In this document: positions 1 to 64,000 of the stretch, piece after piece
How the letters are laid out: every line of letters starts with the position of its first letter
Numbering within the stretch: the first letter of the stretch is position 1
Assembly: GCF_900636765.1 (NCBI RefSeq)
Contig: NZ_LR134313.1
Span: forward strand, 1,860,001-1,924,000
From: Neisseria canis
Lineage (GTDB): Bacteria > Pseudomonadota > Gammaproteobacteria > Burkholderiales > Neisseriaceae
DNA: 64,000 nt
Direction of reading: 5' to 3'
Made by a program: the position numbers and the translations under genes
Notes under the pieces: generated by a model
The model's database searches: none
What the model was told of the DNA's origin: nothing
Seen by the model: the letters and a program-made list of their open reading frames with translations, nothing else

Positions 1-60
1 CCACCGGGGATACCAGCCCCGGTGGGGCATGGTATTCCTTCACCAAAGAAAGGAAATATC
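1..60 (+). promoter_or_regulatory. Structured leader 1 (hairpin, loop-complement, SD)
   Basis: Hairpin arms at 1-9 and 17-25 pair over 9 bp. The segment at 7-14, which includes the loop, is complementary to 31-38 with one G-U pair. Segment 31-40 is also partly complementary to the ribosome binding site at 50-60. This is the first of 17 leaders with the same plan and different sequence. Confidence 0.75.
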
Positions 61-369
61 ATGAACATTTTAGAGAAACTCCGCAGCAATGCAACTTCGG
101 CAAAATATCAAGTATTCAACCCTAACGGCGCCGACTACCTTTTCGAAGGCACGCTTCTGTATCAGCATAAATCTGATGACGGTAAGCATGTTCTTGTTAA
201 GGTTTATGAAAGTCGGAAAGGCAAGTTTGTTGTCGAAGATAAAACTTGCAAACCGGTAAAAGTCCATGTTACCAGTGATTGGCTAAGTATATTTGGTACC
301 ATCGGCTATGATGAATGGGCCAAAAACATATACCGAGAACTCGGTATTGAGGAATTTCAAAGAATTTGA
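61..369 (+). CDS. Hypothetical protein, 102 aa
   Basis: I do not recognise this soluble protein, which begins MNILEKLRSN. The start at 61 is chosen because an AAGGAAATATC ribosome binding site precedes it, and because an upstream in-frame ATG would lie inside the structured leader. There is no signal peptide or membrane segment. It is the first gene of a two-gene unit with the frameshifted gene at 382, ended by the terminator at 661-682. Nothing in the sequence shows a function. Confidence 0.7.
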   Translation: MNILEKLRSNATSAKYQVFNPNGADYLFEGTLLYQHKSDDGKHVLVKVYESRKGKFVVEDKTCKPVKVHVTSDWLSIFGTIGYDEWAKNIYRELGIEEFQRI

Positions 370-381
370 AAGGAAACCAAA

Positions 382-635
382 ATGAGTGATCCTATTTTTT
401 TCAAAGACATCATCAAAGAATTTGAAAGCCTTTATGAATCTGCCATTCCAAATGTCAATGGCCTGGACCAACAAAAGTTTAAAGAAAAGAACAGTTATTT
501 TCAAAAATACTGGTTGATGACACGTCGCGTTTTCCTATGGGGTTTGTTTACATGGATGGCCAAACCCATGTGGATTTTCGGAATTGGTTACAGAAACACC
601 ACCCCGAACAGGAATATCTTGTGCCATCTTGTTAA
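382..635 (+). pseudogene. Frameshifted hypothetical gene
   Basis: The frame opened by ATG 382 (MSDPIFFKDI) is plausible up to about 480. It then runs through the terminator at 661-682, which real genes here do not do. From about 483 a different frame gives a convincing C-terminus, including FPMGFVYMDGQTHVDF, and ends with TAA at 633-635. One extra A in the A-run near 484-489 would join the two into a protein of about 84 aa. A -1 programmed slip is possible, but a disabling indel or sequencing error is simpler. The good ribosome binding site (GAAAGGAAACC) and position right after the 61-369 gene suggest it was once translated. Confidence 0.55.
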
Positions 636-660
636 TTATACCTGTGCCATGCGCAAGTTT

Positions 661-682
661 AACCTGCTTAAGCAGGTTTTTT
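661..682 (+). terminator. Intrinsic terminator
   Basis: A perfect palindrome AACCTGCTTAAGCAGGTT is followed by a T-run. It closes the 61-635 unit. Near copies at 3402 and 9566 end other units of this region. Confidence 0.8.
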
Positions 683-728
683 CAGACAGTTTTTAAGTAA
701 GGCCGTCTGAAAAAACCTGTTTTATGCG

Positions 729-797
729 CCGTCAGCCGCTCAGCTGACCGAATGCTGCCGTTAACCATCATTCAGCCGTTTCAATACGGCCACGGCT
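729..797 (+). promoter_or_regulatory. Three-hairpin element, copy 1
   Basis: There are three successive stems: GTCAGC 731-736 with GCTGAC 743-748, GAATG 750-754 with CATTC 769-773, and GCCGT 775-779 with ACGGC 786-790. The loop of the second stem carries the conserved CTGCCGTTAACCA. It lies between a terminator and the first leader of the next unit. The 636-932 gap holds the terminator, one AG-type uptake sequence, this element and leader 2. Confidence 0.65.
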
Positions 798-870
798 ATT
801 TATCAGTCTATAAAGCCTTTTGGAAGAAGCTACCACTAAATAGTAGTTTCTGCCCGATCAATTTTATTAA

Positions 871-932
871 CCCTTTGGGGATATCACTCCCCAAAGGGCA
901 CGGTATCCCCTTTCTTAAGGAAAGGAACCATT
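871..932 (+). promoter_or_regulatory. Structured leader 2
   Basis: Hairpin arms 871-880 and 889-898 pair over 10 bp. Segment 877-885, which reaches into the loop, is complementary to 902-910 over 9 bp with one G-U pair. A small hairpin CCTTTC/GAAAGG covers the ribosome binding site upstream of ATG 933. Confidence 0.75.
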
Positions 933-1676
933 ATGGGTACTGCAAATTTTTTATTTAACCACCGTTTAAATGTTGTGTCCGGACTGTCTGCCTGCGAGTT
1001 TGACTTTGAGTTATACAATGAAGGCATGGACGAAAACGACAAGCTGCATGAAGACGACTATGAAAGCCTTCGGAATATTTTAAACTTTCGTACGAAAAAC
1101 TTCATAGCAGACTTGAGATACAGAGCGGACGAACTGGGATCTGACAGAGGTGTTCCTCCGAAAAGCCACCGAGTTAACCGTTTATTAATCCGCTCTGACA
1201 TGATGTCGGCTCACGATAACGGGAAATATTCAGACCGTAATTTCGGCGGTATCAAACTGGCTGAAATTTGGACGGAAACCATGTTTTTTGGTGAAGTCAT
1301 CCGGTTGGAAATGGCGGTGGTTTTGCGCCACGGCTACTACGACGGCTGTAATCTTGATCAGTACATGGAACTGTCCATACCTGACATGGCATACGCTACC
1401 TTCGCAAACTACGGTGATGGTGATCCGGGAGAAGCTGTGGATTACATCATTGAAGAGTACGCTGATTACAGCATGGCAACCAAAGCCCAAACCTCCCGAT
1501 ACAGGCGCGGCATTGAAAACCGCTTACGAGCACTGGAACAGGTGCTTTGGCAGCGTTATGAACAACTTATTGAGCCATATTGCGAAGAGTATCGTGTATC
1601 GGCGCGTTTCAACAACGGTGAAACTTGGTATTCATACGGAGAGAAATATCATGCTTTCAGACTATCTGTATCTTGA
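933..1676 (+). CDS. Hypothetical protein, 247 aa
   Basis: This is an unrecognised soluble protein, rich in acidic and aromatic residues, with no signal peptide or transmembrane segment. An AAGGAAAGG ribosome binding site just upstream supports the start. The last 26 bases overlap the next gene (start 1651), which suggests translational coupling. It heads a unit running to the terminator at 3402. Comparable unknown proteins are common in cargo blocks of conjugative elements, but I cannot assign a role. Confidence 0.75.
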   Translation: MGTANFLFNHRLNVVSGLSACEFDFELYNEGMDENDKLHEDDYESLRNILNFRTKNFIADLRYRADELGSDRGVPPKSHRVNRLLIRSDMMSAHDNGKYSDRNFGGIKLAEIWTETMFFGEVIRLEMAVVLRHGYYDGCNLDQYMELSIPDMAYATFANYGDGDPGEAVDYIIEEYADYSMATKAQTSRYRRGIENRLRALEQVLWQRYEQLIEPYCEEYRVSARFNNGETWYSYGEKYHAFRLSVS

Positions 1677-1977
1677 CACAAGCGATAACTTGGGAGAGTG
1701 GCAGGAAATACTTGATTATTTAGAGCCAGGATCGACAGAAGATTTAATGGAGGATGTTTGGGCATTCGCCAAGGAGAATGAGGCAATGCCTCATTTCGGT
1801 AACATCTGCCAATTTATCGTTCTAGACCGCATAAAAGACGCTGTTGAGAAACGATGGCCTGAGTGTAAGGTTAATTACTTCGTTAATGCGATCGATACCC
1901 ATATCGCTCTTAATAATACAATTATCTGTGATTACAAGCAGTTTGAGGCAGCAATCGCTCAATACACTATTGCCTGA
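1651..1977 (+). CDS. Hypothetical protein, 108 aa
   Basis: The start at ATG 1651 (MLSDYLYLDT) is preferred over a much longer frame from 1288, because the longer frame would shadow the upstream gene. A GGAGAGAAATATC ribosome binding site lies just before 1651 inside the preceding coding region, and the two genes overlap by 26 bases. The protein is acidic at the N-terminus, soluble and of unknown function. It is the only gene in this unit without its own structured leader, as expected for a coupled partner of 933-1676. Confidence 0.7.
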   Translation: MLSDYLYLDTSDNLGEWQEILDYLEPGSTEDLMEDVWAFAKENEAMPHFGNICQFIVLDRIKDAVEKRWPECKVNYFVNAIDTHIALNNTIICDYKQFEAAIAQYTIA

Positions 1978-2003
1978 TTCTTCCCTGCAACTTTGTAATG
2001 TTA

Positions 2004-2061
2004 ACCCCGTCGGGGCATCAGTCCCCGGACATGATGCTCCGTTTATTTTTTAAGGAGCATC
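2004..2061 (+). promoter_or_regulatory. Structured leader 3 (exact anti-SD)
   Basis: Hairpin arms 2009-2015 and 2023-2030 pair with one bulge. Loop copy GGGGCATC (2012-2019) pairs with GATGCTCC (2033-2040). That segment is also the exact complement of GGAGCATC (2054-2061), which contains the ribosome binding site and touches ATG 2062. This is one of the clearest copies. Confidence 0.8.
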
Positions 2062-2598
2062 ATGATGATTTATACCGATGAAAAAACATTGAAAATCCAT
2101 ATCAGCAAAGAACCGAATCAAGGTCTGTTCGGCTGTGATTTAGTCAATCTCGGCGGAGAACTCGTTTTGGGTTTAACTCCGGAATTTGCCACTAAAGAAG
2201 CGGCTTTGTTTTACGCACTCACCGATAAAGCAGCTGGATTGTGTAATCCCGAAGAAAATACTGACCACTCTGTATTTGATGGTTTTTCATCCATGATTTT
2301 CGGTGATTACAGTTCTGCCGCATTTATCAGGGAAACCATATTAAGCCTGACTTTCGGCTACCGTTGCTCAGGAGTGTATTTGCACTGTGTAGCCAGTTTG
2401 GATAAGCAGCATTGGTATCTGTTTAATCTGATATTGGCACACTACCGAATCAAGGGTGAAAGTGAAGCCTTGAGGCGGATGGCTGAGCAGATACTGGAGC
2501 GATATCCGCGCTACCGTGAGTTTCCGATGTCAATTAACGGACAGGGTGGCGGCAAAACTGTTTTATCTATCGATCCAACCGCATATCTGCAATCTTGA
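2062..2598 (+). CDS. Hypothetical protein, 178 aa
   Basis: This unrecognised soluble protein begins MMIYTDEKTL; translation could start at the ATG at 2062 or 2065. The ribosome binding site GGAGCATC directly abuts the start and is the target of the anti-SD segment of leader 3. There is no signal peptide or obvious catalytic motif. A central stretch with several Cys and aromatic residues (GYRCSGVYLHCVASLD) may be part of a small globular core. It is the third gene of the 933-3373 unit. Confidence 0.7.
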   Translation: MMIYTDEKTLKIHISKEPNQGLFGCDLVNLGGELVLGLTPEFATKEAALFYALTDKAAGLCNPEENTDHSVFDGFSSMIFGDYSSAAFIRETILSLTFGYRCSGVYLHCVASLDKQHWYLFNLILAHYRIKGESEALRRMAEQILERYPRYREFPMSINGQGGGKTVLSIDPTAYLQS

Positions 2599-2643
2599 TA
2601 TAACGGTTTCTTCAAACCGGGTGCCCAGCACTTTTTCCTGCAA

Positions 2644-2701
2644 CCTTCGGGGACGACACGCCCCGAAGGGGGTGTCTCCATACCGACCACAAGGAGACAC
2701 C
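2644..2701 (+). promoter_or_regulatory. Structured leader 4 (exact anti-SD)
   Basis: Hairpin arms 2644-2652 and 2661-2669 pair over 9 bp. Segment GGTGTCTCC (2671-2679) is the exact complement of GGAGACACC (2693-2701), the ribosome binding region of the next gene. Its last six bases also pair with GGGGAC (2649-2654) in the hairpin. Confidence 0.8.
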
Positions 2702-3373
2702 ATGACAATCTGTAAAAATCGTCTTCAAATATCTTGCCCAACTAAAAAAATGGCAAAAGATATTCTTTGCCGACATTTTGAAAAGGGATACTTAGTCTAT
2801 GCAACACTTATTCCTGAGCCACAAGTGATGTGGACAAATTTAAATACATCTTTTTATCCAGAAATTTTAAAAATACTCAATGAAGATAGATCAATAATTG
2901 TAGAGCAATTATTTGAAAATCAGGACTTATTGAAGTATTTGAGTGAAAATGGATTTGACACTACATTAACTTTGGATACTCTCATAGATGCAGTTGAGTT
3001 GCCTTATCCGCCTTATTGTATTGGCCAAGACGAGATTGAGCTTCAAAACGTACTTAATCGAGTTGGACTGAGCAGAAGTAACGCTATTTGTATTAGGATG
3101 AATCTTAAGGATACAGGTTTTCCTACGCGATCAGAATGGCGTAAATCTAATTGGAACAGCTGTTTGAAGCCATATAAAAACACCGTGTGGCAACGGGGAC
3201 AATCCATAGCTTGCACATTTTCATCTGAAACTCCACCAATACCGGTGATCATTAAGCTAATGACCCTCTATCCGGCAACCGAAATAGTATATACATATAC
3301 GATGGACGGTAGTTCTGAAGAACAACGTATATACAAGCCTTCATTCGGTCAATATACGGAAAGTCATTCGTAA
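2702..3373 (+). CDS. YubB/DUF1281-like C-terminal domain protein, 223 aa
   Basis: The start at ATG 2702 is placed right after GGAGACACC; a longer frame would overlap the upstream gene. The N-terminal half is unrecognised. The last 75 residues or so (WRKSNWNS through PPIPVIIKLMTLYP to YTYTMDG) follow the same pattern as the C-terminal part of the proteins at 12781 and 13617, with a W-rich motif, then an SPP-like turn, then YP. I infer a diverged member of the ferredoxin-like YubB domain group found on plasmids. Base composition is lower in GC than its neighbours, which suggests separate acquisition. Confidence 0.6.
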   Translation: MTICKNRLQISCPTKKMAKDILCRHFEKGYLVYATLIPEPQVMWTNLNTSFYPEILKILNEDRSIIVEQLFENQDLLKYLSENGFDTTLTLDTLIDAVELPYPPYCIGQDEIELQNVLNRVGLSRSNAICIRMNLKDTGFPTRSEWRKSNWNSCLKPYKNTVWQRGQSIACTFSSETPPIPVIIKLMTLYPATEIVYTYTMDGSSEEQRIYKPSFGQYTESHS

Positions 3374-3401
3374 AGACGGTAATAGCTATTTTGGCTGATC
3401 G

Positions 3402-3425
3402 AACCTGCTCTTAAGCAGGTTTTTT
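3402..3425 (+). terminator. Intrinsic terminator
   Basis: AACCTGCT and AGCAGGTT form a stem with loop CTTA, followed by T6. It ends the 933-3373 unit and is followed by an AG-type uptake sequence. Confidence 0.8.
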
Positions 3426-3466
3426 CAGAGTGCTTGCTTTCAGGCCGTCTGAAAAAACCTGTTTTA

Positions 3467-3535
3467 CGGCCGACAGACCGTTATCTGTCTTTCGCGCTGC
3501 CGTTAAACACCGCGAGTCCCGCAAGGGATACGGCT
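3467..3535 (+). promoter_or_regulatory. Three-hairpin element, copy 2
   Basis: The stems are GACAGA/TCTGTC, then CGCG/CGCG around the conserved loop CTGCCGTTAAACA, then CCC/GGG. Compared with other copies, all three stems have changed on both sides while the second loop is kept. This is what covariation of an RNA structure looks like. Confidence 0.6.
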
Positions 3536-3544
3536 TTTTTTCAA

Positions 3545-3618
3545 TCCTGTCGGGAACATGCTTCCCGTAAGGGGCATGATTTCCTCTTGTTTTCAATCTT
3601 TTATAAAGGAGTAATGTC
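3545..3618 (+). promoter_or_regulatory. Structured leader 5 (diverged)
   Basis: The hairpin CGGGAA (3551-3556) with TTCCCG (3562-3567) is shorter than usual. Loop segment GGGAACATG (3552-3560) pairs imperfectly with CATGATTTCC (3575-3584). The GGCATG part can also cover the start region CATGCC. The ribosome binding site is AAAGGAG. Confidence 0.55.
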
Positions 3619-3870
3619 ATGCCCCATGTTAATCCCGGTTATCCGTTTATAGTCCATAGCGAACCTTTCCCCGGAATTAAAATACCGGCTCAGAACTGCG
3701 CCATTACTTACCAATCTCCGGTGGAGGATACCGTTGCAAACGGTATCTGTTTCCCGGATTCGGTAGATGGTAAATACGGTGTACTTAACATTTTGTTGGA
3801 GCTTGCCCTTGAAGGTTGTACGGATATCCGTATGACAGACAGAGAAGGGCGCGAGTTGACTGTCTTGTAA
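3619..3870 (+). CDS. Small hypothetical protein, 83 aa
   Basis: This small soluble protein begins MPHVNPGYPFIVHSEP and has no recognised family. The start is set by AAAGGAGTAATGTC just upstream. It is first in a unit with the SNF2-like helicase gene (3944) and the 57-residue gene at 6422. A small protein before a plasmid helicase could be an accessory factor, but this is only inference from position. Confidence 0.65.
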   Translation: MPHVNPGYPFIVHSEPFPGIKIPAQNCAITYQSPVEDTVANGICFPDSVDGKYGVLNILLELALEGCTDIRMTDREGRELTVL

Positions 3871-3887
3871 CCAATCTTTTCATTTAA

Positions 3888-3943
3888 CCCTGCGGGGCAA
3901 GCCCCGCCCGGGGTTTGCCCCGTTTTTCTTTAAGGAGAAATTC
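3888..3943 (+). promoter_or_regulatory. Structured leader 6
   Basis: The hairpin is GCGGGG (3892-3897) with CCCCGC (3902-3907). Segment CGGGGCAAGCC (3893-3903) pairs with GGTTTGCCCCG (3912-3922) over 11 bp with one G-U pair. The right arm is followed by a T-run, so this pairing also looks like an intrinsic terminator. The ribosome binding site is TAAGGAG. Confidence 0.75.
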
Positions 3944-6406
3944 ATGCAAACCCCAAATCTACCTAACGATTTCGATGAAAACCACTTAATCAGTAACGAA
4001 GAGCTTTATAAAGAACTGAGTGGTGTGATCTCTCATAGCCAACACCAAAACATCATCCGTGAGTTCAACAAGCTGATCGAAGAAGCCGTTGATACGGACG
4101 CTACCGCCGATTCGGATTCCGATATGCCGCTGACGCAGTTTCTCAGCGACTTCGGCGACAGCTTGTTTCAAACAGTCACAGAACAGAACCGACCTATCTA
4201 TTACGGTCAGACCTATCAACAAACCGAAGCCGTTCTCGATACTTTGGAGCGGCCGCTTTTTGCCGCTCAGCGCGAAGTGGTGCGGGCGGTGTTCCAGCAG
4301 CTTGCCGTCCAAGACAAGCCGGCTGCCATCATCAACGCTGAAATGGGTACGGGTAAGACCATGATGTCGATTGCGGCGGCGGCCGCGCTGCATCATGCCG
4401 GCCGGCACCGCACACTGGTGCTGAGTCCCCCGCACCTTGTGTACAAATGGCGGCGGGAAATCCTCAAAACTATCCCGGATGCACGGGTATGGATACTCAA
4501 CGGAACAGACACCTTGGCCAAGCTGTTGGAGATCCGCGCACTTGACCGCAAACCGGAAGTCCCCGAGTTTTTCATTATGGGGCGTGTACGGATGCGCATG
4601 GGCTACCATTGGCGGCCATCCTATGCGACGCGCCGCAGATGGATTCCTGGCGAGGGCGCTTCGGAAGGTTATGCTGTTACCGAGTTTTATTGTCCCAAAT
4701 GCGGTGGTGAAATAAGGGATGAAGACGGCCAAACATATGCGTCGGAGCAAAAGCTGAAAAATGATTTGGCCAAAAACCGCCGCTTCTGCAAGCGGGAACC
4801 CGTTAAGGGGCGGTTATGTGGTGAGCCGTTATGGACACTTTGCCGCAAAGATGTTTCCGAAGGTATCGCGCCTTCGGTATACGAACGCGTGCTCAGAACC
4901 GTCACATCGTTACCGGGCATCGGTCCTAAAACAGCGGAAAAACTCATCGGCCTGTATGGAGAGGAGTATCTGGCTTCCATTCTCGAAAACAACATTCAGG
5001 CGTTTTCGAATCTGATGGATGAAAGCGGAGACTTTCTGTTCAACGAACGACAGGCAGCCCGCATCGACCGTGCTTTGGGCAATGCCGAATTCAGCCTCGG
5101 ACGTGGCGGCTACCAGCCGACCGAATTCATCAAACGCTATCTGCCCAAGCATTTCTTCGGGTTAATGATTGTGGATGAGGGGCATGAGTACAAAAACTAT
5201 GGTACTGCACAAGGGCAGGCCCTGGGTGTATTGGCCCGCTGCGCCGAAAAGGTGCTCTGTCTGACCGGCACCCTGATGGGTGGCTACGCAGAAGACCTTT
5301 TTTATCTGTTATGGCGTTTATGGCCGCAGATGATGATTGAAGACGGTTACGTCTACAACAAAGCCAATACACTAGGCACGGCCGGCATGGCGTTTATGAA
5401 GCAGCACGGCGTATTGAAGGAAATCGTCCGTCATATTGGTAGGGAGTACAGTGAAGGGGCGTTCAGCAGTTCCAAAGCGGAGCGCAACCAAGTGCGCACG
5501 GCCAAAGCCCCCGGATTTTCGCCGTTGGGCATCATGCGCTATGTGCTGCCGATAACGGTGTTTCTGAAACTCCGTGATTTGGGCGAGGGTGTTCTGCCGG
5601 AATACCGGGAAGTTTTCCGGCCGGTGGAAATGACCGAAACCCAAAAGATGGAGTACGAACAGATGGAGAGAGAACTGCAAAAGCATCTCAAAGAAGCGCT
5701 TACTCATCATGACAACACCCTTACCGGCGTTGTAATGAGTGCTTTGCTGTCCTGGCCAGACTGCTGCTACAAAGAACAGGAGGTATATTGGCGCAGCAGC
5801 GGAAAAACACTGTACCGTACCGATGCGCAGTTTGAAGCAGACGAGTTGTCGCCTAAGGAAGCCGATATGCTCGATGTGGTGCAAAACAGTTTGGCCAAAG
5901 GCAGAAAATGCCTGGTCTATACGGTTTACACAGACACCCGCGACACCACAGGCCGTCTGAAACAGATACTCGAGCGGCACGGCATCAAAGCCGCCGTGAT
6001 GAAGGCATCCGTTAAAGCAGACGAACGCGAAGACTGGGTGGAAAACCAGTTGGAGAACGGTGTACAAGTGGTTATCTGCAATCCTGAGCTGGTGAAAACC
6101 GGCCTCGACTTGCTGGCATTCCCGACCATCTATTTCCTGCAAACCGGATACAACGTCTATACCCTGATGCAGGCTGCCCGCCGCTCATGGCGTATCGGCC
6201 AAAAGCTGGGGGTAGAGGTGTACTTCGCAGGTTACAACGGAACCGCGCAGCAAATCTGTTTGGAACTCATGGGCAAGAAAATCGCCGTCAGCCAATCTAC
6301 ATCCGGCGATATGCCTGATTCAGGTTTGGACATCCTCAATCAGTCCGAAGATTCGATCGAGGTTGAGTTGGCCAAACGCCTTATCGAGAAAGCCCAGGCT
6401 AATTAG
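3944..6406 (+). CDS. SNF2-like superfamily 2 helicase with zinc and HhH inserts
   Basis: This 820-residue protein is a DNA-dependent ATPase of the SNF2/RapA type. Motif I is MGTGKT (135-139 core), motif II is DEGH (412-415), and the C-terminal motif VI is QAARRSWRIGQ, close to the SNF2 consensus. Between motifs I and II sit a Cys4-like cluster (C251, C254, C283, C293) and a helix-hairpin-helix (LPGIGPKTAEKLIGLYG, 324-340), which suggests DNA binding. Such helicases recur in plasmids and integrative elements next to NPPY methyltransferases, as here (7665). Roles in DNA repair, replication or anti-restriction have been proposed, but none can be proved from sequence. The family call is firm and the biological role is open. 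Confidence 0.85.
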   Translation: MQTPNLPNDFDENHLISNEELYKELSGVISHSQHQNIIREFNKLIEEAVDTDATADSDSDMPLTQFLSDFGDSLFQTVTEQNRPIYYGQTYQQTEAVLDTLERPLFAAQREVVRAVFQQLAVQDKPAAIINAEMGTGKTMMSIAAAAALHHAGRHRTLVLSPPHLVYKWRREILKTIPDARVWILNGTDTLAKLLEIRALDRKPEVPEFFIMGRVRMRMGYHWRPSYATRRRWIPGEGASEGYAVTEFYCPKCGGEIRDEDGQTYASEQKLKNDLAKNRRFCKREPVKGRLCGEPLWTLCRKDVSEGIAPSVYERVLRTVTSLPGIGPKTAEKLIGLYGEEYLASILENNIQAFSNLMDESGDFLFNERQAARIDRALGNAEFSLGRGGYQPTEFIKRYLPKHFFGLMIVDEGHEYKNYGTAQGQALGVLARCAEKVLCLTGTLMGGYAEDLFYLLWRLWPQMMIEDGYVYNKANTLGTAGMAFMKQHGVLKEIVRHIGREYSEGAFSSSKAERNQVRTAKAPGFSPLGIMRYVLPITVFLKLRDLGEGVLPEYREVFRPVEMTETQKMEYEQMERELQKHLKEALTHHDNTLTGVVMSALLSWPDCCYKEQEVYWRSSGKTLYRTDAQFEADELSPKEADMLDVVQNSLAKGRKCLVYTVYTDTRDTTGRLKQILERHGIKAAVMKASVKADEREDWVENQLENGVQVVICNPELVKTGLDLLAFPTIYFLQTGYNVYTLMQAARRSWRIGQKLGVEVYFAGYNGTAQQICLELMGKKIAVSQSTSGDMPDSGLDILNQSEDSIEVELAKRLIEKAQAN

Positions 6407-6421
6407 TAAGAAAGGTAAAAC

Positions 6422-6595
6422 ATGTACTTCAACATGAAAGCAGTAAAAGAATGTAAGCCTCATTTGTTCAAACACAACCGTTTATGGGTTTTTATTCCGG
6501 CAGAATCAAAACCCAATCCTGCAGCTGTTGCAGCCGCTTCTCAGTTTTGCAAACTGAAAAACGATGAACTGTTCAACGTGTGGATACATTCTTAA
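6422..6595 (+). CDS. Small hypothetical protein, 57 aa
   Basis: A short gene starts 15 bases after the helicase stop, with ribosome binding site GAAAGG. The product begins MYFNMKAVKECKPHLFKH, is basic and aromatic at the N-terminus, and has no membrane segment. It has no structured leader of its own, so it is probably translated from the helicase transcript. The terminator at 6621 follows directly. No family is recognised. Confidence 0.6.
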   Translation: MYFNMKAVKECKPHLFKHNRLWVFIPAESKPNPAAVAAASQFCKLKNDELFNVWIHS

Positions 6596-6620
6596 TCAAG
6601 AAAATCCACCTTGGTTTACC

Positions 6621-6643
6621 AGCCTGCATCAGCAGGCTTTTTC
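6621..6643 (+). terminator. Intrinsic terminator
   Basis: AGCCTGC and GCAGGCT form a stem with loop ATCA, followed by T5. It ends the 3619-6595 unit. Confidence 0.8.
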
Positions 6644-6673
6644 AGACGGCCTACACTTTAGGCCGTCTGAAAA
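6644..6673. repeat. Inverted pair of AG-type uptake sequences
   Basis: TTCAGACGGCCT and AGGCCGTCTGAA face each other around a short loop. Such pairs commonly double as terminators in Neisseria. The dialect differs from that of the chromosomal part of this window. Confidence 0.85.
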
Positions 6674-6696
6674 AGCATGTTGTACCGGTTTTTACA

Positions 6697-6768
6697 GCCG
6701 ACAGTCTGTTTTTACTGTCAGGGCACTGCTGCTGAAATTGTCCGACCACTTCCTGTGGTTGCAGCTCT
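6697..6768 (+). promoter_or_regulatory. Three-hairpin element, copy 3 (most diverged)
   Basis: The stems are GACAGT (6700-6705) with ACTGTC (6714-6719), then GGGCA with TGTCC, then CCAC with GTGG. The layout matches the other copies although most bases differ. It precedes leader 7. The gap 6596-6877 holds only the terminator, the uptake pair, this element and the leader. Confidence 0.5.
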
Positions 6769-6802
6769 TTTCTTACCGTACGGTCTAACCGTACTTTTTA
6801 CC

Positions 6803-6877
6803 AACCCTTGTGGGGAGCACGTACCCCCGCAAAGGGAGGCGTATCTCCACCGCGTTTTAAACGAAAGGAGATATTTT
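6803..6877 (+). promoter_or_regulatory. Structured leader 7 (anti-SD)
   Basis: Arms 6805-6815 and 6824-6836 form an imperfect GC-rich hairpin. TATCTCC (6842-6848) is the exact complement of GGAGATA (6867-6873), the ribosome binding region of the GTG-start gene. Loop complementarity is weaker in this copy. Confidence 0.65.
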
Positions 6878-7162
6878 GTGTCAAAACCGAGACTGCCCCC
6901 GGCTGAAAAGCGAAAGCGGGCAGCAAGATCTGAAAATCCTATTTTCCGGTTTTCAGTTTTGTCCGAAACTCTTGATTCATGGGCAAAAATACTAGATGAT
7001 GTCGTAAAAGCGGCCATCATCGGTTTGCCTGCGGTGATTCTATTCGGCACCTATTCCGTCGGTTTGAGATGGTTTATGGTGTGCAGTATGATAACCGCGA
7101 TTATGGCTGGAGCTTGGGGCGCGAATGCGTTACGGCACCTGGCCAAAAAGAGAAAGGATTAA
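6878..7162 (+). CDS. Small membrane protein, 94 aa (GTG start)
   Basis: GTG at 6878 follows AAAGGAGATATTTT at the right spacing; upstream in-frame codons lie inside the leader. The N-terminus (SKPRLPPAEKRKRAARSE) is strongly basic and probably cytoplasmic. Two hydrophobic stretches (about 50-68 and 70-85) suggest a hairpin membrane protein. It is followed after 2 bases by the 38-residue membrane protein at 7165. Pairs of small membrane proteins are common in conjugative elements, but no function is visible. Confidence 0.65.
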   Translation: MSKPRLPPAEKRKRAARSENPIFRFSVLSETLDSWAKILDDVVKAAIIGLPAVILFGTYSVGLRWFMVCSMITAIMAGAWGANALRHLAKKRKD

Positions 7163-7164
7163 AC

Positions 7165-7281
7165 ATGGGTCTTCCATTTGCAGTTGGTTTTTTTGCAGTC
7201 TTCATGTTGTGTATTTGTGCATTGATTGCATGGTACGGAAATAAAGTCATGAATGAAGACGACGAAAAAACCGTCCGATAA
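7165..7281 (+). CDS. Tiny single-pass membrane protein, 38 aa
   Basis: ATG 7165 follows GAAAGGATTAAAC. The product begins MGLPFAVGFFAVFMLCICAL, is one transmembrane helix, and has a short charged tail (NKVMNEDDEKTVR). It is almost contiguous with the gene before it, so the two are surely co-translated. The cbtA/ccoS-like layout of helix plus acidic tail is common and not diagnostic. Confidence 0.6.
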   Translation: MGLPFAVGFFAVFMLCICALIAWYGNKVMNEDDEKTVR

Positions 7282-7360
7282 CCGTACCGCAAGGTACTTT
7301 TAAAACCATCCCGCCCGAACGCCTGTGCGTCCGGTGCGGGATTTTCATTGGAGGATTGCT

Positions 7361-7576
7361 ATGTTGTACAGTAGCAATAAAGACTATGACCAATACATTA
7401 AGAAATTGGTCGCATCAGGCAACTGGTTTTACATTCCAAAGGGCCGCCGCAAACATGCGGCATTGAGGCATATCAACGGCGGAATCTGCGCAATTCCATG
7501 CAGTCCCGGCAGCCGTTTCGTAGGACTGCATAACTTCCGCCGCCAAATCCGCAATACGGAGCGTAAATTCAGTTAA
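7361..7576 (+). CDS. Small basic protein, 71 aa, weakly HicA-like
   Basis: ATG 7361 follows TTGGAGGATTGCT. The product has a basic core, KGRRKHAALRHINGG followed by IPCSPGSRFVGLHNFRRQIR. The order of a GR-H-H segment, a strand, a proline and a final helix is faintly like a HicA/YcfA double-stranded-RNA-binding fold. No HicB partner is adjacent, so I do not call a toxin. Its leader differs from the others: a single hairpin TCCCGC/GCGGGA at 7308-7342. Confidence 0.55.
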   Translation: MLYSSNKDYDQYIKKLVASGNWFYIPKGRRKHAALRHINGGICAIPCSPGSRFVGLHNFRRQIRNTERKFS

Positions 7577-7608
7577 ACCTTTTCAGACGGCCTTGAGCCG
7601 CTTCATCC

Positions 7609-7664
7609 AACCCTGCGGGGATCTTCCCGTTAGGGCAGGTCTCCGCTTTTTTATGGAGACCATT
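7609..7664 (+). promoter_or_regulatory. Structured leader 8 (exact anti-SD)
   Basis: CCCTGCGGGG (7611-7620) and CCCGTTAGGG (7626-7635) form an imperfect hairpin. Loop copy GGGGATCT (7617-7624) pairs with AGGTCTCC (7637-7644), and GGTCTCC is also the exact complement of GGAGACC (7655-7661) before ATG 7665. A T6 run follows the anti-SD segment. Confidence 0.8.
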
Positions 7665-8771
7665 ATGGAAAAAAACCATCTCATGCACCCCCGGGTGGCA
7701 AACAACCACCGGGACAACGGGTACTTCCCCACCGACTACGGCACTTTGCAGGCCATTGCCTCCAGGCTTACCGCCGACGGCGGACAGATAAGGATTTTCG
7801 ATCCCTGCTGCGGAGAAGGGCACGCCCTTGAAACGTTGGCCGGCTATTTGGAAGCAGGTGGTACGCAATGCCACAGTTTCGGAATCGAGCTGGATGCAGA
7901 GCGGGCAGAGGCCGCCAAAGGCCGTCTGAACCACGTTATCTGCGCCGACGTTGAAAACTGCACCATGCAGGCTGGCGGGGTAGGGCTGCTGTTTCTAAAC
8001 CCACCCTATGGCTTCACGGCCACCGATCAACTTTCCAACCTGCGGACCAAACGCCTCGAAGAAATATTCTTCGCCAAGACGTTCGGTACGTTGCAGGTAG
8101 GCGGCGTATTGCTGCTGATTGTGCCGGAGGCCGCGCTGACAGAGCACCTCACTTACGAAATCGCCACCCATTGCATCGACGTGCGGATGTTCAGGGCAGC
8201 TGTGGATACTTACCGCCAGTACGTCATCACCGCCGTGCGTCCGAAGAACAGGGCTACAATCGGCAAAAAGCTGGCTGAAGCCCAACAACGCCTGCTGATG
8301 GATTTTGCATCGGCACCCGGCTGCGAGACACCCGGTGATATTTTGTACCGCATCCCCGCCGTTACCGGCAAAACATTCCGCCCCATGAGTTTCAAACTTG
8401 AACAGAATATTTTGGCCGGCGAACTGAAGCAGCAGCGCAGTCGTACTTTATGGCCGCATTTCGGCCAATATTTCGGTGCGGCCGCAGCGGCGGAAAAAAG
8501 ACGGCCGTTATGCGCGCTCGGACAATGGCACGCAGCGCTCGCACTGGCTGCCGGTCAGGTAAACGGAATCGTTACCGCCGCCGACGGCCGCAGGTTGCTG
8601 GTCAAAGGCTCCACCCATAAAACCCGGGTGGAAACCAAGTCGGAAGAGTACGATGCCAAAGACCGGTTGATTGTTACCCTGACAGCTACCGATCGCTTTG
8701 TACCGAGTATCCGTGCGGTCAACCTGACTGAAGGATCCCCGGATTACGGCCGTGTACTGACCATCAAATAA
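7665..8771 (+). CDS. Class I SAM-dependent DNA methyltransferase (NPPY), DUF6094-like
   Basis: This 368-residue protein has a SAM-binding motif I (FDPCCGEGHAL, about 45-55) and the catalytic NPPY (112-115) typical of N6-adenine DNA methyltransferases. The downstream half is unlike restriction methylases and matches the plasmid/ICE-borne DUF6094 group. No restriction nuclease is adjacent, so it probably protects the element's own DNA or acts in its replication. The start at 7665 is chosen for spacing from GGAGACC, although ATG 7653 is also in frame. It shares a region, though not a unit, with the SNF2-like helicase at 3944, a recurrent pairing on conjugative elements. Confidence 0.8.
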   Translation: MEKNHLMHPRVANNHRDNGYFPTDYGTLQAIASRLTADGGQIRIFDPCCGEGHALETLAGYLEAGGTQCHSFGIELDAERAEAAKGRLNHVICADVENCTMQAGGVGLLFLNPPYGFTATDQLSNLRTKRLEEIFFAKTFGTLQVGGVLLLIVPEAALTEHLTYEIATHCIDVRMFRAAVDTYRQYVITAVRPKNRATIGKKLAEAQQRLLMDFASAPGCETPGDILYRIPAVTGKTFRPMSFKLEQNILAGELKQQRSRTLWPHFGQYFGAAAAAEKRRPLCALGQWHAALALAAGQVNGIVTAADGRRLLVKGSTHKTRVETKSEEYDAKDRLIVTLTATDRFVPSIRAVNLTEGSPDYGRVLTIK

Positions 8772-8802
8772 CGGCGGATTTACCGTCCGCATTGCTTTTA
8801 AC

Positions 8803-8860
8803 CACCCTGCCTGGCCTATCCCGCAGGGGTATATCCGGTGCTTTTTTGAAAGGATACATC
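8803..8860 (+). promoter_or_regulatory. Structured leader 9 (diverged)
   Basis: The hairpin is CCCTGC (8805-8810) with GCAGGG (8823-8828). GTATATCC (8829-8836) is close to the complement of GGATAC (8851-8856) in the ribosome binding region. A T6 run follows. The loop-to-downstream pairing is poor in this copy. Confidence 0.55.
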
Positions 8861-9208
8861 ATGCAGGAACTGCTGAACCTGGCCGCCATGCAGCGGCTCA
8901 AACCCGCCCTGTTCGAGACCGGACAGACTGTAATCACCACCCATCTTGACAACTGGGCAAATGAAAACCTTCCCAAGGCATTGCTTGACCGCGATCTTTG
9001 GGCGGTTATTTTGGTCAATGCCCATACCCGGGGTGTGGGCTGGGACGAAGAGCTGCCAGACGATGATGCCGAACTGAACCGTCTGGCCCTCCAGCCCGGA
9101 AAGCGGGGCCGCATCATGTCGGTTTATACCGTTGCCGGCGAAAAAATATGGGTAATTACCGAATGGGACAGAAGCGCCACCACGCTCCTGTTCCCCGACG
9201 ACTATTAA
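8861..9208 (+). CDS. Plasmid-type conserved protein, 115 aa
   Basis: The C-terminal motif IWVITEWDRSATTLLFPDDY and the preceding RIMSVYTVAGEK match a small family that recurs on conjugative plasmids beside DUF6094 methyltransferases. It is often labelled type I restriction subunit M, although it is far too short and has no methyltransferase motif. The name is therefore not evidence of function. The start follows GAAAGGATACATC. Position directly after the methyltransferase gene supports a shared task. Confidence 0.7.
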   Translation: MQELLNLAAMQRLKPALFETGQTVITTHLDNWANENLPKALLDRDLWAVILVNAHTRGVGWDEELPDDDAELNRLALQPGKRGRIMSVYTVAGEKIWVITEWDRSATTLLFPDDY

Positions 9209-9221
9209 ACCCTTTTCCTTT

Positions 9222-9274
9222 CCACCCATGGGGTCTGCCCCATGGGGCAGACCCTCTCTTTGAGAGGCCCTATC
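9222..9274 (+). promoter_or_regulatory. Structured leader 10
   Basis: CCCATGGGG (9225-9233) and CCCCATGGG (9238-9246) form a 9-bp hairpin with loop TCTG. GGGTCTGC (9231-9238) pairs exactly with GCAGACCC (9247-9254). A tight hairpin CCTCTC/GAGAGG (9253-9267) covers the weak ribosome binding site. Confidence 0.75.
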
Positions 9275-9484
9275 ATGGAAAAACACCGTAAATGCACCAT
9301 TTGCGGCGAACCCGTCGTACTGGTACCGAGTGCTGCCGAACGTGCCCGGCAATCCGGACTTCCCGCCGCCTATTATCTGAATCTGTTCACCAGCCACAGC
9401 GATTGTTTTATTGCCAAACGCGAAAGTGAAACAAACGACTTGATCAGACGCAGCGGCAACCGGTCCCGCCCAATGCCAATTTAG
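9275..9484 (+). CDS. Small putative zinc-binding protein, 69 aa
   Basis: The product begins MEKHRKCTICGEPVVLVPSA. CTICG near the N-terminus and later SHSDCF give a Cys-x2-Cys plus His/Cys set that could bind zinc. It is basic at the C-terminus and has no membrane segment. It ends the unit that includes the methyltransferase. Similar tiny zinc-finger proteins are frequent in plasmid cargo, and I cannot name a family. Confidence 0.6.
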   Translation: MEKHRKCTICGEPVVLVPSAAERARQSGLPAAYYLNLFTSHSDCFIAKRESETNDLIRRSGNRSRPMPI

Positions 9485-9544
9485 TCCGATACCTTTGGGA
9501 AGTCGTTTACCGTTGCGAGCTGCAAATTGTCAGACGTTCCCCGT

Positions 9545-9565
9545 AACCCCGGGGTGTCTGTCTCC
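9545..9565 (+). promoter_or_regulatory. Remnant of a structured leader without a gene
   Basis: AACCCCGGGGTGTC followed by TGTCTCC resembles the left and right segments of a leader, but no gene follows; a terminator begins at once. The gap 9485-9794 otherwise holds this remnant, the terminator, an uptake pair, a three-hairpin element and leader 11. Confidence 0.4.
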
Positions 9566-9589
9566 AACCTGCTCTCGAGCAGGTTTTTT
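9566..9589 (+). terminator. Intrinsic terminator
   Basis: AACCTGCT and AGCAGGTT form a stem with loop CTCG, then T6. It ends the 6878-9484 unit and is almost identical to those at 661 and 3402. Confidence 0.8.
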
Positions 9590-9622
9590 CAGACGGCCTG
9601 AAAGCGCAGGCCGTCTGAAAAA
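9588..9622. repeat. Inverted pair of AG-type uptake sequences
   Basis: Facing TTCAGACGGCCT and AGGCCGTCTGAA copies are separated by a short loop and overlap the terminator tail. Confidence 0.85.
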
Positions 9623-9632
9623 ACCTGTTCCA

Positions 9633-9703
9633 CAGCCGGCAGACTGTCTTCTGTCCGAATGCTGCCGTTAGCCATCATTCAGCCGCCCCGGCGGCACGGC
9701 TCT
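9633..9703 (+). promoter_or_regulatory. Three-hairpin element, copy 4
   Basis: The stems are GGCAG (9638-9642) with CTGTC (9651-9655), GAATG (9657-9661) with CATTC (9676-9680), and GCCGC (9682-9686) with GCGGC (9691-9695). The third stem differs from copy 5 by a paired change (T-A to C-G), which is direct compensatory evidence. Confidence 0.65.
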
Positions 9704-9733
9704 TTTACCAACCGTGCTTCGGCACTTTTTACC

Positions 9734-9794
9734 ACCCCCAAGGGGATATACGCCCCATGGGGCGGTGTATCCCGCTTCAATGAAAGGATTCACC
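9734..9794 (+). promoter_or_regulatory. Structured leader 11
   Basis: A near-perfect hairpin spans 9736-9762 with one mismatch. Loop copy GGGATATAC (9743-9751) pairs with GTGTATCCC (9765-9773) over 9 bp. GGTGTATCC also matches the ribosome binding region GGATTCACC (9786-9794) at 8 of 9 positions. Confidence 0.78.
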
Positions 9795-10352
9795 ATGAAA
9801 CACTACATCATTTGGTTTAGCGATGAATATGAACGTGCAGAGGAAGCTGCTGATCTGGCACGGAAGTTATTTCTTCCATGGCAGGCTCATGAGAGCGCGC
9901 TGGAGGCATTGGTACGGTTTATGCAGAAAAACGGCCATCCGTCGGATTGTATCAACCGTATCGAACCGATAAGCGAATTTATACACAACATCAACCATTT
10001 GGAAGTAGGGCCGAGCCGTTGCTATAACAGCTATGTCGGATTTTTCGCCCACTGCGAACCCCTCGATTCACAGCTTCACGGGGTCTTGCAAGATATTGCT
10101 TATTTGTTACGCAACGTACCGATAGGCAACAGCGAGGACTTTGTCAACATGATTTCGGACGTGCTCTCCGATGCCGATATTTTGTGGCTTTTCAGTCGTT
10201 ACCGGTGTCTGATCATCGATTGGCAGTCTAATAACGGATTGACAATTAACGATTTCGGATATTGCGTTGAAGATGTGATGGAAGGCTCAGTAGCGGCCGC
10301 CGGTCTCCGCCGTGAGGTGGTCTGCCGGTGGGTACGGGCCGTATATTTCTAA
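9795..10352 (+). CDS. Hypothetical protein, paralogue family A, short member (185 aa)
   Basis: The N-terminus MKHYIIWFSDEYERAEEAAD resembles MKKTPYIIWFNSDYD at 11019 and MKTFIITMSVEEELAEAAAL at 11865. Shared features are an early SD-rich segment, an internal DIAYLL motif and a late LFSRYR/LYRRN plus W motif. This copy lacks a central segment of about 55-60 residues found in the other two (around MDWIDFF). No family or catalytic motif is recognised and the proteins look soluble. It is a single-gene unit with its own three-hairpin element and leader. Confidence 0.65.
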   Translation: MKHYIIWFSDEYERAEEAADLARKLFLPWQAHESALEALVRFMQKNGHPSDCINRIEPISEFIHNINHLEVGPSRCYNSYVGFFAHCEPLDSQLHGVLQDIAYLLRNVPIGNSEDFVNMISDVLSDADILWLFSRYRCLIIDWQSNNGLTINDFGYCVEDVMEGSVAAAGLRREVVCRWVRAVYF

Positions 10353-10361
10353 TTTTTATAT

Positions 10362-10394
10362 CAACTCCCTCGGGGAAGCCGTCCCCCAAGCCCG
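10362..10394 (+). promoter_or_regulatory. Remnant of a structured leader without a gene
   Basis: CAACTCCCTCGGGG, a short loop and GTCCCCC have the typical leader start, but it runs straight into a terminator with no gene. It may mark a deletion between leaders. Confidence 0.4.
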
Positions 10395-10403
10395 TAACAG
10401 CGG

Positions 10404-10440
10404 TTTTTCAGACGGCCTGGACTTTCAGGCCGTCTGAAAA
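10404..10440. terminator. Uptake-sequence inverted repeat terminator
   Basis: TTCAGACGGCCT and AGGCCGTCTGAA form a stem flanked by T and A runs. It ends the 9795-10352 unit. Confidence 0.75.
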
Positions 10441-10452
10441 TCCTGTTTCACA

Positions 10453-10522
10453 GCCGACAGACTGTCTTCTGTCCCGGATGCTGCCGTTAACCATCATTCA
10501 GCCGTTCAATACGGCCACGGCT
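10453..10522 (+). promoter_or_regulatory. Three-hairpin element, copy 5
   Basis: The stems are GACAG (10456-10460) with CTGTC (10469-10473), GGATG (10476-10480) with CATTC (10495-10499), and GCCGT (10501-10505) with ACGGC (10511-10515). The loop is the conserved CTGCCGTTAACCA. Confidence 0.65.
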
Positions 10523-10531
10523 ATTTTTATC

Positions 10532-10585
10532 AACCCCACGGGGCACCGCCCCGATGGGAGTGCTCCGTTTTCATGGAGAAAAACA
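10532..10585 (+). promoter_or_regulatory. Structured leader 12
   Basis: The hairpin lies around 10534-10557. GGGGCAC (10540-10546) pairs with GTGCTCC (10560-10566) with one G-U pair. Its CTCC can cover the GGAG at 10575-10578. A short T-run lies between them. Confidence 0.7.
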
Positions 10586-10951
10586 ATGTTTACCGACCCT
10601 TTAGGTTTTCATTTTCGCTTAGAACTGAGCGAAACAGAGCGCAACTGTATCCTAGCCGTGTTAGACGGTTTTATGGAAGGCGGCCCCGCCAAGCATAATG
10701 CCGTCGCACGGTTTCACGATGAAATGTATATTTCAACCCGCTATCAATTGTCGGATTCTTCCGTCCAGTTGGCACCGACCGAACAAGTCAAACCCGTTGA
10801 GGTTGGCCAAGCTCTTTATGAGCTGCTGTATGCCGTTTTATCCATACTGAAAACCGATATTGTGTTTTGGAATGGAAAGCCGTACACCATCGTTGCTTCG
10901 GCCGAAAATAACAGCTATGGATTGCTGGAAGTATTCGGCGATTTTCAATAA
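10586..10951 (+). CDS. Hypothetical protein, 121 aa
   Basis: The start at 10586 follows ATGGAGAAAAACA. The product begins MFTDPLGFHFRLELSETERN, is soluble and acidic, and has no recognised motif. It opens a three-gene unit with the two long members of paralogue family A (11019, 11865). Nothing supports a specific role. Confidence 0.65.
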   Translation: MFTDPLGFHFRLELSETERNCILAVLDGFMEGGPAKHNAVARFHDEMYISTRYQLSDSSVQLAPTEQVKPVEVGQALYELLYAVLSILKTDIVFWNGKPYTIVASAENNSYGLLEVFGDFQ

Positions 10952-10961
10952 CCATTTTTTC

Positions 10962-11018
10962 AACCCGTAGGGGATTACCCCTACGGGTAACCCCCTGCAT
11001 TTATTACAGGAGGTTATT
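10962..11018 (+). promoter_or_regulatory. Structured leader 13
   Basis: A perfect 10-bp hairpin pairs 10964-10973 with 10978-10987 around loop ATTA. GGGGATTAC (10970-10978) pairs with GTAACCCCC (10987-10995) with one bulge. The latter also matches the ribosome binding region GGAGGTTAT (11009-11017) at 8 of 9 positions. Confidence 0.8.
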
Positions 11019-11789
11019 ATGAAAAAAACACCTTATATCATTTGGTTTAACTCTGACTATGATTACGACAAATTATTGTCCGCCTTTGAACTCGTGAACG
11101 GTAAAGTTTATGAAGGTAACGGCGATGATACATGGCTGCTAGACATGGTCAACACCGACTTAAAGCAAAAAGGTTTTGAACCGGATACTGTTTCATCCGT
11201 TTTGACTTTAGAACAGTACCTTGTCAATGAAAACCTGCACGACATTACGCCTACCAAACATGCCAATAAGCATTCGGCTGTTGTCTATACCCATACGCCC
11301 ATGGACTGCATGGATTGGATCGATTTTTTCCGCCGGGAGGATTTCCATCACCGTGTTAAGCCTGATTATTGCAACGAGGTCTTTAGCGGCGTATTGCACG
11401 GAAGTGCTGATGTCACTTACGAGATGTTTAATGACATCTGTGCAAGGTACGGAGTTTCCGATGACGATCCGCCATTGGTGCTCCGCGACAGCTCCGTTCC
11501 GGGCTATACCGATATTGCCTATCTATTGAAAGACCGACCTTGCCAATCCGACCGTTCTGAGCAAATGTTTATCTATATGCAACAGTTGGATAGGGAAGAT
11601 CTCCGATGGCTTTATCGTCGGAATGTCGAAGCCATCAATCGCTGGATGGCTCAAACCAAGCTCGACCTTTGGGGTTATGCTGATGAAGGCAGAGAGGAAA
11701 GCAATTCATTAATTGATAAACTGGCCGACGTGGTTTGCAATTGGGCGGCCGAAATCGTTTGCCAAGTTGAGCAAGAACCGACCGACTGA
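11019..11789 (+). CDS. Hypothetical protein, paralogue family A (256 aa)
   Basis: The N-terminus is MKKTPYIIWFNSDYDYDKLL. The sequence shares with the 11865 product a central MD-WIDFF/MDYFQE block, a VPGYTDIAYLLKD / VPGFDDLSYLLKN motif and a DLRWLY-RN-RW block (about 190-215). It is soluble, with no signal peptide or known catalytic motif. Tandem paralogues with individual leaders suggest duplication of leader plus gene as one module. Function is unknown. Confidence 0.7.
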   Translation: MKKTPYIIWFNSDYDYDKLLSAFELVNGKVYEGNGDDTWLLDMVNTDLKQKGFEPDTVSSVLTLEQYLVNENLHDITPTKHANKHSAVVYTHTPMDCMDWIDFFRREDFHHRVKPDYCNEVFSGVLHGSADVTYEMFNDICARYGVSDDDPPLVLRDSSVPGYTDIAYLLKDRPCQSDRSEQMFIYMQQLDREDLRWLYRRNVEAINRWMAQTKLDLWGYADEGREESNSLIDKLADVVCNWAAEIVCQVEQEPTD

Positions 11790-11804
11790 TTGCTATTGAT
11801 ATTA

Positions 11805-11864
11805 ACCCTCGGGGAACCGGCCCCGAGTGGGCACGGTTCTCCTTTGTTTATGAAAGGAAGTTCC
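11805..11864 (+). promoter_or_regulatory. Structured leader 14
   Basis: CTCGGGG (11808-11814) and CCCCGAG (11821-11827) form a perfect hairpin. GGGGAACCG (11811-11819) pairs with CGGTTCTCC (11834-11842) over 9 bp with one G-U pair. The ribosome binding region AAAGGAAGTTCCG resembles the complement of the right arm. Confidence 0.8.
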
Positions 11865-12605
11865 GTGAAAACATTTATCATCACTATGAGCGTTGAAGAA
11901 GAATTGGCCGAGGCAGCAGCATTAGCATTGAATGGCCAAACATTTCCCGTGTCACAAAAGTGGCCGGCACTTTTGGATCAAATCAGCGATTTTTTATCTG
12001 ATAAAGGCTATCCGCCGGGCATTGCAGCCGATGCAACAGAGGTTAGCGAGTATATCCATCACAACACCATGTCAGACAATTGGCCGTACCGCGACAGCAA
12101 CATTTTCACAGCGGTCGTGTTTGCCGACGAGCCTATTTCGGTTGAGAAATGGATGGATTACTTTCAAGAAAGTTTTTTCTCCGACAAGCTCAGCCGCGAG
12201 CAAGCTGAGACCGTGTTTCTGTCTGTGCTGCCAGCTGAATCCATCCGTTATGAACTGCTGAAAGCACTATTGGATGATTACGAGGTGTATCAGCCGGAAG
12301 ATTTGATGCTATTGCCCGACAATACCGATGTACCCGGTTTCGACGATCTCAGTTACTTGCTGAAAAACTGTGATTGGAATGAAGGCAACGTCCGGCAGAT
12401 TATTGGCGGCTGGTCGGAAACCGATTTGCGTTGGCTATATGAGCGTAACAGGGATACGGTCAACCGTTGGTTGTCCGATCAACAGCTGCATCTCTTTGAG
12501 CTGTCTGACAGCCTTATTGAGAGTGGTAATTTGTGTCAAATCATTACCCGGAGATGGGCTGAAGCTACGGCAGATACGTTCTTTCAGCTCGCTAAAGCCC
12601 TGTGA
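11865..12605 (+). CDS. Hypothetical protein, paralogue family A (246 aa, GTG start)
   Basis: GTG 11865 is chosen because it follows GAAAGGAAGTTCC, and because translation from it (MKTFIITMSVEEE) aligns with the N-termini of the other two family members. The shared VPGFDDLSYLLKN and DLRWLYERN motifs are present. It ends the 10586-12605 unit. Function is unknown. Confidence 0.7.
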   Translation: MKTFIITMSVEEELAEAAALALNGQTFPVSQKWPALLDQISDFLSDKGYPPGIAADATEVSEYIHHNTMSDNWPYRDSNIFTAVVFADEPISVEKWMDYFQESFFSDKLSREQAETVFLSVLPAESIRYELLKALLDDYEVYQPEDLMLLPDNTDVPGFDDLSYLLKNCDWNEGNVRQIIGGWSETDLRWLYERNRDTVNRWLSDQQLHLFELSDSLIESGNLCQIITRRWAEATADTFFQLAKAL

Positions 12606-12611
12606 TATCCG

Positions 12612-12633
12612 CCACAACGTTTCAGGTTGTTTT
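12612..12633 (+). terminator. Short intrinsic terminator
   Basis: ACAAC and GTTGT form a weak stem followed by T5. It sits where the other units carry stronger terminators. Confidence 0.5.
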
Positions 12634-12637
12634 TCAC

Positions 12638-12706
12638 GGCTGACAGACCGTTATCTGTCCGAATGCTGCCGTTAACCATCATTCAGCCGTTCAAAACGGC
12701 CACGGC
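12638..12706 (+). promoter_or_regulatory. Three-hairpin element, copy 6
   Basis: The stems are GACAGA (12642-12647) with TCTGTC (12654-12659), GAATG (12661-12665) with CATTC (12680-12684), and GCCGT (12686-12690) with ACGGC (12696-12700). It is followed by a T-run and leader 15. Confidence 0.65.
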
Positions 12707-12716
12707 TCTTTTTTTG

Positions 12717-12780
12717 ACCCCTAGAGGGCGTATTGCCCCCTAGGGGTAATACGTCCCTGTTTTTTACAGGAGTAAAAACT
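12717..12780 (+). promoter_or_regulatory. Structured leader 15
   Basis: CCCCTA (12718-12723) pairs with TAGGGG (12741-12746), and GGG with CCC closes the hairpin. GGGCGTATT (12726-12734) pairs with AATACGTCCC (12748-12757) with one bulge. CCTG and CAGG flank a T6 run before the ribosome binding site. Confidence 0.72.
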
Positions 12781-13530
12781 ATGCCTAATCATGTTACCAA
12801 CATCATGACCGTCAAAGGTCCGGAAGAATCCGTTGCCAAGCTGAAAGCAGTATGGTTCCGGCACCAAGCACCTGACGGCAAAACCAATCCGGATTTGCCT
12901 GATATGTGCGTTGATTTCAACGGTATATTACCGATGCCTGACAGCCTGAACATTGAATGCGGTTCAACGTCCTCTTGGGCTGAAGACTGGCTGAAGTTGA
13001 AAGATGACTGGCTGCTTTCCGGTGCAGAAATGGAAAAACTGCTGATCACGCGGCGGTTGAAAGAACATTTTTCCGAGCACCTTAATTGGGAAACAGATAC
13101 GGTAGGCCGTCTGAAAGAAATGGTTGCCGGAGAACCCGGCCTGCTGTCCAAAATCGGCCTCAGCCAGCAGTATCTCGAGAAAATTCAGCATAATCTTGCT
13201 ATATACGGCTGCCCGACTTGGTATGAATGGTGCTACTGCAATTGGGGAACCAAGTGGAATGCTTACCATCAGTATCTGTCGGAATGGTCGGATACTTCAT
13301 TCTGTATCACTTTTGATACGGCATGGTCACCGCCGGCTCCGGTATTTTGTGCTCTGACCGAAGCCTTTCCTGATGTGGAAATGGAGATACTCTACATCGA
13401 TGAAGGTGGAGGGTTTGCCGGAACCTACACCGCTTCAGAAGGCTTCCTGGAAGACTTTCCCTGTGATGACAAAGATTTCAGAAGTTTTGCGGAAGAACAC
13501 TTCGGCTGGTCGTTTGATTATGACGAGTAA
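12781..13530 (+). CDS. YubB/DUF1281-like protein, 249 aa
   Basis: The N-terminus MPNHVTNIMTVKGPEE, then FNGILPMP, a central WYEWCYCNWGTKWNA and FDTAWSPPAPVF are typical of the DUF1281/YubB ferredoxin-like family found on plasmids and in phages. It is paralogous along its full length to the next gene (13617), which has MPNWCSNFIEIEG, FNGISPMP, WGTKWNA and FETAWSPPEGIY. The family has no proven function; its location on conjugative plasmids suggests establishment or anti-defence roles. It is soluble. The start is supported by CAGGAG. Confidence 0.75.
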   Translation: MPNHVTNIMTVKGPEESVAKLKAVWFRHQAPDGKTNPDLPDMCVDFNGILPMPDSLNIECGSTSSWAEDWLKLKDDWLLSGAEMEKLLITRRLKEHFSEHLNWETDTVGRLKEMVAGEPGLLSKIGLSQQYLEKIQHNLAIYGCPTWYEWCYCNWGTKWNAYHQYLSEWSDTSFCITFDTAWSPPAPVFCALTEAFPDVEMEILYIDEGGGFAGTYTASEGFLEDFPCDDKDFRSFAEEHFGWSFDYDE

Positions 13531-13554
13531 ACGTAAAGCACTTTTCTAATCTGT

Positions 13555-13616
13555 AACCCCTAGGGGCGGCTTGCCCCGAAAGGGCATACCGCCCCTGTTT
13601 TTTTAAGGAGACCGTT
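13555..13616 (+). promoter_or_regulatory. Structured leader 16
   Basis: The leader has a GC-rich hairpin around 13557-13584. GGGGCGG (13563-13569) pairs with CCGCCCC (13589-13595), and a T7 run follows directly, as in an intrinsic terminator. The ribosome binding site is AAGGAG. Confidence 0.7.
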
Positions 13617-14363
13617 ATGCCCAATTGGTGTAGCAATTTTATCGAAATTGAAGGCCCTGCCGCACAAATCGCAGATTTGGCCGGAAAAATCATTGTATAC
13701 GACCCCGAAACCGGTGATCCTAAGTTTGACTTTAACGGTATATCCCCTATGCCGGAAGAGTTGCTGTTTGAAGGACTGGATCATGTCAGCGAAAGTCTGC
13801 GTTTTTTCGGACTGGGTAACGACATGGTGGTGTCCGAATGTGAGAAATCACTATACGGCTACCATTACAAACTGCTTCAGGAGCAGCTCTCCCCTTGGCT
13901 GGATTGGCAATCGGCCACCGTGGCTGATGTCAAGTTACTGCTCGAACACGAACTGCATTTGCAGGATCTGTGCAAAATTAATACGGCTGTATTGAGACAG
14001 GCCCGAAGCAATATTGAGCGCTACGGTGATTTGAGCTGGTATTCTTGGCGTATCCGTCACTGGGGCACCAAATGGAACGCCGGTGAATGCCAATCGGCCA
14101 CCGTAACTGAAACATCCATCTTTATCGACTTTGAAACAGCTTGGTCGCCGCCGGAAGGCATTTACCGTGCCATCTGTGCGGCCTATCCGGAACTGTCGCT
14201 GAATGCGTGCTATATGGAGCTGGGCATGTATTTCGCCGGCCGTTACCACAACGTCGGAAGCGAACTGATCGATGCCATGTGTGAAGAAAGTGAAGTGCAG
14301 GCATTCTGTATCGAGCACTTCGGCATGACCGAAGATTGTTTCTCCGATGGGGACGAAGACTAA
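13617..14363 (+). CDS. YubB/DUF1281-like protein, 248 aa
   Basis: This is the tandem paralogue of the 12781 product, with the same signature blocks: MPNWCSNFIEIEG, FDFNGISPMP, WYSWRIRHWGTKWNAG and DFETAWSPPEG. The acidic C-terminus (CFSDGDED) resembles the FDYDE tail of its partner. The two genes have separate leaders of different sequence. The family is known from plasmids; the molecular role is unknown. Confidence 0.75.
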   Translation: MPNWCSNFIEIEGPAAQIADLAGKIIVYDPETGDPKFDFNGISPMPEELLFEGLDHVSESLRFFGLGNDMVVSECEKSLYGYHYKLLQEQLSPWLDWQSATVADVKLLLEHELHLQDLCKINTAVLRQARSNIERYGDLSWYSWRIRHWGTKWNAGECQSATVTETSIFIDFETAWSPPEGIYRAICAAYPELSLNACYMELGMYFAGRYHNVGSELIDAMCEESEVQAFCIEHFGMTEDCFSDGDED

Positions 14364-14378
14364 GCTATCTATTTTTCA

Positions 14379-14430
14379 ACCCGACAGGGACAACCCTGGT
14401 GGGTTGTTCCTTTTTAAAAGGAAAAAACTT
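14379..14430 (+). promoter_or_regulatory. Structured leader 17
   Basis: GGGACAAC (14387-14394) pairs with GTTGTTCC (14403-14410) with one G-U pair. The right arm plus T-run also complements the ribosome binding region AAAAGGAAAAAAC (14416-14428) with one or two mismatches. It is the last leader of the series. Confidence 0.72.
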
Positions 14431-14856
14431 ATGAAAATCCCACCCGTTTTCACACCGGTTTTGTTAGGCAGCCTAGCATATCTGGAATTGGATTTGCTGA
14501 ATGATTCGGATGCGTCAGGTTGGTGGTATTGCGACATTCCCGGCTGGTTTATCAAAGTACCGGCAGCAATGATCCGAATCCCTTTAGAGAAACTGCGTCA
14601 TGCAGTTTCGGTGGCAACGGCCAATGAAGGTCTGTTTACCACCGTATCGATTCAAGCCAGTATAGACTGCCCGGGTTTCGACGGCAAAGTCACCCGCGCA
14701 CAAATCAAAATTGATTGCAGCAAAGGAGACTATCGCGACATGACGGCTGTTTTCAGAGATGATGAAAGCGGTGCCGAAATGTCATTTGATCTTATCGGTT
14801 TTTGGCCTGACAGCATTGATGCCAATGGCTTCATTTATTATCTGAAATCCATTTAA
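14431..14856 (+). CDS. Hypothetical protein, 141 aa
   Basis: The product begins MKIPPVFTPVLLGSLAYLEL. It is soluble, with no signal peptide; the opening hydrophobic run is too polar for a clear membrane segment. No family is recognised. It is the last of the leader-controlled genes, and the terminator at 14864 follows at once. Confidence 0.65.
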   Translation: MKIPPVFTPVLLGSLAYLELDLLNDSDASGWWYCDIPGWFIKVPAAMIRIPLEKLRHAVSVATANEGLFTTVSIQASIDCPGFDGKVTRAQIKIDCSKGDYRDMTAVFRDDESGAEMSFDLIGFWPDSIDANGFIYYLKSI

Positions 14857-14863
14857 GCAGTTG

Positions 14864-14896
14864 AAAGCCGCCCAGTTTTAAACGGGCGGTTTTTTT
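14864..14896. terminator. Bidirectional intrinsic terminator
   Basis: CCGCCC and GGGCGG form a stem with A-run before and T7 after. It separates the plus-strand leader block from the minus-strand TcmP gene. Confidence 0.85.
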
Positions 14897-14906
14897 ATCG
14901 GAAAAT

Positions 14907-16184
14907 TTAAAGGCTGAACAAGTTTCTCTGAATCGGTGGCAGGATTTGGTCACTATTCTTGATATTTTGACCGTTTCTTCTAATGGCTCCGTCCGCACCT
15001 ACTACCACGATTTCTTTCTCGTCTATAAGCTTTCCTAAAGCATCGCGATAAATATTTGAAGAGGCGGGCGAGCCATTGCAAGTTAGAGAAAAGAGTGCTT
15101 CAAAACTCAAGCCTTCTTCGTGGGCGTAAACCAACCCGGGAAGTTGTTCTGAAAGTTGGACAATACTTTCCACTCTAGCTACATTGTCGAACTCAAATCC
15201 TAATGAAGACTGGCCACTAAAATTATCATCCCTATTAGGATCATACCCAACCAAATTAAACATATTTAAACCGGCCGCACCGTAATGGATAAAATGATTT
15301 TGATGTTGCCAATGGACACCGGCCATAACATCGCGTGCTCTAAAATGCTGGGACATATGAATCAACCAATAATCACCGTGCCCGCCGGAATTGCGTATAA
15401 AAAACGGAGTAAAAAATTTGGCATCACAGGCAGTAATTAATTTCTTATACAGTGAACTTTGTATAAAAAAACGCCAATTCTTATCGGATTGTTTGAGTTC
15501 GTTCAGCTTGATGGGATTAAAGACCTCCGGTGCATGAATGCCGATCTTTTTCAGTAAGTCAGCGGTCGTTTCCGACCCACTTGCAAAGTTAATAAACGAA
15601 TCTATGCTAAAGGTAAGAATTATTTCCGCACTGGGCAGTTTGTTCAGAATACTTCTGATTAAATCCGTAGGGACGTCGGAATAGCCATACTGATCTAAAA
15701 TAAAAATCGAACGGCCATTACGGGGATTTTTCTTCTTGATAAATTCAATAATGGAGTTAACACGGTCAAGAAAGTTTGCATGCTGTACATGTATTTTATC
15801 GTTTGTATCGGGATTGTGACCTTTGAACTTGAGCGTCTGAAGCAGATGATTGTAGGTGTTTTTGTTCTCTTCGACAAAGAAATAGTCCACATCCAGCACC
15901 AATGGTTTGGTGCGCCCTTGATTGAGCAGATATTCAGAGGTTTGGACGGCATGAAGGCATACCAATGGTGAACCGTGAATCTCCGCCTGAGTATCTTTGT
16001 GATAATAAAGACCACCTCCGGCAAAACCGTCCACCAAAGTGAGTTTAAATACATCTTGCTGGGGAAGGCTGGCCAAGGTTTTAAGATATTGAATGAGATA
16101 CGCTTCCAAGACGTTTAATTTAGCCACACTGTGTTGCTGGATTTCGGCGGGGCCGTTCTTCCAGTCATAGTAATGATACGACAT
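14907..16184 (-). CDS. tcmP: Three-Cys-motif partner protein TcmP
   Basis: The 425-residue product begins MSYHYYDWKNGPAEIQQHS. The early HS-AKLNVLEAYLIQYLK segment, the FVDGFAGGGLY motif and ILDQYGYSDVP are characteristic of the TcmP family. The genes of this family lie next to a Gp37/Gp68 (DUF5131) protein carrying a three-Cys motif, and that partner is the next gene upstream on the same strand, 30 bases away. TcmP has Rossmann-like features reminiscent of methyltransferases. The pair is scattered among mobile elements and is suspected to act in phage defence or nucleic-acid modification, but no activity is established here. Confidence 0.85.
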   Translation of the reverse strand: MSYHYYDWKNGPAEIQQHSVAKLNVLEAYLIQYLKTLASLPQQDVFKLTLVDGFAGGGLYYHKDTQAEIHGSPLVCLHAVQTSEYLLNQGRTKPLVLDVDYFFVEENKNTYNHLLQTLKFKGHNPDTNDKIHVQHANFLDRVNSIIEFIKKKNPRNGRSIFILDQYGYSDVPTDLIRSILNKLPSAEIILTFSIDSFINFASGSETTADLLKKIGIHAPEVFNPIKLNELKQSDKNWRFFIQSSLYKKLITACDAKFFTPFFIRNSGGHGDYWLIHMSQHFRARDVMAGVHWQHQNHFIHYGAAGLNMFNLVGYDPNRDDNFSGQSSLGFEFDNVARVESIVQLSEQLPGLVYAHEEGLSFEALFSLTCNGSPASSNIYRDALGKLIDEKEIVVVGADGAIRRNGQNIKNSDQILPPIQRNLFSL

Positions 16185-16214
16185 GGTGTTCCTTCGTAAA
16201 TATTTTGTTTATTC

Positions 16215-16961
16215 TTATGATGGTATTTGCACAAGAGGCATTTCATCCCAAGTACGACCGTTCAATTCTCTACCGTTGGCCTTTTTGGCACGTTTTTTTC
16301 CATCGGCTCCCCATCCACCCCATTGCTTGAAGAAAAAGGCAACATCGGCGGCTTCGCATTGTAAACGCACATTCTCCACCCATTCAATACTCATCGGTCT
16401 TGCTCGGCTACCGGATTCACCGCCAACAATTACCCAGTGAATATCGGTCAAGTCAATCTTGCCTATATCCTCCAAGAGAGGTTCAACTGATAAAAAACGG
16501 ATCGCTGCTTTGATGCGACGCAGGTTATCGATTCGAGGCACTCCATATTTTTTATCCTCTACAGTTACTCCCAACCACGCATTTTTCGGAACCGCACGGT
16601 TTATAAAAAACTGCTCCATCCGGTCGGCACGCTTGGTCAGTATCTGGAATGTATGCCAATCAGCCTGCTCAATGGTTGAAATCACCTGCTCTATAAACTC
16701 AAATGGAATCTCCTCATGGAACAGATCCGACATGGAGTTGACGAAATAGGTGGTCGGTGTTTTACGCTTTAACGGCTCATCCAAGCGGGCCGGCAAAATC
16801 TTGAGCTTGAAACCGTCTTCGTAGCCCGGTGTACCCATTGCTTTCAAACGGCAAGCCATGGTTTCCGCATAACAGTTTTTGCACCCCGGTGAAACCTTCG
16901 TGCAGCCAACCGCCGGATTCCACGTTCTTTCGGTCCACTCGATTTTACTTGTATTCGCCAT
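16215..16961 (-). CDS. Gp37/Gp68 family (DUF5131) protein with three-Cys motif
   Basis: The 248-residue product begins MANTSKIEWTERTWNPAVGC. Cysteines 20, 27 and 30 form the C-x6-C-x2-C motif (CTKVSPGCKNCYAE) of this phage-derived family, which resembles a radical-SAM-type cluster site. FQILTKRADRM, VEPLLE and WVIVGGESG blocks further match the family. It is encoded directly upstream of its known partner TcmP in a two-gene operon. Promoter signals must lie in the 162-bp gap shared with the divergent SprT gene. Confidence 0.88.
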   Translation of the reverse strand: MANTSKIEWTERTWNPAVGCTKVSPGCKNCYAETMACRLKAMGTPGYEDGFKLKILPARLDEPLKRKTPTTYFVNSMSDLFHEEIPFEFIEQVISTIEQADWHTFQILTKRADRMEQFFINRAVPKNAWLGVTVEDKKYGVPRIDNLRRIKAAIRFLSVEPLLEDIGKIDLTDIHWVIVGGESGSRARPMSIEWVENVRLQCEAADVAFFFKQWGGWGADGKKRAKKANGRELNGRTWDEMPLVQIPS

Positions 16962-17091
16962 GATTCAATACTCCGACCTGCGGCCTCATACAGGCAATGT
17001 CCCTGTTTGACCGGCTATATTTTAACATTGCATTTGGGTAATCAAAAAAGTAATTGATTGTACTGGTTTTTCTAAAAATTTTGTTTTAAAA

Positions 17092-17109
17092 TTATATCGT
17101 ACGATATAA
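17092..17109. promoter_or_regulatory. Perfect 18-bp palindrome, candidate operator
   Basis: TTATATCG and CGATATAA around a central TA form a perfect palindrome 14 bases before the SprT start, in the gap between divergent genes. This is a typical place for a repressor site. The cognate regulator is not identified. Confidence 0.5.
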
Positions 17110-17123
17110 AAAAAGGCAATGTA

Positions 17124-18056
17124 ATGACCGCCAAGCCCACCATGCAGATGTACACATTCGTGCAGGATGCTTACGACTTTTTCAATGACCGTTTATTCAA
17201 CGGCCAACTTCCGGCTTGCTTGCTCACGTTGCAGCGTGACAGCAATGTGATGGGTTATTTTTCAAGCAACCGATGGCAGCAGGGCAGCGGTAAAACCCAG
17301 GTTCATGAAATCGCGCTTAATCCGTCTTTTTTCATTACCCATCGCCCGTTGGAATTGATGCAAACGCTAGTGCATGAAATGGTACACCTATGGCAGCACG
17401 AGTTCGGCAAACCCAGCCAACGCACTTACCACAACAAAGAATGGGCGGACAAGATGGAATCAATCGGCTTGATGCCCAGCAGCACAGGGGAACCCGGTGG
17501 TAAGCGAACCGGGCAAAAGATGAGCGACTACCCTATTAAAAACGGAGCGTTCTATCTTCAATGCGTTGTCTTCTCCCAAATGGGCTATAAACTGCCATTC
17601 TATGACCGTTATGCCAAAACAGAGTCTTGTCAAATAAGGAACAACAGCACGCAGGTGGAAGAAGCGATTACAGAGCTTGCTGGGGCAATTTATAGTGCTA
17701 TACAGCATCAGGAGACAGAGCAGGGCATTTCAACATCGATAGCCGATAATGTTGTAACCGATGATGACGAAACAGAAAACCCGGCGGCCGACGTAGATGC
17801 TGATACCGATGCCTATGTTGCAGCAGAGATTTCGCTGATGCAGCCTTTTTCGGACCAATTTGACATTGATGTTGCAGAACTCACAGAGAGCCGCGAAAAA
17901 GAAGCATCGGCCAAACGTAAAACCGCTTATGTTTGCCAATGCTGTGGTGACAGGGCGTGGGGTAAACCTACATTGGATCTGTGGTGTGGTAAATGCAAGA
18001 TTGCTTTTGTCAAAGTGAATGATGCAATTCCAGATTTTTCCGATGTAGAAAATTGA
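17124..18056 (+). CDS. SprT-like zinc metalloprotease
   Basis: The 310-residue product has the SprT catalytic motif HEMVH (84-88), and a third histidine at about 103 in TYHNKEW is a likely zinc ligand. The C-terminus carries a zinc ribbon (CQCCGDRAWG, then CGKC), common in this family. An acidic linker separates the two. SprT/Spartan-like proteins degrade proteins crosslinked to DNA. Copies on plasmids and phages may protect DNA entering or replicating in a cell, which is inference here. The ribosome binding site AAAAGG precedes ATG 17124. Confidence 0.85.
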   Translation: MTAKPTMQMYTFVQDAYDFFNDRLFNGQLPACLLTLQRDSNVMGYFSSNRWQQGSGKTQVHEIALNPSFFITHRPLELMQTLVHEMVHLWQHEFGKPSQRTYHNKEWADKMESIGLMPSSTGEPGGKRTGQKMSDYPIKNGAFYLQCVVFSQMGYKLPFYDRYAKTESCQIRNNSTQVEEAITELAGAIYSAIQHQETEQGISTSIADNVVTDDDETENPAADVDADTDAYVAAEISLMQPFSDQFDIDVAELTESREKEASAKRKTAYVCQCCGDRAWGKPTLDLWCGKCKIAFVKVNDAIPDFSDVEN

Positions 18057-18079
18057 GAAGCGGCGATAAATTCGCCGCC

Positions 18080-18340
18080 TCATTGCTTTCCATCTGTGGC
18101 ATTCGGTTGCAAGTAATTTTCCAAAAGAAAAACGAAAGCCTTTTTTTTACTGCCATGTTCAGCTATCAAAACTTCAAATAATTCCGCATACTCTTTTTCA
18201 AGCAACATAGACACACGCATCCCGCCCTCACGGAGGACTTTATCGCCGTATTTTTTGGAAGCGGCTTTTCGCTGTTCATTTAGTTTATCTGCTGCTTCGA
18301 GTAGTTCTTGATGTGTACGTTCTTTAAATGGCCTTGGCAT
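18080..18340 (-). CDS. Small basic DNA-binding-like protein, 86 aa
   Basis: The product begins MPRPFKERTHQELLEAADKL. A basic N-terminus, a predicted long helix, a short MRVSMLLEKEY strand-like stretch and a second helix suggest a ribbon-helix-helix or related regulator. The evidence is weak because the Arc consensus is not clear. There is no good Shine-Dalgarno sequence. An AT-only palindrome at 18360-18371 in its promoter region could be an autoregulatory site. The gene sits just upstream of and divergent from the CBASS operon, so it might control that operon. Confidence 0.5.
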   Translation of the reverse strand: MPRPFKERTHQELLEAADKLNEQRKAASKKYGDKVLREGGMRVSMLLEKEYAELFEVLIAEHGSKKKAFVFLLENYLQPNATDGKQ

Positions 18341-18359
18341 GGCAGTGAAAATATAATAG

Positions 18360-18371
18360 TAATATATATTA
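18360..18371. promoter_or_regulatory. AT palindrome, weak operator candidate
   Basis: TAATAT/ATATTA lies between the 18340 gene start and the CBASS operon. Short AT palindromes arise easily by chance in this AT-rich gap. Confidence 0.25.
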
Positions 18372-18475
18372 ATATATCACAAAATTTCTACTTTCATTCC
18401 CGCTTTTATGCCTGTTCCAAAATTATATTGCACATTTTCATCAAAGGAGAAAATGAAAAACTTACATGTAAATTA

Positions 18476-18502
18476 TTAAATATATGATTTTTATATATTT
18501 AA
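18476..18502. promoter_or_regulatory. Inverted repeat upstream of CBASS
   Basis: TTAAATATAT and ATATATTTAA (10-bp arms, 7-bp spacer) are followed by a TATAAT at 18509-18514. This could be the CBASS promoter with an operator. The AT-rich context lowers its significance. Confidence 0.35.
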
Positions 18503-18583
18503 ATTTAATATAATCCCTCTTTTAAATTCTTTTGACTACCCATATATAGTATCCGTTTGAACTATTTCAAAAAGGATACTGTC

Positions 18584-19807
18584 ATGCCGGAAAACTACAA
18601 CAACCTTCACCGTATCTTCACAGCTAGACATATTGGCTTTAAGTTCCGCATTCATCCGACTGACGCTGATTTTAAAGTATTAAATGAAGCAAAAACAAAA
18701 GTCAGAGCTTGTCTGAAATCTAAAATGAAAGAATATTTGGAAAGCCAGGGGATACAGAACATCGTCCCCAAATTCCGAGTGCAAGGGTCTTGGGCTTATG
18801 GCACATGCAACCTGCCTGCAAGACCCGATCAAGAGATGGATGTTGATTATGGTATCTATCTTCCCGTTAGTGCATTTACCAGCTTTAATTCGAAAAGTGA
18901 AAGCACTCAGGCAAAAGATTATTTTGCTCAAGCGGAAAAATTCTTGGAAGAATTGTGCCAAAGTGAAGAATGGGAATTAGACACAAGCAAATCAACCTGT
19001 ATTCGGATAAAAATTAAACCGAATGCCCATATGGATGTACCTCTGTATGCAGTTCCCGATAATATGTTTGATTCTTTGGTCGAGAGAAATACTCTAATGT
19101 TGGCTGCCGAGGCTGCTAAATACGACTCTGCTTCAAACAGAGTTATGTTGAACGAGTGGTACACACAAGATTATCAACTAAGCTCGATTGATTTTGCTGA
19201 AGATTCTTTCGAGTCACTCGAAAATAAAAATATCACAACTATCCATATGGCCAAGCGGGATGGAAGCTGGCAGTCCAGTGATTGTGAAATTATCCGGGAG
19301 TGGTTTTCCAATAAATTGGAAATGCAACCTGATAATGGAAAACAGTTACGTAGTATTTGTCGATATCTGAAAGCGTGGCGGGATTGGATTTTTGAATCGG
19401 GTGCACCAAGTTCCATTTTGTTGATGATTATTGCTTGTAAGCATTATTCATATAATGAAAGTCGTGATGACTTAGCTTTAGCCGATGTTTTAGAGAAGTT
19501 GCCGGAAACTTTGGCCAAAGATGTATACGAAAGCATAAAGGAACATGAACTCGAAGATTTCAATCGCATGAATCCGGAAGAACGAGAGTATGCTAGGAAG
19601 CGAGCAGATGACCTATACAACAATTTTTTAAGCAGTTTGTTGAGTACTGACAAAGAAGAAATCATTAATTATATGGAAGGGCAATGGGGCGACAGAATAC
19701 CAAGAGACACCGGTTTAATTGAAATATCCCGAAAAGAAGACGTTTTCGATACCACCCCATTGGTTCAAAGTATCATAACTTCACAAACACCACTACGGCA
19801 AGGATAA
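18584..19807 (+). CDS. CBASS CD-NTase (DncV/cGAS-like cyclic-dinucleotide synthase)
   Basis: This 407-residue enzyme makes the cyclic nucleotide alarm signal of a CBASS anti-phage system. The nucleotidyltransferase motif GSWAYGTC (G68-S69) is followed by MDVDYG with the metal-binding aspartates D86 and D88, and the third aspartate D151 lies in HMDVPLYAV. Overall similarity is to Vibrio DncV (436 aa), so a cyclic GMP-AMP-type product is likely but not certain. Start 18584 (MPENYNNLHR) is preferred over 18557 because AAAAAGGA lies just before it. The stop overlaps the cap3 start (TAATG), so the two are coupled. Confidence 0.92.
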   Translation: MPENYNNLHRIFTARHIGFKFRIHPTDADFKVLNEAKTKVRACLKSKMKEYLESQGIQNIVPKFRVQGSWAYGTCNLPARPDQEMDVDYGIYLPVSAFTSFNSKSESTQAKDYFAQAEKFLEELCQSEEWELDTSKSTCIRIKIKPNAHMDVPLYAVPDNMFDSLVERNTLMLAAEAAKYDSASNRVMLNEWYTQDYQLSSIDFAEDSFESLENKNITTIHMAKRDGSWQSSDCEIIREWFSNKLEMQPDNGKQLRSICRYLKAWRDWIFESGAPSSILLMIIACKHYSYNESRDDLALADVLEKLPETLAKDVYESIKEHELEDFNRMNPEEREYARKRADDLYNNFLSSLLSTDKEEIINYMEGQWGDRIPRDTGLIEISRKEDVFDTTPLVQSIITSQTPLRQG

Positions 19808-20325
19808 TGGAATTTCTCGAATGGGTAGCGGTTGACTGTGATTTTAAAGTACGGATTGATATATCTGTTTTGAACCAGTTGGCGGCCTTCCGCCAAACCC
19901 TATCCGGTAATGAGCCGGAATCCTTGGGGTTGTTGGTAGGACTGGTTTGGCCGACTGCTTTTTGGGTAAAAGCTGCTACTATCCCTACACCTTTTGACGA
20001 ACTCAATCGCTTCTGGTGCATAAGAACGGAGAAGTCGGCAGAATTTAATTTCCATACTCTGAAACGGTTGAACCTACAATCAAACCATCAACTTCATTAT
20101 TTGGGGGAGTGGCACACACACCCCCAAATACAGCCAACACCATCTTTAACCGATCATATTAATTGGAGAATGCTTCCCGAAAACAGATATTTCGAGCAAG
20201 ATACCCGTTTGTTTGTAATATTGGGAACGGAGAGCTGTTCAAGAGATTGGTTGAGTATCCAAATAAACGGTACTTTCTTTGATCTGATATTGAAAAATGG
20301 CCAACATTCGAAGCAAAATTATTAA
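19807..20325 (+). CDS. cap3: CBASS Cap3, JAB/JAMM deconjugase
   Basis: The 172-residue product has the JAMM zinc motif H-x-H-x7-S-x2-D in GEWHTHPQIQPTPSLTD (H103, H105, S113, D116), with an upstream glutamate in NEPESLGLL. Cap3 removes the CD-NTase from targets after Cap2 has conjugated it, so it tunes CBASS output. The gene overlaps both neighbours: 1 base with the CD-NTase stop and 29 bases with cap2. It lies between the synthase and cap2 genes, whereas in the well-known capV-dncV-cap2-cap3 order it comes last. Confidence 0.92.
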   Translation: MEFLEWVAVDCDFKVRIDISVLNQLAAFRQTLSGNEPESLGLLVGLVWPTAFWVKAATIPTPFDELNRFWCIRTEKSAEFNFHTLKRLNLQSNHQLHYLGEWHTHPQIQPTPSLTDHINWRMLPENRYFEQDTRLFVILGTESCSRDWLSIQINGTFFDLILKNGQHSKQNY

Positions 20326-21985
20326 AACCCTCATACCACTTGGCTACAAGCTAGTCTCGATAACTGAAATATCCTGTAACGCTTATAATACAAATCGAGA
20401 CTATCCATTATTTTTCAAAAAGAAAATTGATGTTGGGAATACTTCAATAGAGTTCTTACTTAATTTTAGCGATTTCTCGTTATTAAGTTTCCCATCAGTC
20501 TATCTTTCGTCTGGACAACTGGACAGATTACAGATGCAGTTTTCTCATATAAAGCAACCAATACCTCATTTAACCCTTAGCTCTATACTTTATATCAATG
20601 AAAAACTCTTTTCCATTTGTTACCAATTGGATAATGAGTCAGTTGTTCCACGAACTGATTTAAAAAAACTTGTTGCTCTCGTGGAGCAATATTTGTACAC
20701 ATTTTTCTCTAAATTGGTTGATAAAGAAAAATATGTTGAGGAATATACAGTCGACTTCGGCGGTGTAATTATTGGGCTTGTTAATGCAACCAATCCTGAA
20801 GTGAAACAATGGCCACTTATGAAACGCAAGCCAAAATTCCTATTCGACGGTGAAAAAGAAATTTTTATTTTAGAAATCAGCGAAGATAAAAAGCCCGACT
20901 TCACCAGTCTTCTTAATAGCTCCAACAAAGTAACTATCGAGAAATTAATTAATTGCATCCAAAAATGGGATAACAATGCCTACGGGATATTGATGCATCA
21001 TTTGAAAAAGAAACAACCATTGAATAAGCTGGTTATTTCATGGAAAAATTTCCTTGCCGGAATTGCTTTTGAGTGGCCGAGAGAAGAAGGCAAGAGTTTA
21101 AAATCTCAAGATAATATTATACTTTTACAAAATCCAGTCACATTCCACAATATTCTGCTGGTGGATTTCAAATCCAGTGTTTTACGCAATCTGCCAACTA
21201 AATTTAATCAAGGATTGTTGGATAAAAAGGTTTTTCAAGTCGGACTGGGAGCAGTAGGCGGCTATGTGGCCGATGCCCTAGTTAAAATCGGGGCTGGATT
21301 GGAAAAAAAATTTACCATAGTAGATAATGATACTTTGAAAATTGAAAATATCGGAAGGCACCTATTGGGCTTTGAATATTTAGACTATCACTATAAAGCT
21401 GCGGCTTTTAAAGCATATATTCAAAAACAAACTTTTTATAAAGCAAAGCATATTGAAACAGACAATCGTAATATTAATAACTATTCGTCAGACGATTTTC
21501 AAAGAAATAAGTTCGACCTAATTATCGATGCCACAGGCAGTATCGAAGTTCAAGAGTATATCAATGAAGTAGTTCAAAGCATTCCTATATCCGAGCGGCC
21601 AATCATTCTTCATTTGTGGGTATTCGGTAACGGAGAATGTGTTCAAGGCTTATGGGTACAACCGAGCCAGCAACATCCGTTTAAAGCTTGTATTGCCTGC
21701 CTTGGCTCATCTGGTTCAGGTCTTCATCCCGACTATATCCCTGTAGCCGATCTCTCCCCAGAACAAGGCGTAGGTGTGTGTTCTGCTTACACTCCTTATG
21801 CGGTTTCGTGCGGGATGATGGCGGCTTCATTGGGTGTCAATATGATTTTAGAATGGTGTGAAACGGGAAAAGTCGTTAACAACTATCAAACTAGATACAG
21901 TTCGCATTATCATGGAAAACAAATTCCTGATTCTTCTGTCCCAGTCAATCCCCTATGTCCTTTTTATGGAGTAGAACATGAATAA
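20297..21985 (+). CDS. cap2: CBASS Cap2, fused E2-E1 ubiquitin-like ligase
   Basis: The 562-residue product has an N-terminal E2-like region, a linker and a C-terminal ThiF/E1 domain. The E1 nucleotide motif is GLGAVGGYVADAL (about 306-318) followed by IVDNDTLKIENIGRHLLG. A candidate E2 active-site cysteine is C108 in LFSICYQ, and E1 candidate cysteines lie in CIACLG and GVGVCSAYTPYAVSC. Cap2 attaches the C-terminus of the CD-NTase to cellular targets and so primes it. It overlaps cap3 upstream and capV downstream (8 bases). A full E1-E2 fusion marks this as type II (long) CBASS. Confidence 0.9.
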   Translation: MANIRSKIIKTLIPLGYKLVSITEISCNAYNTNRDYPLFFKKKIDVGNTSIEFLLNFSDFSLLSFPSVYLSSGQLDRLQMQFSHIKQPIPHLTLSSILYINEKLFSICYQLDNESVVPRTDLKKLVALVEQYLYTFFSKLVDKEKYVEEYTVDFGGVIIGLVNATNPEVKQWPLMKRKPKFLFDGEKEIFILEISEDKKPDFTSLLNSSNKVTIEKLINCIQKWDNNAYGILMHHLKKKQPLNKLVISWKNFLAGIAFEWPREEGKSLKSQDNIILLQNPVTFHNILLVDFKSSVLRNLPTKFNQGLLDKKVFQVGLGAVGGYVADALVKIGAGLEKKFTIVDNDTLKIENIGRHLLGFEYLDYHYKAAAFKAYIQKQTFYKAKHIETDNRNINNYSSDDFQRNKFDLIIDATGSIEVQEYINEVVQSIPISERPIILHLWVFGNGECVQGLWVQPSQQHPFKACIACLGSSGSGLHPDYIPVADLSPEQGVGVCSAYTPYAVSCGMMAASLGVNMILEWCETGKVVNNYQTRYSSHYHGKQIPDSSVPVNPLCPFYGVEHE

Positions 21986-22994
21986 TAAACAAGAATTTAA
22001 AATATTATCTCTATCAGGTGGAGGCTATAGAGGATTATATACAGCAACGGTTTTACATCACCTTGAAAAAAAAATAAAAGAACAGAATCCTAATGATTGT
22101 TTGGCAAATTATTTTGACCTGATAACCGGCACATCAATCGGCGGCATTATTGCACTGGCTCTTGCATACGAAATTTCCACAGATAAAATCGTTGGAGTAT
22201 TTGATAAGCAGGGTGAGTATATTTTTAAAAAACAGTCGTGGGGTTACTTTTCAAAAGCAAAATATAGTTCTGCCGCTTTGCGGGAAATATTACAAAGTTG
22301 GTTCAAAGATGATCTGATAGGCAGTTTGAAACACCCAGTCGCCATTCCTGCTATCAACTATACAGCCGGAAAGCCCGTTGTTTTCAAAACACCCCACCAT
22401 CCCACATTTAGAATGGACTGGGAACAAAAAATTATTGATGTAGCTTTGGCTACTTCGGCAGCTCCGACTTATTTTCAGAGACATAACATAGGGAAGAGCG
22501 AATTTATCGATGGTGGATTATTTGCGAACAGCCCTAGTCTGATTGGCTTGCATGAGGCCGAAATATTTTTTAAACAACCGATAGAGCACATTAAAATTTT
22601 ATCCATAGGCACCATGTCAGCAAAAAAAACTGTCAATCCAAAAAGAAATCAGGGAGGCCTTTTCGACTGGGGGGAGGGAAACCCAACAAAAGCGCCTCAA
22701 AATATTATGGATATTACCTTAAGTTCCCAGCAATTGTTCATGCAACAAATGGTTAAACATCGTATTGGGGATAATTTGGTTATTATCGATGAGACTTTAA
22801 CTCACAGTTCTGTTCCTTTTGTCGGATTGGATCAGACAACTGAAGAAGCTAAAAAAATACTTGTCGGCAATGCAGATCAATCGGCAAAAGAGGCTTTAGG
22901 TAAAGACAGCATTACAGCTTTTCTGAAAGAAAAGGTTTCAAGGGCAAAGTTTTTCTACGGACAATGGAACAACATTGAAGATCAGAATATCTAA
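21978..22994 (+). CDS. capV: CBASS effector CapV, patatin-like phospholipase
   Basis: The 338-residue product has the patatin signature GGGYRG (14-19), nucleophile elbow GTSIGG (Ser53) and DGG (Asp178), the Ser-Asp dyad of CapV. When activated by the cyclic nucleotide it degrades membrane phospholipids and kills the infected cell. It is the last gene of the operon, overlapping cap2 by 8 bases. The terminator at 23065 follows. Low GC across the whole operon relative to the transfer genes fits separate acquisition of the CBASS module. Confidence 0.93.
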   Translation: MNNKQEFKILSLSGGGYRGLYTATVLHHLEKKIKEQNPNDCLANYFDLITGTSIGGIIALALAYEISTDKIVGVFDKQGEYIFKKQSWGYFSKAKYSSAALREILQSWFKDDLIGSLKHPVAIPAINYTAGKPVVFKTPHHPTFRMDWEQKIIDVALATSAAPTYFQRHNIGKSEFIDGGLFANSPSLIGLHEAEIFFKQPIEHIKILSIGTMSAKKTVNPKRNQGGLFDWGEGNPTKAPQNIMDITLSSQQLFMQQMVKHRIGDNLVIIDETLTHSSVPFVGLDQTTEEAKKILVGNADQSAKEALGKDSITAFLKEKVSRAKFFYGQWNNIEDQNI

Positions 22995-23064
22995 ATACAT
23001 CCATATTCTTTATTTAAAATAGCTTGACTAAGGGATTATACCTTCCTCCAACCCTGATATGTTT

Positions 23065-23093
23065 GGCCGTCTGAAATTTCAGACGGCTTTTTT
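23065..23093. terminator. Uptake-sequence terminator after CBASS
   Basis: GCCGTCTGAAA and TTTCAGACGGC form a stem followed by T6. It ends CBASS on the plus strand and lies next to the convergent transglycosylase gene. Confidence 0.8.
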
Positions 23094-23126
23094 ATGTTAC
23101 GGTTTGGCCAAAAATGAACTCAGTAT

Positions 23127-23930
23127 TCAATTACTGTAAATCCCATTTCCAGATACAGATCCCATGCGGCTGTTTTCCCTACCAAACTGCATCCCACCGT
23201 GCTGAGAAAACCGCACACCGCCGTTATTACGGGTAACGGATCTAGCCGTATGTACAGCCGCTTGTTTCTGCTTTGTGGCGCCATAGCTGCCGAATGTCGG
23301 TTTAGAGGGCAGGGCAACACGGCCACCGGTTGAGGCCGTCTGAACAGGCGTTGTAGCTGCCGCTTTGACTGTTTGGCCAACACACTGTTGGTCGGGAAAC
23401 TTTTGTTTGAATGCTGTGTACAAAGCCGTTACATTGCTTACATAGGCTTTTGTTTCCCCGATATTGGGGATCCGGTTCCCGGCTTGTTTGACCTTTCCCG
23501 GGCCTGCGTTGTAAGCCGCCAAGGCCAAATCCAGGCGGCCGAATTGTCTGTGCATTTTGTTCAGATAGCGTGCCCCGGCGCGTACCGACGTTTCAGGGTG
23601 GTACAGGCGGCTTCGGTTTAGGCCGAACTCGCTCATGGCGGTTGCCGGCATCACCTGGGTCAGTCCTGTGGCACTGACGGGTGAGACGGCCTTGTTGTCG
23701 TACATGCTTTCATAAGCAATCAATGACTTCATCAGTCTCGGATCCACACCTTCCAAACAGGCTACGCGCTCGATTACCGATTCGTGCTTCCAATAGTTCG
23801 CGAGCATGTTGCGACAGGATGGGGGCTGCTTACGGCCTTTCAGACAACTTTCGACACGCTCGCGTTGGCCTGCCTCCGCCAAAGTCGGCAGGAATAGGGC
23901 GGCAGTTAATGCCCAAATCAGTTTGTTCAT
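23127..23930 (-). CDS. VirB1-like lytic transglycosylase
   Basis: The start is set at 23930 (MNKLIWALTAALFLPTLAEA), which gives a clean signal peptide; an upstream in-frame ATG would add an improbable 30 residues. The SLT domain has the catalytic glutamate at about 74 in IAYESMYDNKAVSP, then SATGLTQVMPATA and LAAYNAGPGKV. It would open the peptidoglycan layer for the transfer apparatus. The C-terminal 80 residues are low-complexity and basic. It is divergent from the 24015 gene, with a palindrome between them. Confidence 0.85.
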   Translation of the reverse strand: MNKLIWALTAALFLPTLAEAGQRERVESCLKGRKQPPSCRNMLANYWKHESVIERVACLEGVDPRLMKSLIAYESMYDNKAVSPVSATGLTQVMPATAMSEFGLNRSRLYHPETSVRAGARYLNKMHRQFGRLDLALAAYNAGPGKVKQAGNRIPNIGETKAYVSNVTALYTAFKQKFPDQQCVGQTVKAAATTPVQTASTGGRVALPSKPTFGSYGATKQKQAAVHTARSVTRNNGGVRFSQHGGMQFGRENSRMGSVSGNGIYSN

Positions 23931-23962
23931 TTGGATACACCCTTCAAAAATCAATACATAAC

Positions 23963-23979
23963 ATATCATATTATGATAT
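23963..23979. promoter_or_regulatory. 17-bp palindrome between divergent genes
   Basis: ATATCATA and TATGATAT around a central T lie midway between the transglycosylase start (23930, minus) and the 24015 gene (plus). The position and perfect symmetry fit an operator controlling both. Confidence 0.5.
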
Positions 23980-24014
23980 ATTGGCAACAATATAAAAACA
24001 AGGAGCTTACCGAT

Positions 24015-24560
24015 ATGCAACCCAAAGTCATTTTTGTCACGTTAATAGCGGCAGCCGCATTACCGGCATCTGCCGGGCCTGAGCTAAACATGACCGCAGC
24101 CCAATTTGAGGCCGCTCAAGAAAAGCGGGAATACCGGTTTGACGGTTATCCCACCAAAAACCGGTTTAACGGTAAAAGCGCACCGCTAAACCTCAAAAAC
24201 CGCTACGCACGGACTTTTAAAACCCGCCTGACGAACGTATTGGCGGAAAACAAACCCAATGCGGCGGGCAAATACTCTACTTTCGGTTTCGGTTGCGGCT
24301 CTTCCGGCTGTGTCGGAATTGGTGCCATCGACAACAACACCGGAACGCCGATATACTTGGGCAATATACTTATGGGCTGCGGCACGTCGGAAGAGTACGG
24401 TGATTTCCGCTCCGACCCGCGCAGCAATTTGGTAATCGTCTCCGGTTGTATGGATGACCGTTTGAACGACAACACGGGCAGCAGCCGGTTCGGTTATCAT
24501 TATTTTTTACTGAAAAACGGCAAATTCCACCATTTACGCTCGGTCAGGGTCATCCGCTAA
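24015..24560 (+). CDS. Secreted hypothetical protein, 181 aa
   Basis: The start at ATG 24015 follows ACAAGGAGCTTACCGAT. The first 20 residues (MQPKVIFVTLIAAAALPASA) are a typical signal peptide with an A-x-A-like cleavage site. The mature part has four cysteines in GFGCGSSGCVG, MGCGTS and VSGCMDD that could form two disulfides. A surface or periplasmic role beside the transfer apparatus, such as exclusion or assembly, is possible but unproved. I do not recognise the family. Confidence 0.65.
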   Translation: MQPKVIFVTLIAAAALPASAGPELNMTAAQFEAAQEKREYRFDGYPTKNRFNGKSAPLNLKNRYARTFKTRLTNVLAENKPNAAGKYSTFGFGCGSSGCVGIGAIDNNTGTPIYLGNILMGCGTSEEYGDFRSDPRSNLVIVSGCMDDRLNDNTGSSRFGYHYFLLKNGKFHHLRSVRVIR

Positions 24561-24606
24561 AAGACACGGGGCAGGCGATAAGTTATACGGGAGACTACAA
24601 AACATC

Positions 24607-25125
24607 ATGAGTAATACTCCAAAAAATAGGCAATACGGCAGAATAGAAGTGATGGAAAATGGCCGTAAAATAATCCGCATTGCTCCCGGCTACAATAATT
24701 ATTGCTTTTTCCATCCCAACGATATACTTTTGCCCGAAAACATTCTCGTCCGTAAAGCAGACAACGGGAACCGACCGGCCGGATTTTCAGTCAAAGATTG
24801 GGACTACGTTTACCTACACCATGGCGACGAGGTCGAATTAACTCTGTCGAAACGGACGAATCCTTGGCGGGCATACGATGTCCTGATGGTTAAAAAAGCC
24901 GAACGGCCTAAAGCCGATGCGGTACCACCCCAGTTCCAGGAAACTGCACCACCGGGACAAATCATCCAACAGAACGTAACCGTGAATAATCACCGGGGAG
25001 AAAAAGCCTACTATGTCAAAAACAACCGGCATAAAAGCGGTTATAGGCTGCACCAAGTTCTGATATTTTTGATTCTGTGTGCCGTTCTAGCCATAGTACT
25101 GTTTACTGCCTATCCGAACTCCTGA
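24607..25125 (+). CDS. C-terminally anchored hypothetical protein, 172 aa
   Basis: The product begins MSNTPKNRQYGRIEVMENGR. It has a soluble N-terminal region (1-110), a basic linker and one transmembrane segment near the C-terminus (LIFLILCAVLAIVLFTAY, about 150-168). There is no signal peptide, so it is probably an inner-membrane protein with the N-terminus in the cytoplasm. It lies 46 bases after the secreted protein gene, and probably in one unit with it and with the 25164 gene. Confidence 0.6.
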   Translation: MSNTPKNRQYGRIEVMENGRKIIRIAPGYNNYCFFHPNDILLPENILVRKADNGNRPAGFSVKDWDYVYLHHGDEVELTLSKRTNPWRAYDVLMVKKAERPKADAVPPQFQETAPPGQIIQQNVTVNNHRGEKAYYVKNNRHKSGYRLHQVLIFLILCAVLAIVLFTAYPNS

Positions 25126-25163
25126 TTTCAGATGGCCTGAATTAAAATATAAGGAGAATAAAA

Positions 25164-25370
25164 ATGTCTTTATACGATGATGACTATGATGACCACATCC
25201 GCACCAGCATAATACATGCTGATAATCCCAGAAACATTTACTACGGAAAAACGGACATCTTCGGCGACCCAAATACACCGTGGACAACCGTCAAAATCAT
25301 TGCCACCGTCTTCAAGTTGTTGTGTATGACCGCTATAGCATCCTATGTCTTTTTTTCCATGACAAAATAA
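25164..25370 (+). CDS. Small membrane protein, 68 aa
   Basis: The product begins MSLYDDDYDDHIRTSIIHAD. The acidic N-terminus is followed by a single hydrophobic helix at residues 45-65 (VKIIATVFKLLCMTAIASYVFF). The start follows TATAAGGAGAATAAAA, a very good ribosome binding site. Function is unknown. It converges on traG across a terminator. Confidence 0.6.
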   Translation: MSLYDDDYDDHIRTSIIHADNPRNIYYGKTDIFGDPNTPWTTVKIIATVFKLLCMTAIASYVFFSMTK

Positions 25371-25385
25371 TTCCGCCATTGGTTT

Positions 25386-25420
25386 CAGACGGCCTGCCTG
25401 TGTGCAGGCCGTCTGTTTTA
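25386..25420. terminator. Uptake-sequence bidirectional terminator
   Basis: CAGACGGCCTGC and GCAGGCCGTCTG form a strong stem followed by a T-run. It serves the 25164 gene and the long traC-traG operon from the other side. Confidence 0.85.
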
Positions 25421-25421
25421 A

Positions 25422-28400
25422 TCATTTCCGGGCATCCATCAGAGCCGCTCGAGCCTGGTTAATGCTCAATCGTGCCTTATTGCCGTTGTGGCCGTGGTAA
25501 TACGACTGACCGGCCTGAACTTGTCCGACATGGCCTTTCATGGCAGCCGGCACCGGAAATGCCGCCCATTCTTTCGCCAATGCCACCAACGCCTTGTTGA
25601 TATCATTGTGTTTGCCGTGGATATAGTCCCAAGCGGCACCGCCGCCGGCTTTTTTCAGCAGGTAATCGTTAAAAATACGTTCCTGCAATGCAGGGGTAAA
25701 TTTCTCGTTACCTTTCAGATCCAATGCTTTTACGGCTTCGCGGAACGTGGTTTCAACCATTTGATATTTGCCTACCGCATTAAACTCATTGCGCCTTTGG
25801 GCAGCCATAATCTCATTGACCGTCATATTCGACAAATCGCGGCTGGAGGAACGGTTACCGTGAGCCTGACCGAGATTGACGGAATGGTAGTTGCCTTCGG
25901 CTTTGGCAATCAGCGACTTGATCGATGAGGCAAACCCATCAGTTGCCTTCTGCGTGTTTTCGGCTATTTCCGGGGCTTTGGCTTCCAGCTTGGCAAAATG
26001 CTCTTTCATCTGCGGACTTTCCAAAATGGTAATCTTGGAACCGCCGTTTATATAGTGACCGTTGGGTACCATGCGGTCTCCCTGATAATAATCGGATACC
26101 CAGGCTCCTTTGCCGCCGTCGGCAGCCTGTACCCAAACCGCGATATGGCCGTGTTCGTCGCCGCCTTTGCCGTCTTTGGATCCGACACCGTGCGGCGAAA
26201 TCAATGCCACCTGGCCGTCTCGCGGGGTATAGCCCTCGATCGTACCTTTGCGGTCGGTCACATCACCGCTGGCCACCACCGACCATCCGTAGCGGCTTTG
26301 TAGTTCCCTGCCCATTTCTTGGGCGTTGCCGTGCTTGCGGTCGTCAATCAGGTCAGCCTTGCCGAGAATCAGCGCCGTGCCATTGGCACACAGCCCGATT
26401 CCACGCCCGGCAGCAATATGGTCGGAAGTGTGGATCAGTTTGTCCGGGTCAGTTGAAAACTTCTCGCCGGTAATCTTTTTAACCATTTCCGCCGCTTTCT
26501 GCATCCCGACGTGCGAAGCATCATTAGTGCCGGCGGGGGCAGTCGGAGACTGATTTTGAACGGGCGTGTCATCGCGCAGATCCATTCTGCCCACACCGCC
26601 GAAACGCTCCGCCGGATTGAAGCCTAATACTTCGGATACCGCTTTGCCATCGAAGGTTCGCACCATATTACCGGGATCGAAGCTGTTGATTTTTTGAATC
26701 AGCTCTTCTTTTCTTTCTTTCAGCCGCTGAATGTCTTCCTGATTTTTTGTCTGCTCCTGCTGTGCTTCGGTTTCATCCGTTTTTGCCCGTATGGCGTTAA
26801 GTGTGGGAGCGGCAGCCACACCGGCAGCCACCAAAGCCGCTTTGGTGTTGTCCGAACCAAGAACTTCCTCTACTCCCCTGCCAACCTGCTTGGCAGGATT
26901 TTCCAATTCGTTAATCTGTTTCTGTATGCTGTTGACTTCCTGTGCCGCCTCACGGATTTTTTGGTTGTTGTATTCCCAAATCTGCTGACGGGCAGTCATT
27001 TCGCTTTCAGCACCGTTAACACGCCCTTGCACCCCCGCCACATTCTGACCGGCTCCGTTCAGACGGCCTTTGTCTATCGGGTCGGCATAGGAACCCAGTC
27101 TGTCCGCTGCGGCCGCATCCATCCGGCCGTCAATTTTAGACTGCACGTCCGCGCTGTGACGGGTGCCGTATTCCAGTGCATTGAGTTTGCTCTCGAACTG
27201 GTCGGCAATCGGCTTGCCGCCGGCCAGGCCGTGCTCGGAGGCCGTCTGAAACAGGCTTTGGAAGGCGGCGGTGGCGGCCAGTTTTTCGGCATCGCTGCCG
27301 TTGACGCTGTAACCGTACAGCTCTTTGTACAGGTTGGCGCCGACATTGCCCGGCGCATCGGCAGCACGCATGACTGCATCGGCTACCGTTTGGTTGTATG
27401 TGCCGGCTGCTTTGGCCGCAGCAAAAATCTGATCAGACGCACCGTAAACATACCGGCCGTCCGGGCCGATTTGGCCCCCGGCATGATCTAACAATCCCAC
27501 TTTGCGGAAGGTATCCAAATCGATGCTGGCAGAAGCACCGTTGGACAAGGTTGAGCTGGTAGCGGTTTGTAGCGAATCCCGTTCGCTGCGCATATCGGTA
27601 ACGGCCTGCTGGCGGGCTTGCTGCAAGGTGCTTGCGTCCATCGTGCCGGATGAGGTTTCGAATTTGCGGATATCGTCCAGTTTGGTCGAGGCCGACAGGC
27701 TGTGGCTGTTGCCGTTACTGTCTACGTATTTAAGTTCCTCAGCCTGTCCTGCTTCTGCACGACCTTCCACACCTGCGCCCACAAAACCGAACGCTTGGAA
27801 GCCCGCATTGGCGGTTGCCGTAATTTTTTGCGAATTGCCGTCCGACATAACCTGTTCACCCTTTTGAGCGTAATCAAAAGTCCATTTGCCGTCATGACCT
27901 TTAGAGAGCACAAAGCCGTCTGCCAGCACCCTGCCGCTGCTGTCGGTGGTGGCCAGCATTTCAGACAGGGTTTGGCTTTCCGCCTTGCTCAGGGCAGCAT
28001 CGATAGTGGAAACCGCCTGCTGTTGCACCGCACTGCTGACACTCAAATCCAGCTTACCGGGGAAGGCGGCTTCGGCCTGGCTCATCAGCTGACTACCGCG
28101 CTCCAAAGCCTGGCTCGCGCCGGAACGGGAAATGATGCCGGCCGCGTCGATAACGGGCGATTCGTCCAGTTTCGGCGATTCTGTTTTTTCATCGATGTTG
28201 CCTTGTCCCACCATAGTGGAACGGTCGGCAAAGCGGCTCATCACATACGGGGAACCTATCAGCACCAACAGGGCGAGGGTGGAGACACCGGACATAATCG
28301 TCGAGCCGGTCAGAATGGTTTTCTGCAACTCTTCGAAAACCCTGTCGGTAAACTGCGGCGATAAAGCCACCAAGGGTTTCTGGCTCAATACCGCTTCACT

Positions 28401-29942
28401 CAGCATGTTATACAGCTCGTCGGACAGGGCGTATTGCAGGAAATGGCCGGCGATGGTCTGCACCGGTAACAGCAGGTTCATCCACGCCGCCAACACGACA
28501 TAAGTTCCGAGAATGACAAAACTCTTCACACCGCGCACCAAAACGACGAAGATCATCAGCGGGGTAATCATGACGTAGAAAGAGAGCATGAAATTCATAA
28601 ATTTTTGGAACATACTCTGCCAGCCGCTGGCTTCGCCGGCCGCATCCACGGCCGCTGCCGACAAGGCCTCTCCCATAATCTGTTCGGCACGTTCGCAGGA
28701 TGGGTCGGAATTACCGATACAGCGTTGGGCGACACGGTTTAATATCAACGCCGACTGAATACTGGCGGCATCTACCGCCACGCCCGCGCTGTAAAAACGT
28801 GCCAATTCATTAGGGTTGAGATGACCGCCGTTGGCCATTACCCGGTCATAGGCGAATTTCAAGATGTTGTGGGGGTTTTCCGCGCTGCCTGCCGAGGCAC
28901 CAGAAATCGATGCCACCGCAGAGGGGAGGGCGTTAAGTTCTTTCTGTATCCCTGCTGCCTGGGAACCGCTTTGCATGGTTTTGCCGCTGCTGATATTGCG
29001 TTGTCCCACCTGTAATTGCTCAGCTGCGGGAGAATAGGTTTTACCCGGTTTGGGTGTGGATAATGCCAGCGATTGCGCAGCAATCACTTTACCCGCGTCG
29101 GCACAGTTCATGGCAGCCTGCACCACCTTGCCGTCACCGGCTCCCGAATCCAGCCAAACCTTGGTTTCACCGCTCTGCAAGCCTTTGGTTAGTACATTTA
29201 GATAACCGCCGTTTGTGGTTTCCCCCCAGCGTTTGTTCCAGGTTTTGCAGTCTTGGGCGGCAGTGGCCATATTGGTGGTCAGCATCGGGTTGCCGCCTTG
29301 CGCAAAGGTTCGGCGCAGTCCCATCAGCGTTTTCAGGGGACTGAATACGCCTTGCGAACCGTATAGCGGCAAACCGCCTGCCTCCGTACCGGTATCGAAA
29401 CCCGCAGCACCCGTCCAATTGACATCGGCAACACTCTGGGCGGCCGTATCGACCGCGACGGTTGTGTAATAGCTGAGCGTGCTGAAAAAACCCAGCAGGG
29501 CGGCCACACCGAAGGGAACACCGTCCACCTGTTTGAAACGGACGGCACCGGCATTGGCCATACCGTTTTCATCCATATAATTGGCAATATATACGGTAGT
29601 TTTGGGTACCATCAGCACGGCAAACAGAAAGACCATGAACAGGTTCTGCAACGGTGTCAGTTTGCCTGCGGTCATGATATAGACGGCCGCCATCAAACAG
29701 GCTATCAGTAACCCGACCTTGATAACGCCGAAAATAAACGGGCCGTCGCCGCCGAAGAGCAGGGCAGCCATCTTGAATGCCCGCCAGGCAGGTTCGAGGT
29801 CGCCGGAAACCCAAATCGTAAAGATTCCGGGGTCTCCTTCAACCGTATCCTGCGGAAGCTCCGCCCAAACCGCCGGAGCGTAGAGCAAAGGTAGCAGGAA
29901 TAGAATATAAATTCGGGTAAGGTACTGTTTGATTGCTGACAT
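25422..29942 (-). CDS. traG: TraG-like T4SS protein fused to CHAP and lysozyme-like domains
   Basis: At 1506 residues this is far longer than the roughly 940-residue F TraG. The signal peptide and hydrophobic N-terminal third (segments within about 60-170 and 440-560) match TraG, which stabilises mating pairs. A long Gln/Ala-rich region follows. Near the C-terminus a CHAP-like amidase/peptidase domain has C1185 (GIGLCANG) and H1266 (EHGHIAVW). The end, about 1340-1470, resembles a muramidase: KAEGNYHSVN with E1349, then FNAVGKYQM. Carrying both peptidoglycan-cleaving activities on TraG itself is unusual. It is the last gene of the transfer operon, 18 bases after traH. Confidence 0.85.
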   Translation of the reverse strand: MSAIKQYLTRIYILFLLPLLYAPAVWAELPQDTVEGDPGIFTIWVSGDLEPAWRAFKMAALLFGGDGPFIFGVIKVGLLIACLMAAVYIMTAGKLTPLQNLFMVFLFAVLMVPKTTVYIANYMDENGMANAGAVRFKQVDGVPFGVAALLGFFSTLSYYTTVAVDTAAQSVADVNWTGAAGFDTGTEAGGLPLYGSQGVFSPLKTLMGLRRTFAQGGNPMLTTNMATAAQDCKTWNKRWGETTNGGYLNVLTKGLQSGETKVWLDSGAGDGKVVQAAMNCADAGKVIAAQSLALSTPKPGKTYSPAAEQLQVGQRNISSGKTMQSGSQAAGIQKELNALPSAVASISGASAGSAENPHNILKFAYDRVMANGGHLNPNELARFYSAGVAVDAASIQSALILNRVAQRCIGNSDPSCERAEQIMGEALSAAAVDAAGEASGWQSMFQKFMNFMLSFYVMITPLMIFVVLVRGVKSFVILGTYVVLAAWMNLLLPVQTIAGHFLQYALSDELYNMLSEAVLSQKPLVALSPQFTDRVFEELQKTILTGSTIMSGVSTLALLVLIGSPYVMSRFADRSTMVGQGNIDEKTESPKLDESPVIDAAGIISRSGASQALERGSQLMSQAEAAFPGKLDLSVSSAVQQQAVSTIDAALSKAESQTLSEMLATTDSSGRVLADGFVLSKGHDGKWTFDYAQKGEQVMSDGNSQKITATANAGFQAFGFVGAGVEGRAEAGQAEELKYVDSNGNSHSLSASTKLDDIRKFETSSGTMDASTLQQARQQAVTDMRSERDSLQTATSSTLSNGASASIDLDTFRKVGLLDHAGGQIGPDGRYVYGASDQIFAAAKAAGTYNQTVADAVMRAADAPGNVGANLYKELYGYSVNGSDAEKLAATAAFQSLFQTASEHGLAGGKPIADQFESKLNALEYGTRHSADVQSKIDGRMDAAAADRLGSYADPIDKGRLNGAGQNVAGVQGRVNGAESEMTARQQIWEYNNQKIREAAQEVNSIQKQINELENPAKQVGRGVEEVLGSDNTKAALVAAGVAAAPTLNAIRAKTDETEAQQEQTKNQEDIQRLKERKEELIQKINSFDPGNMVRTFDGKAVSEVLGFNPAERFGGVGRMDLRDDTPVQNQSPTAPAGTNDASHVGMQKAAEMVKKITGEKFSTDPDKLIHTSDHIAAGRGIGLCANGTALILGKADLIDDRKHGNAQEMGRELQSRYGWSVVASGDVTDRKGTIEGYTPRDGQVALISPHGVGSKDGKGGDEHGHIAVWVQAADGGKGAWVSDYYQGDRMVPNGHYINGGSKITILESPQMKEHFAKLEAKAPEIAENTQKATDGFASSIKSLIAKAEGNYHSVNLGQAHGNRSSSRDLSNMTVNEIMAAQRRNEFNAVGKYQMVETTFREAVKALDLKGNEKFTPALQERIFNDYLLKKAGGGAAWDYIHGKHNDINKALVALAKEWAAFPVPAAMKGHVGQVQAGQSYYHGHNGNKARLSINQARAALMDARK

Positions 29943-29960
29943 GACGCGGCCTCTATGGTG

Positions 29961-31481
29961 TTAATTCAAGCCGTTGAGCTTCATGGTAATGTTTGTCTGA
30001 TTCAGAATGCTGCGCTGCATCCGGCTACGGCTTTCCGGGTCGAGGTAAATTTCAGCCCTTCTCTCCAATTTGTCCGATTGCGCTTTCTGAACTTCGGACA
30101 TCGGAGCGATGTCTTTGCCGTTCGATACATTGGCCGAATACGAAACAGACAGGGTTTTGTTCATTGCCTGAACCAGCTCCGCTGCCATATTGCGGCCGAG
30201 CGATTCTGCGACGTAATCCACCATCATGGCCATCAGTGCGGTATTGCCGGTGGCGGCTACCGACGATAAGGCGGTACGGGTTTCGATCGGCAAGGCGTTC
30301 AGGAAGCGGTGTTGTCTTTCGTCCAAGGTTACGGAGTTGTCGGAGAGGTAAGCCATGATGCTGTCGGGTGCGATGGCAGATGTGCGGGAATCGCCCATAA
30401 CATTACTGTCACCCATATTCGTCTGTTTGCCCGCCAGCAGGCCGATGATGTAGCGCTTGGTGCCCGGATATTCTGTCTGTTTGACCGCAACGTTCTGACA
30501 GCTGTCGGCTTTGCTGACATTGAAATCCGCGCAGCTGTAACCGTTCAGGTTGCCGCCGGTCGGCGCTCCGTTTACCAAATCGTCAAAACTCCACAGTGGT
30601 GCCAGCTGCTTGTCTTTACGGTTGGTCGAACCTTTGGCGAAATCGCCGCCGGAAGAAGAGGAGGCGGCATTGCTGCCGGTCAGGTTGATGTCGGTGCCGT
30701 AGAGGTTCATGGCCAGCTCGAGAAAACCCTGGTCGCCGCCGTAAGGGGCGGTATCGATGCTTGCGGCGGCGCTGCTGCCGTTTCCGAAAACACCGGTGCT
30801 GGCCAAGGTGTTCATCAGATTGTTGCCGTAAATGGTGCTTTCGTCGGCCGCATTGCCTTCACGGTTGGCATTTTGACCGTTTTTGAAGCGGTTTTCGTTT
30901 GCTTCGTAGAAATCCGAAAATGCACCCTTCGCAGCGGCCGTTACTGCTTCACGGGAAGATAAACCGTCGTTTTTCCACAAACTGCCCAGCTGGGTGGCGC
31001 CCCGGGCTGCATCGACCAAATGGCTGCCGATTTGACAGGTATTTTTGGATGCGCTGTTAATTTTGGATGTCAGATCGTGCAGGCCGGTCATGATGCCCTG
31101 GCAGCGTGTGCAAAGGTTGTCCAATACCACTTTGGCGGTGTAGCCGCCGGCATTGGACATGATGCCGCGCATGATATTGCGCATATTGTCGAGCGAGATC
31201 ATTGAGAACGAGCCGAACGACGCATCAATGCCGCCGCACCCGGCGGCAAAGCGGGGCGGGTCGTAGGCGACAATATTGAACGAACGCACGGGGGAGCGCA
31301 TACTGAAGCCGCCGAGCTGGCCGCCGTAGTTGCCGTTGACCGCACCGAAAGACGGATTGGTCTGCGTCCACATCATATCCATGCCCTTGCCGATATCGGC
31401 ACGGACATTCGAGCTGACGGCCAGCAGAACGACTGTCAGCAGAATGCCGATAACATTCGAAAGCCTTTTGATAAGATTCAT
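29961..31481 (-). CDS. traH: Conjugal transfer protein TraH
   Basis: The 506-residue periplasmic protein has a signal peptide (first 28 residues). The motifs DMMWTQTNPSFG, LDNMRNIMRG and NLCTRCQGIM with a CxxC pair (C124, C127) are typical of F-type TraH. TraH helps pilus assembly and mating-pair stability together with TraF and TraG, whose genes flank it. It overlaps the upstream small gene by 4 bases, so it is translationally coupled. Confidence 0.9.
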   Translation of the reverse strand: MNLIKRLSNVIGILLTVVLLAVSSNVRADIGKGMDMMWTQTNPSFGAVNGNYGGQLGGFSMRSPVRSFNIVAYDPPRFAAGCGGIDASFGSFSMISLDNMRNIMRGIMSNAGGYTAKVVLDNLCTRCQGIMTGLHDLTSKINSASKNTCQIGSHLVDAARGATQLGSLWKNDGLSSREAVTAAAKGAFSDFYEANENRFKNGQNANREGNAADESTIYGNNLMNTLASTGVFGNGSSAAASIDTAPYGGDQGFLELAMNLYGTDINLTGSNAASSSSGGDFAKGSTNRKDKQLAPLWSFDDLVNGAPTGGNLNGYSCADFNVSKADSCQNVAVKQTEYPGTKRYIIGLLAGKQTNMGDSNVMGDSRTSAIAPDSIMAYLSDNSVTLDERQHRFLNALPIETRTALSSVAATGNTALMAMMVDYVAESLGRNMAAELVQAMNKTLSVSYSANVSNGKDIAPMSEVQKAQSDKLERRAEIYLDPESRSRMQRSILNQTNITMKLNGLN

Positions 31482-31756
31482 ACTGGGGGTACTCCGAGAA
31501 ACTTTTCAATTTTTTCCAACAGCGCATCCAAATCCGATCCGCAAACTGCATCGCGTCGAATCAAGTAGCTGTCCATACGTTCGTAAAACACGCTGCTCAT
31601 ATGCTCGCCGATTTCGCCGATCATTTTTTCTCTCTCTTCGATAAGCTCGCAGCGGCGTTGCAAATCATGGGCGCAGATTTCGCCGATAATCGGATATGCC
31701 TGCCTGTAATCGCGCCCGTATGCTTCCTGAACATGGGTGAGTTTGAAAGCATTCAT
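31478..31756 (-). CDS. Small T4SS-operon protein, 92 aa
   Basis: The start is placed at 31756 (MNAFKLTHVQEAYGRDYRQA), 1 base after the traF stop; the longer frame would overlap traF by about 100 bases. The product is charged, mostly helical and cytoplasmic-looking, with two cysteines. F-type operons often carry small extra genes between traF and traH (trbB, trbJ, trbF in F), but this one does not match those I know. Confidence 0.6.
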   Translation of the reverse strand: MNAFKLTHVQEAYGRDYRQAYPIIGEICAHDLQRRCELIEEREKMIGEIGEHMSSVFYERMDSYLIRRDAVCGSDLDALLEKIEKFLGVPPV

Positions 31757-31757
31757 G

Positions 31758-32717
31758 CTACTGCTCCATTTTTTTGGTAATGATGCGGTAGATTTTTTCG
31801 GACAACTCTTCCGGGGTTTCCGTGCCGGTAAAGCCGGCCGCTTCCCAGTCGCTCTGCTCAATCATGCCGCGCTCGTTCATTTTGGCGGTACGGGTCAGCT
31901 TCGGATCGGCAATCTTCATGTCGATGGCTGCCGTGACTATCTTTTCCTCCAAATCCGAAAGACTCATGGCGCCGTGGGCAATGATGGCTGCGGTTTCCGG
32001 GGGCACCACCATCACTACGGCAGGAGTTACCTTGATGCCGAACTGGCGTGCACGGGAACCGCCGTTGTCGAAACGGACCTGTTTTTGGTTCATGCCTTTG
32101 ATAACGCCGCCGTCGATACTGATATAACGCACCTGCATTCGGTATTTTTGCTCCAGCATTTTTACCGTTTCATACTGGGCGTGGCAGAAATTGCAGTTGC
32201 TGTCAAAAAACATCCACAGGCCGGCCTTATTGCGGAGGTCGCCGATGATGCCTTCCTTGGCTTGGTCTATCTGCCAAAGCGCCTGCTGGCGGGCATGGGC
32301 GGCAATCGGTACGCGGACGGCCTCCGACAAATAGGGATATTTGTTGAGAATCTTTTCGGTGGTACGTGCTACTTCGTCCACGCGGTCGTTACGCAAACGC
32401 TCGAACGCTTTATAGGCCAAAGCATTTTTCTCCGAAGGGTCACTGCTCAAATTGTCCAACAGCTTCTGCTCGGTTTGACGGAACCATTCGGCGCTGCCGG
32501 GCTTTAATACGGGACTTTGGCTTGGCGCAACCGGTTGGAGTTGCGGTGTTTTTTCTTCCGGTTTCGGCTCTTCTTTCTTTACTTGTTTGGGTTTGTCCTT
32601 GTACCAAAAGTAACCTTCGGGTTGAGCCGCATCAAATGCGTTTCGCTGTGACCAGGCGACGGCAGCCGACAACATCGCTACGGTCATCAAAGACAGTTTC
32701 AATTTTCGGTTCATCAT
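31758..32717 (-). CDS. traF: Conjugal transfer protein TraF, thioredoxin-like
   Basis: The 319-residue product has a signal anchor at 5-24, a Pro/Lys-rich linker (40-75) and a C-terminal thioredoxin-like fold with FFDSNCNFCHAQYE (C175, C178) and the later cis-Pro VTPAVV. It keeps the redox-active CxxC pair, unlike F TraF itself, so it may act as a disulfide catalyst for cysteine-rich TraU and TraH. Its place in the operon next to traH matches GGI- and F-type systems. Confidence 0.9.
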   Translation of the reverse strand: MMNRKLKLSLMTVAMLSAAVAWSQRNAFDAAQPEGYFWYKDKPKQVKKEEPKPEEKTPQLQPVAPSQSPVLKPGSAEWFRQTEQKLLDNLSSDPSEKNALAYKAFERLRNDRVDEVARTTEKILNKYPYLSEAVRVPIAAHARQQALWQIDQAKEGIIGDLRNKAGLWMFFDSNCNFCHAQYETVKMLEQKYRMQVRYISIDGGVIKGMNQKQVRFDNGGSRARQFGIKVTPAVVMVVPPETAAIIAHGAMSLSDLEEKIVTAAIDMKIADPKLTRTAKMNERGMIEQSDWEAAGFTGTETPEELSEKIYRIITKKMEQ

Positions 32718-32723
32718 TCACTC

Positions 32724-33761
32724 CTAGCGGGCGGCAGGGTCTTCGTTAAGGGGGGCGGAATAATCATGTACGGGCGGTTTCATCCCACGGGATTTAAACC
32801 ATTGTGCGGCTTTGCTTGAGGCCGTCTGTTGCTGTTTGGCATTTAGACGGCGGCTGTAACCTGCTGCCTGTGCCGAATATCTGCGGTCAACCATGGCTGC
32901 CGTTTGCAACCATGCAGCGGCTTGAACGGGATCGGCCTGATGCAGCCTGTCGTTGGTCGAGTACCACTTGGCCAAAGCCAGCATGGAAGGCACATGCCAA
33001 CGGTCAGCCGCTTTTTTGAATGAGGCAATGGCGACAAAAGGGTTTTCGGGGGCAACCGAGTGGGCTAAGCCGTAAAGAGCGGCCGGGTCGTTGGCACGGG
33101 CGGCTGCCTGCCAGTGAACCCTGGCTGCGGCTTTGTCGGCTTTGACGCCGCCATAACCGTTTTCGAGTATTTGTGCGCTGTACAGCGCCGCCGGCCAAAA
33201 CGTTGCACCTTGTGATTTTTTGAATTCACGGTAGGACTGGTTGGCGAGGCCGAACCATTTCAATGCTTCGCGTCCGTCTTTGGCAAAGCCGTTGCCGCCG
33301 TAGTAATAAATCAATCCCAAGTTGTATGCGGCCAAATGGTTTCCGGTCAGCGTTCCGCCCTGTCTGACGGCTTTCATATATGCTTTGTGAGCCAAGGCAA
33401 GGTTAACCCCTTTCTGCCCGGGTAAACGCCCCCTATGCGCCAAAAAACCGTATTGCAATGCCGCCCACGGGTTTCCGGCATTGGCTGCATCCTTAAGCTT
33501 TGAGGCATAGAGCAGATCACCGGCGTTAAAACGGTCATACATCTGCTTTGCCTGAGCCTGGGGCGGCAATTTGTTGGCCGTTTTCGCGGTTTTTACTGCC
33601 GGAGTCACGGTTTTCGATGCGGCCTGCGGCTGCGGTGTTTTGGCTGCCGCCGTTCCGGTGGCAGCCCCCGGCGTTCCGAATACCTTTTGCTCCGCAGAAG
33701 GCTGGGCTGCCGCCGTAGCGGCGCAAAATATCAAGGCAAAAGCAATCGTGTTCGGTTTCAT
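32724..33761 (-). CDS. Secreted Sel1-like repeat protein in T4SS operon
   Basis: The 345-residue product has a signal peptide (MKPNTIAFALIFCAATAAAQ), an Ala/Pro/Lys-rich linker and then Sel1-like/TPR helical repeats. Examples are WAALQYGFLAHRG, AAYNLGLIYYYGG, WPAALYSAQILENGYGG and DPAALYGLAHSV. Such repeats bind other proteins. It occupies the traU-traF interval where F encodes traN. I infer a periplasmic or outer-membrane accessory of the transfer machine and not a TraN homologue, as it lacks the cysteine-rich TraN pattern. Confidence 0.75.
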   Translation of the reverse strand: MKPNTIAFALIFCAATAAAQPSAEQKVFGTPGAATGTAAAKTPQPQAASKTVTPAVKTAKTANKLPPQAQAKQMYDRFNAGDLLYASKLKDAANAGNPWAALQYGFLAHRGRLPGQKGVNLALAHKAYMKAVRQGGTLTGNHLAAYNLGLIYYYGGNGFAKDGREALKWFGLANQSYREFKKSQGATFWPAALYSAQILENGYGGVKADKAAARVHWQAAARANDPAALYGLAHSVAPENPFVAIASFKKAADRWHVPSMLALAKWYSTNDRLHQADPVQAAAWLQTAAMVDRRYSAQAAGYSRRLNAKQQQTASSKAAQWFKSRGMKPPVHDYSAPLNEDPAAR

Positions 33762-33769
33762 GTTTTTCC

Positions 33770-34942
33770 TCAGTCGAATTCACAGCAATCTACCCACCGC
33801 CAAAGCAGGTACACCGCATCGGTATCGTTACTGTTGGTAGATTGGTCATTACGCCCTTTAGCCCACGAGAAGTCCGAGGCACCCAGACGGTGTGCGCCTT
33901 TACTGCCGATATTGAAGAAATCGGCTACCGCTCCGGAAAGTTGGGCGGATACTGCGCCTTCCACCGAATCACCGCTGTCCGCACCGCTGCCGTTTTCAGG
34001 GTAGGGGAACAACATGGCGGCCTTGAATTCGGATTTGGCCGGAAAAGGTGCGGGAATCGGCGAACATAAAGCATCGTCACCGACGGTTTTCATGGAAGCA
34101 AAGCCTCCGGTACGGTTTGATACCATGATGGAACGGTTGAGAATGGTGGACGTGCCGATGATATTACCTCGCTCTGAAGACATGACACCGACAGCCGGCA
34201 GGTTCATGCCCATGCAGCCCCCCAGCCAATAGCCCGCATCATCCACCATGCCCCAGCCCACACCGGTGGTATTGGCAGCACAGGAGGCCGTGTGGGCGGC
34301 AAGATCAAACAGCGGCGTTGCCGTCAAAACGCCCAGAGCCATCCACTCGGGGTAGAGCAAATTGGAAAACACCTGATCGCTGCCCGACCAAGCCGGTTGG
34401 GTTATCGAAGTCTCCAGCTCATCGCCTTTATGGAAACATCGGGGTGTCCAACCATACATATCCGAATAAGGGAAAGACCAGCTGTGATAGTGGCGGAATC
34501 CTGTTTCATACGCATTCATGCCTTCGCCGCCACCGGTGAGGTTGGTGCCTGCCTTTACGGACTTGGCGGCCACACCGTTCACTTTGGCCAACTGCTGGAG
34601 CATGGTTTTTACCGATGAGCCGTACACCGGTGAGCAGGTTGCTTCGCGCACCACCTCGACAAAGCGGGTAGGGAGCCACATACCACGGGTGTAGCCGTAA
34701 ATGACATAGGGTTCCTCCCCGCATTTGCAGATGGATTTGGAAGTTGCTCCCGGCGGATTAGGCACATCGCCGCCTTCAACAACTGTCTGTCCCATAATGC
34801 GCAGCGGAAATGCGGAATCGAAATCGAACTGCATCAGTGTTTCCATACCGGCGTTGGAACAGGTATTGGCAGTTGCCGCTAACGGCCATGCCGTCAGACC
34901 GGCCGCTACGAGGGCGATTAAAGAAAAACGTTTTACTTTCAT
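33770..34942 (-). CDS. traU: Conjugal transfer protein TraU
   Basis: The 390-residue protein has a signal peptide (ending about ATAN) and a cysteine-rich mature part. Typical motifs are FPLRIMGQTVVEG, ICKCGEEPYVIYGYTRGMWLPTR-like spacing, YPEWMALGVL, WGMVDDAGYWLGGCMGMNLPA-type segments and the C-terminal WRWVDCCEFD. TraU is an F-type-specific component for pilus assembly and DNA transfer. It overlaps the TrbC-TraW fusion gene by 4 bases. Confidence 0.92.
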   Translation of the reverse strand: MKVKRFSLIALVAAGLTAWPLAATANTCSNAGMETLMQFDFDSAFPLRIMGQTVVEGGDVPNPPGATSKSICKCGEEPYVIYGYTRGMWLPTRFVEVVREATCSPVYGSSVKTMLQQLAKVNGVAAKSVKAGTNLTGGGEGMNAYETGFRHYHSWSFPYSDMYGWTPRCFHKGDELETSITQPAWSGSDQVFSNLLYPEWMALGVLTATPLFDLAAHTASCAANTTGVGWGMVDDAGYWLGGCMGMNLPAVGVMSSERGNIIGTSTILNRSIMVSNRTGGFASMKTVGDDALCSPIPAPFPAKSEFKAAMLFPYPENGSGADSGDSVEGAVSAQLSGAVADFFNIGSKGAHRLGASDFSWAKGRNDQSTNSNDTDAVYLLWRWVDCCEFD

Positions 34943-36093
34943 CTTTTTCCTTCCCGCACCGCTACCACGTTGAATACCATTCCGTTCTGCCGGTAATAGG
35001 TCGGCACACCGGTAACTTTCAGACGGCCTTTCATCGCGGCATCCAACGGTGAAGCGGGTATGCCTGCGTTGGCCAAATACCCTAGCTTGGTGTACAGCAC
35101 TAATGTATCCGGTTTCTTTGCCACCAGATGACGGGCAAATTCAACCTGCCAGCGGCTGCGGCCGTCGATGACGGCCATAGCCCGTTTCCCCTGAGGATCC
35201 AAAGCCAAAACGTTGAAGCGGGTGCCTTTTGGGTAGAGCACCTTACCGTCTCGGGGGTTGACGATATCGGAGGTAGAAGCCACGAAAGGTGCATAGTTGT
35301 AGCGCCGGTATTCGGTGTTGACGGGTAAGGTTACGGTTCCCTCCAACAGTTTGCGGGCGCTTTGTTGTGCCGCTTGGATATGCGGCCGTATATCCTGCCG
35401 CTTCATTTTCTGCTCCATCACCACGGCTTGGTCGGGTTCGGAAACCCGGTATTGCCGGCTGACACGTTCGTTAAAGCGACGGGCGCGGATGGTGCCGACG
35501 GCAGCATCCAGGGACTGCGTCCCTTGCAGTAAATACCATTTATTGTCGTTGTCTCGGTGCAGTACAGCTGGGACGTAATGGATACGGTATTCACGGAAGG
35601 CGACCGGCATCACGATAATTTGGGGTGGTTTTTTGCGCGCTTGGGCGGGCAGTTTGCCAAGCAGATTTTTGCTGTACTTGAACATATCCGTTACCGGACC
35701 GTCGCCCCAACCTCGAAAAGCAAAAACCACATCTTTGCGGCCAGCGCCTTGCTTCAACAGGTTAATCAGTGTGGTTTCAGGCATACTGCGGGAGAGAAAA
35801 ACCACGGTGCGTGTCGGAGACAGCTCGCGCATGGTCGGGTGTTGGCCGTTGGGCAGCAGCATGGTGCCTTGGCCAGATTGGCCGGCATAGCCGGCAATTT
35901 CGGCCTGTAATGCCTGCGTATTATGGTTATTTGGCGCTTTAATCAGTTGGGCAAAGTCGATTTGCGCGTATGCGCTAGAAAAGCACAGAAACGTGGCCGT
36001 CGACCAAATCCATCGGATAAGCCCCCCAGTAGCGCGAATCGTAGGAGTTGTACTCTGTTCCGAATACGAAAATTTCGTTTGGCTGTAACACAT
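34939..36093 (-). CDS. TrbC-TraW fusion protein
   Basis: The 384-residue product combines two F-type components that are usually separate. Residues about 75-170 (TVVFLSRSMPETTLINLLKQ, then VVFAFRGWGDG) match TrbC. Residues about 270-360 (VNPRDGKVLYPKGTRFNVLA, then AMAVIDG and VLYTKLGYL) match TraW. Both act in the periplasm in pilus assembly and interact in F, so fusion is plausible. A signal peptide lies at 25-44 (IRWIWSTATFLCFSSAYA). The only ATG (36093) gives an overlap of 119 bases with the peptidase gene; the true start may be a later non-ATG codon. Confidence 0.8.
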   Translation of the reverse strand: MCYSQTKFSYSEQSTTPTIRATGGLIRWIWSTATFLCFSSAYAQIDFAQLIKAPNNHNTQALQAEIAGYAGQSGQGTMLLPNGQHPTMRELSPTRTVVFLSRSMPETTLINLLKQGAGRKDVVFAFRGWGDGPVTDMFKYSKNLLGKLPAQARKKPPQIIVMPVAFREYRIHYVPAVLHRDNDNKWYLLQGTQSLDAAVGTIRARRFNERVSRQYRVSEPDQAVVMEQKMKRQDIRPHIQAAQQSARKLLEGTVTLPVNTEYRRYNYAPFVASTSDIVNPRDGKVLYPKGTRFNVLALDPQGKRAMAVIDGRSRWQVEFARHLVAKKPDTLVLYTKLGYLANAGIPASPLDAAMKGRLKVTGVPTYYRQNGMVFNVVAVREGKR

Positions 36094-36490
36094 ATTCCTT
36101 GTCCCAGTAATTCATCGGTTGGCGAAAGCTCTTTGCTCCGTATGCCATATCACCGATGATCGAACCGTTGATGGAAACGATTCCGTCACGGATAGTGACT
36201 TTGTCTCCCGGCAGGCCGGCGGCCATCTTGACGATTTTTTCTCCGTCCTTGATGACGGGCTGCATTTTTCTTGCCGGAAATATCAAAAGGTCGTAACGCT
36301 TGATTTCGCCGACAGGCCGGTCGCTGTCCCAGTAGTAAAAATCCCAGGGCAGGCAGCTCATGACCTGTTTGCCCACCAGTAACTTTCTATTCGGATACGC
36401 ATGGTCGTACCCAGTTTTAACCGCAATCAAGACCAAGCCTAAAATGAAGCCTGTCAGCAACCGTTTACGGCTGAAGTCGAAGTGTTTCAT
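35975..36490 (-). CDS. TraF-type conjugative signal peptidase (S26)
   Basis: The 171-residue product has one N-terminal membrane segment (10-26) and the S26 catalytic dyad: Ser45 in QVMSCLPW and Lys88 in EKIVKMAAGLPGD. The C-terminal YDSRYWGAYPMDLVDGHV matches the family end (FGTEYNSYDSRYWG). It probably cleaves the pilin or other transfer proteins. This enzyme is distinct from the thioredoxin-like TraF at 31758 although both carry that name in different systems. Confidence 0.88.
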   Translation of the reverse strand: MKHFDFSRKRLLTGFILGLVLIAVKTGYDHAYPNRKLLVGKQVMSCLPWDFYYWDSDRPVGEIKRYDLLIFPARKMQPVIKDGEKIVKMAAGLPGDKVTIRDGIVSINGSIIGDMAYGAKSFRQPMNYWDKEYVLQPNEIFVFGTEYNSYDSRYWGAYPMDLVDGHVSVLF

Positions 36491-36493
36491 GCG

Positions 36494-37036
36494 TTAATCC
36501 AATCCCGAGCCGGTTCTGTCATCGCTATCGTCTTGGGGTAATGCGCCAGGTATCGCATCAGCCGATCCTATTTTTTGTCCCAACAGCTCCGTTTGGCGTT
36601 TTTCCGGTAACAGAGTGATGCCTAAATCTTCTGCAATCTGTGTGGTAATATCCGATTCGCCGGGATAGGCAAGCGTATTCCGGCTTTGGATGACCACCTT
36701 GCCGTCTGCTGCCAGTTTTTCGATGGCAGCCTGAACCGCCTGCTCGGTAGCCAATGTCTCACGCTCGATCTGCTCGGGTGTCTTGTAACCGGCTGCCTGT
36801 TCCTTACGGGCTTTTTCCAAATAGGATGCGGTTAGCCTGACACCGTCCACCACATAGATACCGGATGCAGAATTATTGCCATATACGATTTTGTAAAAAC
36901 TGTAACCGCCGAGAAGCAAAGCCAGCAGGCTGATCATCAAAACGATGAAAAACATCCCTGAAGCACTTGTAGGGGTTTTATCTTGGCCTTGAGCCGGGAT
37001 GGGTTGTTGGGGGAAGGGAGTTTGATTTTCATTCAT
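36494..37036 (-). CDS. trbI: TrbI-like T4SS membrane protein
   Basis: The start is set at 37036 (MNENQTPFPQQPIPAQG) after GGAAAGAG; the longer frame would overlap traC. A proline-rich N-terminus precedes one membrane segment (28-50) and a periplasmic helical domain. Size (180 aa), topology and position directly after traC match F-type TrbI, which influences pilus retraction. Sequence similarity alone is modest, so the call leans on context. Confidence 0.7.
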   Translation of the reverse strand: MNENQTPFPQQPIPAQGQDKTPTSASGMFFIVLMISLLALLLGGYSFYKIVYGNNSASGIYVVDGVRLTASYLEKARKEQAAGYKTPEQIERETLATEQAVQAAIEKLAADGKVVIQSRNTLAYPGESDITTQIAEDLGITLLPEKRQTELLGQKIGSADAIPGALPQDDSDDRTGSGLD

Positions 37037-37055
37037 TTGGCTGTACTCTTTCCGT

Positions 37056-39569
37056 TTAGTCGTAAGTTCCGTCGCCGTAGAGCGCCCGGGCTTCGGCGGC
37101 AATCAAATCGGTAACATCCTCCCCGTTGCGCACCCTGTTTTGCAGCTCCTTGAACATTGGGCCTTTGGTGTTGTACATAACGCGGTTATAGGGGGTTTCT
37201 ATCAGGCGTACGATTGTGGCCAGATTGTCACCGGCAATGATGCAGATTTCGGAATACTGACCGGCGACCGTGTGCAGGCTCTTGAGCAGGCCGTCGATAT
37301 AAGGGGAAGGTTCGAACCATCCTTGTTTTCTGGCATTTTCCAGTGAATCCGCGGGTGTTTTGAGGAACATTTTGGTATAGCAGTTACCCTGAATCAGCGC
37401 ACCGTACTCGGTAGCGTGAACCTGTCCCAAATGTTGGGCCTCTACCACCACGCCGCCGTCTTCTTTACGGTTTTTGGAGGTCAGACGGGCGGTAAACTCG
37501 GCAAAAGGCCGGTTGCCCAACAGTTCACCACACTCGCCCAACACCAAAATTCTTCTGCGGTTGTCGCGGCTGAGATAGACTTCCTGTTTGATGGTTGATG
37601 CCACAACCATCAAAATTACGTCGCGCAGATGCTCGTTATTGCTCATGCCGGACAGCTCGATTAAGGTCCAATCCGCTTCGGTCCGGAAATTATTGGTGCC
37701 GTTGAACCACCGCCCCATCGGCATATCGCTTCCGAAAGGGCTGAGAAGGCGTGCCAGCCGGTGCTGGATTTCCGCATCTCTTCCGGATTGCGAGTAGAGA
37801 TAGTCGATAATGTCGTCGATATCGGTATGATTCTGATTGCGGGTAAACATCTGCTTCATGGCATCGAGCATGAGCACGTTTTCGTAATCGTTCAGACCCT
37901 CTATCGGCTTGGCCATCTTGCCGAGTATCGGCAAGATCATTTCTGCCTCTTTGTTGAAATCGCTGACTTTGGTAAACGGATTGAGACAGAGGTCGGACTT
38001 TTCGTGTATGTCGAGAATTTCTGCACCCCGGACGCTGGCTGAAGCCACGTTGCTGCTGCCCGTATCCACCGTCCACACCTTGGCTCCCAAGGAAAGCTCG
38101 GCTTCGATGATATTTTGGGTCGCGGTGGTTTTACCCGCCCCTGGTTCGCCCAAAATCATTGTGTTGTAGTTGCTGTTGTTGTCGTGGAAAATGCTGTATG
38201 AAACGAGTTTGCCGCGTCGTGTAGTAAACATCATTTCGTTTCCGTATCCGCCCCAGTCGTCAAATACGGGCAGCAAATGCGCTGCCAGCCGGCTGGTCAT
38301 AGTGCGGAAACGGAATGTCTTTTTGATACTCTCTGCCGAAATATTCATCGGCAAATTATTGAGGAACGACACTTCCGGCAGAAAAGTTTCCGGCTTCATG
38401 ACCATGCCCATGGATGACAGATAGGACTGCATTCTTGTCATGGCATCGCGGACTTTTTCCTGGTTTTCATGGAAAAACTGGATGGTGGTATTGACGTTGA
38501 CCACTTGGCCGCCTTCACCCAAACTTTTATTCATCAATTTGAAGCCGGCCTGGCGGGCACTGATACGGTTATTGTATTTTCTGGTGGATTCCTGTTTGGC
38601 TGATTTTTCCGTTGTCGTTGTAGCCGCAACGAATTTCGCGCGTTCTTTGTTTTGCTCCGGATAATGGATGGTCGTTGTAATGGCGAACGGCACCCCGGGC
38701 TGCGGGTTGCGGCCGGCAGGATTGCCGAGCAATTCGTTCATTTTCGACATATGCCATTTTGTTGTTTGGTCGGGGTAGCGGTCGATAGTCAGGGCACCTA
38801 CATATTGTTCCTGTCCCATTTCACCAAAGTTGGAAAAGTGCATAAACGGCGTATTGACGGCTTCCCAGTCACCCGCACTCCCCGGGGGGAACAGCTGCTC
38901 ATTGAGCGGTTCGTTATCAGACAGGCCGCTGTCCCAAGGCCCTTTGATATTGAAATAACGGCGCAGGACGGCCATAGAGCCGTGTCGGTCTAACAAAGAA
39001 ACCGGAAGGCCGGCCGCATCCAAATGGGAACGGCAGACTGCGACCAATTTAAGGAATTGATCGCACTCGTCGTAAAAACGATCCAGTTCGGCGTCGTTGG
39101 CCTTAATCGGGTTTTTGGCTTTTTTAAGCGGAATTTTGAGGGTCCAAAGCCCCAAGGATGAAAAGGTTCTGATATCGGAAGAAGGAATCAGAGCATGTTC
39201 GCAGCCCTTACTCAGGAAAGCTGCCCGCTCTCTGACCGCTTGCTGAGCCATGCGGACGGATATATCGCCGTCATAGCCGGCACGCTCTTTCAGATATTGT
39301 TCCAATCGTGTATCGACATACGGATAGTTGAGCTGGATGAATTGGGTGAAGGTGTCAGCCGGGAAATCCATATTAAGCATTTCCACGACGGCATTACCCA
39401 ATGTTCTCGACCACCCGGAGACCGGCGCGAACTCGCCGATCACGCCGATTGCATTTTCCTTTTCAAAATAATGGATTTTGGTGTCATCAAGCGCAGTTTT
39501 AAGGCTGATGAACTGGACACCGCGATCCCGATTCTGATTCATTTTGAAAAAATCTAAGGCCATGGCCAT
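37056..39569 (-). CDS. traC: T4SS ATPase TraC
   Basis: The 837-residue cytoplasmic ATPase of F-type transfer systems (VirB4 family) powers pilus assembly. Walker A is GEPGAGKTT (474-482), followed by the family segments VDTGSSNVASASVRGAEILD and LVLGECGELLGNRPFAEF, the Walker B-like region, then VEAQHLGQVHATEYGALIQGNCY. Two ATGs occur at the start (MAMALDFFK) and either could be used. It is the first tra gene after ssb, with no traL/E/K/B/V between; in F and GGI those genes precede traC. Confidence 0.93.
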   Translation of the reverse strand: MAMALDFFKMNQNRDRGVQFISLKTALDDTKIHYFEKENAIGVIGEFAPVSGWSRTLGNAVVEMLNMDFPADTFTQFIQLNYPYVDTRLEQYLKERAGYDGDISVRMAQQAVRERAAFLSKGCEHALIPSSDIRTFSSLGLWTLKIPLKKAKNPIKANDAELDRFYDECDQFLKLVAVCRSHLDAAGLPVSLLDRHGSMAVLRRYFNIKGPWDSGLSDNEPLNEQLFPPGSAGDWEAVNTPFMHFSNFGEMGQEQYVGALTIDRYPDQTTKWHMSKMNELLGNPAGRNPQPGVPFAITTTIHYPEQNKERAKFVAATTTTEKSAKQESTRKYNNRISARQAGFKLMNKSLGEGGQVVNVNTTIQFFHENQEKVRDAMTRMQSYLSSMGMVMKPETFLPEVSFLNNLPMNISAESIKKTFRFRTMTSRLAAHLLPVFDDWGGYGNEMMFTTRRGKLVSYSIFHDNNSNYNTMILGEPGAGKTTATQNIIEAELSLGAKVWTVDTGSSNVASASVRGAEILDIHEKSDLCLNPFTKVSDFNKEAEMILPILGKMAKPIEGLNDYENVLMLDAMKQMFTRNQNHTDIDDIIDYLYSQSGRDAEIQHRLARLLSPFGSDMPMGRWFNGTNNFRTEADWTLIELSGMSNNEHLRDVILMVVASTIKQEVYLSRDNRRRILVLGECGELLGNRPFAEFTARLTSKNRKEDGGVVVEAQHLGQVHATEYGALIQGNCYTKMFLKTPADSLENARKQGWFEPSPYIDGLLKSLHTVAGQYSEICIIAGDNLATIVRLIETPYNRVMYNTKGPMFKELQNRVRNGEDVTDLIAAEARALYGDGTYD

Positions 39570-39631
39570 CTACCGAAAAATAAATATAGGAAATACGGAT
39601 AGCCGGAATACCGAAATATTCCGGCACCGGC

Positions 39632-40069
39632 TTAAAACGGGTCGCCCTCATCATCGACATCGGGATCGGTCTCATTGGGACCGCGTGCGGGTTTGAGCTT
39701 GATCTCTTCTACACGTTTACTGTTAAGATTTAAGTAAACGTTTTCGATGCGTACATCGATTGCAGGCAAAATCTCGCCTGTTTGTTTAGACGTATAAGTG
39801 GCGGTGCGGACGACATGGCCGGTAACGGTGACGGGCAACCCTTTTTGCAGGTTTGCGTGTAAAACATCAACGTCCTTGTTCCAATATGAGCAGTTATACC
39901 AAGTGGTACCGTCTGCCACATATTCCTCTTTACCGTTTACAATTTGTTTTTTGAGTTTGGTTGAGGCAACGGAAAAACTCAAAACCTTGTATTGCTCGCC
40001 GTTACGTTCGCCTTCTTGGATTTTGATTCCGTCGCCGATATTGCCACGGATTTCAATTTTCACAGACAT
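39632..40069 (-). CDS. ssb: Single-stranded DNA-binding protein
   Basis: The 145-residue OB-fold protein has TTWYNCSYWNK (W57, W63) and the GLPVTVTGHVV strand of bacterial SSBs. The acidic C-terminal tip DDEGDPF resembles the DDDIPF tail that binds partner proteins. Conjugative elements often encode SSB for incoming single strands, and GGI carries one near its partition block. The start is ATG 40069 or GTG 40072. The ribosome binding site GGAG is held in an 8-bp hairpin (40076-40102), so translation is probably controlled. Confidence 0.88.
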   Translation of the reverse strand: MSVKIEIRGNIGDGIKIQEGERNGEQYKVLSFSVASTKLKKQIVNGKEEYVADGTTWYNCSYWNKDVDVLHANLQKGLPVTVTGHVVRTATYTSKQTGEILPAIDVRIENVYLNLNSKRVEEIKLKPARGPNETDPDVDDEGDPF

Positions 40070-40075
40070 CACAAA

Positions 40076-40102
40076 ATCTCCTGAATGATTGACCCAGGAG
40101 AT
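40076..40102 (-). promoter_or_regulatory. RBS-sequestering hairpin of ssb
   Basis: On the minus strand ATCTCCTG pairs perfectly with CAGGAGAT, which contains the ssb ribosome binding site. The spacer is 11 bases. SSB could bind or remodel it, giving autoregulation; this is inference. Confidence 0.65.
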
Positions 40103-40212
40103 CTGCGAATTTGAAATTTGGAATAAACTATCCCAAATTAAAGAAATAAAGATGGGGTATGATTATATTATCTCATTCAATAGCAGATGTCAAACATTTT
40201 TTTGGTTTCAGC

Positions 40213-40413
40213 TGTGTCCAGTGGACACACCCCGCTGTTGGTTTCAAACTGTGTCCGGGGGACACACCCAGTTTATTGGTTTTAACTGTGTAGGGGCTAC
40301 ACACCCGGCTGTTGGTTTCAACTGTGTCCAGGGGACACACCCAAAACCGATGATGTAAACATTCCCGACGACCATGTCTGCTCCGATGTTTTGAGTGTAT
40401 CCAGTGGATACAC
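40213..40413. repeat. Palindrome array A (5 units) upstream of ssb
   Basis: There are five 18-19-bp palindromes: TGTGTCCAGTGGACACAC (40213), a GGGG-centred version (40250), TGTGTAGGGGCTACACA (40287), another GTGTCC form (40323) and TGTATCCAGTGGATACAC (40396). They are spaced 36-37 bases apart except the last. The gap 40070-40474 holds this array, the ssb hairpin and an uptake pair, and no gene. Confidence 0.85.
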
Positions 40414-40415
40414 AG

Positions 40416-40442
40416 AGGCCGTCTGAAAATCTCAGACGGCCT
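40416..40442. terminator. Uptake-sequence inverted pair
   Basis: AGGCCGTCTGA and TCAGACGGCCT face each other downstream of the minus-strand gene ending at 40475. It is probably that gene's terminator. Confidence 0.65.
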
Positions 40443-40474
40443 CAAAAGCGGAATAAAGTCCCCTTTACTATGTT

Positions 40475-41005
40475 CTAGTGTTTACAAGCTTCCGGCATAT
40501 CCGGTAGCAACCACCCTTTAAATTGCTGTTCATAACGTACACGTTCTTGACACCAAAACGCTAACTGTTCGCTATCATCGTTAGCCGCAGCTCGTGATGC
40601 CAAACTGTTTATCCCGTGCATAATTAAAACCCTGTCGTTATCTCCCAGCCGGTTCTCATCACCGACCAACTGTATGCCGCTATATACACCGAAAACCATC
40701 ATCCAGGCCATCAGTATCAAAGTATTGTCCAGCTTTAAGTGACCGTATTGCCACTGATTCCCCACGGCATTGATTATCGTCGAAGTAAAACCTAGTACGA
40801 AGAATCCGCCACCCAGTAAATAGATTATCCATGTAGGAACATCGGCAATGCCGGTTGAGGTCATTAGAAGGTATGCCACAAAAAAAGTCATGCCTACGAA
40901 CCATAGTACGGCCAATACTGCCATTGCCAACTTGAGATAAGCGATAAAACGCGGCAGAGGCTGCTCTGTTTTCAGTTCCTGCGACAGGTATTTTTCGTTG
41001 GTCAT
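40475..41005 (-). CDS. Inner-membrane hypothetical protein, 176 aa
   Basis: The start is set at 41005 (MTNEKYLSQELKTEQPLPRF), because the longer frame begins inside a palindrome. Three to four hydrophobic segments are visible: about 24-48, 60-82 and 90-112. The last 55 residues are soluble, with two cysteines. The family is unknown. Its position between the partition/maintenance genes and ssb suggests an element-specific function. Confidence 0.6.
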   Translation of the reverse strand: MTNEKYLSQELKTEQPLPRFIAYLKLAMAVLAVLWFVGMTFFVAYLLMTSTGIADVPTWIIYLLGGGFFVLGFTSTIINAVGNQWQYGHLKLDNTLILMAWMMVFGVYSGIQLVGDENRLGDNDRVLIMHGINSLASRAAANDDSEQLAFWCQERVRYEQQFKGWLLPDMPEACKH

Positions 41006-41025
41006 GATTTTATCCAGCAATACGG

Positions 41026-41044
41026 GTGTGTAGGGGTTATACAC
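41026..41044. repeat. Single palindrome B
   Basis: GTGTGTAGGGGTTATACAC lies 21 bases before the start of the 40475-41005 gene. It is of the same family as the arrays and slightly imperfect. Confidence 0.7.
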
Positions 41045-41167
41045 TCACAGTGAAAGAAATGCCGGTCTTTCCCGGCGGTCACGGCTTTAATGCTGCCGCG
41101 AGCACCGTGGTATAGTTATGGTTCCTCGTCCTATAACCAACCACGATAGGAACTAAAATGTCTGAAT

Positions 41168-41395
41168 ATGAAAGATTTTGATCACAAAGACCTTCAAAAG
41201 CGTTTCGATGCGCTAGCAGAAATCGTGACGGAACTTGTCGAACTTATGCCAATAATCAATGTAGATTGCGGAAATCCGGCCGAACCCGCACCAACTAAAC
41301 AATTGGCTGTCATCAGGGAAAAACAGCAATTTCTTTTAAACAGCATCGGAAAAAAACTTAACACTGTTCGACATGGGATAACTCTTTTTAAGTAA
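41168..41395 (+). CDS. Small hypothetical protein, 75 aa
   Basis: This is the only plus-strand gene in the block. The product begins MKDFDHKDLQKRFDALAEIV, is helical and soluble, and has no recognised family. The good ribosome binding site ATAGGAAC serves ATG 41158, whose frame stops after seven codons (MSEYERF). ATG 41168 lies inside it in another frame. Either re-initiation is used or a frameshift has split the gene start. The leader forms a hairpin that can pair GTTCCT with AGGAAC. The 3' end overlaps the convergent gene by 8 bases. Confidence 0.45.
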   Translation: MKDFDHKDLQKRFDALAEIVTELVELMPIINVDCGNPAEPAPTKQLAVIREKQQFLLNSIGKKLNTVRHGITLFK

Positions 41396-41777
41396 CCAAT
41401 CCCAGATATTGCATAAAGTTCTGTTCTAAACTCAAATATGATTTCAATCGGTCTAAACCATCTTCACATTTGCCATCCAATGCCGTTTGGCACTTTTGAT
41501 AAACCGACTGTTGAAGTTGGAATTCGGTTAAACCCTCCAAGCTGCCGGCTACATCCGGCAGCTTTTTATTTAAGTATTGGTTTGCCAAAATATAAAACTG
41601 TTTTGCCGTCATTAGCACATTTTCACGAGTTGGCGTAATGTTCAATTCTCCCATCATCCGCGAAACAACCTGTGAAAATTCAAAAATGCAGCCGGCCACT
41701 GAGGCAGGTAATATTTCAGACGGCCTTTCGGCTGAAATCCATTCAAAAATTTGTTTTGTTTTATTTTGATTTTGCAT
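41388..41777 (-). CDS. Hypothetical protein, 129 aa
   Basis: The start is set at 41777 (MQNQNKTKQIFEWISAERPS) after GAAAGGAGGTACT. The product is soluble, mostly helical, with no signal peptide or known motif. Palindrome array C lies directly upstream in its leader. It belongs to the minus-strand maintenance block. Function is unknown. Confidence 0.65.
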   Translation of the reverse strand: MQNQNKTKQIFEWISAERPSEILPASVAGCIFEFSQVVSRMMGELNITPTRENVLMTAKQFYILANQYLNKKLPDVAGSLEGLTEFQLQQSVYQKCQTALDGKCEDGLDRLKSYLSLEQNFMQYLGLVT

Positions 41778-41835
41778 AGTACCTCCTTTCAAATCTAATT
41801 GGCTAAGGTGTTCATTCCTAGCACTGTTGCTCAAA

Positions 41836-42070
41836 GTGTGTAGGGGCTACACACCCGGCTGGTGGTTCTCAACTGTGTCCACTGGGCAAACCCGATTGTT
41901 GGTTCTTGTTTCTAACTGTATCCAGTGGATACACCTGTTCGATGGTTTCAAACTGTATCCGGGGGATACACCCGGTTATTGGTTCAAACTGTCCCCAGTG
42001 GGCATATTGACTTCGATCAACCGTCTATCTGTTGTGCCGGCTTTCGCCAAAGTGTGTAGCCCCTACACAC
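41836..42070. repeat. Palindrome array C (6 units)
   Basis: The units are GTGTGTAGGGGCTACACAC (41836), a degenerate GTGTCC unit with GGGCAAAC, GTATCCAGTGGATAC, GTATCCGGGGGATAC, a degenerate GTCCCC unit and GTGTGTAGCCCCTACACAC (42052-42070). The two outer units are the same sequence type in opposite orientation. It fills the 41778-42062 gap and touches the end of the next gene. Confidence 0.8.
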
Positions 42071-42644
42071 CCCAATAACCCGAGCCGGGCAGTTTATTCT
42101 CATCCGGTACCATTAACATGGCTTTTGGCAACATAGATTTTTCCAGGCTGGTAGATTGGAGCAAGTGGGAGTTTAGATTGTGGTATTCAGTCAAGTTATC
42201 GATTTGCGATGAAAGCATTCTCGCGCGTAAGTAAAAATCTTTGCAGCCCTTAAACACCCACATATGCAATATTGTCTCTTCCACCGTAGCCTGCATCTGC
42301 TGGAGCAGAGGTTGCACGTCTTTCCACTGCGTCAGACTTTTATTGCGATAACAGAAACTCAGGTAAGGCAGATAGAATTTTTTACGATCGTAGTGTTTCA
42401 TGTTTTCGGACTTGTTATATTGGTACACGATCTTTAACGATAGGAAGAGGTATTTTCGCTGGAAAAGGTTTTTACACTCTTTCATGAAGGTATCGGCTTC
42501 TTTAATGAGTTGGAGCCACTCGTTTTCCAAACGGTTAATTTGTTGGGGCAGCTCTTCTCCCCCCCTTACCCTTAAAAGGCTTTTATAGCTATCGGAAATA
42601 TAGTGGACACTGAGATCCTGAAAAGTATCGAATTGTCTAGGCAT
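42063..42644 (-). CDS. DUF3158-like ICE maintenance protein, 193 aa
   Basis: The product begins MPRQFDTFQDLSVHYISDSY. It is mostly helical and soluble. The run FYLPYLSFCYRNKSLTQW, then ILHMWVFKGCKDFYLRARMLSSQIDNL resembles the DUF3158 group. Genes of that group lie between PFL_4669-family genes and ssb in integrative conjugative elements, exactly as here. The similarity is weak and context carries much of the call. The ribosome binding site is AAAAGGGGAAAA. Confidence 0.55.
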   Translation of the reverse strand: MPRQFDTFQDLSVHYISDSYKSLLRVRGGEELPQQINRLENEWLQLIKEADTFMKECKNLFQRKYLFLSLKIVYQYNKSENMKHYDRKKFYLPYLSFCYRNKSLTQWKDVQPLLQQMQATVEETILHMWVFKGCKDFYLRARMLSSQIDNLTEYHNLNSHLLQSTSLEKSMLPKAMLMVPDENKLPGSGYWGV

Positions 42645-42669
42645 TTTTCCCCTTTTTTATGTTACTGAC

Positions 42670-42867
42670 TGTGTCCGGGGGACACACCTGTTTGCGGTTT
42701 CAAACTGTGCCCTGGAGGCACACCCGGCTGGTGGTTTTCAACTGTGTCCAGTGGACACACTCGGCTGCTGTTTAAAGTGTATAGGGGCTACACACTTGTC
42801 TGTCGGTTCTCAACCGTATATGGGTGACACACTCAGTGTTAGTTGTAGGTGTATCCCCCGGATACAG
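42670..42867. repeat. Palindrome array D (6 units)
   Basis: There are six palindromes with different arms: GTGTCC/GGACAC twice, GTGCCC/GGCACAC, a GTGTATAG/CTACAC unit, a degenerate GTATAT unit and GTATCC/GGATAC at the end. The symmetric changes between units keep self-complementarity. It fills the 42645-42889 gap. Confidence 0.8.
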
Positions 42868-42889
42868 TCTCAACGAGAACCAGAGTTTG

Positions 42890-44119
42890 TTATTCTCCGG
42901 CATCTGATTTCTGAATACTGTTCTCTTCCACTATCAACCCATGTTTACGGGCGTATTCTATAAGTTGTTGAGTAGCTTCCTGTGAAAATGGATTTTTCAG
43001 GTTTCCGCTTTTCAGTTTGACCTCATAACTGAGAATTTCCGGTGTTAATGGCTCTACCATTTTTGCTTTGACGGCCTGGCTGAGTTTTTCGCCGATTTCA
43101 CCGTCAACGTCGTTCAACAAATCCGGGCATCGACATTTTATTTCTTTTAATGAACGGATTTTCATTGCTCGGTGATACACATTTTGGTTGAATATACGAC
43201 AGGAACTTGAAACGTGTTTTTTCAGTTCGAAAACGGAATCGAACCCGGTTGCTTCTACACTTTCCTCGTTGAGTTCGATTTTCTTGTTCAAGTAAGTGTA
43301 GCAGTAACGCATGAGTTCATCGTACATAGTCAGCAGTTCAAGTAATTGAAAACCCAAGTTAGCTACGCGTACAGGAATTTTTATCGTATCTTTGTTGACA
43401 CGCAGACTGACGTGAATACCTGTCTGATTGATTTTATTCAGTTGGGTTTGCAATATCTGTATTTGTGCTTTCAGGTATTTAATAAGCGTGTCGAGTTCTG
43501 TCTCAATTGCGAGCAAAGCAGCATAGGCGAAGGGATTGTTATTTCGGGCTTCATTCCATATTTGAATGCTGAGCGGAATAACATATTGAATGCCCGCGTA
43601 TCGCTTATGGCCTAATTTTTTATCATTCTTACCCGTCCAAAGACGCACAGCATCTTTGGTATGCAACTCGATGAAATCCTGTTCTTGGTCTGTAAGATTG
43701 CCAACGGCACCGAAGCTCTCGTCTTCGGAAGTGTAAATTTCATAGTTATCGAGATTGATTTGCTCGGGTTTGATTCGAGAGCGTAGGCGGCCATTCGAGT
43801 GGTTGCGGTGAATATGCCTACGAAGCAGCATAGAGTGGTATTTAAAGTTTTGAACACTGGCGTAATTTTCGTCGTCTTCGGAGACATACACGGCACCAGT
43901 TGCCAAAATGCCCAGTCTTTCTTTCTCTCCCTGCCAATCATAGCGGTCACTAAAATAAGATTTATCAGTTGTCGGGAACTCGGTAGTTGTTCCGCGAATG
44001 CCGGCATTCATGCCGGTATCGGCTCCGGCTTTAATAGAACGAGCTTGAATAATGATTTGTTGTTTTACCAAACGGCGGTCCCATTTGGAAACTGGCTGCT
44101 CTACATTTGCTCCGGTCAT
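42890..44119 (-). CDS. Integrative conjugative element protein, PFL_4669 (TIGR03761) family
   Basis: The start is set at 44119 (MTGANVEQPVSKWDRRLVKQ), which has TATAGGAGAAC upstream. The 409-residue product has IELHTKDAVRLWTGK, then PLSIQIWNEARNNNPFAYAALLAIETEL and ANLGFQLLELLTMYDELMRYCYTYL, which is the conserved core of this family. Its members occur in the parA-parB-DUF2857-ssb-topB block of integrative elements and GGI. The role is thought to be in element maintenance or replication. Array E lies directly upstream. Confidence 0.8.
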   Translation of the reverse strand: MTGANVEQPVSKWDRRLVKQQIIIQARSIKAGADTGMNAGIRGTTTEFPTTDKSYFSDRYDWQGEKERLGILATGAVYVSEDDENYASVQNFKYHSMLLRRHIHRNHSNGRLRSRIKPEQINLDNYEIYTSEDESFGAVGNLTDQEQDFIELHTKDAVRLWTGKNDKKLGHKRYAGIQYVIPLSIQIWNEARNNNPFAYAALLAIETELDTLIKYLKAQIQILQTQLNKINQTGIHVSLRVNKDTIKIPVRVANLGFQLLELLTMYDELMRYCYTYLNKKIELNEESVEATGFDSVFELKKHVSSSCRIFNQNVYHRAMKIRSLKEIKCRCPDLLNDVDGEIGEKLSQAVKAKMVEPLTPEILSYEVKLKSGNLKNPFSQEATQQLIEYARKHGLIVEENSIQKSDAGE

Positions 44120-44152
44120 AGTAGTTCTCCTATAAGTAATTGGGGTTATCAA

Positions 44153-44528
44153 GTGTGTAGGGGCTACACACTTGGCTGGTTGGTTTCAACTGTGTCCGGG
44201 GGACACACTTGGCTGGTTGGTTTCAACTGTGTCCGGGGGACACACTTGGCTGGTTGGTTTCAACTGTGTCCGGGGGACACACTTGGCTGGTTGGTTCCAG
44301 CTGTGTCCGGGGGACACACTTGGCTGGTTGGTTTCAACTGTGTCCGGGGGACACACTTGGCTGGTTGGTTTCAACTGTGTCCGGGGGACACACTTGGCTG
44401 GTTGGTTCCAGCTGTGTCCGGGGGACACACTTGGCTGGTTGGTTTCAACTGTGTCCGGGGGACACACCCGGCTGTTGGTTCCGACTGTATCCAGTGGATA
44501 CACCTACAACTGTGTCTGCGGAGCACAC
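44153..44528. repeat. Palindrome array E with eight 37-bp tandem units
   Basis: It opens with GTGTGTAGGGGCTACACAC (44153). Eight near-identical 37-bp units start at 44191 and end before 44486, each with TGTGTCCGGGGGACACAC plus a conserved TTGGCTGGTTGG spacer. Two diverged palindromes (44486, 44511) close the array. The spacers are repeated and not unique. The gap 44120-44536 contains nothing else. Confidence 0.9.
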
Positions 44529-44536
44529 CGTTCCAA

Positions 44537-46228
44537 TTACTTTTTGTGTTGTTGCGATGATGTATTTCTTTTTAAATATTCACGTAATGCAGCTCTGCTT
44601 TCTTCAGCGGTTTGTAGGCAGTTTTCTTCTTCGCTAAATTTTTGTCTAAGACTGTTTTCGTAGTTAGCCCTGTTGCGCTCTGCGGTTTCACGTTGCCGAC
44701 GATATTGCTTGGCTCTAGTGGGTTCAAACTCACCCTTTGCCGCATTTTTAGTAATTCCGACAATGTACGATAAAGGGTTTTTGATGTTTTTTCCCCCAGC
44801 TCCGGTTTCATCCAAAATCTGCTGATAAGTTTCCAAATCAGCGTTAGGCAAATACTGGTTGAATATTTTGATCACCGAAGATTTGTCTTCGGGGTGGATA
44901 TTTGGTGGAAACACTAAACCTGAAAATCTACCGACAGCCACAAATGGTCGTGCTTGGTGTTCTTGGTTTAAACATTCGTCAACAACTACTACAACATCAT
45001 TGCGACCGTTCTCGGAATGTTCGGATTGTTCATGGCTGTTTGTAGTTGTTGTAATAGAAAAAACCGTAGGTTTTTTATATATAAGGGAGTTGCAGGATTC
45101 AGCACTTGCCAAACCCGAAGATGCAGGATTCAGCATTTGTGAGTTGCAGGATTCAGCACTTGCCAAACCCGAAGATGCAGGATTCAGCATTTGTGAGTTG
45201 CAGGATTCAGCACTTGCCAAACCCGAAGATGCAGGATTCAGCATTTGTGAGTTGCAGGATTCAGCACTTGCCAAACCCGAAGATGCAGGATTCAGCACTT
45301 GCGGAGTTGCAGGTTTAGCAATGTTGCCGCAGTTTTCAGAAAAGGCTGATTGCGGCAGTAAGGACTGTTGCTGCATTTCCGGATGAGCAGCATGTGGTTT
45401 AACCGATTGGTTCAGTTTCGGAAGGCGCACACGTTGTTTCAACAACTGCATCAGCAGCAGCCCGTCCGGGTGCGTAAAGATGCGTGCATTGCGAAGATAG
45501 TGTGCTTCAACAATCAAACCATGATGCTTCAAAAATTTACGGGCGCGATTTTGAGTGGTGCGAGTGATAAAGGTGCGGTTTTCCCACTCGAGCATAGTAG
45601 CGGTACTGAACAACCGTTGCCGTTTAAACAGCTTTGATGTTTCGGAACCGTTCTTGGCACAGTTGTATAAGATATCGCTGAGCATGATGGCTATATAAAT
45701 ATCGCCGGTCATCTGAACGAGAGACATGTGGTAAACCACGGAATCGCTGAAATAGATGCGGAAAAAATCCAATTCCTGTTTGCGCCAGTCTTCCAAGGTA
45801 ATTTGGGACATATTCTGAACACCAAAGTGGGCGCAGACGGCCTTGCAAATTGCGTCAATATTGATCTTGAATGCAAGATTGCGGCCTTGGCCAAAAAAAC
45901 CGGTTTGAATAAATCCTAGCTTTTTGAGATCATCCTTGCATTTACGCTGCTCTGTTTTAGTCAGGCCTGTTTCATATTCCGTCTGTTGGATGCTTTTAAA
46001 AATCCAGCCATCCCATTGTTCCACTTCGGTTCCGACGCGCAGCCAATAAAGCAACTGCGACAGGAAGGCAGCGGTTTTAATGTCATTACCGGTAATTTGG
46101 ATCAAACTGCGGTGAATGGATACGCGCCGTCCTGCCTGCAACATTTTCCAGCATTGCATGAGCGTTTTGTTGTATTCTTCCGGAGACATTACCGCAGTCG
46201 GACTGAATGTATTCTTGGTGGGAAACAT
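44537..46228 (-). CDS. Replication-initiator-like winged-helix protein with internal repeats
   Basis: The 563-residue product starts at MFPTKNTFSP. Two winged-helix-like halves are visible in the first 280 residues (SIHRSLIQITGNDIKTAAFLSQLLYW; VYHMSLVQMTGDIYIAIMLSDILYN). Related modules occur in plasmid and phage replication proteins. Residues about 310-390 consist of four 18-residue repeats (NPASSGLASAESCNSQML) encoded by 54-bp DNA repeats. A charged C-terminus (ENSLRQKFSEEENCLQTAEE) is probably coiled coil. The neighbouring 46241 gene encodes a shorter relative. Confidence 0.65.
   Translation of the reverse strand: MFPTKNTFSPTAVMSPEEYNKTLMQCWKMLQAGRRVSIHRSLIQITGNDIKTAAFLSQLLYWLRVGTEVEQWDGWIFKSIQQTEYETGLTKTEQRKCKDDLKKLGFIQTGFFGQGRNLAFKINIDAICKAVCAHFGVQNMSQITLEDWRKQELDFFRIYFSDSVVYHMSLVQMTGDIYIAIMLSDILYNCAKNGSETSKLFKRQRLFSTATMLEWENRTFITRTTQNRARKFLKHHGLIVEAHYLRNARIFTHPDGLLLMQLLKQRVRLPKLNQSVKPHAAHPEMQQQSLLPQSAFSENCGNIAKPATPQVLNPASSGLASAESCNSQMLNPASSGLASAESCNSQMLNPASSGLASAESCNSQMLNPASSGLASAESCNSLIYKKPTVFSITTTTNSHEQSEHSENGRNDVVVVVDECLNQEHQARPFVAVGRFSGLVFPPNIHPEDKSSVIKIFNQYLPNADLETYQQILDETGAGGKNIKNPLSYIVGITKNAAKGEFEPTRAKQYRRQRETAERNRANYENSLRQKFSEEENCLQTAEESRAALREYLKRNTSSQQHKK
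45087..45302. repeat. Four 54-bp coding tandem repeats
   Basis: Units start at 45087, 45141, 45195 and 45249. Each is 54 bp and nearly identical, followed by a partial copy. The 14-mer TGCAGGATTCAGCA occurs twice per unit. The length keeps the reading frame, so copy number can change without breaking the gene. Confidence 0.9.
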
Positions 46229-46240
46229 CCTGTATAACCC

Positions 46241-46978
46241 TTATACATACTCATGGACGTAGGCGTAAGTCAGTTCACCGTAGGCTTTGTAATTAATACG
46301 ATAACGAAGCATATTGAGTTCTTTTATTAAAACAACCTGCAATAATTCAAGGCTTGAAAGCTTTTTTATAGAGTTATATTGCTCAATTTCTGAATAACCT
46401 GATAGATTATTCTTCTGCTCGCTATCATGATCCTGCCAAGTGCTAAAATTCCCGGAAGCATCAAGGCTGTTCTGCTCCTGTAAATCACGGATACTCATAT
46501 GAAACTTGATCGTTGAAAAAATCAACACATCAGTCATATTCATTCCCTTATCCAACATGGCAGCCGCCGTAATACGGTCTACCGGGATTAGTGGAGCATT
46601 GTTTGAAATCTCGCCATGGGCGTCGGAAAAAGCTTTTTCATCCAAGGAGTAGGAGACCACACCGGATTTTCTGCTGCTTTTCAAATATCCGAGCTTTTTT
46701 AGCAACCTGCGGATAGTGTGCCAACGTGCCATACTGAAGCCGAATTGATGCGACATATCATCATCATTCAATTCGATGCTTTCGCCGTAACGGCAATGGC
46801 TGACAAACCATGACAGCCAATAAGCGGCATAGGTGTCACCAACCAATTGTGCATAGGATGGCTGGTACAGGATTTCTTTTTCAAAAAGCAAACCGAGTAG
46901 GGCATTGGCGTGAATACCCTGATCCTCTGCGCTCAGCTGGGGATATTGAAAAAGTGACAAATTCATTTCTTCTTCCAT
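46241..46978 (-). CDS. Winged-helix replication-like protein, 245 aa
   Basis: The pattern YQPSYAQLVGDTYAAYWLSWFVSH, then FGFSMARWHTIRRLLKKLGYLKSS matches the first half of the 44537 product (SLIQITGNDIKTAAFLSQLL, TKTEQRKCKDDLKKLGFIQT). I infer paralogues with winged-helix DNA-binding folds. The second half repeats the theme (PVDRITAAAMLDKGMNMTDVLIFSTIKFHM). It is tightly packed between the 44537 gene and the DUF2857-like gene, in the slot where such elements carry replication genes. The start may be the fifth codon (MNLSLF), better placed after GGAAGA. Confidence 0.6.
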   Translation of the reverse strand: MEEEMNLSLFQYPQLSAEDQGIHANALLGLLFEKEILYQPSYAQLVGDTYAAYWLSWFVSHCRYGESIELNDDDMSHQFGFSMARWHTIRRLLKKLGYLKSSRKSGVVSYSLDEKAFSDAHGEISNNAPLIPVDRITAAAMLDKGMNMTDVLIFSTIKFHMSIRDLQEQNSLDASGNFSTWQDHDSEQKNNLSGYSEIEQYNSIKKLSSLELLQVVLIKELNMLRYRINYKAYGELTYAYVHEYV

Positions 46979-46980
46979 AT

Positions 46981-47610
46981 TTATTTCTCAAGCGTCGCGG
47001 GATACAGCATACTCAGATCGTAATTGGGGAATGCTTCCTGTAACTGTCTCAATCGGTTATATTGATTGAGTTCGACTTTAACGACGGCCTTCCAAAAATT
47101 GATGACATCCAGCTTCACTTCCTCCGGCAAAGCCCTATTTCTGCCTACTTTTACAGGACAGCCAGTGTCATAACGGATTTTTTTAATCTCCAGTTCGCTG
47201 ACTCTTGTACAAGTTTCGCGGATACAGGCATTTGATGCGCCGTTGCGGACAAGCCAGCGTGCCTCATCAAGTTGCTTTTGATGTTTTTTCTTCAGCAACT
47301 CGTCTTCTTCGAGGATCTGCTGAATAGTTTGCATATGGTATAAAACGCTTATGGCCTTTGATTTAGCGATTTGCGGATACAGTTTTGCCTTTTCATCGGC
47401 GCTCATTTCGCCAAGCTTGGTGAAAACATCCCTATATTTCTTAGGCGTAAGCGGATTCAGGCTCTCTATGTCTTTTGTTGTTGGTTTGGCCAATATATCC
47501 AAAAGCATACGGGTCAATTCAGCCTCATTTTGGATTTGAATTTGATGTTGGTTCCCGGCTTGATTTTGCTTGCTGTGTATGGCAACTACAATGTTGTTAT
47601 TTTCCATCAT
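46981..47610 (-). CDS. DUF2857-like protein, 209 aa
   Basis: The product begins MMENNNIVVAIHSKQN. The C-terminal part ARWLVRNGASNACIRETCTRVSELEIKKIR, then GRNRALPEEVKLDVINFWKA follows the DUF2857 pattern: a helix, a GAS motif, a helix-turn-helix-like stretch and a final W. In integrative elements DUF2857 genes sit right after parB, which is the case here. A transcriptional or partition accessory role is assumed for the family. Confidence 0.65.
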   Translation of the reverse strand: MMENNNIVVAIHSKQNQAGNQHQIQIQNEAELTRMLLDILAKPTTKDIESLNPLTPKKYRDVFTKLGEMSADEKAKLYPQIAKSKAISVLYHMQTIQQILEEDELLKKKHQKQLDEARWLVRNGASNACIRETCTRVSELEIKKIRYDTGCPVKVGRNRALPEEVKLDVINFWKAVVKVELNQYNRLRQLQEAFPNYDLSMLYPATLEK

Positions 47611-47644
47611 GATTTTTCTCCCAATTACTCGTTTTTATAATGGC

Positions 47645-49336
47645 TCAATTGGCATCGGCTTCCATGTAATCGATATTGTCTCCGCCATTTGCTTCTAGCT
47701 CTGCGCAAAAACGAAGAAAATCCGTATAGGCCGACAACGCAGCTTGCTCTGTGGTCACGAACTCAAAAAACAGCCATTGAGAACGTTCTTTATACATTGC
47801 AAAATTGAGAATACCGTTGAACGTTTGTTCTTTAGTAATTTCGGAGGCTCGGTTTTCTTTGAATAATTGTCCTTGAATTCCGGGTTTATCAAATGGATTG
47901 TGATTATTGGGTAACGTTTGAAAACCATCCCATAATGCCTCTTCGGAGCTGATTACCCACAGATAGTGGTAAACTGCTCCCGCAGCAGGATGTAGGCAAT
48001 TGATATACCCATTTAAAATTTCGGGATTGAAGTTGCTGGCCAAAGGTTCTTGATTGCAGTTGGGCAACCCGAGTAAAAAGCCATAAGGCATATTCGGGTC
48101 TATAATCAGGTACTTCTCCAAGTTGACACATTCGAGCAGACGTCTGACCGAAGTAATCAGGTCTTCCTGAATAGCATCACGTGTGCGCTCTAATCTGATA
48201 TCGGAATGAATATCCGGCGTGGTGTCGTTTTCTCTAGGAGAAGTGGGATTGCCAGGGATGATTGTGCCGCCAGCCGGATCGACCGGCTGCCGACCCACGC
48301 TGTCGCTCTGAAGCTCGTCTGTTCCTGAATAGATGTTGCGTTTATCATCATCCAGGCCGTCTGAATTTGCAGCATTTTCGGATTTTGAAGTTGCAGCAGG
48401 TCTAAGCTTTGGTTCAGTTTTTTTTGGCTCAGTTTTTTCTTGTGACAACTGTTGGGGCGGAGGGGTAGAGGGAGGTGTTTTTGATTCACTGCCCATATCT
48501 TTGATGTCAAATTCTGCTGCAAAGCGTTCATTAATGAATTGCTGCAAAGCAGGAACATCCAAATCTGTTACATCTGTTTGATCCATCGCCCACTGGGACA
48601 AAGCTTCATCCCAAAACACCTCAAACAGTGCTTCACTATCGATATCTGAAACTTGAGAGATTTTTTTCAGACTGTTGTATTGTTTGCGTAAATCAAGTGT
48701 TTTTTGGATAGAGAGATAAAAGCATATGTCATTCAGCGCACTGAGTTTTTCGTATGCGAATATATATGAACCGAGTTTCGAAAAAGATACCTTGATACCT
48801 TTTTCAGCTAGTTTTTCTTCCAACAGACGCAGTCCGAGGGTTTCTCCATGCTCCTGCTCTAAGACTTCTTTGCCTTTGGCGTACATACATGCCTTATCCC
48901 AAAAATACATATCTGCACGCAGTTCGTTCTCAACGACGTGCGCAAACAGGATATGGCTTTCTGAGAGGTATTCGACATAGATACATGGTATTTGAGCAAA
49001 CCGGGAATCACCTGTTTCTTCGTACAATTCTTTAACGATTTTCAACCGTGTATTACCACCATGGGCCAACACATAGCATTCTGCATCCGGCCGCTTAGTG
49101 ATATGGACGGGCTGCTGCACCCCTGTTGCACGGATAGACTCCTTGATTTGGTGGTATATTTCCGGGTCATGGATGTGCCGGGGATTATCTTCAAAAAAAT
49201 CAATCTCGGACACAGGCACAGTCATAGAAAAGCCAGAGGGCAGGGTAGGGGTTTTACCTATATCCATTTTTGACTGAGACGGGTTTGTAGCCAATATACT
49301 GGCTGCAACAACACCCGTATTGAGCTTGTTAGTCAT
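47645..49336 (-). CDS. parB: ParB-family partition protein
   Basis: The start is set at 49336 (MTNKLNTGVVAASILATNPS), preceded by AAGGAGG inside the end of parA and overlapping it by 8 bases. The 563-residue product has the ParB/Srx domain (FEDNPRHIHDPEIYHQIKES, then YVLAHGGNTRLKIVKEL, about 45-110) and a helix-turn-helix-rich centre. A Pro/Lys-rich linker and a C-terminal extension follow, similar to the long ParB of ICE-type elements. It should bind centromere-like sites on the element; the palindrome arrays are candidates. Confidence 0.88.
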   Translation of the reverse strand: MTNKLNTGVVAASILATNPSQSKMDIGKTPTLPSGFSMTVPVSEIDFFEDNPRHIHDPEIYHQIKESIRATGVQQPVHITKRPDAECYVLAHGGNTRLKIVKELYEETGDSRFAQIPCIYVEYLSESHILFAHVVENELRADMYFWDKACMYAKGKEVLEQEHGETLGLRLLEEKLAEKGIKVSFSKLGSYIFAYEKLSALNDICFYLSIQKTLDLRKQYNSLKKISQVSDIDSEALFEVFWDEALSQWAMDQTDVTDLDVPALQQFINERFAAEFDIKDMGSESKTPPSTPPPQQLSQEKTEPKKTEPKLRPAATSKSENAANSDGLDDDKRNIYSGTDELQSDSVGRQPVDPAGGTIIPGNPTSPRENDTTPDIHSDIRLERTRDAIQEDLITSVRRLLECVNLEKYLIIDPNMPYGFLLGLPNCNQEPLASNFNPEILNGYINCLHPAAGAVYHYLWVISSEEALWDGFQTLPNNHNPFDKPGIQGQLFKENRASEITKEQTFNGILNFAMYKERSQWLFFEFVTTEQAALSAYTDFLRFCAELEANGGDNIDYMEADAN

Positions 49337-50231
49337 GAGTGTCCTCCTTATCCGCATTCTCGGGATTGACATACTCAGGCAACAAGTTGCTCAATTCATT
49401 GAAAAACTTAGGTTTATTATCGATGCCAAACAACTCATGAACCAAATCAAGCATGATTTGTAACGCCGGTTCACTTTTACCCGGGTGTTCGCGCTCGATG
49501 CAATGAACAGGTGTTTGCAGTGTGGCAGCTTCCTTAAAAGCTTTTTGGGCTGGTATAATAGTGTTCAATAATTTTTGATTTCCATCCAAGAAGTTGACTT
49601 TAAAATAATTTTTAACTTCCTCGGAAATCATACGAGAATCGCGGGTACGATCTTGTGCGTATATGAGTGCCTTCATTGGAGGCACTTTTAAATTCATCAC
49701 GGCACTATGACGGATACGGTTTAAAGACTCTTGGGTGCCGCTAATAAATTCGCGGACACTCAGAACATCCGGCTTAATGGGGGTCAGTAAAACCGTTGAT
49801 GCCAATGCGACAGCGTCCTGAACGGGGCCAACTGCACCTTGCGTGTCAAATAAAATGAAATCATAAGACTTATCAAAAAACGGCATGACGAGCTTAGACA
49901 TCACCAAAAAAGCACGGTCGATACGTTCATCAACGCGGCGACGTACGTCATCTTTAAAGTCGTTGGATAAGATAATGTCTAAATTTGGAAATACCGTCTT
50001 GGAAATAACGGACCGCATCAACTCGGTAGAATTTTCACCCAAAAGAAACTCTACAATGCCATTAGGCGCTTTGTGATGCAGTTTGAAATATTTTGAAACT
50101 GATGCCTGTGGATCAGCATCAATAATCAGGACACGGAAACCCATGTCTGCAAGAATGGCACCGAGGTTAGACACAATAGTAGTTTTTCCGATACCGCCTT
50201 TGGTACCGATTACACCGATTGAAACGGACAT
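49329..50231 (-). CDS. parA: ParA-family partition ATPase
   Basis: The 300-residue Walker-type ATPase has the deviant Walker A KGGIGKTT (11-18) with the signature lysine, then LIIDADPQASVSKYF and FILFDTQGAVGPVQDAV. Together with ParB it would keep the excised or replicating element in daughter cells. The gene is the outermost of the element, ending 65 bases from the dif-like site. The GAAAGG ribosome binding site is present. Confidence 0.93.
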   Translation of the reverse strand: MSVSIGVIGTKGGIGKTTIVSNLGAILADMGFRVLIIDADPQASVSKYFKLHHKAPNGIVEFLLGENSTELMRSVISKTVFPNLDIILSNDFKDDVRRRVDERIDRAFLVMSKLVMPFFDKSYDFILFDTQGAVGPVQDAVALASTVLLTPIKPDVLSVREFISGTQESLNRIRHSAVMNLKVPPMKALIYAQDRTRDSRMISEEVKNYFKVNFLDGNQKLLNTIIPAQKAFKEAATLQTPVHCIEREHPGKSEPALQIMLDLVHELFGIDNKPKFFNELSNLLPEYVNPENADKEDTHD

Positions 50232-50295
50232 AATGAAACCTTTCGCAAAATAAAAATCCCATATCTGACTATTTCTCTCGGTACAACACTACTCA

Positions 50296-50323
50296 ATTTC
50301 GCATAATCATAATTATGTTAAAT
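50296..50323. other. dif-like XerC/XerD site, element boundary
   Basis: XerC arm ATTTCGCATAA (50296-50306), spacer TCATAA, XerD arm TTATGTTAAAT (50313-50323). The XerD arm and most of the XerC arm equal the enterobacterial and Neisseria dif core as I know it. The gonococcal genetic island is flanked by such sites. It lies where plasmid-type genes end and chromosomal genes begin. The rest of the 50232-50542 gap is AT-rich with no gene. Confidence 0.85.
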
Positions 50324-50542
50324 TTTATTTTAAAGACTCTTTCCGCAATATTCTCAACAAGCTTTGTACAAGTCATGTCTGTGATTGAATCAGAACTCGC
50401 TTTCTTTTAAATACACAGGTAAAACGTATGTTTTAGCATACCATTAAATTGTACCAAGCATTGACCAATCCCTAATAATCGCGTGATCCATCAGTATTGA
50501 TGACGCTCTTATAAGCCTATATTTTATTTGAAAAATACTGCC

Positions 50543-51322
50543 ATGCTTTTTGTATTATCTCCCGCTAAAAATCTGAATGAGAAAGATCCTGCACCTACGC
50601 AGCATTTTACACAACCAGAGTTATTGAATCAGGCTGAAGAGCTGATGAAAGAAGTGCGCTCGCTCGCTCCGCAAGAGATTGCTGAATTGATGCATGTTTC
50701 CGACAAAATTGCCCTACTCAATGCTGAGCGCAATGCCTCGTGGCATACACCTTTTACACCAGAGAACGCTAAGCAGGCTGTTTTTATGTTTAATGGCGAT
50801 GTGTATGAAGGTGTTGATGCGCAAACCCTTGCTGTGAAAGCGTTGGGTTATCTGCAAAACCATGTGCGCTTGCTTTCCGGTCTTTACGGTTTACTCCGCC
50901 CGCTTGATTTGATTCAGCCTTATCGTTTAGAAATGGGCACGCCATTTGTTAATTCGCGAGGTAAAAACCTTTATGAGTTTTGGGGTGACCGCATTACTGA
51001 TTTATTGAATAAAACCCTTAAACAAGCAGAAGCCGGTATTTTGATTAATTTGGCTTCGCAAGAGTATTTCAAAGCAGTAAACACCCGAAAACTCAATGCT
51101 CGTGTTATTACGCCCGTATTTAAAGATGAGAAAAACGGGCAATATAAAGTAATCAGCTTTTATGCAAAGCGTGCACGTGGATTGATGGTGCGTTATGCCG
51201 CCGAACACGGCATTACTGAACCGGAAAATTTAAAAAATTTCGATTATGAAGGCTATGCATTTAATCTGGCAGCTTCAAATGAAAACGAATGGGTATTCTT
51301 ACGCAGTGAACAATCCAAATAA
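50543..51322 (+). CDS. yaaA: Peroxide stress protein YaaA
   Basis: The 259-residue product has [20 protein letters not shown] at the N-terminus and later [23 protein letters not shown] and [11 protein letters not shown], all standard YaaA (UPF0246) motifs. YaaA lowers intracellular free iron and DNA damage under peroxide stress. ATG 50543 is used because it aligns with family N-termini; a TTG five codons upstream is in frame. It is the first chromosomal gene after the element. Confidence 0.92.
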
Positions 51323-51403
51323 AAACAAAAAACTACTTTTTCGTTCGTTAAAAAAGCTTGGCAAAGCGGCTGTTTTCCGATAATATCCACGCTTTCAGGA
51401 AAC

Positions 51404-51494
<91 letters not shown>

Positions 51495-51517
51495 ATCTTG
51501 AAAACAGTTTACAAACC

Positions 51518-51608
<91 letters not shown>

Positions 51609-51615
51609 ATTTTAA

Positions 51616-51650
51616 ACAAAGCCCTTGAGTGTTCAAGGGCTTTGTTTTTT
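51616..51650 (+). terminator. Intrinsic terminator after tRNAs
   Basis: AAAGCCCTTGA and TCAAGGGCTTT form a long stem followed by GTTTTTT. The 51651-51846 gap after it shows only AT-rich sequence and an uptake sequence. Confidence 0.88.
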
Positions 51651-51846
51651 GTTGCCTGTTTAATTGGTTGCTATATACTGTTAGCATAATAATCAGGATT
51701 GCTCCGACCGCACTACCCTAATATCGTTAAAAATCAAGATACCCGTGTCGAGATTTAAATATGACGGTAAATATTACTTATCTATATTAAGTAACTTAAC
51801 TATAAATCCCAATATCTTAAACTCTAATATTTTTCAGACAGGCATC

Positions 51847-52743
51847 ATGAACACAAGCTCTCCCAACCGTGAATTATTGCTTAAACGCGTTACTGCGGCT
51901 TCCGTATGTACCGCCCTTTTCCTTGTGGTAATCAAGGCGGCGGCATGGATTGCTGATGGTTCGGTAAGTGTATTGGCCAGCATGGTCGATTCGCTAACCG
52001 ATTCGGCGGCCAGCATTATCAATCTGACTGCCGTGCGTTTTTCGCTTCAGCCTGCCGATGACAACCATCAGTTTGGTCATGGCAAAGCCGAGGGGTTGTC
52101 TGCTATGGTTCAGGCAGCTTTTATTGGTGGCTCTTCGGTGTTTTTAATTTTGAATGCCATCGACCGTGCGATTACACCGCAGCCTTTGGAGCATACGGGC
52201 TGGGGAATTGCTGCGATGGCAGTATCTATTATTTGTACATTGGCTTTGGTAAATTTTCAGAAAAAGGTGCTGAAGCAGGTGCAGTCAAGTGCGGTGGAAG
52301 CGGATCACCTGCATTATGTTACCGACTTGCTGACTAACGGCGCAGCGATTTTGGCTTTGGTTTTAGCGGCCTTTGGCTGGCTTTGGGTGGACGTGGCGGT
52401 GGGTTTAATCATTGCGGCTTGGGTGATGAAAAGTGCATGGAGCATTGCGGCAGATGCTTTTAATATGTTAATGGATAAAGCTTTGCCGGCTGCAACGGTG
52501 GAACAAATCCGCGCTGCGGCATTGTCGGTGGAAGGTGTGATGGGCGTACATGATTTGCGTACACGGGAAGCCGGCGGCAGAAAATTTGTAGATATGCATT
52601 TGGATTTAGACGGCAACATCACCTTAAATTCAGCTCATGCTATCGGCTTGCAAGCTGCGGATAAGATAAAAGCGTTGTTTGACGGTGCGGCGGATGTGGT
52701 GGTGCACCATGATCCGGTAGATGACGAGGAATGTGCCTCTTAG
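51847..52743 (+). CDS. Cation diffusion facilitator (FieF-like metal efflux)
   Basis: The 298-residue inner-membrane protein has MVDSLTDSAASIINL and HYVTDLLTNGAAI, which supply the paired Asp/His-Asp metal sites of TM2 and TM5 in the CDF family, plus HQFGHGKAEGLSAM. The C-terminal domain (MGVHDLRTREAGGRKFVDMHLDLDG) is the cytoplasmic metal-sensing fold. It exports Fe2+ or Zn2+ by proton exchange; the substrate cannot be fixed from sequence. ATG 51847 lies right after an uptake sequence, and an upstream in-frame ATG would add 34 unconvincing residues. Confidence 0.88.
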   Translation: MNTSSPNRELLLKRVTAASVCTALFLVVIKAAAWIADGSVSVLASMVDSLTDSAASIINLTAVRFSLQPADDNHQFGHGKAEGLSAMVQAAFIGGSSVFLILNAIDRAITPQPLEHTGWGIAAMAVSIICTLALVNFQKKVLKQVQSSAVEADHLHYVTDLLTNGAAILALVLAAFGWLWVDVAVGLIIAAWVMKSAWSIAADAFNMLMDKALPAATVEQIRAAALSVEGVMGVHDLRTREAGGRKFVDMHLDLDGNITLNSAHAIGLQAADKIKALFDGAADVVVHHDPVDDEECAS

Positions 52744-52765
52744 TATCAAGGAATCTGCCGAATAG

Positions 52766-52802
52766 AATGCCTGTCTGAAACCCAGTTTTCAGACAGGCAT
52801 TT
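52766..52802. terminator. TG-type uptake-sequence terminator
   Basis: AATGCCTGTCTGAAA and TTTCAGACAGGCATT form a stem between convergent genes. It is the first such pair of the chromosomal dialect in the window. Confidence 0.85.
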
Positions 52803-52820
52803 GTCAATAATCATCATATG

Positions 52821-53570
52821 TTAACCGTGTTTCCACCAGTTTCCCAACTTGCGTGCGCCGCCGTCGAGTGCCCAGCCGATTAGGCCGATCAATACAATAG
52901 CTGCCATCAGTTCCGAATAAGCCAATCTGTCGCGTGTGTCCAAAATAAAATAGCCCAAACCTTCGTTCACGCCCAACATTTCGCAAGGCACCAGCACCAC
53001 CCACACGATGCCGATTGCCAAGCGCAGGCCGTTGAGTATATCGCCCGTTACCGCGGGCAGCATGATTTTAAACAGCATTTCGCCTTTGGTGGCCGAGAGC
53101 GAACGCCCCAGCTCCAGCCATTGCTTGTTGATATTTTTCACACCGGCAGCCGTGTTCAGAATAATCGGCCACACCGCGGCAAATGCAAGCAGAAAATAAA
53201 TCGGTGCATCGCCGATGCCGAACAGCATCACCACCACAGGCATCCACGAAAGCGGTGAAATCATACGCAGAAACTGAAAAGCCGGGCTGCTGGTCTGCTC
53301 CGCTTTAGGCGACAAACCGAGCATAAACCCAACCGGCACACCAATCAGCAAAGCAAAAAACAAGCCCACAAACACCCGTTGCAAACTCGCCCAGATATGC
53401 GGCCACAGCTGCCCTTCCGACAGCAATGTGCCCAGATTGCCTAAAGCAGGCCCGGGTGCAAGCAGATTGGCCAGCGACATATTCTGCGCCAGCAGCACCG
53501 CCCCCGCCTGCCATACGGCAACCAGAATCAGCAAACCCAGCCCGCCGAGCAGATAGTTGTTCAGTTTCAT
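52821..53570 (-). CDS. ABC transporter permease (SsuC/TauC-like)
   Basis: The 249-residue protein has about six membrane segments and the BPD transport motif around LGRSLSATKGEMLFKIMLPAVTGDILNGLRLAIG. It matches permeases for sulfonate, taurine or nitrate-type ligands. It works with the ATPase at 54857 and the binding protein at 53623, encoded upstream on the same strand. Confidence 0.85.
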   Translation of the reverse strand: MKLNNYLLGGLGLLILVAVWQAGAVLLAQNMSLANLLAPGPALGNLGTLLSEGQLWPHIWASLQRVFVGLFFALLIGVPVGFMLGLSPKAEQTSSPAFQFLRMISPLSWMPVVVMLFGIGDAPIYFLLAFAAVWPIILNTAAGVKNINKQWLELGRSLSATKGEMLFKIMLPAVTGDILNGLRLAIGIVWVVLVPCEMLGVNEGLGYFILDTRDRLAYSELMAAIVLIGLIGWALDGGARKLGNWWKHG

Positions 53571-53622
53571 GATCTTCCTTTAATGTGCTTTTCCTGCGTA
53601 TCCGTGGTTTTCAGACAGGCAT

Positions 53623-54789
53623 TCAAATCTCAAATATTTCTTTTCTGCTCAAATCCTGCAAACCGAAGGCCTGCATCATTTGAGACTGTTTTAAAGCCTG
53701 CTCCACGAAGCGCGTGTCAAACAATTCTTTTGCCGCTTCGGCAGGATTCAATTCCTGCAAAAACCGGTTTACGCCCGCCAAATGGGTTTCCTGCAAAAGC
53801 TTCACCAGCATTTCACTGTATGATTGGAACGGATACGGCTGGAAATCAATGCGTTGCTGCTGCCAGCCGGCATGGCGTATGGCGCCGTCGCGCTCGTATT
53901 TGCCCCAAACCACCGGCTCGGGCTGCAACACATTGCGCAACACTTTCACGTCATGCGGCGTGTATTTCTGAATGCCCTGCTTTGCCAGCAAGCCGGCGGT
54001 TTCTGCGCGGTGCGTTTTCGCCCACGCTGCCGCCTGCACCAGCGCGTTCACCACTTTTTGCACCCATTCGGGGCGGTTTTCGATATCGTGGTCGTGCATC
54101 ATGCTCAGGCAGCAGGCATGGTCTTTCCAAATGTCGCCGGAAAAGCGCAAAACTTTGCCCACGCCTTTGGCTTCGGCCAAAGCGTTAAACGGTTCGGCCA
54201 CGATAAAGCCCGCAATCTGTTTGGAAGCCAAGCCGGGCACCATATCGGAAGGCGGCATCACCGTCAGCCTCACCTGCCCTGCCCGCGGATTTTTTTCCAC
54301 CACCTGCAAACCCGCTTTGCGTATCATCTGCTGCACGATTACATTGTGTATCGAATACCAAAACGGAATCGCCACCGTTTGCCCCTGCAAATCCTGCACG
54401 CTCTGGATATCGGGCCGCACGGTCAGCGCGGAGCCGCAGGTGTGGTTCCACATCAGCGCGCGCACGGGCGCTTGGCTCCCATAGCGCATCCACACGCTCA
54501 TGGGCGAAAGCACATGAATCAGGTTGACCTGCCCGCTCAAAAACGCTTCCACCAAGCTGGCCCAAGAGCGGAACAACACCGGCTTGACCGCCGCCACGCC
54601 GTTTTGCTCAAACATGCCTTTGCCGTGCGCCACCAACAGCGGCGTGGCATCGAGAATCGGCAGATAGCCTATGGTTAAAGGTGCATCGGAGTTGGCGGCG
54701 GCACGGTTGGAACAGGCCTGCAGCAGCGGCAAGGCCGTAGCGGCGGCAAATAAGGCAGAAAGTTTGAGAAAGTCGCGGCGTGAATTCAT
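53623..54789 (-). CDS. Sulfonate/taurine-type binding lipoprotein
   Basis: The 388-residue product starts MNSRRDFLKLSALFAAATAL. A twin-arginine-like RR plus lipobox LQAC (Cys26) shows export and lipid attachment. The mature part (IGYLPILDATPLLVAHGKGMFEQNG) is typical of the SsuA/NrtA/ThiY periplasmic-binding group. The long C-terminal extension past about 320 is unlike SsuA. The ligand is probably an organosulfur compound given the neighbours, but this is inference. Confidence 0.82.
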   Translation of the reverse strand: MNSRRDFLKLSALFAAATALPLLQACSNRAAANSDAPLTIGYLPILDATPLLVAHGKGMFEQNGVAAVKPVLFRSWASLVEAFLSGQVNLIHVLSPMSVWMRYGSQAPVRALMWNHTCGSALTVRPDIQSVQDLQGQTVAIPFWYSIHNVIVQQMIRKAGLQVVEKNPRAGQVRLTVMPPSDMVPGLASKQIAGFIVAEPFNALAEAKGVGKVLRFSGDIWKDHACCLSMMHDHDIENRPEWVQKVVNALVQAAAWAKTHRAETAGLLAKQGIQKYTPHDVKVLRNVLQPEPVVWGKYERDGAIRHAGWQQQRIDFQPYPFQSYSEMLVKLLQETHLAGVNRFLQELNPAEAAKELFDTRFVEQALKQSQMMQAFGLQDLSRKEIFEI

Positions 54790-54825
54790 GGTCTCGGTCT
54801 TTATATCTATTGTTGTCAGATGGTT

Positions 54826-54856
54826 TTCAGACAGGCATGATGCCTGTCTGAATGAT
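54826..54856. repeat. TG-type uptake-sequence pair
   Basis: TTTCAGACAGGCAT and ATGCCTGTCTGAA face each other in the gap between ABC genes of one operon. Confidence 0.8.
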
Positions 54857-55654
54857 TCAAATCACAAAATCCACGGTTTTGGTTTGCGCCGTATGCTGTT
54901 GCGCCTGATGCAGGCTTTGCAGGATTTCCACTCTTAAGTCGTTCATCTCCAAAAGTTTGTCGTGGCGCGGAAAATGCTGCTGCGGCTGCCAGGTGCCGAT
55001 GATGCGGCCGGGCATTTGGCCGATTAGCACGATGCGGTCGGAAATCAGCATGGCTTCGTCGATATCGTGGGTAACCATCACAGCGGCGGTTTGGTGTTTT
55101 TGCACGATTTCGCGCAACAAATCCTGCATTTGCGCGCGTATCACTTCATCCAGCGCGGAAAAAGGTTCGTCAAGCAGCAGCACTTGCGGCTTACGCGCCA
55201 ATGCACGCGCCAGCGCCACACGCTGCGCCATGCCGCCGGAAAGCTCCGACGGGAATTTGTCGGCCGCATGGCTTAAGCCCACTTCTGCCAACGCGGCTTC
55301 AACGCGGTTATTCAACTCGGCTTTGTCGATATGCGGCTGTTTTTTAAAGTCCAAGCCAAACGCCACGTTGTCACGCACGTTCAGCCACGGCAGCAAAGAA
55401 GCGGTTTGGAACACAAAGCCCACACGCGGGTGCGGCTTTTCCACCGTTTCACCCAACAGCGATACTTCGCCTTTAAGCGGGCGGTTCAGCCCGGCCAGAA
55501 TACGCAGGAGCGAAGATTTGCCTACGCCGCTCGGCCCCAGCAGGCTTACCAGCTCGCCCTGCCCTGCCGTTAAAGAAAAATCCTGCAAAATGGTTTTCAA
55601 GCGGCCTTGTTCCTGATAGCCGAGGGAAAGGTTTTGAACGGAAAGTGCGGTCAT
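54857..55654 (-). CDS. ABC transporter ATP-binding protein (SsuB/TauB-like)
   Basis: The 265-residue ATPase has Walker A GPSGVGKSS, the signature LSGGMAQRVALARALA, and Walker B VLLLDEPFSALDE with the His switch VTHDIDEA. The start is chosen at 55654 (MTALSVQNLSLGYQEQ) by family alignment. It energises uptake through the permease at 52821. Confidence 0.9.
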   Translation of the reverse strand: MTALSVQNLSLGYQEQGRLKTILQDFSLTAGQGELVSLLGPSGVGKSSLLRILAGLNRPLKGEVSLLGETVEKPHPRVGFVFQTASLLPWLNVRDNVAFGLDFKKQPHIDKAELNNRVEAALAEVGLSHAADKFPSELSGGMAQRVALARALARKPQVLLLDEPFSALDEVIRAQMQDLLREIVQKHQTAAVMVTHDIDEAMLISDRIVLIGQMPGRIIGTWQPQQHFPRHDKLLEMNDLRVEILQSLHQAQQHTAQTKTVDFVI

Positions 55655-55723
55655 GATGATGTGTCCGGTAAACAATGCCTGTCTGAAAAAAAGCAGGCTT
55701 GCGCCTGCTGGTTGTGAAGCGCG

Positions 55724-56827
55724 TCAAATCGAAAATTCTTCTCCGCCCATAAATTCCAAATCACTGATTTCTTTACGCAAATGTTTCAGCGCGGGGGTAA
55801 CGATGGCCACAAACAAGGCTTCGCGCGACCGGCGCTGAACGGGGCTGCTCATCAAATACCCTTTGGCACCGGCGTGCAGCGCGGCGGATTGCGCGGCATC
55901 AAGGCAAAGCTGGGAAGCATCCGCGCGCGCTTGCAGAGTTTCCAGCAGGTTGGCCTGATTTTGATAGGATTCGTGCGCCAGTTTTTCGGTTTTTACCAAA
56001 AGCATGTTGTGGCGTTTGGTTAGTTCGTCGAAACCGTGGTCGAGAAAATAATTGGTTTCGCTGCCCACATTAGCCAGCTCGATTTCTTTCAGACAGGCAT
56101 CAATAATGCCCGCACCGATACCGATTTGCAGCAGGATAAAGCCGGTTTTGATGCTTTTGATGAAGTCGGCAAACTGATCCGGCTCGGCCAAAACGTCTTC
56201 ATGCGGCACGAATACATTGTCAAACTTCACCGCAAACGTACGCGTGCCTTCCAATGCGCAAAACTCCGGGCAGGCAATCAGCGACACGCCTTCGCGCTGT
56301 GCGCCCGTGATAAACATCACATAACTGCCGCCGATTTGGGCGGTGTTTGCCCAGATATGGTTTTCACCCAGATTGGATACCCACGGCAAAATGCCGTTTA
56401 CCGTGTAGCCGCCTTCCGTTGCTACCGCTTGCAGCAAATGGTCTTCAATACCTGCCAGATGTTTTACTGTGTTCGACATGCCTGTGCCCGCCAGCACTTT
56501 CGCGCTTAACACATCAGGCAGATAGCGCTTTACCGCCTGATTGGGCGTTTGGTGCAAATACCACGCACACGCCGCCTGACACCATGCGGAAAACGCCGTG
56601 GCGCCGCATTCTTTGCCGATTTCGCGCAACACGGCAATCTGTGCCGACAAACCTAAGCCGCTGCCGCCCTCTTCCGCACTGCCCACGCAGGCAAACCCGC
56701 CGATTTCACCCAGCTTGCGCATAAACGCTTCGGGATACAGGCCTTTGCGGTCGATGTCTTCCGCCAAAGGTTTTAATGTGTGTTGCACAAGTTCTGCAAC
56801 CTGATTAAGCAAAGTTTCGCGTGACAT
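55724..56827 (-). CDS. Acyl-CoA dehydrogenase-fold flavoenzyme (SfnB/DszC-like)
   Basis: The 367-residue product has the acyl-CoA dehydrogenase fold, with LGEIGGFACVGSAEEGGSGL, the middle-domain NGILPWVSNLGENHIWANTA and C-terminal helices. The usual catalytic Glu is not evident. Together with the ABC importer this fits the flavin-dependent monooxygenase branch used to desulfurise organosulfur compounds, but a plain dehydrogenase cannot be excluded. It is in the same strand series as the ABC genes. Confidence 0.7.
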   Translation of the reverse strand: MSRETLLNQVAELVQHTLKPLAEDIDRKGLYPEAFMRKLGEIGGFACVGSAEEGGSGLGLSAQIAVLREIGKECGATAFSAWCQAACAWYLHQTPNQAVKRYLPDVLSAKVLAGTGMSNTVKHLAGIEDHLLQAVATEGGYTVNGILPWVSNLGENHIWANTAQIGGSYVMFITGAQREGVSLIACPEFCALEGTRTFAVKFDNVFVPHEDVLAEPDQFADFIKSIKTGFILLQIGIGAGIIDACLKEIELANVGSETNYFLDHGFDELTKRHNMLLVKTEKLAHESYQNQANLLETLQARADASQLCLDAAQSAALHAGAKGYLMSSPVQRRSREALFVAIVTPALKHLRKEISDLEFMGGEEFSI

Positions 56828-56918
56828 GGTTTCTCCGAAAGTCCGTGCCGTTGGCGCGGCTAAAATATTATTGGCTTGGAAATATGGTTTTCAGACAGGC
56901 ATCAAGTGTTTGTATTGT

Positions 56919-57461
56919 TTAAGCAAACTGTTGCAGCTCGGGGTTGATGGCCGTTCGGGCAAGGTTGTTGGTGTAGTTGCACAAAGTTGCCAAAGCCACG
57001 CCGAGCACCACTTCCACCGCCTGCTGCTCGTTATAGCCCGCGTCAAAAAACGCTTTCAAAGCTTCGTCGGACACATTGCCTTTTTGAGCAATCACTGCTT
57101 GGGTAAAGTCGGATAAAGCGTTAAGCTTGGCATCGGCAATCGGTGCCACTGCGCGCACGGCTTGAATTTCTTCCTCTTTCAACAACTTTTTCAAGGTTGC
57201 CAGCTTGGTGTGGCCGGCCACGCAAAACGCGCATTCGTTAATCCGCGCAGCCAAAATCTGCACCACTTCGCGCTCGCCCGGAGTGAGCGTGGTGTTGCCG
57301 TTGAGCTTGCCCACTTCCTGATAAAACGCCAATGCTTCCGGCGAATTGGCCAAAACACCGATTAAGTTCGGCAAAAAGCCATTGTTTTTCAAAGCGGCTT
57401 CCACACGCGGTTTGGCGGCTTCAGGAGCGGTTTCAACGGTATGTACGGTTAAGCGTGCCAT
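56919..57461 (-). CDS. AhpD-like/carboxymuconolactone decarboxylase family protein
   Basis: The 180-residue product has the AhpD-fold redox motif ECAFCVAGHTKLA (C77, C80, H84). Members reduce peroxides or recycle disulfides. It heads the five-gene minus-strand series and may protect the flavoenzyme downstream from peroxide, an inference from position. The gap before aroC (57462-57650) holds the divergent promoters. Confidence 0.8.
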   Translation of the reverse strand: MARLTVHTVETAPEAAKPRVEAALKNNGFLPNLIGVLANSPEALAFYQEVGKLNGNTTLTPGEREVVQILAARINECAFCVAGHTKLATLKKLLKEEEIQAVRAVAPIADAKLNALSDFTQAVIAQKGNVSDEALKAFFDAGYNEQQAVEVVLGVALATLCNYTNNLARTAINPELQQFA

Positions 57462-57650
57462 AATTCATATCCTCGGTAACAGAATGGTTTTCAAAATTGG
57501 GTCAATCATATAGATGCCTGTCTGAAAAAGGAAAGAATCAGTTTTTATGAATGATAGAACCAAAAGTTATATGAGGAATGCCGCCGTTTCGCAACCAAAC
57601 CCCACGCCTATGCTAAAATCCTTTCTATTTAACATTTCGCAGAGACCAAC

Positions 57651-58748
57651 ATGGCAGGCAACACTTTCGGACAAATCTTCACCGTTACCACATTCGGAGA
57701 AAGCCACGGCGCAGGCCTCGGCTGTATTATCGACGGCTGCCCGCCCGGCTTGGAATTAACCGAGGCCGACATCCAAACCGACCTCGACCGCCGCAAACCC
57801 GGCACCAGTCGTCATGTAACCCAACGCCGCGAAGCGGACGAAGTGGAAATCCTCTCCGGCGTGTTTGAAGGCAAAACCACCGGCACTCCTATCGCCCTGC
57901 TCATCCGCAACACCGACCAGCGCAGCAAAGACTACGGCAAAATCGCCGAACAATTCCGCCCCGGCCACGCGGATTACACCTACCGCCACAAATACGGCAT
58001 CCGCGACTACCGCGGCGGCGGCAGAAGTTCCGCCCGCGAAACCGCCGCCCGCGTAGCTGCCGGTGCAGTGGCGAAAAAATGGCTGAAAGAAAAATTCGGC
58101 ATAGAAATCGTGTCTTACGTTACCCAAGTCGGCGAACATGCCATTGCGTTTGAAGGCTACGAACACATTGCCAATAATCCGTTTTTTGCCGCCAACCAAT
58201 CGCAAATCGCCGAATTGGAAGCCTATATGGACAGCATCCGCAAATCGCTCGATTCGGTGGGCGCCAAACTGCGTATCGAAGCGAAAAACGTCCCCGTGGG
58301 TTTGGGCGAACCTGTGTTCGACCGTCTGGATGCCGACCTTGCCTATGCCCTAATGGGCATCAACGCCGTGAAAGGCGTAGAAATCGGCGACGGTTTTGAA
58401 GTGGTGGCGCAACGCGGCAGCTTCCACGGCGACGAGCTTACCCCGCAAGGTTTTAAATCCAATCACGCCGGCGGCATTCTCGGCGGCATCAGCACCGGCC
58501 AAACCATCACCGCCAACATCGCCATCAAACCCACCAGCAGCATCGCCACACCGCGCGAATCTATTGATATCTACGGCAATCCGGTGGAAATCGCCACTCA
58601 CGGCCGCCACGACCCATGCGTCGGCCTGCGCGCCGCACCAATCGCCGAAGCCATGACCGCACTCGTGCTGATTGACCACGCTTTGCGCCACCGCGCACAA
58701 AATGCCGATGTGAAAGTGGACACACCGGATATCGAGCGCACAGGTTAA
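57651..58748 (+). CDS. aroC: Chorismate synthase
   Basis: The 365-residue enzyme catalyses the last step of the shikimate pathway (EPSP to chorismate) with reduced FMN. Motifs are [19 protein letters not shown] at the N-terminus, the central [21 protein letters not shown], and [15 protein letters not shown]. The length and start agree with the family. It stands alone and is followed by a TG-type uptake-sequence terminator. Confidence 0.97.
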
Positions 58749-58773
58749 GCATTGAATTAGAAAAAAAATTAAA

Positions 58774-58815
58774 AATGCCTGTCTGAAAACAAGTTCTAGT
58801 TTTCAGACAGGCATT
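58774..58815. terminator. TG-type uptake-sequence terminator
   Basis: AATGCCTGTCTGAAAAC and GTTTTCAGACAGGCATT form a stem between the convergent aroC and glyA genes. Confidence 0.88.
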
Positions 58816-58832
58816 TTGCTTTTCTCAAAAAA

Positions 58833-60083
58833 TTAAGCACCGTAAACCGGATATTTGTCGCACAAAGCCTTGGCAGCTGAGGCAACACGCTCCAATGTGG
58901 CGGTATTTTCAGGGTTTTCCAACACGTCAGCTACCAAATTGGCCAATTCGCGCGCATCTTCTTCTTTGAATCCGCGGGTGGTGATGGCTGCGGTGCCGAC
59001 ACGGATGCCGGAAGTAACAAAAGGTTTTTCCGGGTCGTTTGGAATTGCATTTTTATTGATGGTGATGTGCGCTTTGCCTAAAGCTTCTTCGGCTGCTTTG
59101 CCGGTAATGTTTTTGGCGCGCAAATCAACCAGGAACACATGGCTCTCGGTGCGGCCGGAAATAATGCGCAAGCCGCGTTTAACTAGCTCTTCCGCCATTG
59201 CAGCGGCATTCACTTTTACCTGCTTGGCATACTCTTTAAATTCAGGCTCCAGAGCTTCTTTAAATGCTACGGCTTTTGCTGCAATCACGTGCATCAGCGG
59301 GCCACCTTGCAGGCTCGGGAAAATGGCTGAATTCAGCGCTTTTTCGTGCGTGTTGTCGCGGCATAAAATCACGCCGCCGCGCGGGCCGCGCAGGGTTTTG
59401 TGGGTTGTGGTGGTAACAAAATCAGCGAATGGCACGGGGTTCGGATATTCGCCACCAGCTACCAAGCCTGCATAGTGTGCCATATCAACAAACAGGTAAG
59501 CGCCTACTTTATCGGCAATCTCACGGAATTTTGCCCAATCGATTTGCAAGGCATAAGCAGATGCGCCTGCCACAATCATTTTCGGCTTATGCTCTAAAGC
59601 CAAACGTTCTACCTCGGCATAATCCAACACTTCGTTTTCGTCCAAGCCGTATGTAACCGCGTTATAAAGCTTGCCTGAAATGTTTACAGAAGCGCCATGG
59701 GTAAGGTGGCCACCGTGCGCCAGGCTCATGCCTAAAATGGTGTCGCCCGGTTTCAATACCGAAGCATAAACGGCTTGGTTTGCCTGAGAGCCCGAATGCG
59801 GCTGCACATTGGCATATTCCGCGCCAAACAGCTTTTTCACGCGGTCGATAGCCAATTGCTCGGCTACGTCTACAAACTCGCAGCCGCCGTAATAGCGCTT
59901 GCCCGGGTAGCCTTCTGCATATTTATTGGTCAACTGGCTGCCTTGCGCTTCCATCACGGCGCAGCTTACATAGTTTTCCGAAGCAATCAATTCGATATGG
60001 TCTTGCTGGCGTTGCACTTCATCAGCCATTGCAGCTGCCAGTTCGGGGTCATATTTTTCAATGGTGGTACTTTTCGAGAACAT
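58833..60083 (-). CDS. glyA: Serine hydroxymethyltransferase
   Basis: The 416-residue PLP enzyme interconverts serine and glycine with tetrahydrofolate. Motifs are [25 protein letters not shown], and the PLP-lysine segment [17 protein letters not shown]. The start follows AAAAGGAACAAAA. There are no neighbours of the same pathway. Confidence 0.97.
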
Positions 60084-60242
60084 TTTTGTTCCTTTTCTTA
60101 AAAAATTACAAAAGAAATTCGATGCAGAAATGCACGCTCAGGCTTCACAGCTCAAGACGCAGCAATGCGCTGGATTCTGAATCTTTCCATAGAGATTGTC
60201 AACAATGCAACCGGGCAAATCCTGTTTAACCGCAACAATCAA

Positions 60243-60275
60243 AATGCCTGTCTGAAATCCTTTCAGACAGGCATT
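60243..60275. terminator. TG-type uptake-sequence terminator
   Basis: AATGCCTGTCTGAAA and TTTCAGACAGGCATT with a short loop lie just after the polyamine-binding protein gene on the minus strand. Confidence 0.85.
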
Positions 60276-60280
60276 GCCGG

Positions 60281-61423
60281 CTACTGCTTCGCTTTAATCT
60301 TCTGCCATTCGCTTACAATGGCTTTCAAGGTTTCCGGCTCCATCGGCAGCATCACAAAGCTGCTCTTCATGTCGTCATCATTGGGAAACACCACCCTGTC
60401 TTCCGTGAACTCTTTGCTCATTAAATCTTTAGCGGCCGGCACGGAAGTGGCAAACGAAACGAAATTACCGTTTTTCGCGGCCACGGCAGGCTCGAGAAAA
60501 TCATTGATATAGCGGTGGGCATTCAACACATTTCCCGCGTCTTTCGGGATGGTAAACGAATCAATCCAGATGCCCACACCTTCTTTCGGCATCAACACAG
60601 AGATTTTTTCACCCGCTTTTTCCGCCTGTTTTTTGGAAATATTCAAATTGCCGCCGAAACCCATCGCAATACAAACATCGCCGCGCGCCAGTTCGTCTAC
60701 ATAGCTTGCGGAAGTGAAGCGCTTGACGTTTGGCCGGTTTTTCTTCAGAAGCTCGGTGGCAGCCTGAATATCTTCAGGATTGCTGCTGTTGGGCTTTTTG
60801 CCCAAATAATGCAGCGCAAGCGGATACACTTCCGCGGCGCTGTCGAAATAGCTGATGCCGCATTTTTTTAGCTTGGCCGTGTATGCAGGGTCAAACAGCA
60901 AATCCCATTGGTTATCCGGCAATTGGTCGGTGCCCAGTGCTTTTTTCACACGCTCGGTGTTGATGGCAAACGTGTTGCTGCCCCAGAAAAAAGGCACGGC
61001 GTATTCATTGCCCGGATCCACTTCCGCCATCATTTCCAAAAGTTTGGGATTTAAATTGCGGTAATTGGGAATCAGGGATTTATCGATTTTCTGATAAGCA
61101 CCGGATTTAATCTGCCGCCCCACAAACGCATTGGAAGGCGCCACCAAATCATAGCCCGATTTGCCCGACAACACTTTGCCTTCCAAAGCCTCATCGCTCT
61201 CATACACATCATAAGTTACCTTCACATCAAATTGCTTGCCGAAATCGGCCACCGTTTGCGGGTCTACATAATCGGTCCAATTATAAATTTTCAAATCCTT
61301 GGTCGACGGTAGACTCTGCTTCTCCTGCGTAACCTTCGCAGCGGGCTTCGTTTCCTCCTTAGCGCCGCCGCAAGCACCCAAAACCAGTAATGCCGCACCC
61401 AACAAATATAATTTGATGTTCAT
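60281..61423 (-). CDS. Polyamine-binding lipoprotein (PotD/PotF-like)
   Basis: The 380-residue product starts MNIKLYLLGAALLVLGACGG, with lipobox cysteine at 18. LKIYNWTDYVDPQTVADF, YDVYESDEALEGKV and SGYDLVAPSNAFVGRQI are the hallmark of spermidine/putrescine binding proteins. No transporter genes adjoin it, so it must serve a permease encoded elsewhere. In Neisseria, stand-alone PotF-type lipoproteins are usual. Confidence 0.9.
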   Translation of the reverse strand: MNIKLYLLGAALLVLGACGGAKEETKPAAKVTQEKQSLPSTKDLKIYNWTDYVDPQTVADFGKQFDVKVTYDVYESDEALEGKVLSGKSGYDLVAPSNAFVGRQIKSGAYQKIDKSLIPNYRNLNPKLLEMMAEVDPGNEYAVPFFWGSNTFAINTERVKKALGTDQLPDNQWDLLFDPAYTAKLKKCGISYFDSAAEVYPLALHYLGKKPNSSNPEDIQAATELLKKNRPNVKRFTSASYVDELARGDVCIAMGFGGNLNISKKQAEKAGEKISVLMPKEGVGIWIDSFTIPKDAGNVLNAHRYINDFLEPAVAAKNGNFVSFATSVPAAKDLMSKEFTEDRVVFPNDDDMKSSFVMLPMEPETLKAIVSEWQKIKAKQ

Positions 61424-61609
61424 TTCTCGCTACAACCCCCGGTAATTAATTATTTATAAAATATGCCATGAATACCAAGCGCCGGCCGCACGGGCAGCCG
61501 ACCGCACATCAAATCATGGCTGAAAGGCCGTTTAGTATAAAGCAGCCCTCCCCGTTTGGGTAGGCGCAATATCAAATCTGCGGTAATATTATGAAACATT
61601 TTTCAAGCT

Positions 61610-61650
61610 TTCAGACAGGCATTCCATACCGCTTGAATGCCTGTCTGAAA
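61610..61650. repeat. TG-type uptake-sequence pair before alaS
   Basis: TTTCAGACAGGCATT and AATGCCTGTCTGAAA flank a short loop upstream of alaS. The 61424-61677 gap also holds divergent promoter sequence. Confidence 0.85.
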
Positions 61651-61677
61651 CCGTTTAAACCTAATACAGAAAACACC

Positions 61678-64000
61678 ATGAAAACTTCCGAATTACGCCA
61701 AAAATTCCTCAAATTCTTCGAAAGCAAAGGCCACCAAATCGTACGCTCCTCATCACTCGTGCCGCACGACGACCCCACCCTGCTCTTCACCAACGCAGGC
61801 ATGAACCAATTTAAAGACGTATTCTTAGGCTTCGACAAACGCCCCTACAACCGCGCCACCACTGCACAAAAATGCGTACGCGCAGGCGGCAAACACAACG
61901 ACCTCGAAAACGTAGGCTACACCGCCCGCCACCACACCTTTTTTGAAATGATGGGCAACTTCTCGTTCGGCGACTACTTCAAACGCGATGCCATCCATTT
62001 CGCTTGGGAATTTCTCACCTCTCCCGAATGGCTGAACCTGCCCAAAGAAAAACTCTTGGCCACCGTTTACGCCGAAGACGACGAAGCCTACAACATCTGG
62101 CTCAACGAAATCGGCATGCCGTCTGAAAAAATCATCCGCATCGGCGACAACAAAGGAAGCCGCTACGCCAGCGACAACTTCTGGCAAATGGGCGACACTG
62201 GCCCCTGCGGCCCCTGCTCCGAAATCTTCTACGACCACGGCGACCACATCTGGGGCGGCCCTCCGGGAAGCCCCGAAGAAGACGGCGACCGCTTTATCGA
62301 AATCTGGAACTGCGTATTCATGCAGTTCAACCGCGACGAACAAGGCAATATGAACCCGCTGCCCAAGCCTTCGGTAGATACCGGCATGGGCTTGGAGCGC
62401 ATGGCCGCCGTGATGCAGCATGTTAACAGCAACTACGAAATCGACCTGTTCGGCAACCTGCTCAAAGCCGCTGCCCGCGAAACCGGCACCGAATTCAGCA
62501 TGGAAGTGCCCAGCCTGAAAGTGATTGCCGACCACATCCGCGCCTGCTCATTTTTGATTGCCGACGGCGTGCTGCCGAGCAACGAAGGCCGCGGCTATGT
62601 GCTGCGCCGCATCATCCGCCGTGCCGTGCGCCATGGCTACAAACTCGGCCAAAAAGGCGCGTTCTTCCACAAACTCGTGCCCGATTTGGTGGTCGAGATG
62701 GGTTCAGCCTATCCCGAACTGAAAGAACGCCAAAGCCAAATCGAAGAAGCCTTGAAAAACGAAGAAACCCGCTTCGCCCAAACCCTCGAAACCGGCATGG
62801 CTTTGCTGGAGAACGCCCTTTCAGACGGCCGCAAAATGCTGGACGGCGAAATCATCTTCAAACTTTACGACACCTACGGTTTCCCCTACGACCTTACCGC
62901 CGACATCTGCCGCGAGCGCGGAATCGATATGGACGAAGACGGCTTCAACCGCGAAATGGAAGCCCAGCGCACCCGCGCCCGCGCCGCACAAAGCTTCAAA
63001 GCCGACACCCAAATCACCTACGACGGCCAAGACACCGAGTTCAAAGGCTATACCCAACGCCAAACCGAAGCCAAAGTATTGGTCTTATATAAAGGCAGCG
63101 AAGCCGTAACCGAACTGAACGAAGGCGAAAGCGGCATCGTTGTGCTCGACCAAACCCCTTTCTATGCCGAATCGGGCGGACAAGTGGGTGATGTCGGCCA
63201 TATCGTTTCAGACGGCCTCAACTTCCGCGTGGAAGACACACAAAAAATCAAAGCCGCCGTTAACGGCCACTTCGGCAGCGTCGTAACAGGCCGTCTGAAA
63301 GTCGGCGATAGCGTCAGCGCACAAGTCGATAACGCCATCCGCGACGCCATCACCAAAAACCACAGCGTTACCCACCTGATGCACCAAGCCCTGCGCGACG
63401 TGCTCGGCACCCATGTCGAACAAAAAGGCTCGCTGCAAAACGCCGACATCACCCGCTTCGACATTTCCCATCCGCAAGGCATCACTGCCGAAGAAATCGC
63501 CGAAGTCGAACGCCGCGTCAACCATGCCATCATGCAAAACGTGCCCGTAGAAGTCAAAACCATGAGCATGGAAGAAGCCCAAAAAACCGGAGCCATGATG
63601 CTGTTCGGCGAAAAATACGGCGACTTCGTGCGCGTTGTTGTTATGGACGAATACTCCACCGAACTGTGCGGCGGCACCCACGTTACCCGCACCGGCGAAA
63701 TCGGCTTCTTTAAAATCATTTCCGAAGGCGGTATCGCAGCAGGCATCCGCCGCGTCGAAGCCATCACCGGCCAAAACGCCCTGCAATGGGCGCAAAACCA
63801 AGAGCGGTTGATCAAAAACATCATCGCCGAAGTCAAAGCCCAAACCGAGCGCGACGTATTGACTAAAATCCAAGCCAACGCCGCCCAAACCAAAGCGCTG
63901 GAAAAAGATTTGGCCAAAACCAAAGCCGAGCTTGCCGTACACGCCGGCGCCAAACTTTTAGATAACGCCAAAGACGTAGGCGAAGCCAAGCTCGTGGTTG
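61678..64000 (+). CDS. alaS: Alanine-tRNA ligase, 3' end beyond window
   Basis: 774 codons of the usual 870-880 are present. Motifs are [35 protein letters not shown], the class II motif 2/3 region [16 protein letters not shown] and TGMGLERM, and the editing-domain [11 protein letters not shown] and CGGTHV. It charges tRNA-Ala and clears mischarged Ser/Gly. The coding sequence contains an ATGCCGTCTGAA (62116-62127) and two AGGCCGTCTGAA sites (about 63208 and 63288) but no TG-type site, unlike all its chromosomal neighbours. This hints at import of the allele from another Neisseria. Confidence 0.97.

What the first reader, a model, noticed from the sequence alone, without database searches (positions are those of the whole stretch)
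1..14430. Seventeen leaders with a conserved loop-to-downstream and anti-SD pairing scheme
Seventeen plus-strand genes (starts 61, 933, 2062, 2702, 3619, 3944, 6878, 7665, 8861, 9275, 9795, 10586, 11019, 11865, 12781, 13617, 14431) have the same 5' layout. A GC-rich hairpin comes first. Its loop plus the end of its left arm is complementary to a segment just downstream, which would give an H-type pseudoknot or an alternative stem. In many copies that segment also complements the Shine-Dalgarno region. Exact cases are 2033-2040 with 2012-2019 and 2054-2061, 2671-2679 with 2693-2701, and 7638-7644 with 7655-7661. The sequences differ between copies but the pairings are retained, which is strong covariation. 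A T-run often follows the downstream arm, so transcription attenuation is also possible. I do not recognise a named RNA family. It looks like an element-wide RNA switch that sets expression of the cargo genes together, perhaps during establishment after transfer.
Basis: partly seen in the sequence, partly recalled or inferred. Interest (0 to 1): 0.95.

Follow-up and report, generated by a model that had tools for sequence, protein, structure and literature searches.

The report
Shared RNA switch of conjugative elements
Conjugative DNA elements of many proteobacteria carry the same small RNA hairpin in front of many genes of one block, each copy with its own matching pairing sequences that are predicted to hide the ribosome's landing site and to release it on a still unknown signal, so that a whole set of genes would likely be switched on together.

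Summary
All 17 leaders share the order L (left-arm end + loop), R (right arm), D, Shine-Dalgarno (SD); D matches its own L and SD better than those of other leaders (0 of 20000 permutations). The genome has 20 copies, all within 18 kb of one MobH-type element. In 374 leaders picked by hairpin alone from 80 of 84 loci both pairings are again leader-specific, and so in 59 leaders from nine loci found without the helicase. Matches reach alpha-, beta- and gammaproteobacterial elements. Folding hides the SD by default (289 of 360). L:D is one continuous alternative stem, not a loop-only pseudoknot; enforcing it opens the SD. Blocking the conserved 5' CAACCC in silico makes L:D dominant in 66 of 101 Neisseriaceae leaders, 21 before, but frees the SD in few. 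Attenuation fails as a general reading. No Rfam family covers the leader; DUF3085 RNA ends in its first bases. Nearest precedent: the gonococcal-island traH switch, wired differently. Trigger and sign are untested.

The parts
1..60 (+). leader of gene 61 (its first 4 bases lie before the window, G000:C1:1859997): H1 1-9/17-25, loop 10-15 with 30-35
868..932 (+). leader of gene 933: H1 871-881/888-898; L 877-883 with D 904-910; 909-914 with SD side 920-925
2002..2061 (+). leader of gene 2062: L 2012-2019 with D 2033-2040; D 2030-2040 with SD and start 2054-2064
2641..2701 (+). leader of gene 2702: H1 2644-2652/2661-2669; D 2671-2679 with SD 2693-2701; loop 2655-2659 with 2672-2676
3542..3618 (+). 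leader of gene 3619: H1 3551-3556/3562-3567; loop 3557-3561 with D 3574-3578
3885..3943 (+). leader of the SNF2-type helicase gene 3944: H1 3892-3897/3902-3907; L 3893-3900 with D 3915-3922; D:SD weak
6802..6877 (+). leader of gene 6878: D 6842-6848 with SD 6867-6873; weakest by covariance model (E 0.037 locally, 0.565 genome-wide)
7608..7664 (+). leader of DUF6094 gene 7665: D 7638-7644 with SD 7655-7661; L:D -12.0 kcal/mol
8802..8860 (+). leader of gene 8861: H1 8805-8810/8823-8828; D 8832-8836 with SD 8852-8856; L:D weak (-7.3)
9222..9274 (+). leader of gene 9275: H1 9225-9233/9238-9246; L 9231-9240 with D 9245-9254; 9253-9258 with 9262-9267
9732..9794 (+). leader of gene 9795: L 9743-9748 with D 9768-9773
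10531..10585 (+). leader of gene 10586: H1 10539-10544/10548-10553; L:D -13.4 kcal/mol
10961..11018 (+). leader of gene 11019: H1 10963-10973/10978-10988; L 10969-10973 with 10992-10996; 10988-10992 with SD side 11012-11016
11803..11864 (+). leader of gene 11865: H1 11808-11814/11821-11827; L 11814-11819 with D 11834-11839; 11840-11845 with 11853-11858
12715..12780 (+). leader of DUF1281_C gene 12781: H1 12717-12724/12740-12747; L 12729-12734 with D 12748-12753
13554..13616 (+). leader of DUF1281_C gene 13617: L 13562-13569 with D 13589-13596; D:SD weak
14377..14430 (+). leader of gene 14431: L:D weak (-6.4, rank 5); 14407-14413 with SD side 14417-14423
3944..6406 (+). SNF2/DEAD-type helicase, marker used to find related elements
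7665..8771 (+). DUF6094 methyltransferase-like protein, marker of the element type

Best explanation
Each leader has the segments L, R, D and SD in this order, D mostly matches both its own L and its own SD, and the RNA is predicted to work as a translational switch in which L:R plus D:SD hides the ribosome site by default, while a still unknown factor bound at the conserved 5' CAACCC would likely weaken L:R so that L captures D and the SD is set free. Shown by sequence statistics: L:R, L:D and D:SD are kept leader by leader while the letters change; D positions are mostly shared by L:D and D:SD, so the two compete; a U-rich, G-poor edge ending in CAACCC is conserved just 5'. Shown by computation only: SD hidden by default, L:D opens it in part, blocking CAACCC shifts L:R to L:D. 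Inferred: that the regulated step is translation initiation, that something binds CAACCC, that the sign is ON when it does, and that the leaders respond together in a newly entered cell.
For: Own-against-swapped pairing: 17 window leaders; 374 leaders in 80 of 84 loci chosen by hairpin rules only, L:D -9.59 against -6.95 and D:SD -10.49 against -7.43 (10 permutations, sd of their means about 0.1), with L:SD and reversed-D controls close to their swapped values; 327 leaders outside W, L002 and L008-L010, z -34 and -28 (20 permutations); within ortholog groups, 73 leaders, all three pairings beat ortholog swaps (p 3e-5, 6e-9, 4e-4); 59 leaders from nine loci reached through the model and not through the helicase, 0 of 5000 for both. 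D:SD covaries by position in register, z 4.0-6.4 for the four bases after GGA, not in shifted registers (267 of 374 leaders usable). Default: P(SD core unpaired) below 0.3 in 289 of 360 leaders, 212 of 360 with swapped D. L:D enforced raises P(SD unpaired) from 0.14 to 0.38; above 0.5 in 84 against 11 of 328; more open by 0.2 in 185, less in 14. Blocking CAACCC raises L:D above 0.5 from 21 to 66 of 101, with swapped D from 6 to 19; blocking the 6 nt before it does not (17). No sigma-70 -10 box at the 5' edge. The model has no match just before the tra and mobH genes annotated in L007, L100, L102, L103, L116 and L117.
Against: The L:R + D:SD state is favoured by a median of 5.6 kcal/mol over the L:D state, so L:D needs help from something not identified. 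With CAACCC blocked the SD itself rises above 0.5 unpaired in only 8 of 101 leaders, 1 before (22 of 107, 2 before, with less upstream sequence). Blocking the 3' GGG of R did not flip the fold (L:D above 0.5 in 22 of 101), which does not fit a simple symmetric clamp. Blocking all of R flips SD exposure in 16 of 360, against 5 with swapped D. In the published parA switch of the gonococcal island, changes that weaken stem-loop 1 abolished expression instead of raising it (PMC8716806, section 16), so the sign cannot be taken from that neighbour. D:SD is weak in several window leaders. Part of the 5' motif, its CC and a non-G before it, was asked for by the detector; the U-rich part and the A before CCC (317 of 354) were not. 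No complementary small RNA stood out, and the one ssDNA-binding-like candidate protein is missing from 10 of 20 leader-bearing genomes.
Confidence: 0.55

Rival explanations
1. Transcription attenuator: L:D followed by the U run is an intrinsic terminator and L:R the antiterminator, so the leader would control read-through into each gene.
For: In Neisseriaceae leaders a T run of 4 or more is in 87 of 111 spacers (A runs 5 of 111), and in 67 of 94 leaders with a good L:D it starts 0-3 nt after D; even at 60% or more G+C runs of 4 T outnumber runs of 4 A by 28 to 1 of 158. The L:D gap is larger with a T run of 5 or more (-3.33) than below 4 (-2.09). A terminator-like scan finds 27 sites in 1-15000 against 17.6 in shuffles (sd 4.6), some in leaders, e.g. 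3892-3923 and 12726-12756.
Against: T runs of 5 or more are in only 12 of 158 leaders of 60% or more G+C, yet L:D specificity holds in leaders with T below 3 (z -13.3) and in G+C-rich ones with T below 4 (z -9.7). R lies between L and D and is made first, so L:D would form late (inference). D:SD would then have no role.
Confidence: 0.16
2. Static lock: the D:SD hairpin alone keeps expression of these genes low (for example against read-through from the chromosome), and L:D is a by-product without a switching role.
For: SD hidden in 289 of 360 leaders, and just as much without H1 (mean P unpaired 0.196 against 0.200). Nested folding rarely flips when R is blocked (16 of 360).
Against: L:D is the pairing with the largest own-versus-ortholog-swapped gap (-12.42 against -9.35), which is hard to explain without a use; the 5' edge is conserved.
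Confidence: 0.15
3. H-type pseudoknot: the loop of intact H1 pairs with D and this fold is read directly.
For: Loop with D of 4 or more Watson-Crick pairs in 137 of 374 (36.6%) against 15.4% in swapped controls.
Against: The same helices continue into the left arm (next 4 pairs Watson-Crick 0.535 against 0.332) and 90 of 137 start directly at the stem; with a few nt between R and D a 9-10 bp H1 is hard to span (inference).
Confidence: 0.07
4. Single-stranded DNA element: the hairpins act in the transferred strand (promoter or binding site), as suggested in print for the STAXI motif.
For: Some leaders sit before SSB, ArdC-like, RecT, nuclease and RadC genes; PMC2864571 (passages) suggests an ssDNA role for the STAXI motif near similar genes.
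Against: Fixed position before start codons and covariation with the bases after the SD core are RNA-level features; no conserved promoter box.
Confidence: 0.06

Closest known systems
traH 5'UTR RNA switch of the gonococcal genetic island (Ramsey 2015, not seen; as described in passages of PMC8716806)
   Same: Two stem-loops, the second hides the SD, and an alternative stem frees it when the upstream part of the first stem is unavailable.
   Different: In the traH leader read here (L106) the alternative stem is leg B with leg C (GGTTATAG/CTATAACC); here it is leg A with leg C. traH has no CAACCC/GGGG hairpin and gives no model match at E 0.05 in that genome.
parA 5'UTR RNA switch of the gonococcal genetic island (PMC8716806, passages and section 16)
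   Same: SD hidden in stem-loop 2; removing the inner legs raised LacZ about 400-fold in print.
   Different: No alternative stem was found by its authors, and weakening stem-loop 1 abolished expression there; the parA leader in the DSM 9188 genome (L089) has no CAACCC/GGGG hairpin.
Rfam RF02959 DUF3085 RNA
   Same: Its consensus ends in acauCAACCCacCGGG, which is the 5' edge of this leader, left unpaired in that model.
   Different: Its structured part lies upstream of the leader; H1, D and SD are not in it, and 0 of 13 leader-bearing genomes reach its cut-off.
Rfam RF01754 radC RNA and the STAXI motif
   Same: radC RNA lies directly upstream of three leaders in pKLC102; STAXI is described near similar genes (PMC2864571, passages).
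   Different: Separate structures; neither is reported in the window's leaders (radC).
anti-SD / anti-anti-SD riboswitches such as TPP thiM (recalled)
   Same: Same expression logic: a segment that hides the SD is captured by another.
   Different: No ligand pocket is apparent; only about 60 nt, up to some 20 copies per element, with gene-private pairing letters.

Membership tests
Any Rfam 15 family | score above a family's gathering threshold | tested here: not met
   Window at gathering: only two tRNAs. E up to 5 over 1-14800: only leader match gyrA, 18.7 bits against cut-off 45. L107 and L117, E up to 1: none at cut-off. L006 and L007: cut-off reached only by radC RNA upstream of leaders. 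Other loci not scanned (one search failed).
RF02959 DUF3085 RNA | upstream hairpins plus CAACCC tail, 40.6 bits | tested here: not met
   27.7 bits at one locus; 0 of 13 genomes at cut-off, 2 of 13 at E 0.1.
RF01754 radC RNA | 149-nt structure, 40 bits | tested here: not met
   None over cut-off in 7 Neisseria genomes; three copies over cut-off upstream of leaders in pKLC102.
GGI traH-type switch | second stem hides SD | tested here: met
   289 of 360 leaders by folding.
GGI traH-type switch | alternative stem of leg B with leg C | tested here: not met
   The leader-specific alternative is leg A (L) with leg C (D); traH itself B with C.
GGI traH-type switch | release when the upstream part of stem 1 is unavailable | tested here: inconclusive
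   In silico L:D above 0.5 rises from 21 to 66 of 101, but SD exposure above 0.5 only from 1 to 8 of 101.
Translational anti-SD/anti-anti-SD switch | one segment pairs either with SD or with an upstream segment | tested here: met
   D positions shared by both helices, 4 or more in 247 of 374; both pairings own-specific.
Translational anti-SD/anti-anti-SD switch | ligand or factor that moves the balance | not testable with these tools
   No candidate confirmed.
Intrinsic attenuator | U run directly after the alternative stem | tested here: not met
   Met in 67 of 94 Neisseriaceae leaders, but T runs of 5 or more in 12 of 158 leaders at 60% or more G+C, so not a feature of the whole family.
H-type pseudoknot | loop pairs downstream with stem 1 intact | tested here: not met
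   The helix runs on into the left arm.

The most novel reading that the evidence does not exclude
One conserved single-stranded tag (UUUYWUCAACCC) is read by one factor, of the host or of the element, that opens up to some 20 gene-private anti-SD locks at once in a freshly entered cell: a general establishment-phase RNA regulon of MobH conjugative elements across alpha-, beta- and gammaproteobacteria, built as an A:B / A:C / C:D switch not described before.
Probability: 0.3. Interest if true: 0.92.

Novelty: new variant of a known kind. Interest (0 to 1): 0.78.

Why it matters
If true, conjugative elements share a post-transcriptional layer of control that has been missed because its letters change from gene to gene while only the pairings stay. 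It would give a handle on how such elements time their entry genes, and a ready test object: in a genome labelled N. gonorrhoeae, 13 copies (14) cluster between a parA and a traH homologue, where a 2021 paper counts two RNA switches in the gonococcal island (PMC8716806, passages).

Tried and rejected
Promoter reading of CAACCC: no -10 box at a fixed distance and no excess of promoter-like sites (11 found, 18.7 expected). Coupling to translation of the preceding gene: distance from stop codon to CCC has a local peak at 15-21 nt but a median of 65.5 nt (316 leaders), so not general. A trans small RNA with GGGUUGA: no excess in the element. DUF3577 as the common factor: predicted SSB-like OB fold (mean pLDDT 86; top PDB matches SSBs, best E 4e-4, TM 0.35/0.51), no sequence match in the PDB, and absent from 10 of 20 leader-bearing genomes. 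Column-wise covariation on the MAFFT alignment A2 was diluted by spacer lengths (best z 2.84), so register-free swaps and anchored tests were used; R-scape was not available. In one search the folding constraints were not applied; one search replaces it. CsrA: one element encodes it; not pursued. The published parA result, which speaks against my sign, is told under evidence against; confidence was lowered from 0.58 to 0.55 for it.

Selections and drops: the loci are the best 80 of 487 confirmed relatives. The seed alignment used 51 of 67 drawn leaders. 374 leaders were kept from 2835 hairpin candidates by hairpin rules only; of these 107 lacked usable anchors, 14 an SD motif, 46 an SD motif or an L:D helix of score 6. 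Of 153 model matches 150 were aligned and 111 distinct ones kept, 107 and 101 of them. Of 70 matches 59 were kept. Of 22 genomes with leaders and no DUF6094 eight were looked at, nine loci. Literature: ten searches in an open-licence library; by their listings none describes this leader. Passages of three papers were read (PMC8716806, PMC4207684, PMC2864571), of the first also section 16; papers outside that library were not searched.


Full report
What was checked. The window is G000:C1:1860001-1924000 of a 2.57-Mb genome. The 17 claimed leaders were read and their stems listed mechanically. They share one layout: a (U-rich) CAACCC edge, a left arm mostly ending in GGGG, a loop, a right arm CCCC..GGG (R), a segment D, a spacer often with a T run, SD, start codon. 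D is complementary to left-arm end plus loop (L) and, with part or all of the same bases, to the SD and the bases after it. Swapping D between leaders, with segments set by hand, weakens both pairings: L:D -13.4 own against -8.1 swapped, D:SD -9.3 against -6.3, 0 of 20000 permutations each, while L:SD is reached by 839 of 20000. The finding's three exact cases are right. D:SD is poor in some leaders, notably 3944 and 13617, and L:D in 14431 and 8861.

Where it lies. The element has a MobH relaxase, TraK- and TraB-like genes of F type (below the NCBIfam cut-offs) and a TraG-like gene, the helicase and DUF6094 genes also seen in pKLC102, DUF3577 and DUF3275 genes and a CBASS-like operon as cargo. 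A covariance model of the hairpin (R1, 51 sequences, 8 pairs; 4 of the 17 window leaders in the seed) finds 20 leaders in the whole genome, all on one strand between 1,856,405 and 1,874,433, and two stray hits at E 0.34 and 0.62; the leader of gene 6878 has E 0.565 there, so it rests on its layout rather than on the model.

How widespread. Eighty loci encoding relatives of the helicase were fetched (the best 80 of 487 confirmed). A rough motif scan gave 494 forward matches in them and in two plasmid loci, against 130 on the reverse strand and about 61 in shuffles. A detector that uses the first hairpin only gave 374 leaders in 80 of 84 loci, including 11 of the 17 in the window. The model also finds leaders in plasmids of Enterobacter, Rhizobium, Vibrio and Shewanella, but none in a Thermoanaerobacterium plasmid with a related helicase. 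Of 60 genomes (own and relatives) 17 have at least one match at E 0.05, nine of them 8 to 22 matches. Of 150 genomes of the order 29 have matches at E 0.001, among them all 7 that have DUF6094. Eight of the other 22 were looked at (nine loci): one contig has the length of plasmid pSTJ2 of Sulfuricystis multivorans, found by protein search, which has MobH and F-type tra genes; a Simplicispira suum plasmid is similar. There leaders precede RecT, a PD-(D/E)XK nuclease, SSB (pSTJ2 only), an ArdC-like protein, RadC and genes of unknown function, and none precedes mobH, traW, traU, trbC or traN. A RecT, a PD-(D/E)XK (DUF3799), a ParB, an SNF2-type helicase and a DUF932 gene follow leaders in the other loci. 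What those other loci are was not settled.

Pairing evidence at scale. In the 374 leaders L:D is -9.59 own against -6.95 swapped and D:SD -10.49 against -7.43 (10 permutations, sd of means about 0.1), with L:SD (-4.46 against -4.17) and reversed-D controls close to their swapped values. Both pairings reach score 6 in 65.8% of leaders against 19.7% with swapped D. With anchors that do not use the tested bases, D:SD covaries position by position (z 4.0 to 6.4 for the four bases after GGA) in the expected register and not one base to either side; L:D signals (best z 5.7) are spread over registers (267 leaders). Orthologous leaders of Neisseriaceae show whole sets changing together, for example in the helicase leader GGGGACTGC/GCAGTCCCC/GGAGACTGC (L009) and GGGAACCC/GGGTTCCC/GGAGAACCC (L096); against ortholog swaps L:R, L:D and D:SD are better in 51, 59 and 44 of 73. 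Fifty-nine leaders from the nine loci not chosen by the helicase repeat both results, 0 of 5000 each, with the L:SD control at 3458 of 5000.

Structure. The loop:D helix runs on into the left arm (next four pairs 0.535 Watson-Crick against 0.332 in swapped controls; 90 of 137 start right at the stem), so L:D is one stem that excludes L:R. Folding gives a hidden SD in 289 of 360 leaders, 212 of 360 with swapped D. Enforcing L:D instead of L:R raises P(SD unpaired) from 0.14 to 0.38 and opens the SD (above 0.5) in 84 against 11 of 328; the L:D state costs a median of 5.6 kcal/mol. Besides stem letters and SD, the conserved stretch is UUUYWUCAACCC at the 5' edge, G-poor over 11 nt, without a -10 box (317 leaders); its CC was partly asked for by the detector, its U-rich part and the A before CCC (317 of 354) were not. 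Blocking CAACCC raises L:D above 0.5 from 21 to 66 of 101 Neisseriaceae leaders (6 to 19 with swapped D), lowers mean D:SD from 0.657 to 0.413, and leaves the SD itself open in only 8 of 101; blocking six bases further upstream, or the 3' GGG of R, has no such effect. These are equilibrium folds without pseudoknots, co-transcriptional order or ribosomes.

Mechanism. The commitment is a translational switch: L:R + D:SD = off; a factor at CAACCC weakens the outer part of L:R, L then takes D, SD is freed. The same trigger point, the upstream part of the first stem, is what PMC8716806 (passages) reports for the traH switch of the gonococcal island; the traH leader in the DSM 9188 genome shows a B:C alternative stem, here it is A:C. 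Against this sign stands the parA switch of the same island, where weakening stem-loop 1 abolished expression (section 16). Shown: pairings, competition for D, conservation of the 5' edge, distribution. Computed: default off, opening by L:D, shift on blocking CAACCC. Inferred: the factor, the sign, the joint response and its timing. The U run after D in many leaders could add attenuation there or serve translation; it is not a feature of the whole family.

Relation to known RNAs. No Rfam family covers the leader in the sequence scanned. DUF3085 RNA ends in acauCAACCCacCGGG as an unpaired tail, so that motif touches the first bases of this leader, but no leader-bearing genome of 13 reaches its threshold. 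radC RNA lies just upstream of three leaders in pKLC102, and the window has a repeated block in the same place that Rfam does not recognise. PMC2864571 (passages) lists radC RNA in its table and describes the STAXI motif near similar genes; the 2017 paper recalled as the source of the DUF3085 motif was not held.

Verdict. A real, widespread and, as far as ten searches of an open-licence library show, undescribed leader family, found by a correct observation; the kind of logic is known, the wiring and the many-copy, gene-private use of it are new. Trigger, sign and biological timing are open.

Noticed in passing
window 699-790, 3441-3530, 9607-9700, 10425-10520, 12611-12700: A second repeated intergenic block (GACAGAC..TCTGTC..GCTGCCGTTAACCATCATTCAGCCG), upstream of the leaders of genes 933, 3619, 9795, 10586 and 12781. 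It sits where radC RNA sits in pKLC102 but is not matched by Rfam.
   Followed up: partly
window 18557-22994: CBASS-like defence operon as cargo: DncV-like synthase, Cap3-like and Cap2/ThiF-like proteins, patatin-like protein.
   Followed up: no
L002:16470-17201 and relatives: DUF3577/STY4534-family protein is predicted to have an SSB-like OB fold (model of the L099 relative), with a Gln-rich tail in this copy.
   Followed up: partly
L008, L089, L106 (genome labelled Neisseria gonorrhoeae DSM 9188): Thirteen or fourteen leaders cluster between a parA and a traH homologue; the parA and traH leaders themselves are of other types.
   Followed up: partly
L100:22093-22290: The Enterobacter ludwigii element encodes a CsrA, an RNA-binding regulator, next to its tra genes.
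   Followed up: no
L107-L117: Leader clusters in genomes without DUF6094; the two that could be named are MobH plasmids with AcaB/FlhC-type regulators and recombination genes.
   Followed up: partly
window 51404-51605: Two tRNA genes in tandem with the same stretch inside both, near the far end of the element, a possible attachment site.
   Followed up: no
window 670-722, 6627-6685, 9577-9630, 10396-10447: Rfam microRNA-precursor matches far below their cut-offs are inverted GCCGTCTGAA repeats, which look like Neisseria uptake-sequence terminators (recalled), not RNAs of those families.
   Followed up: no
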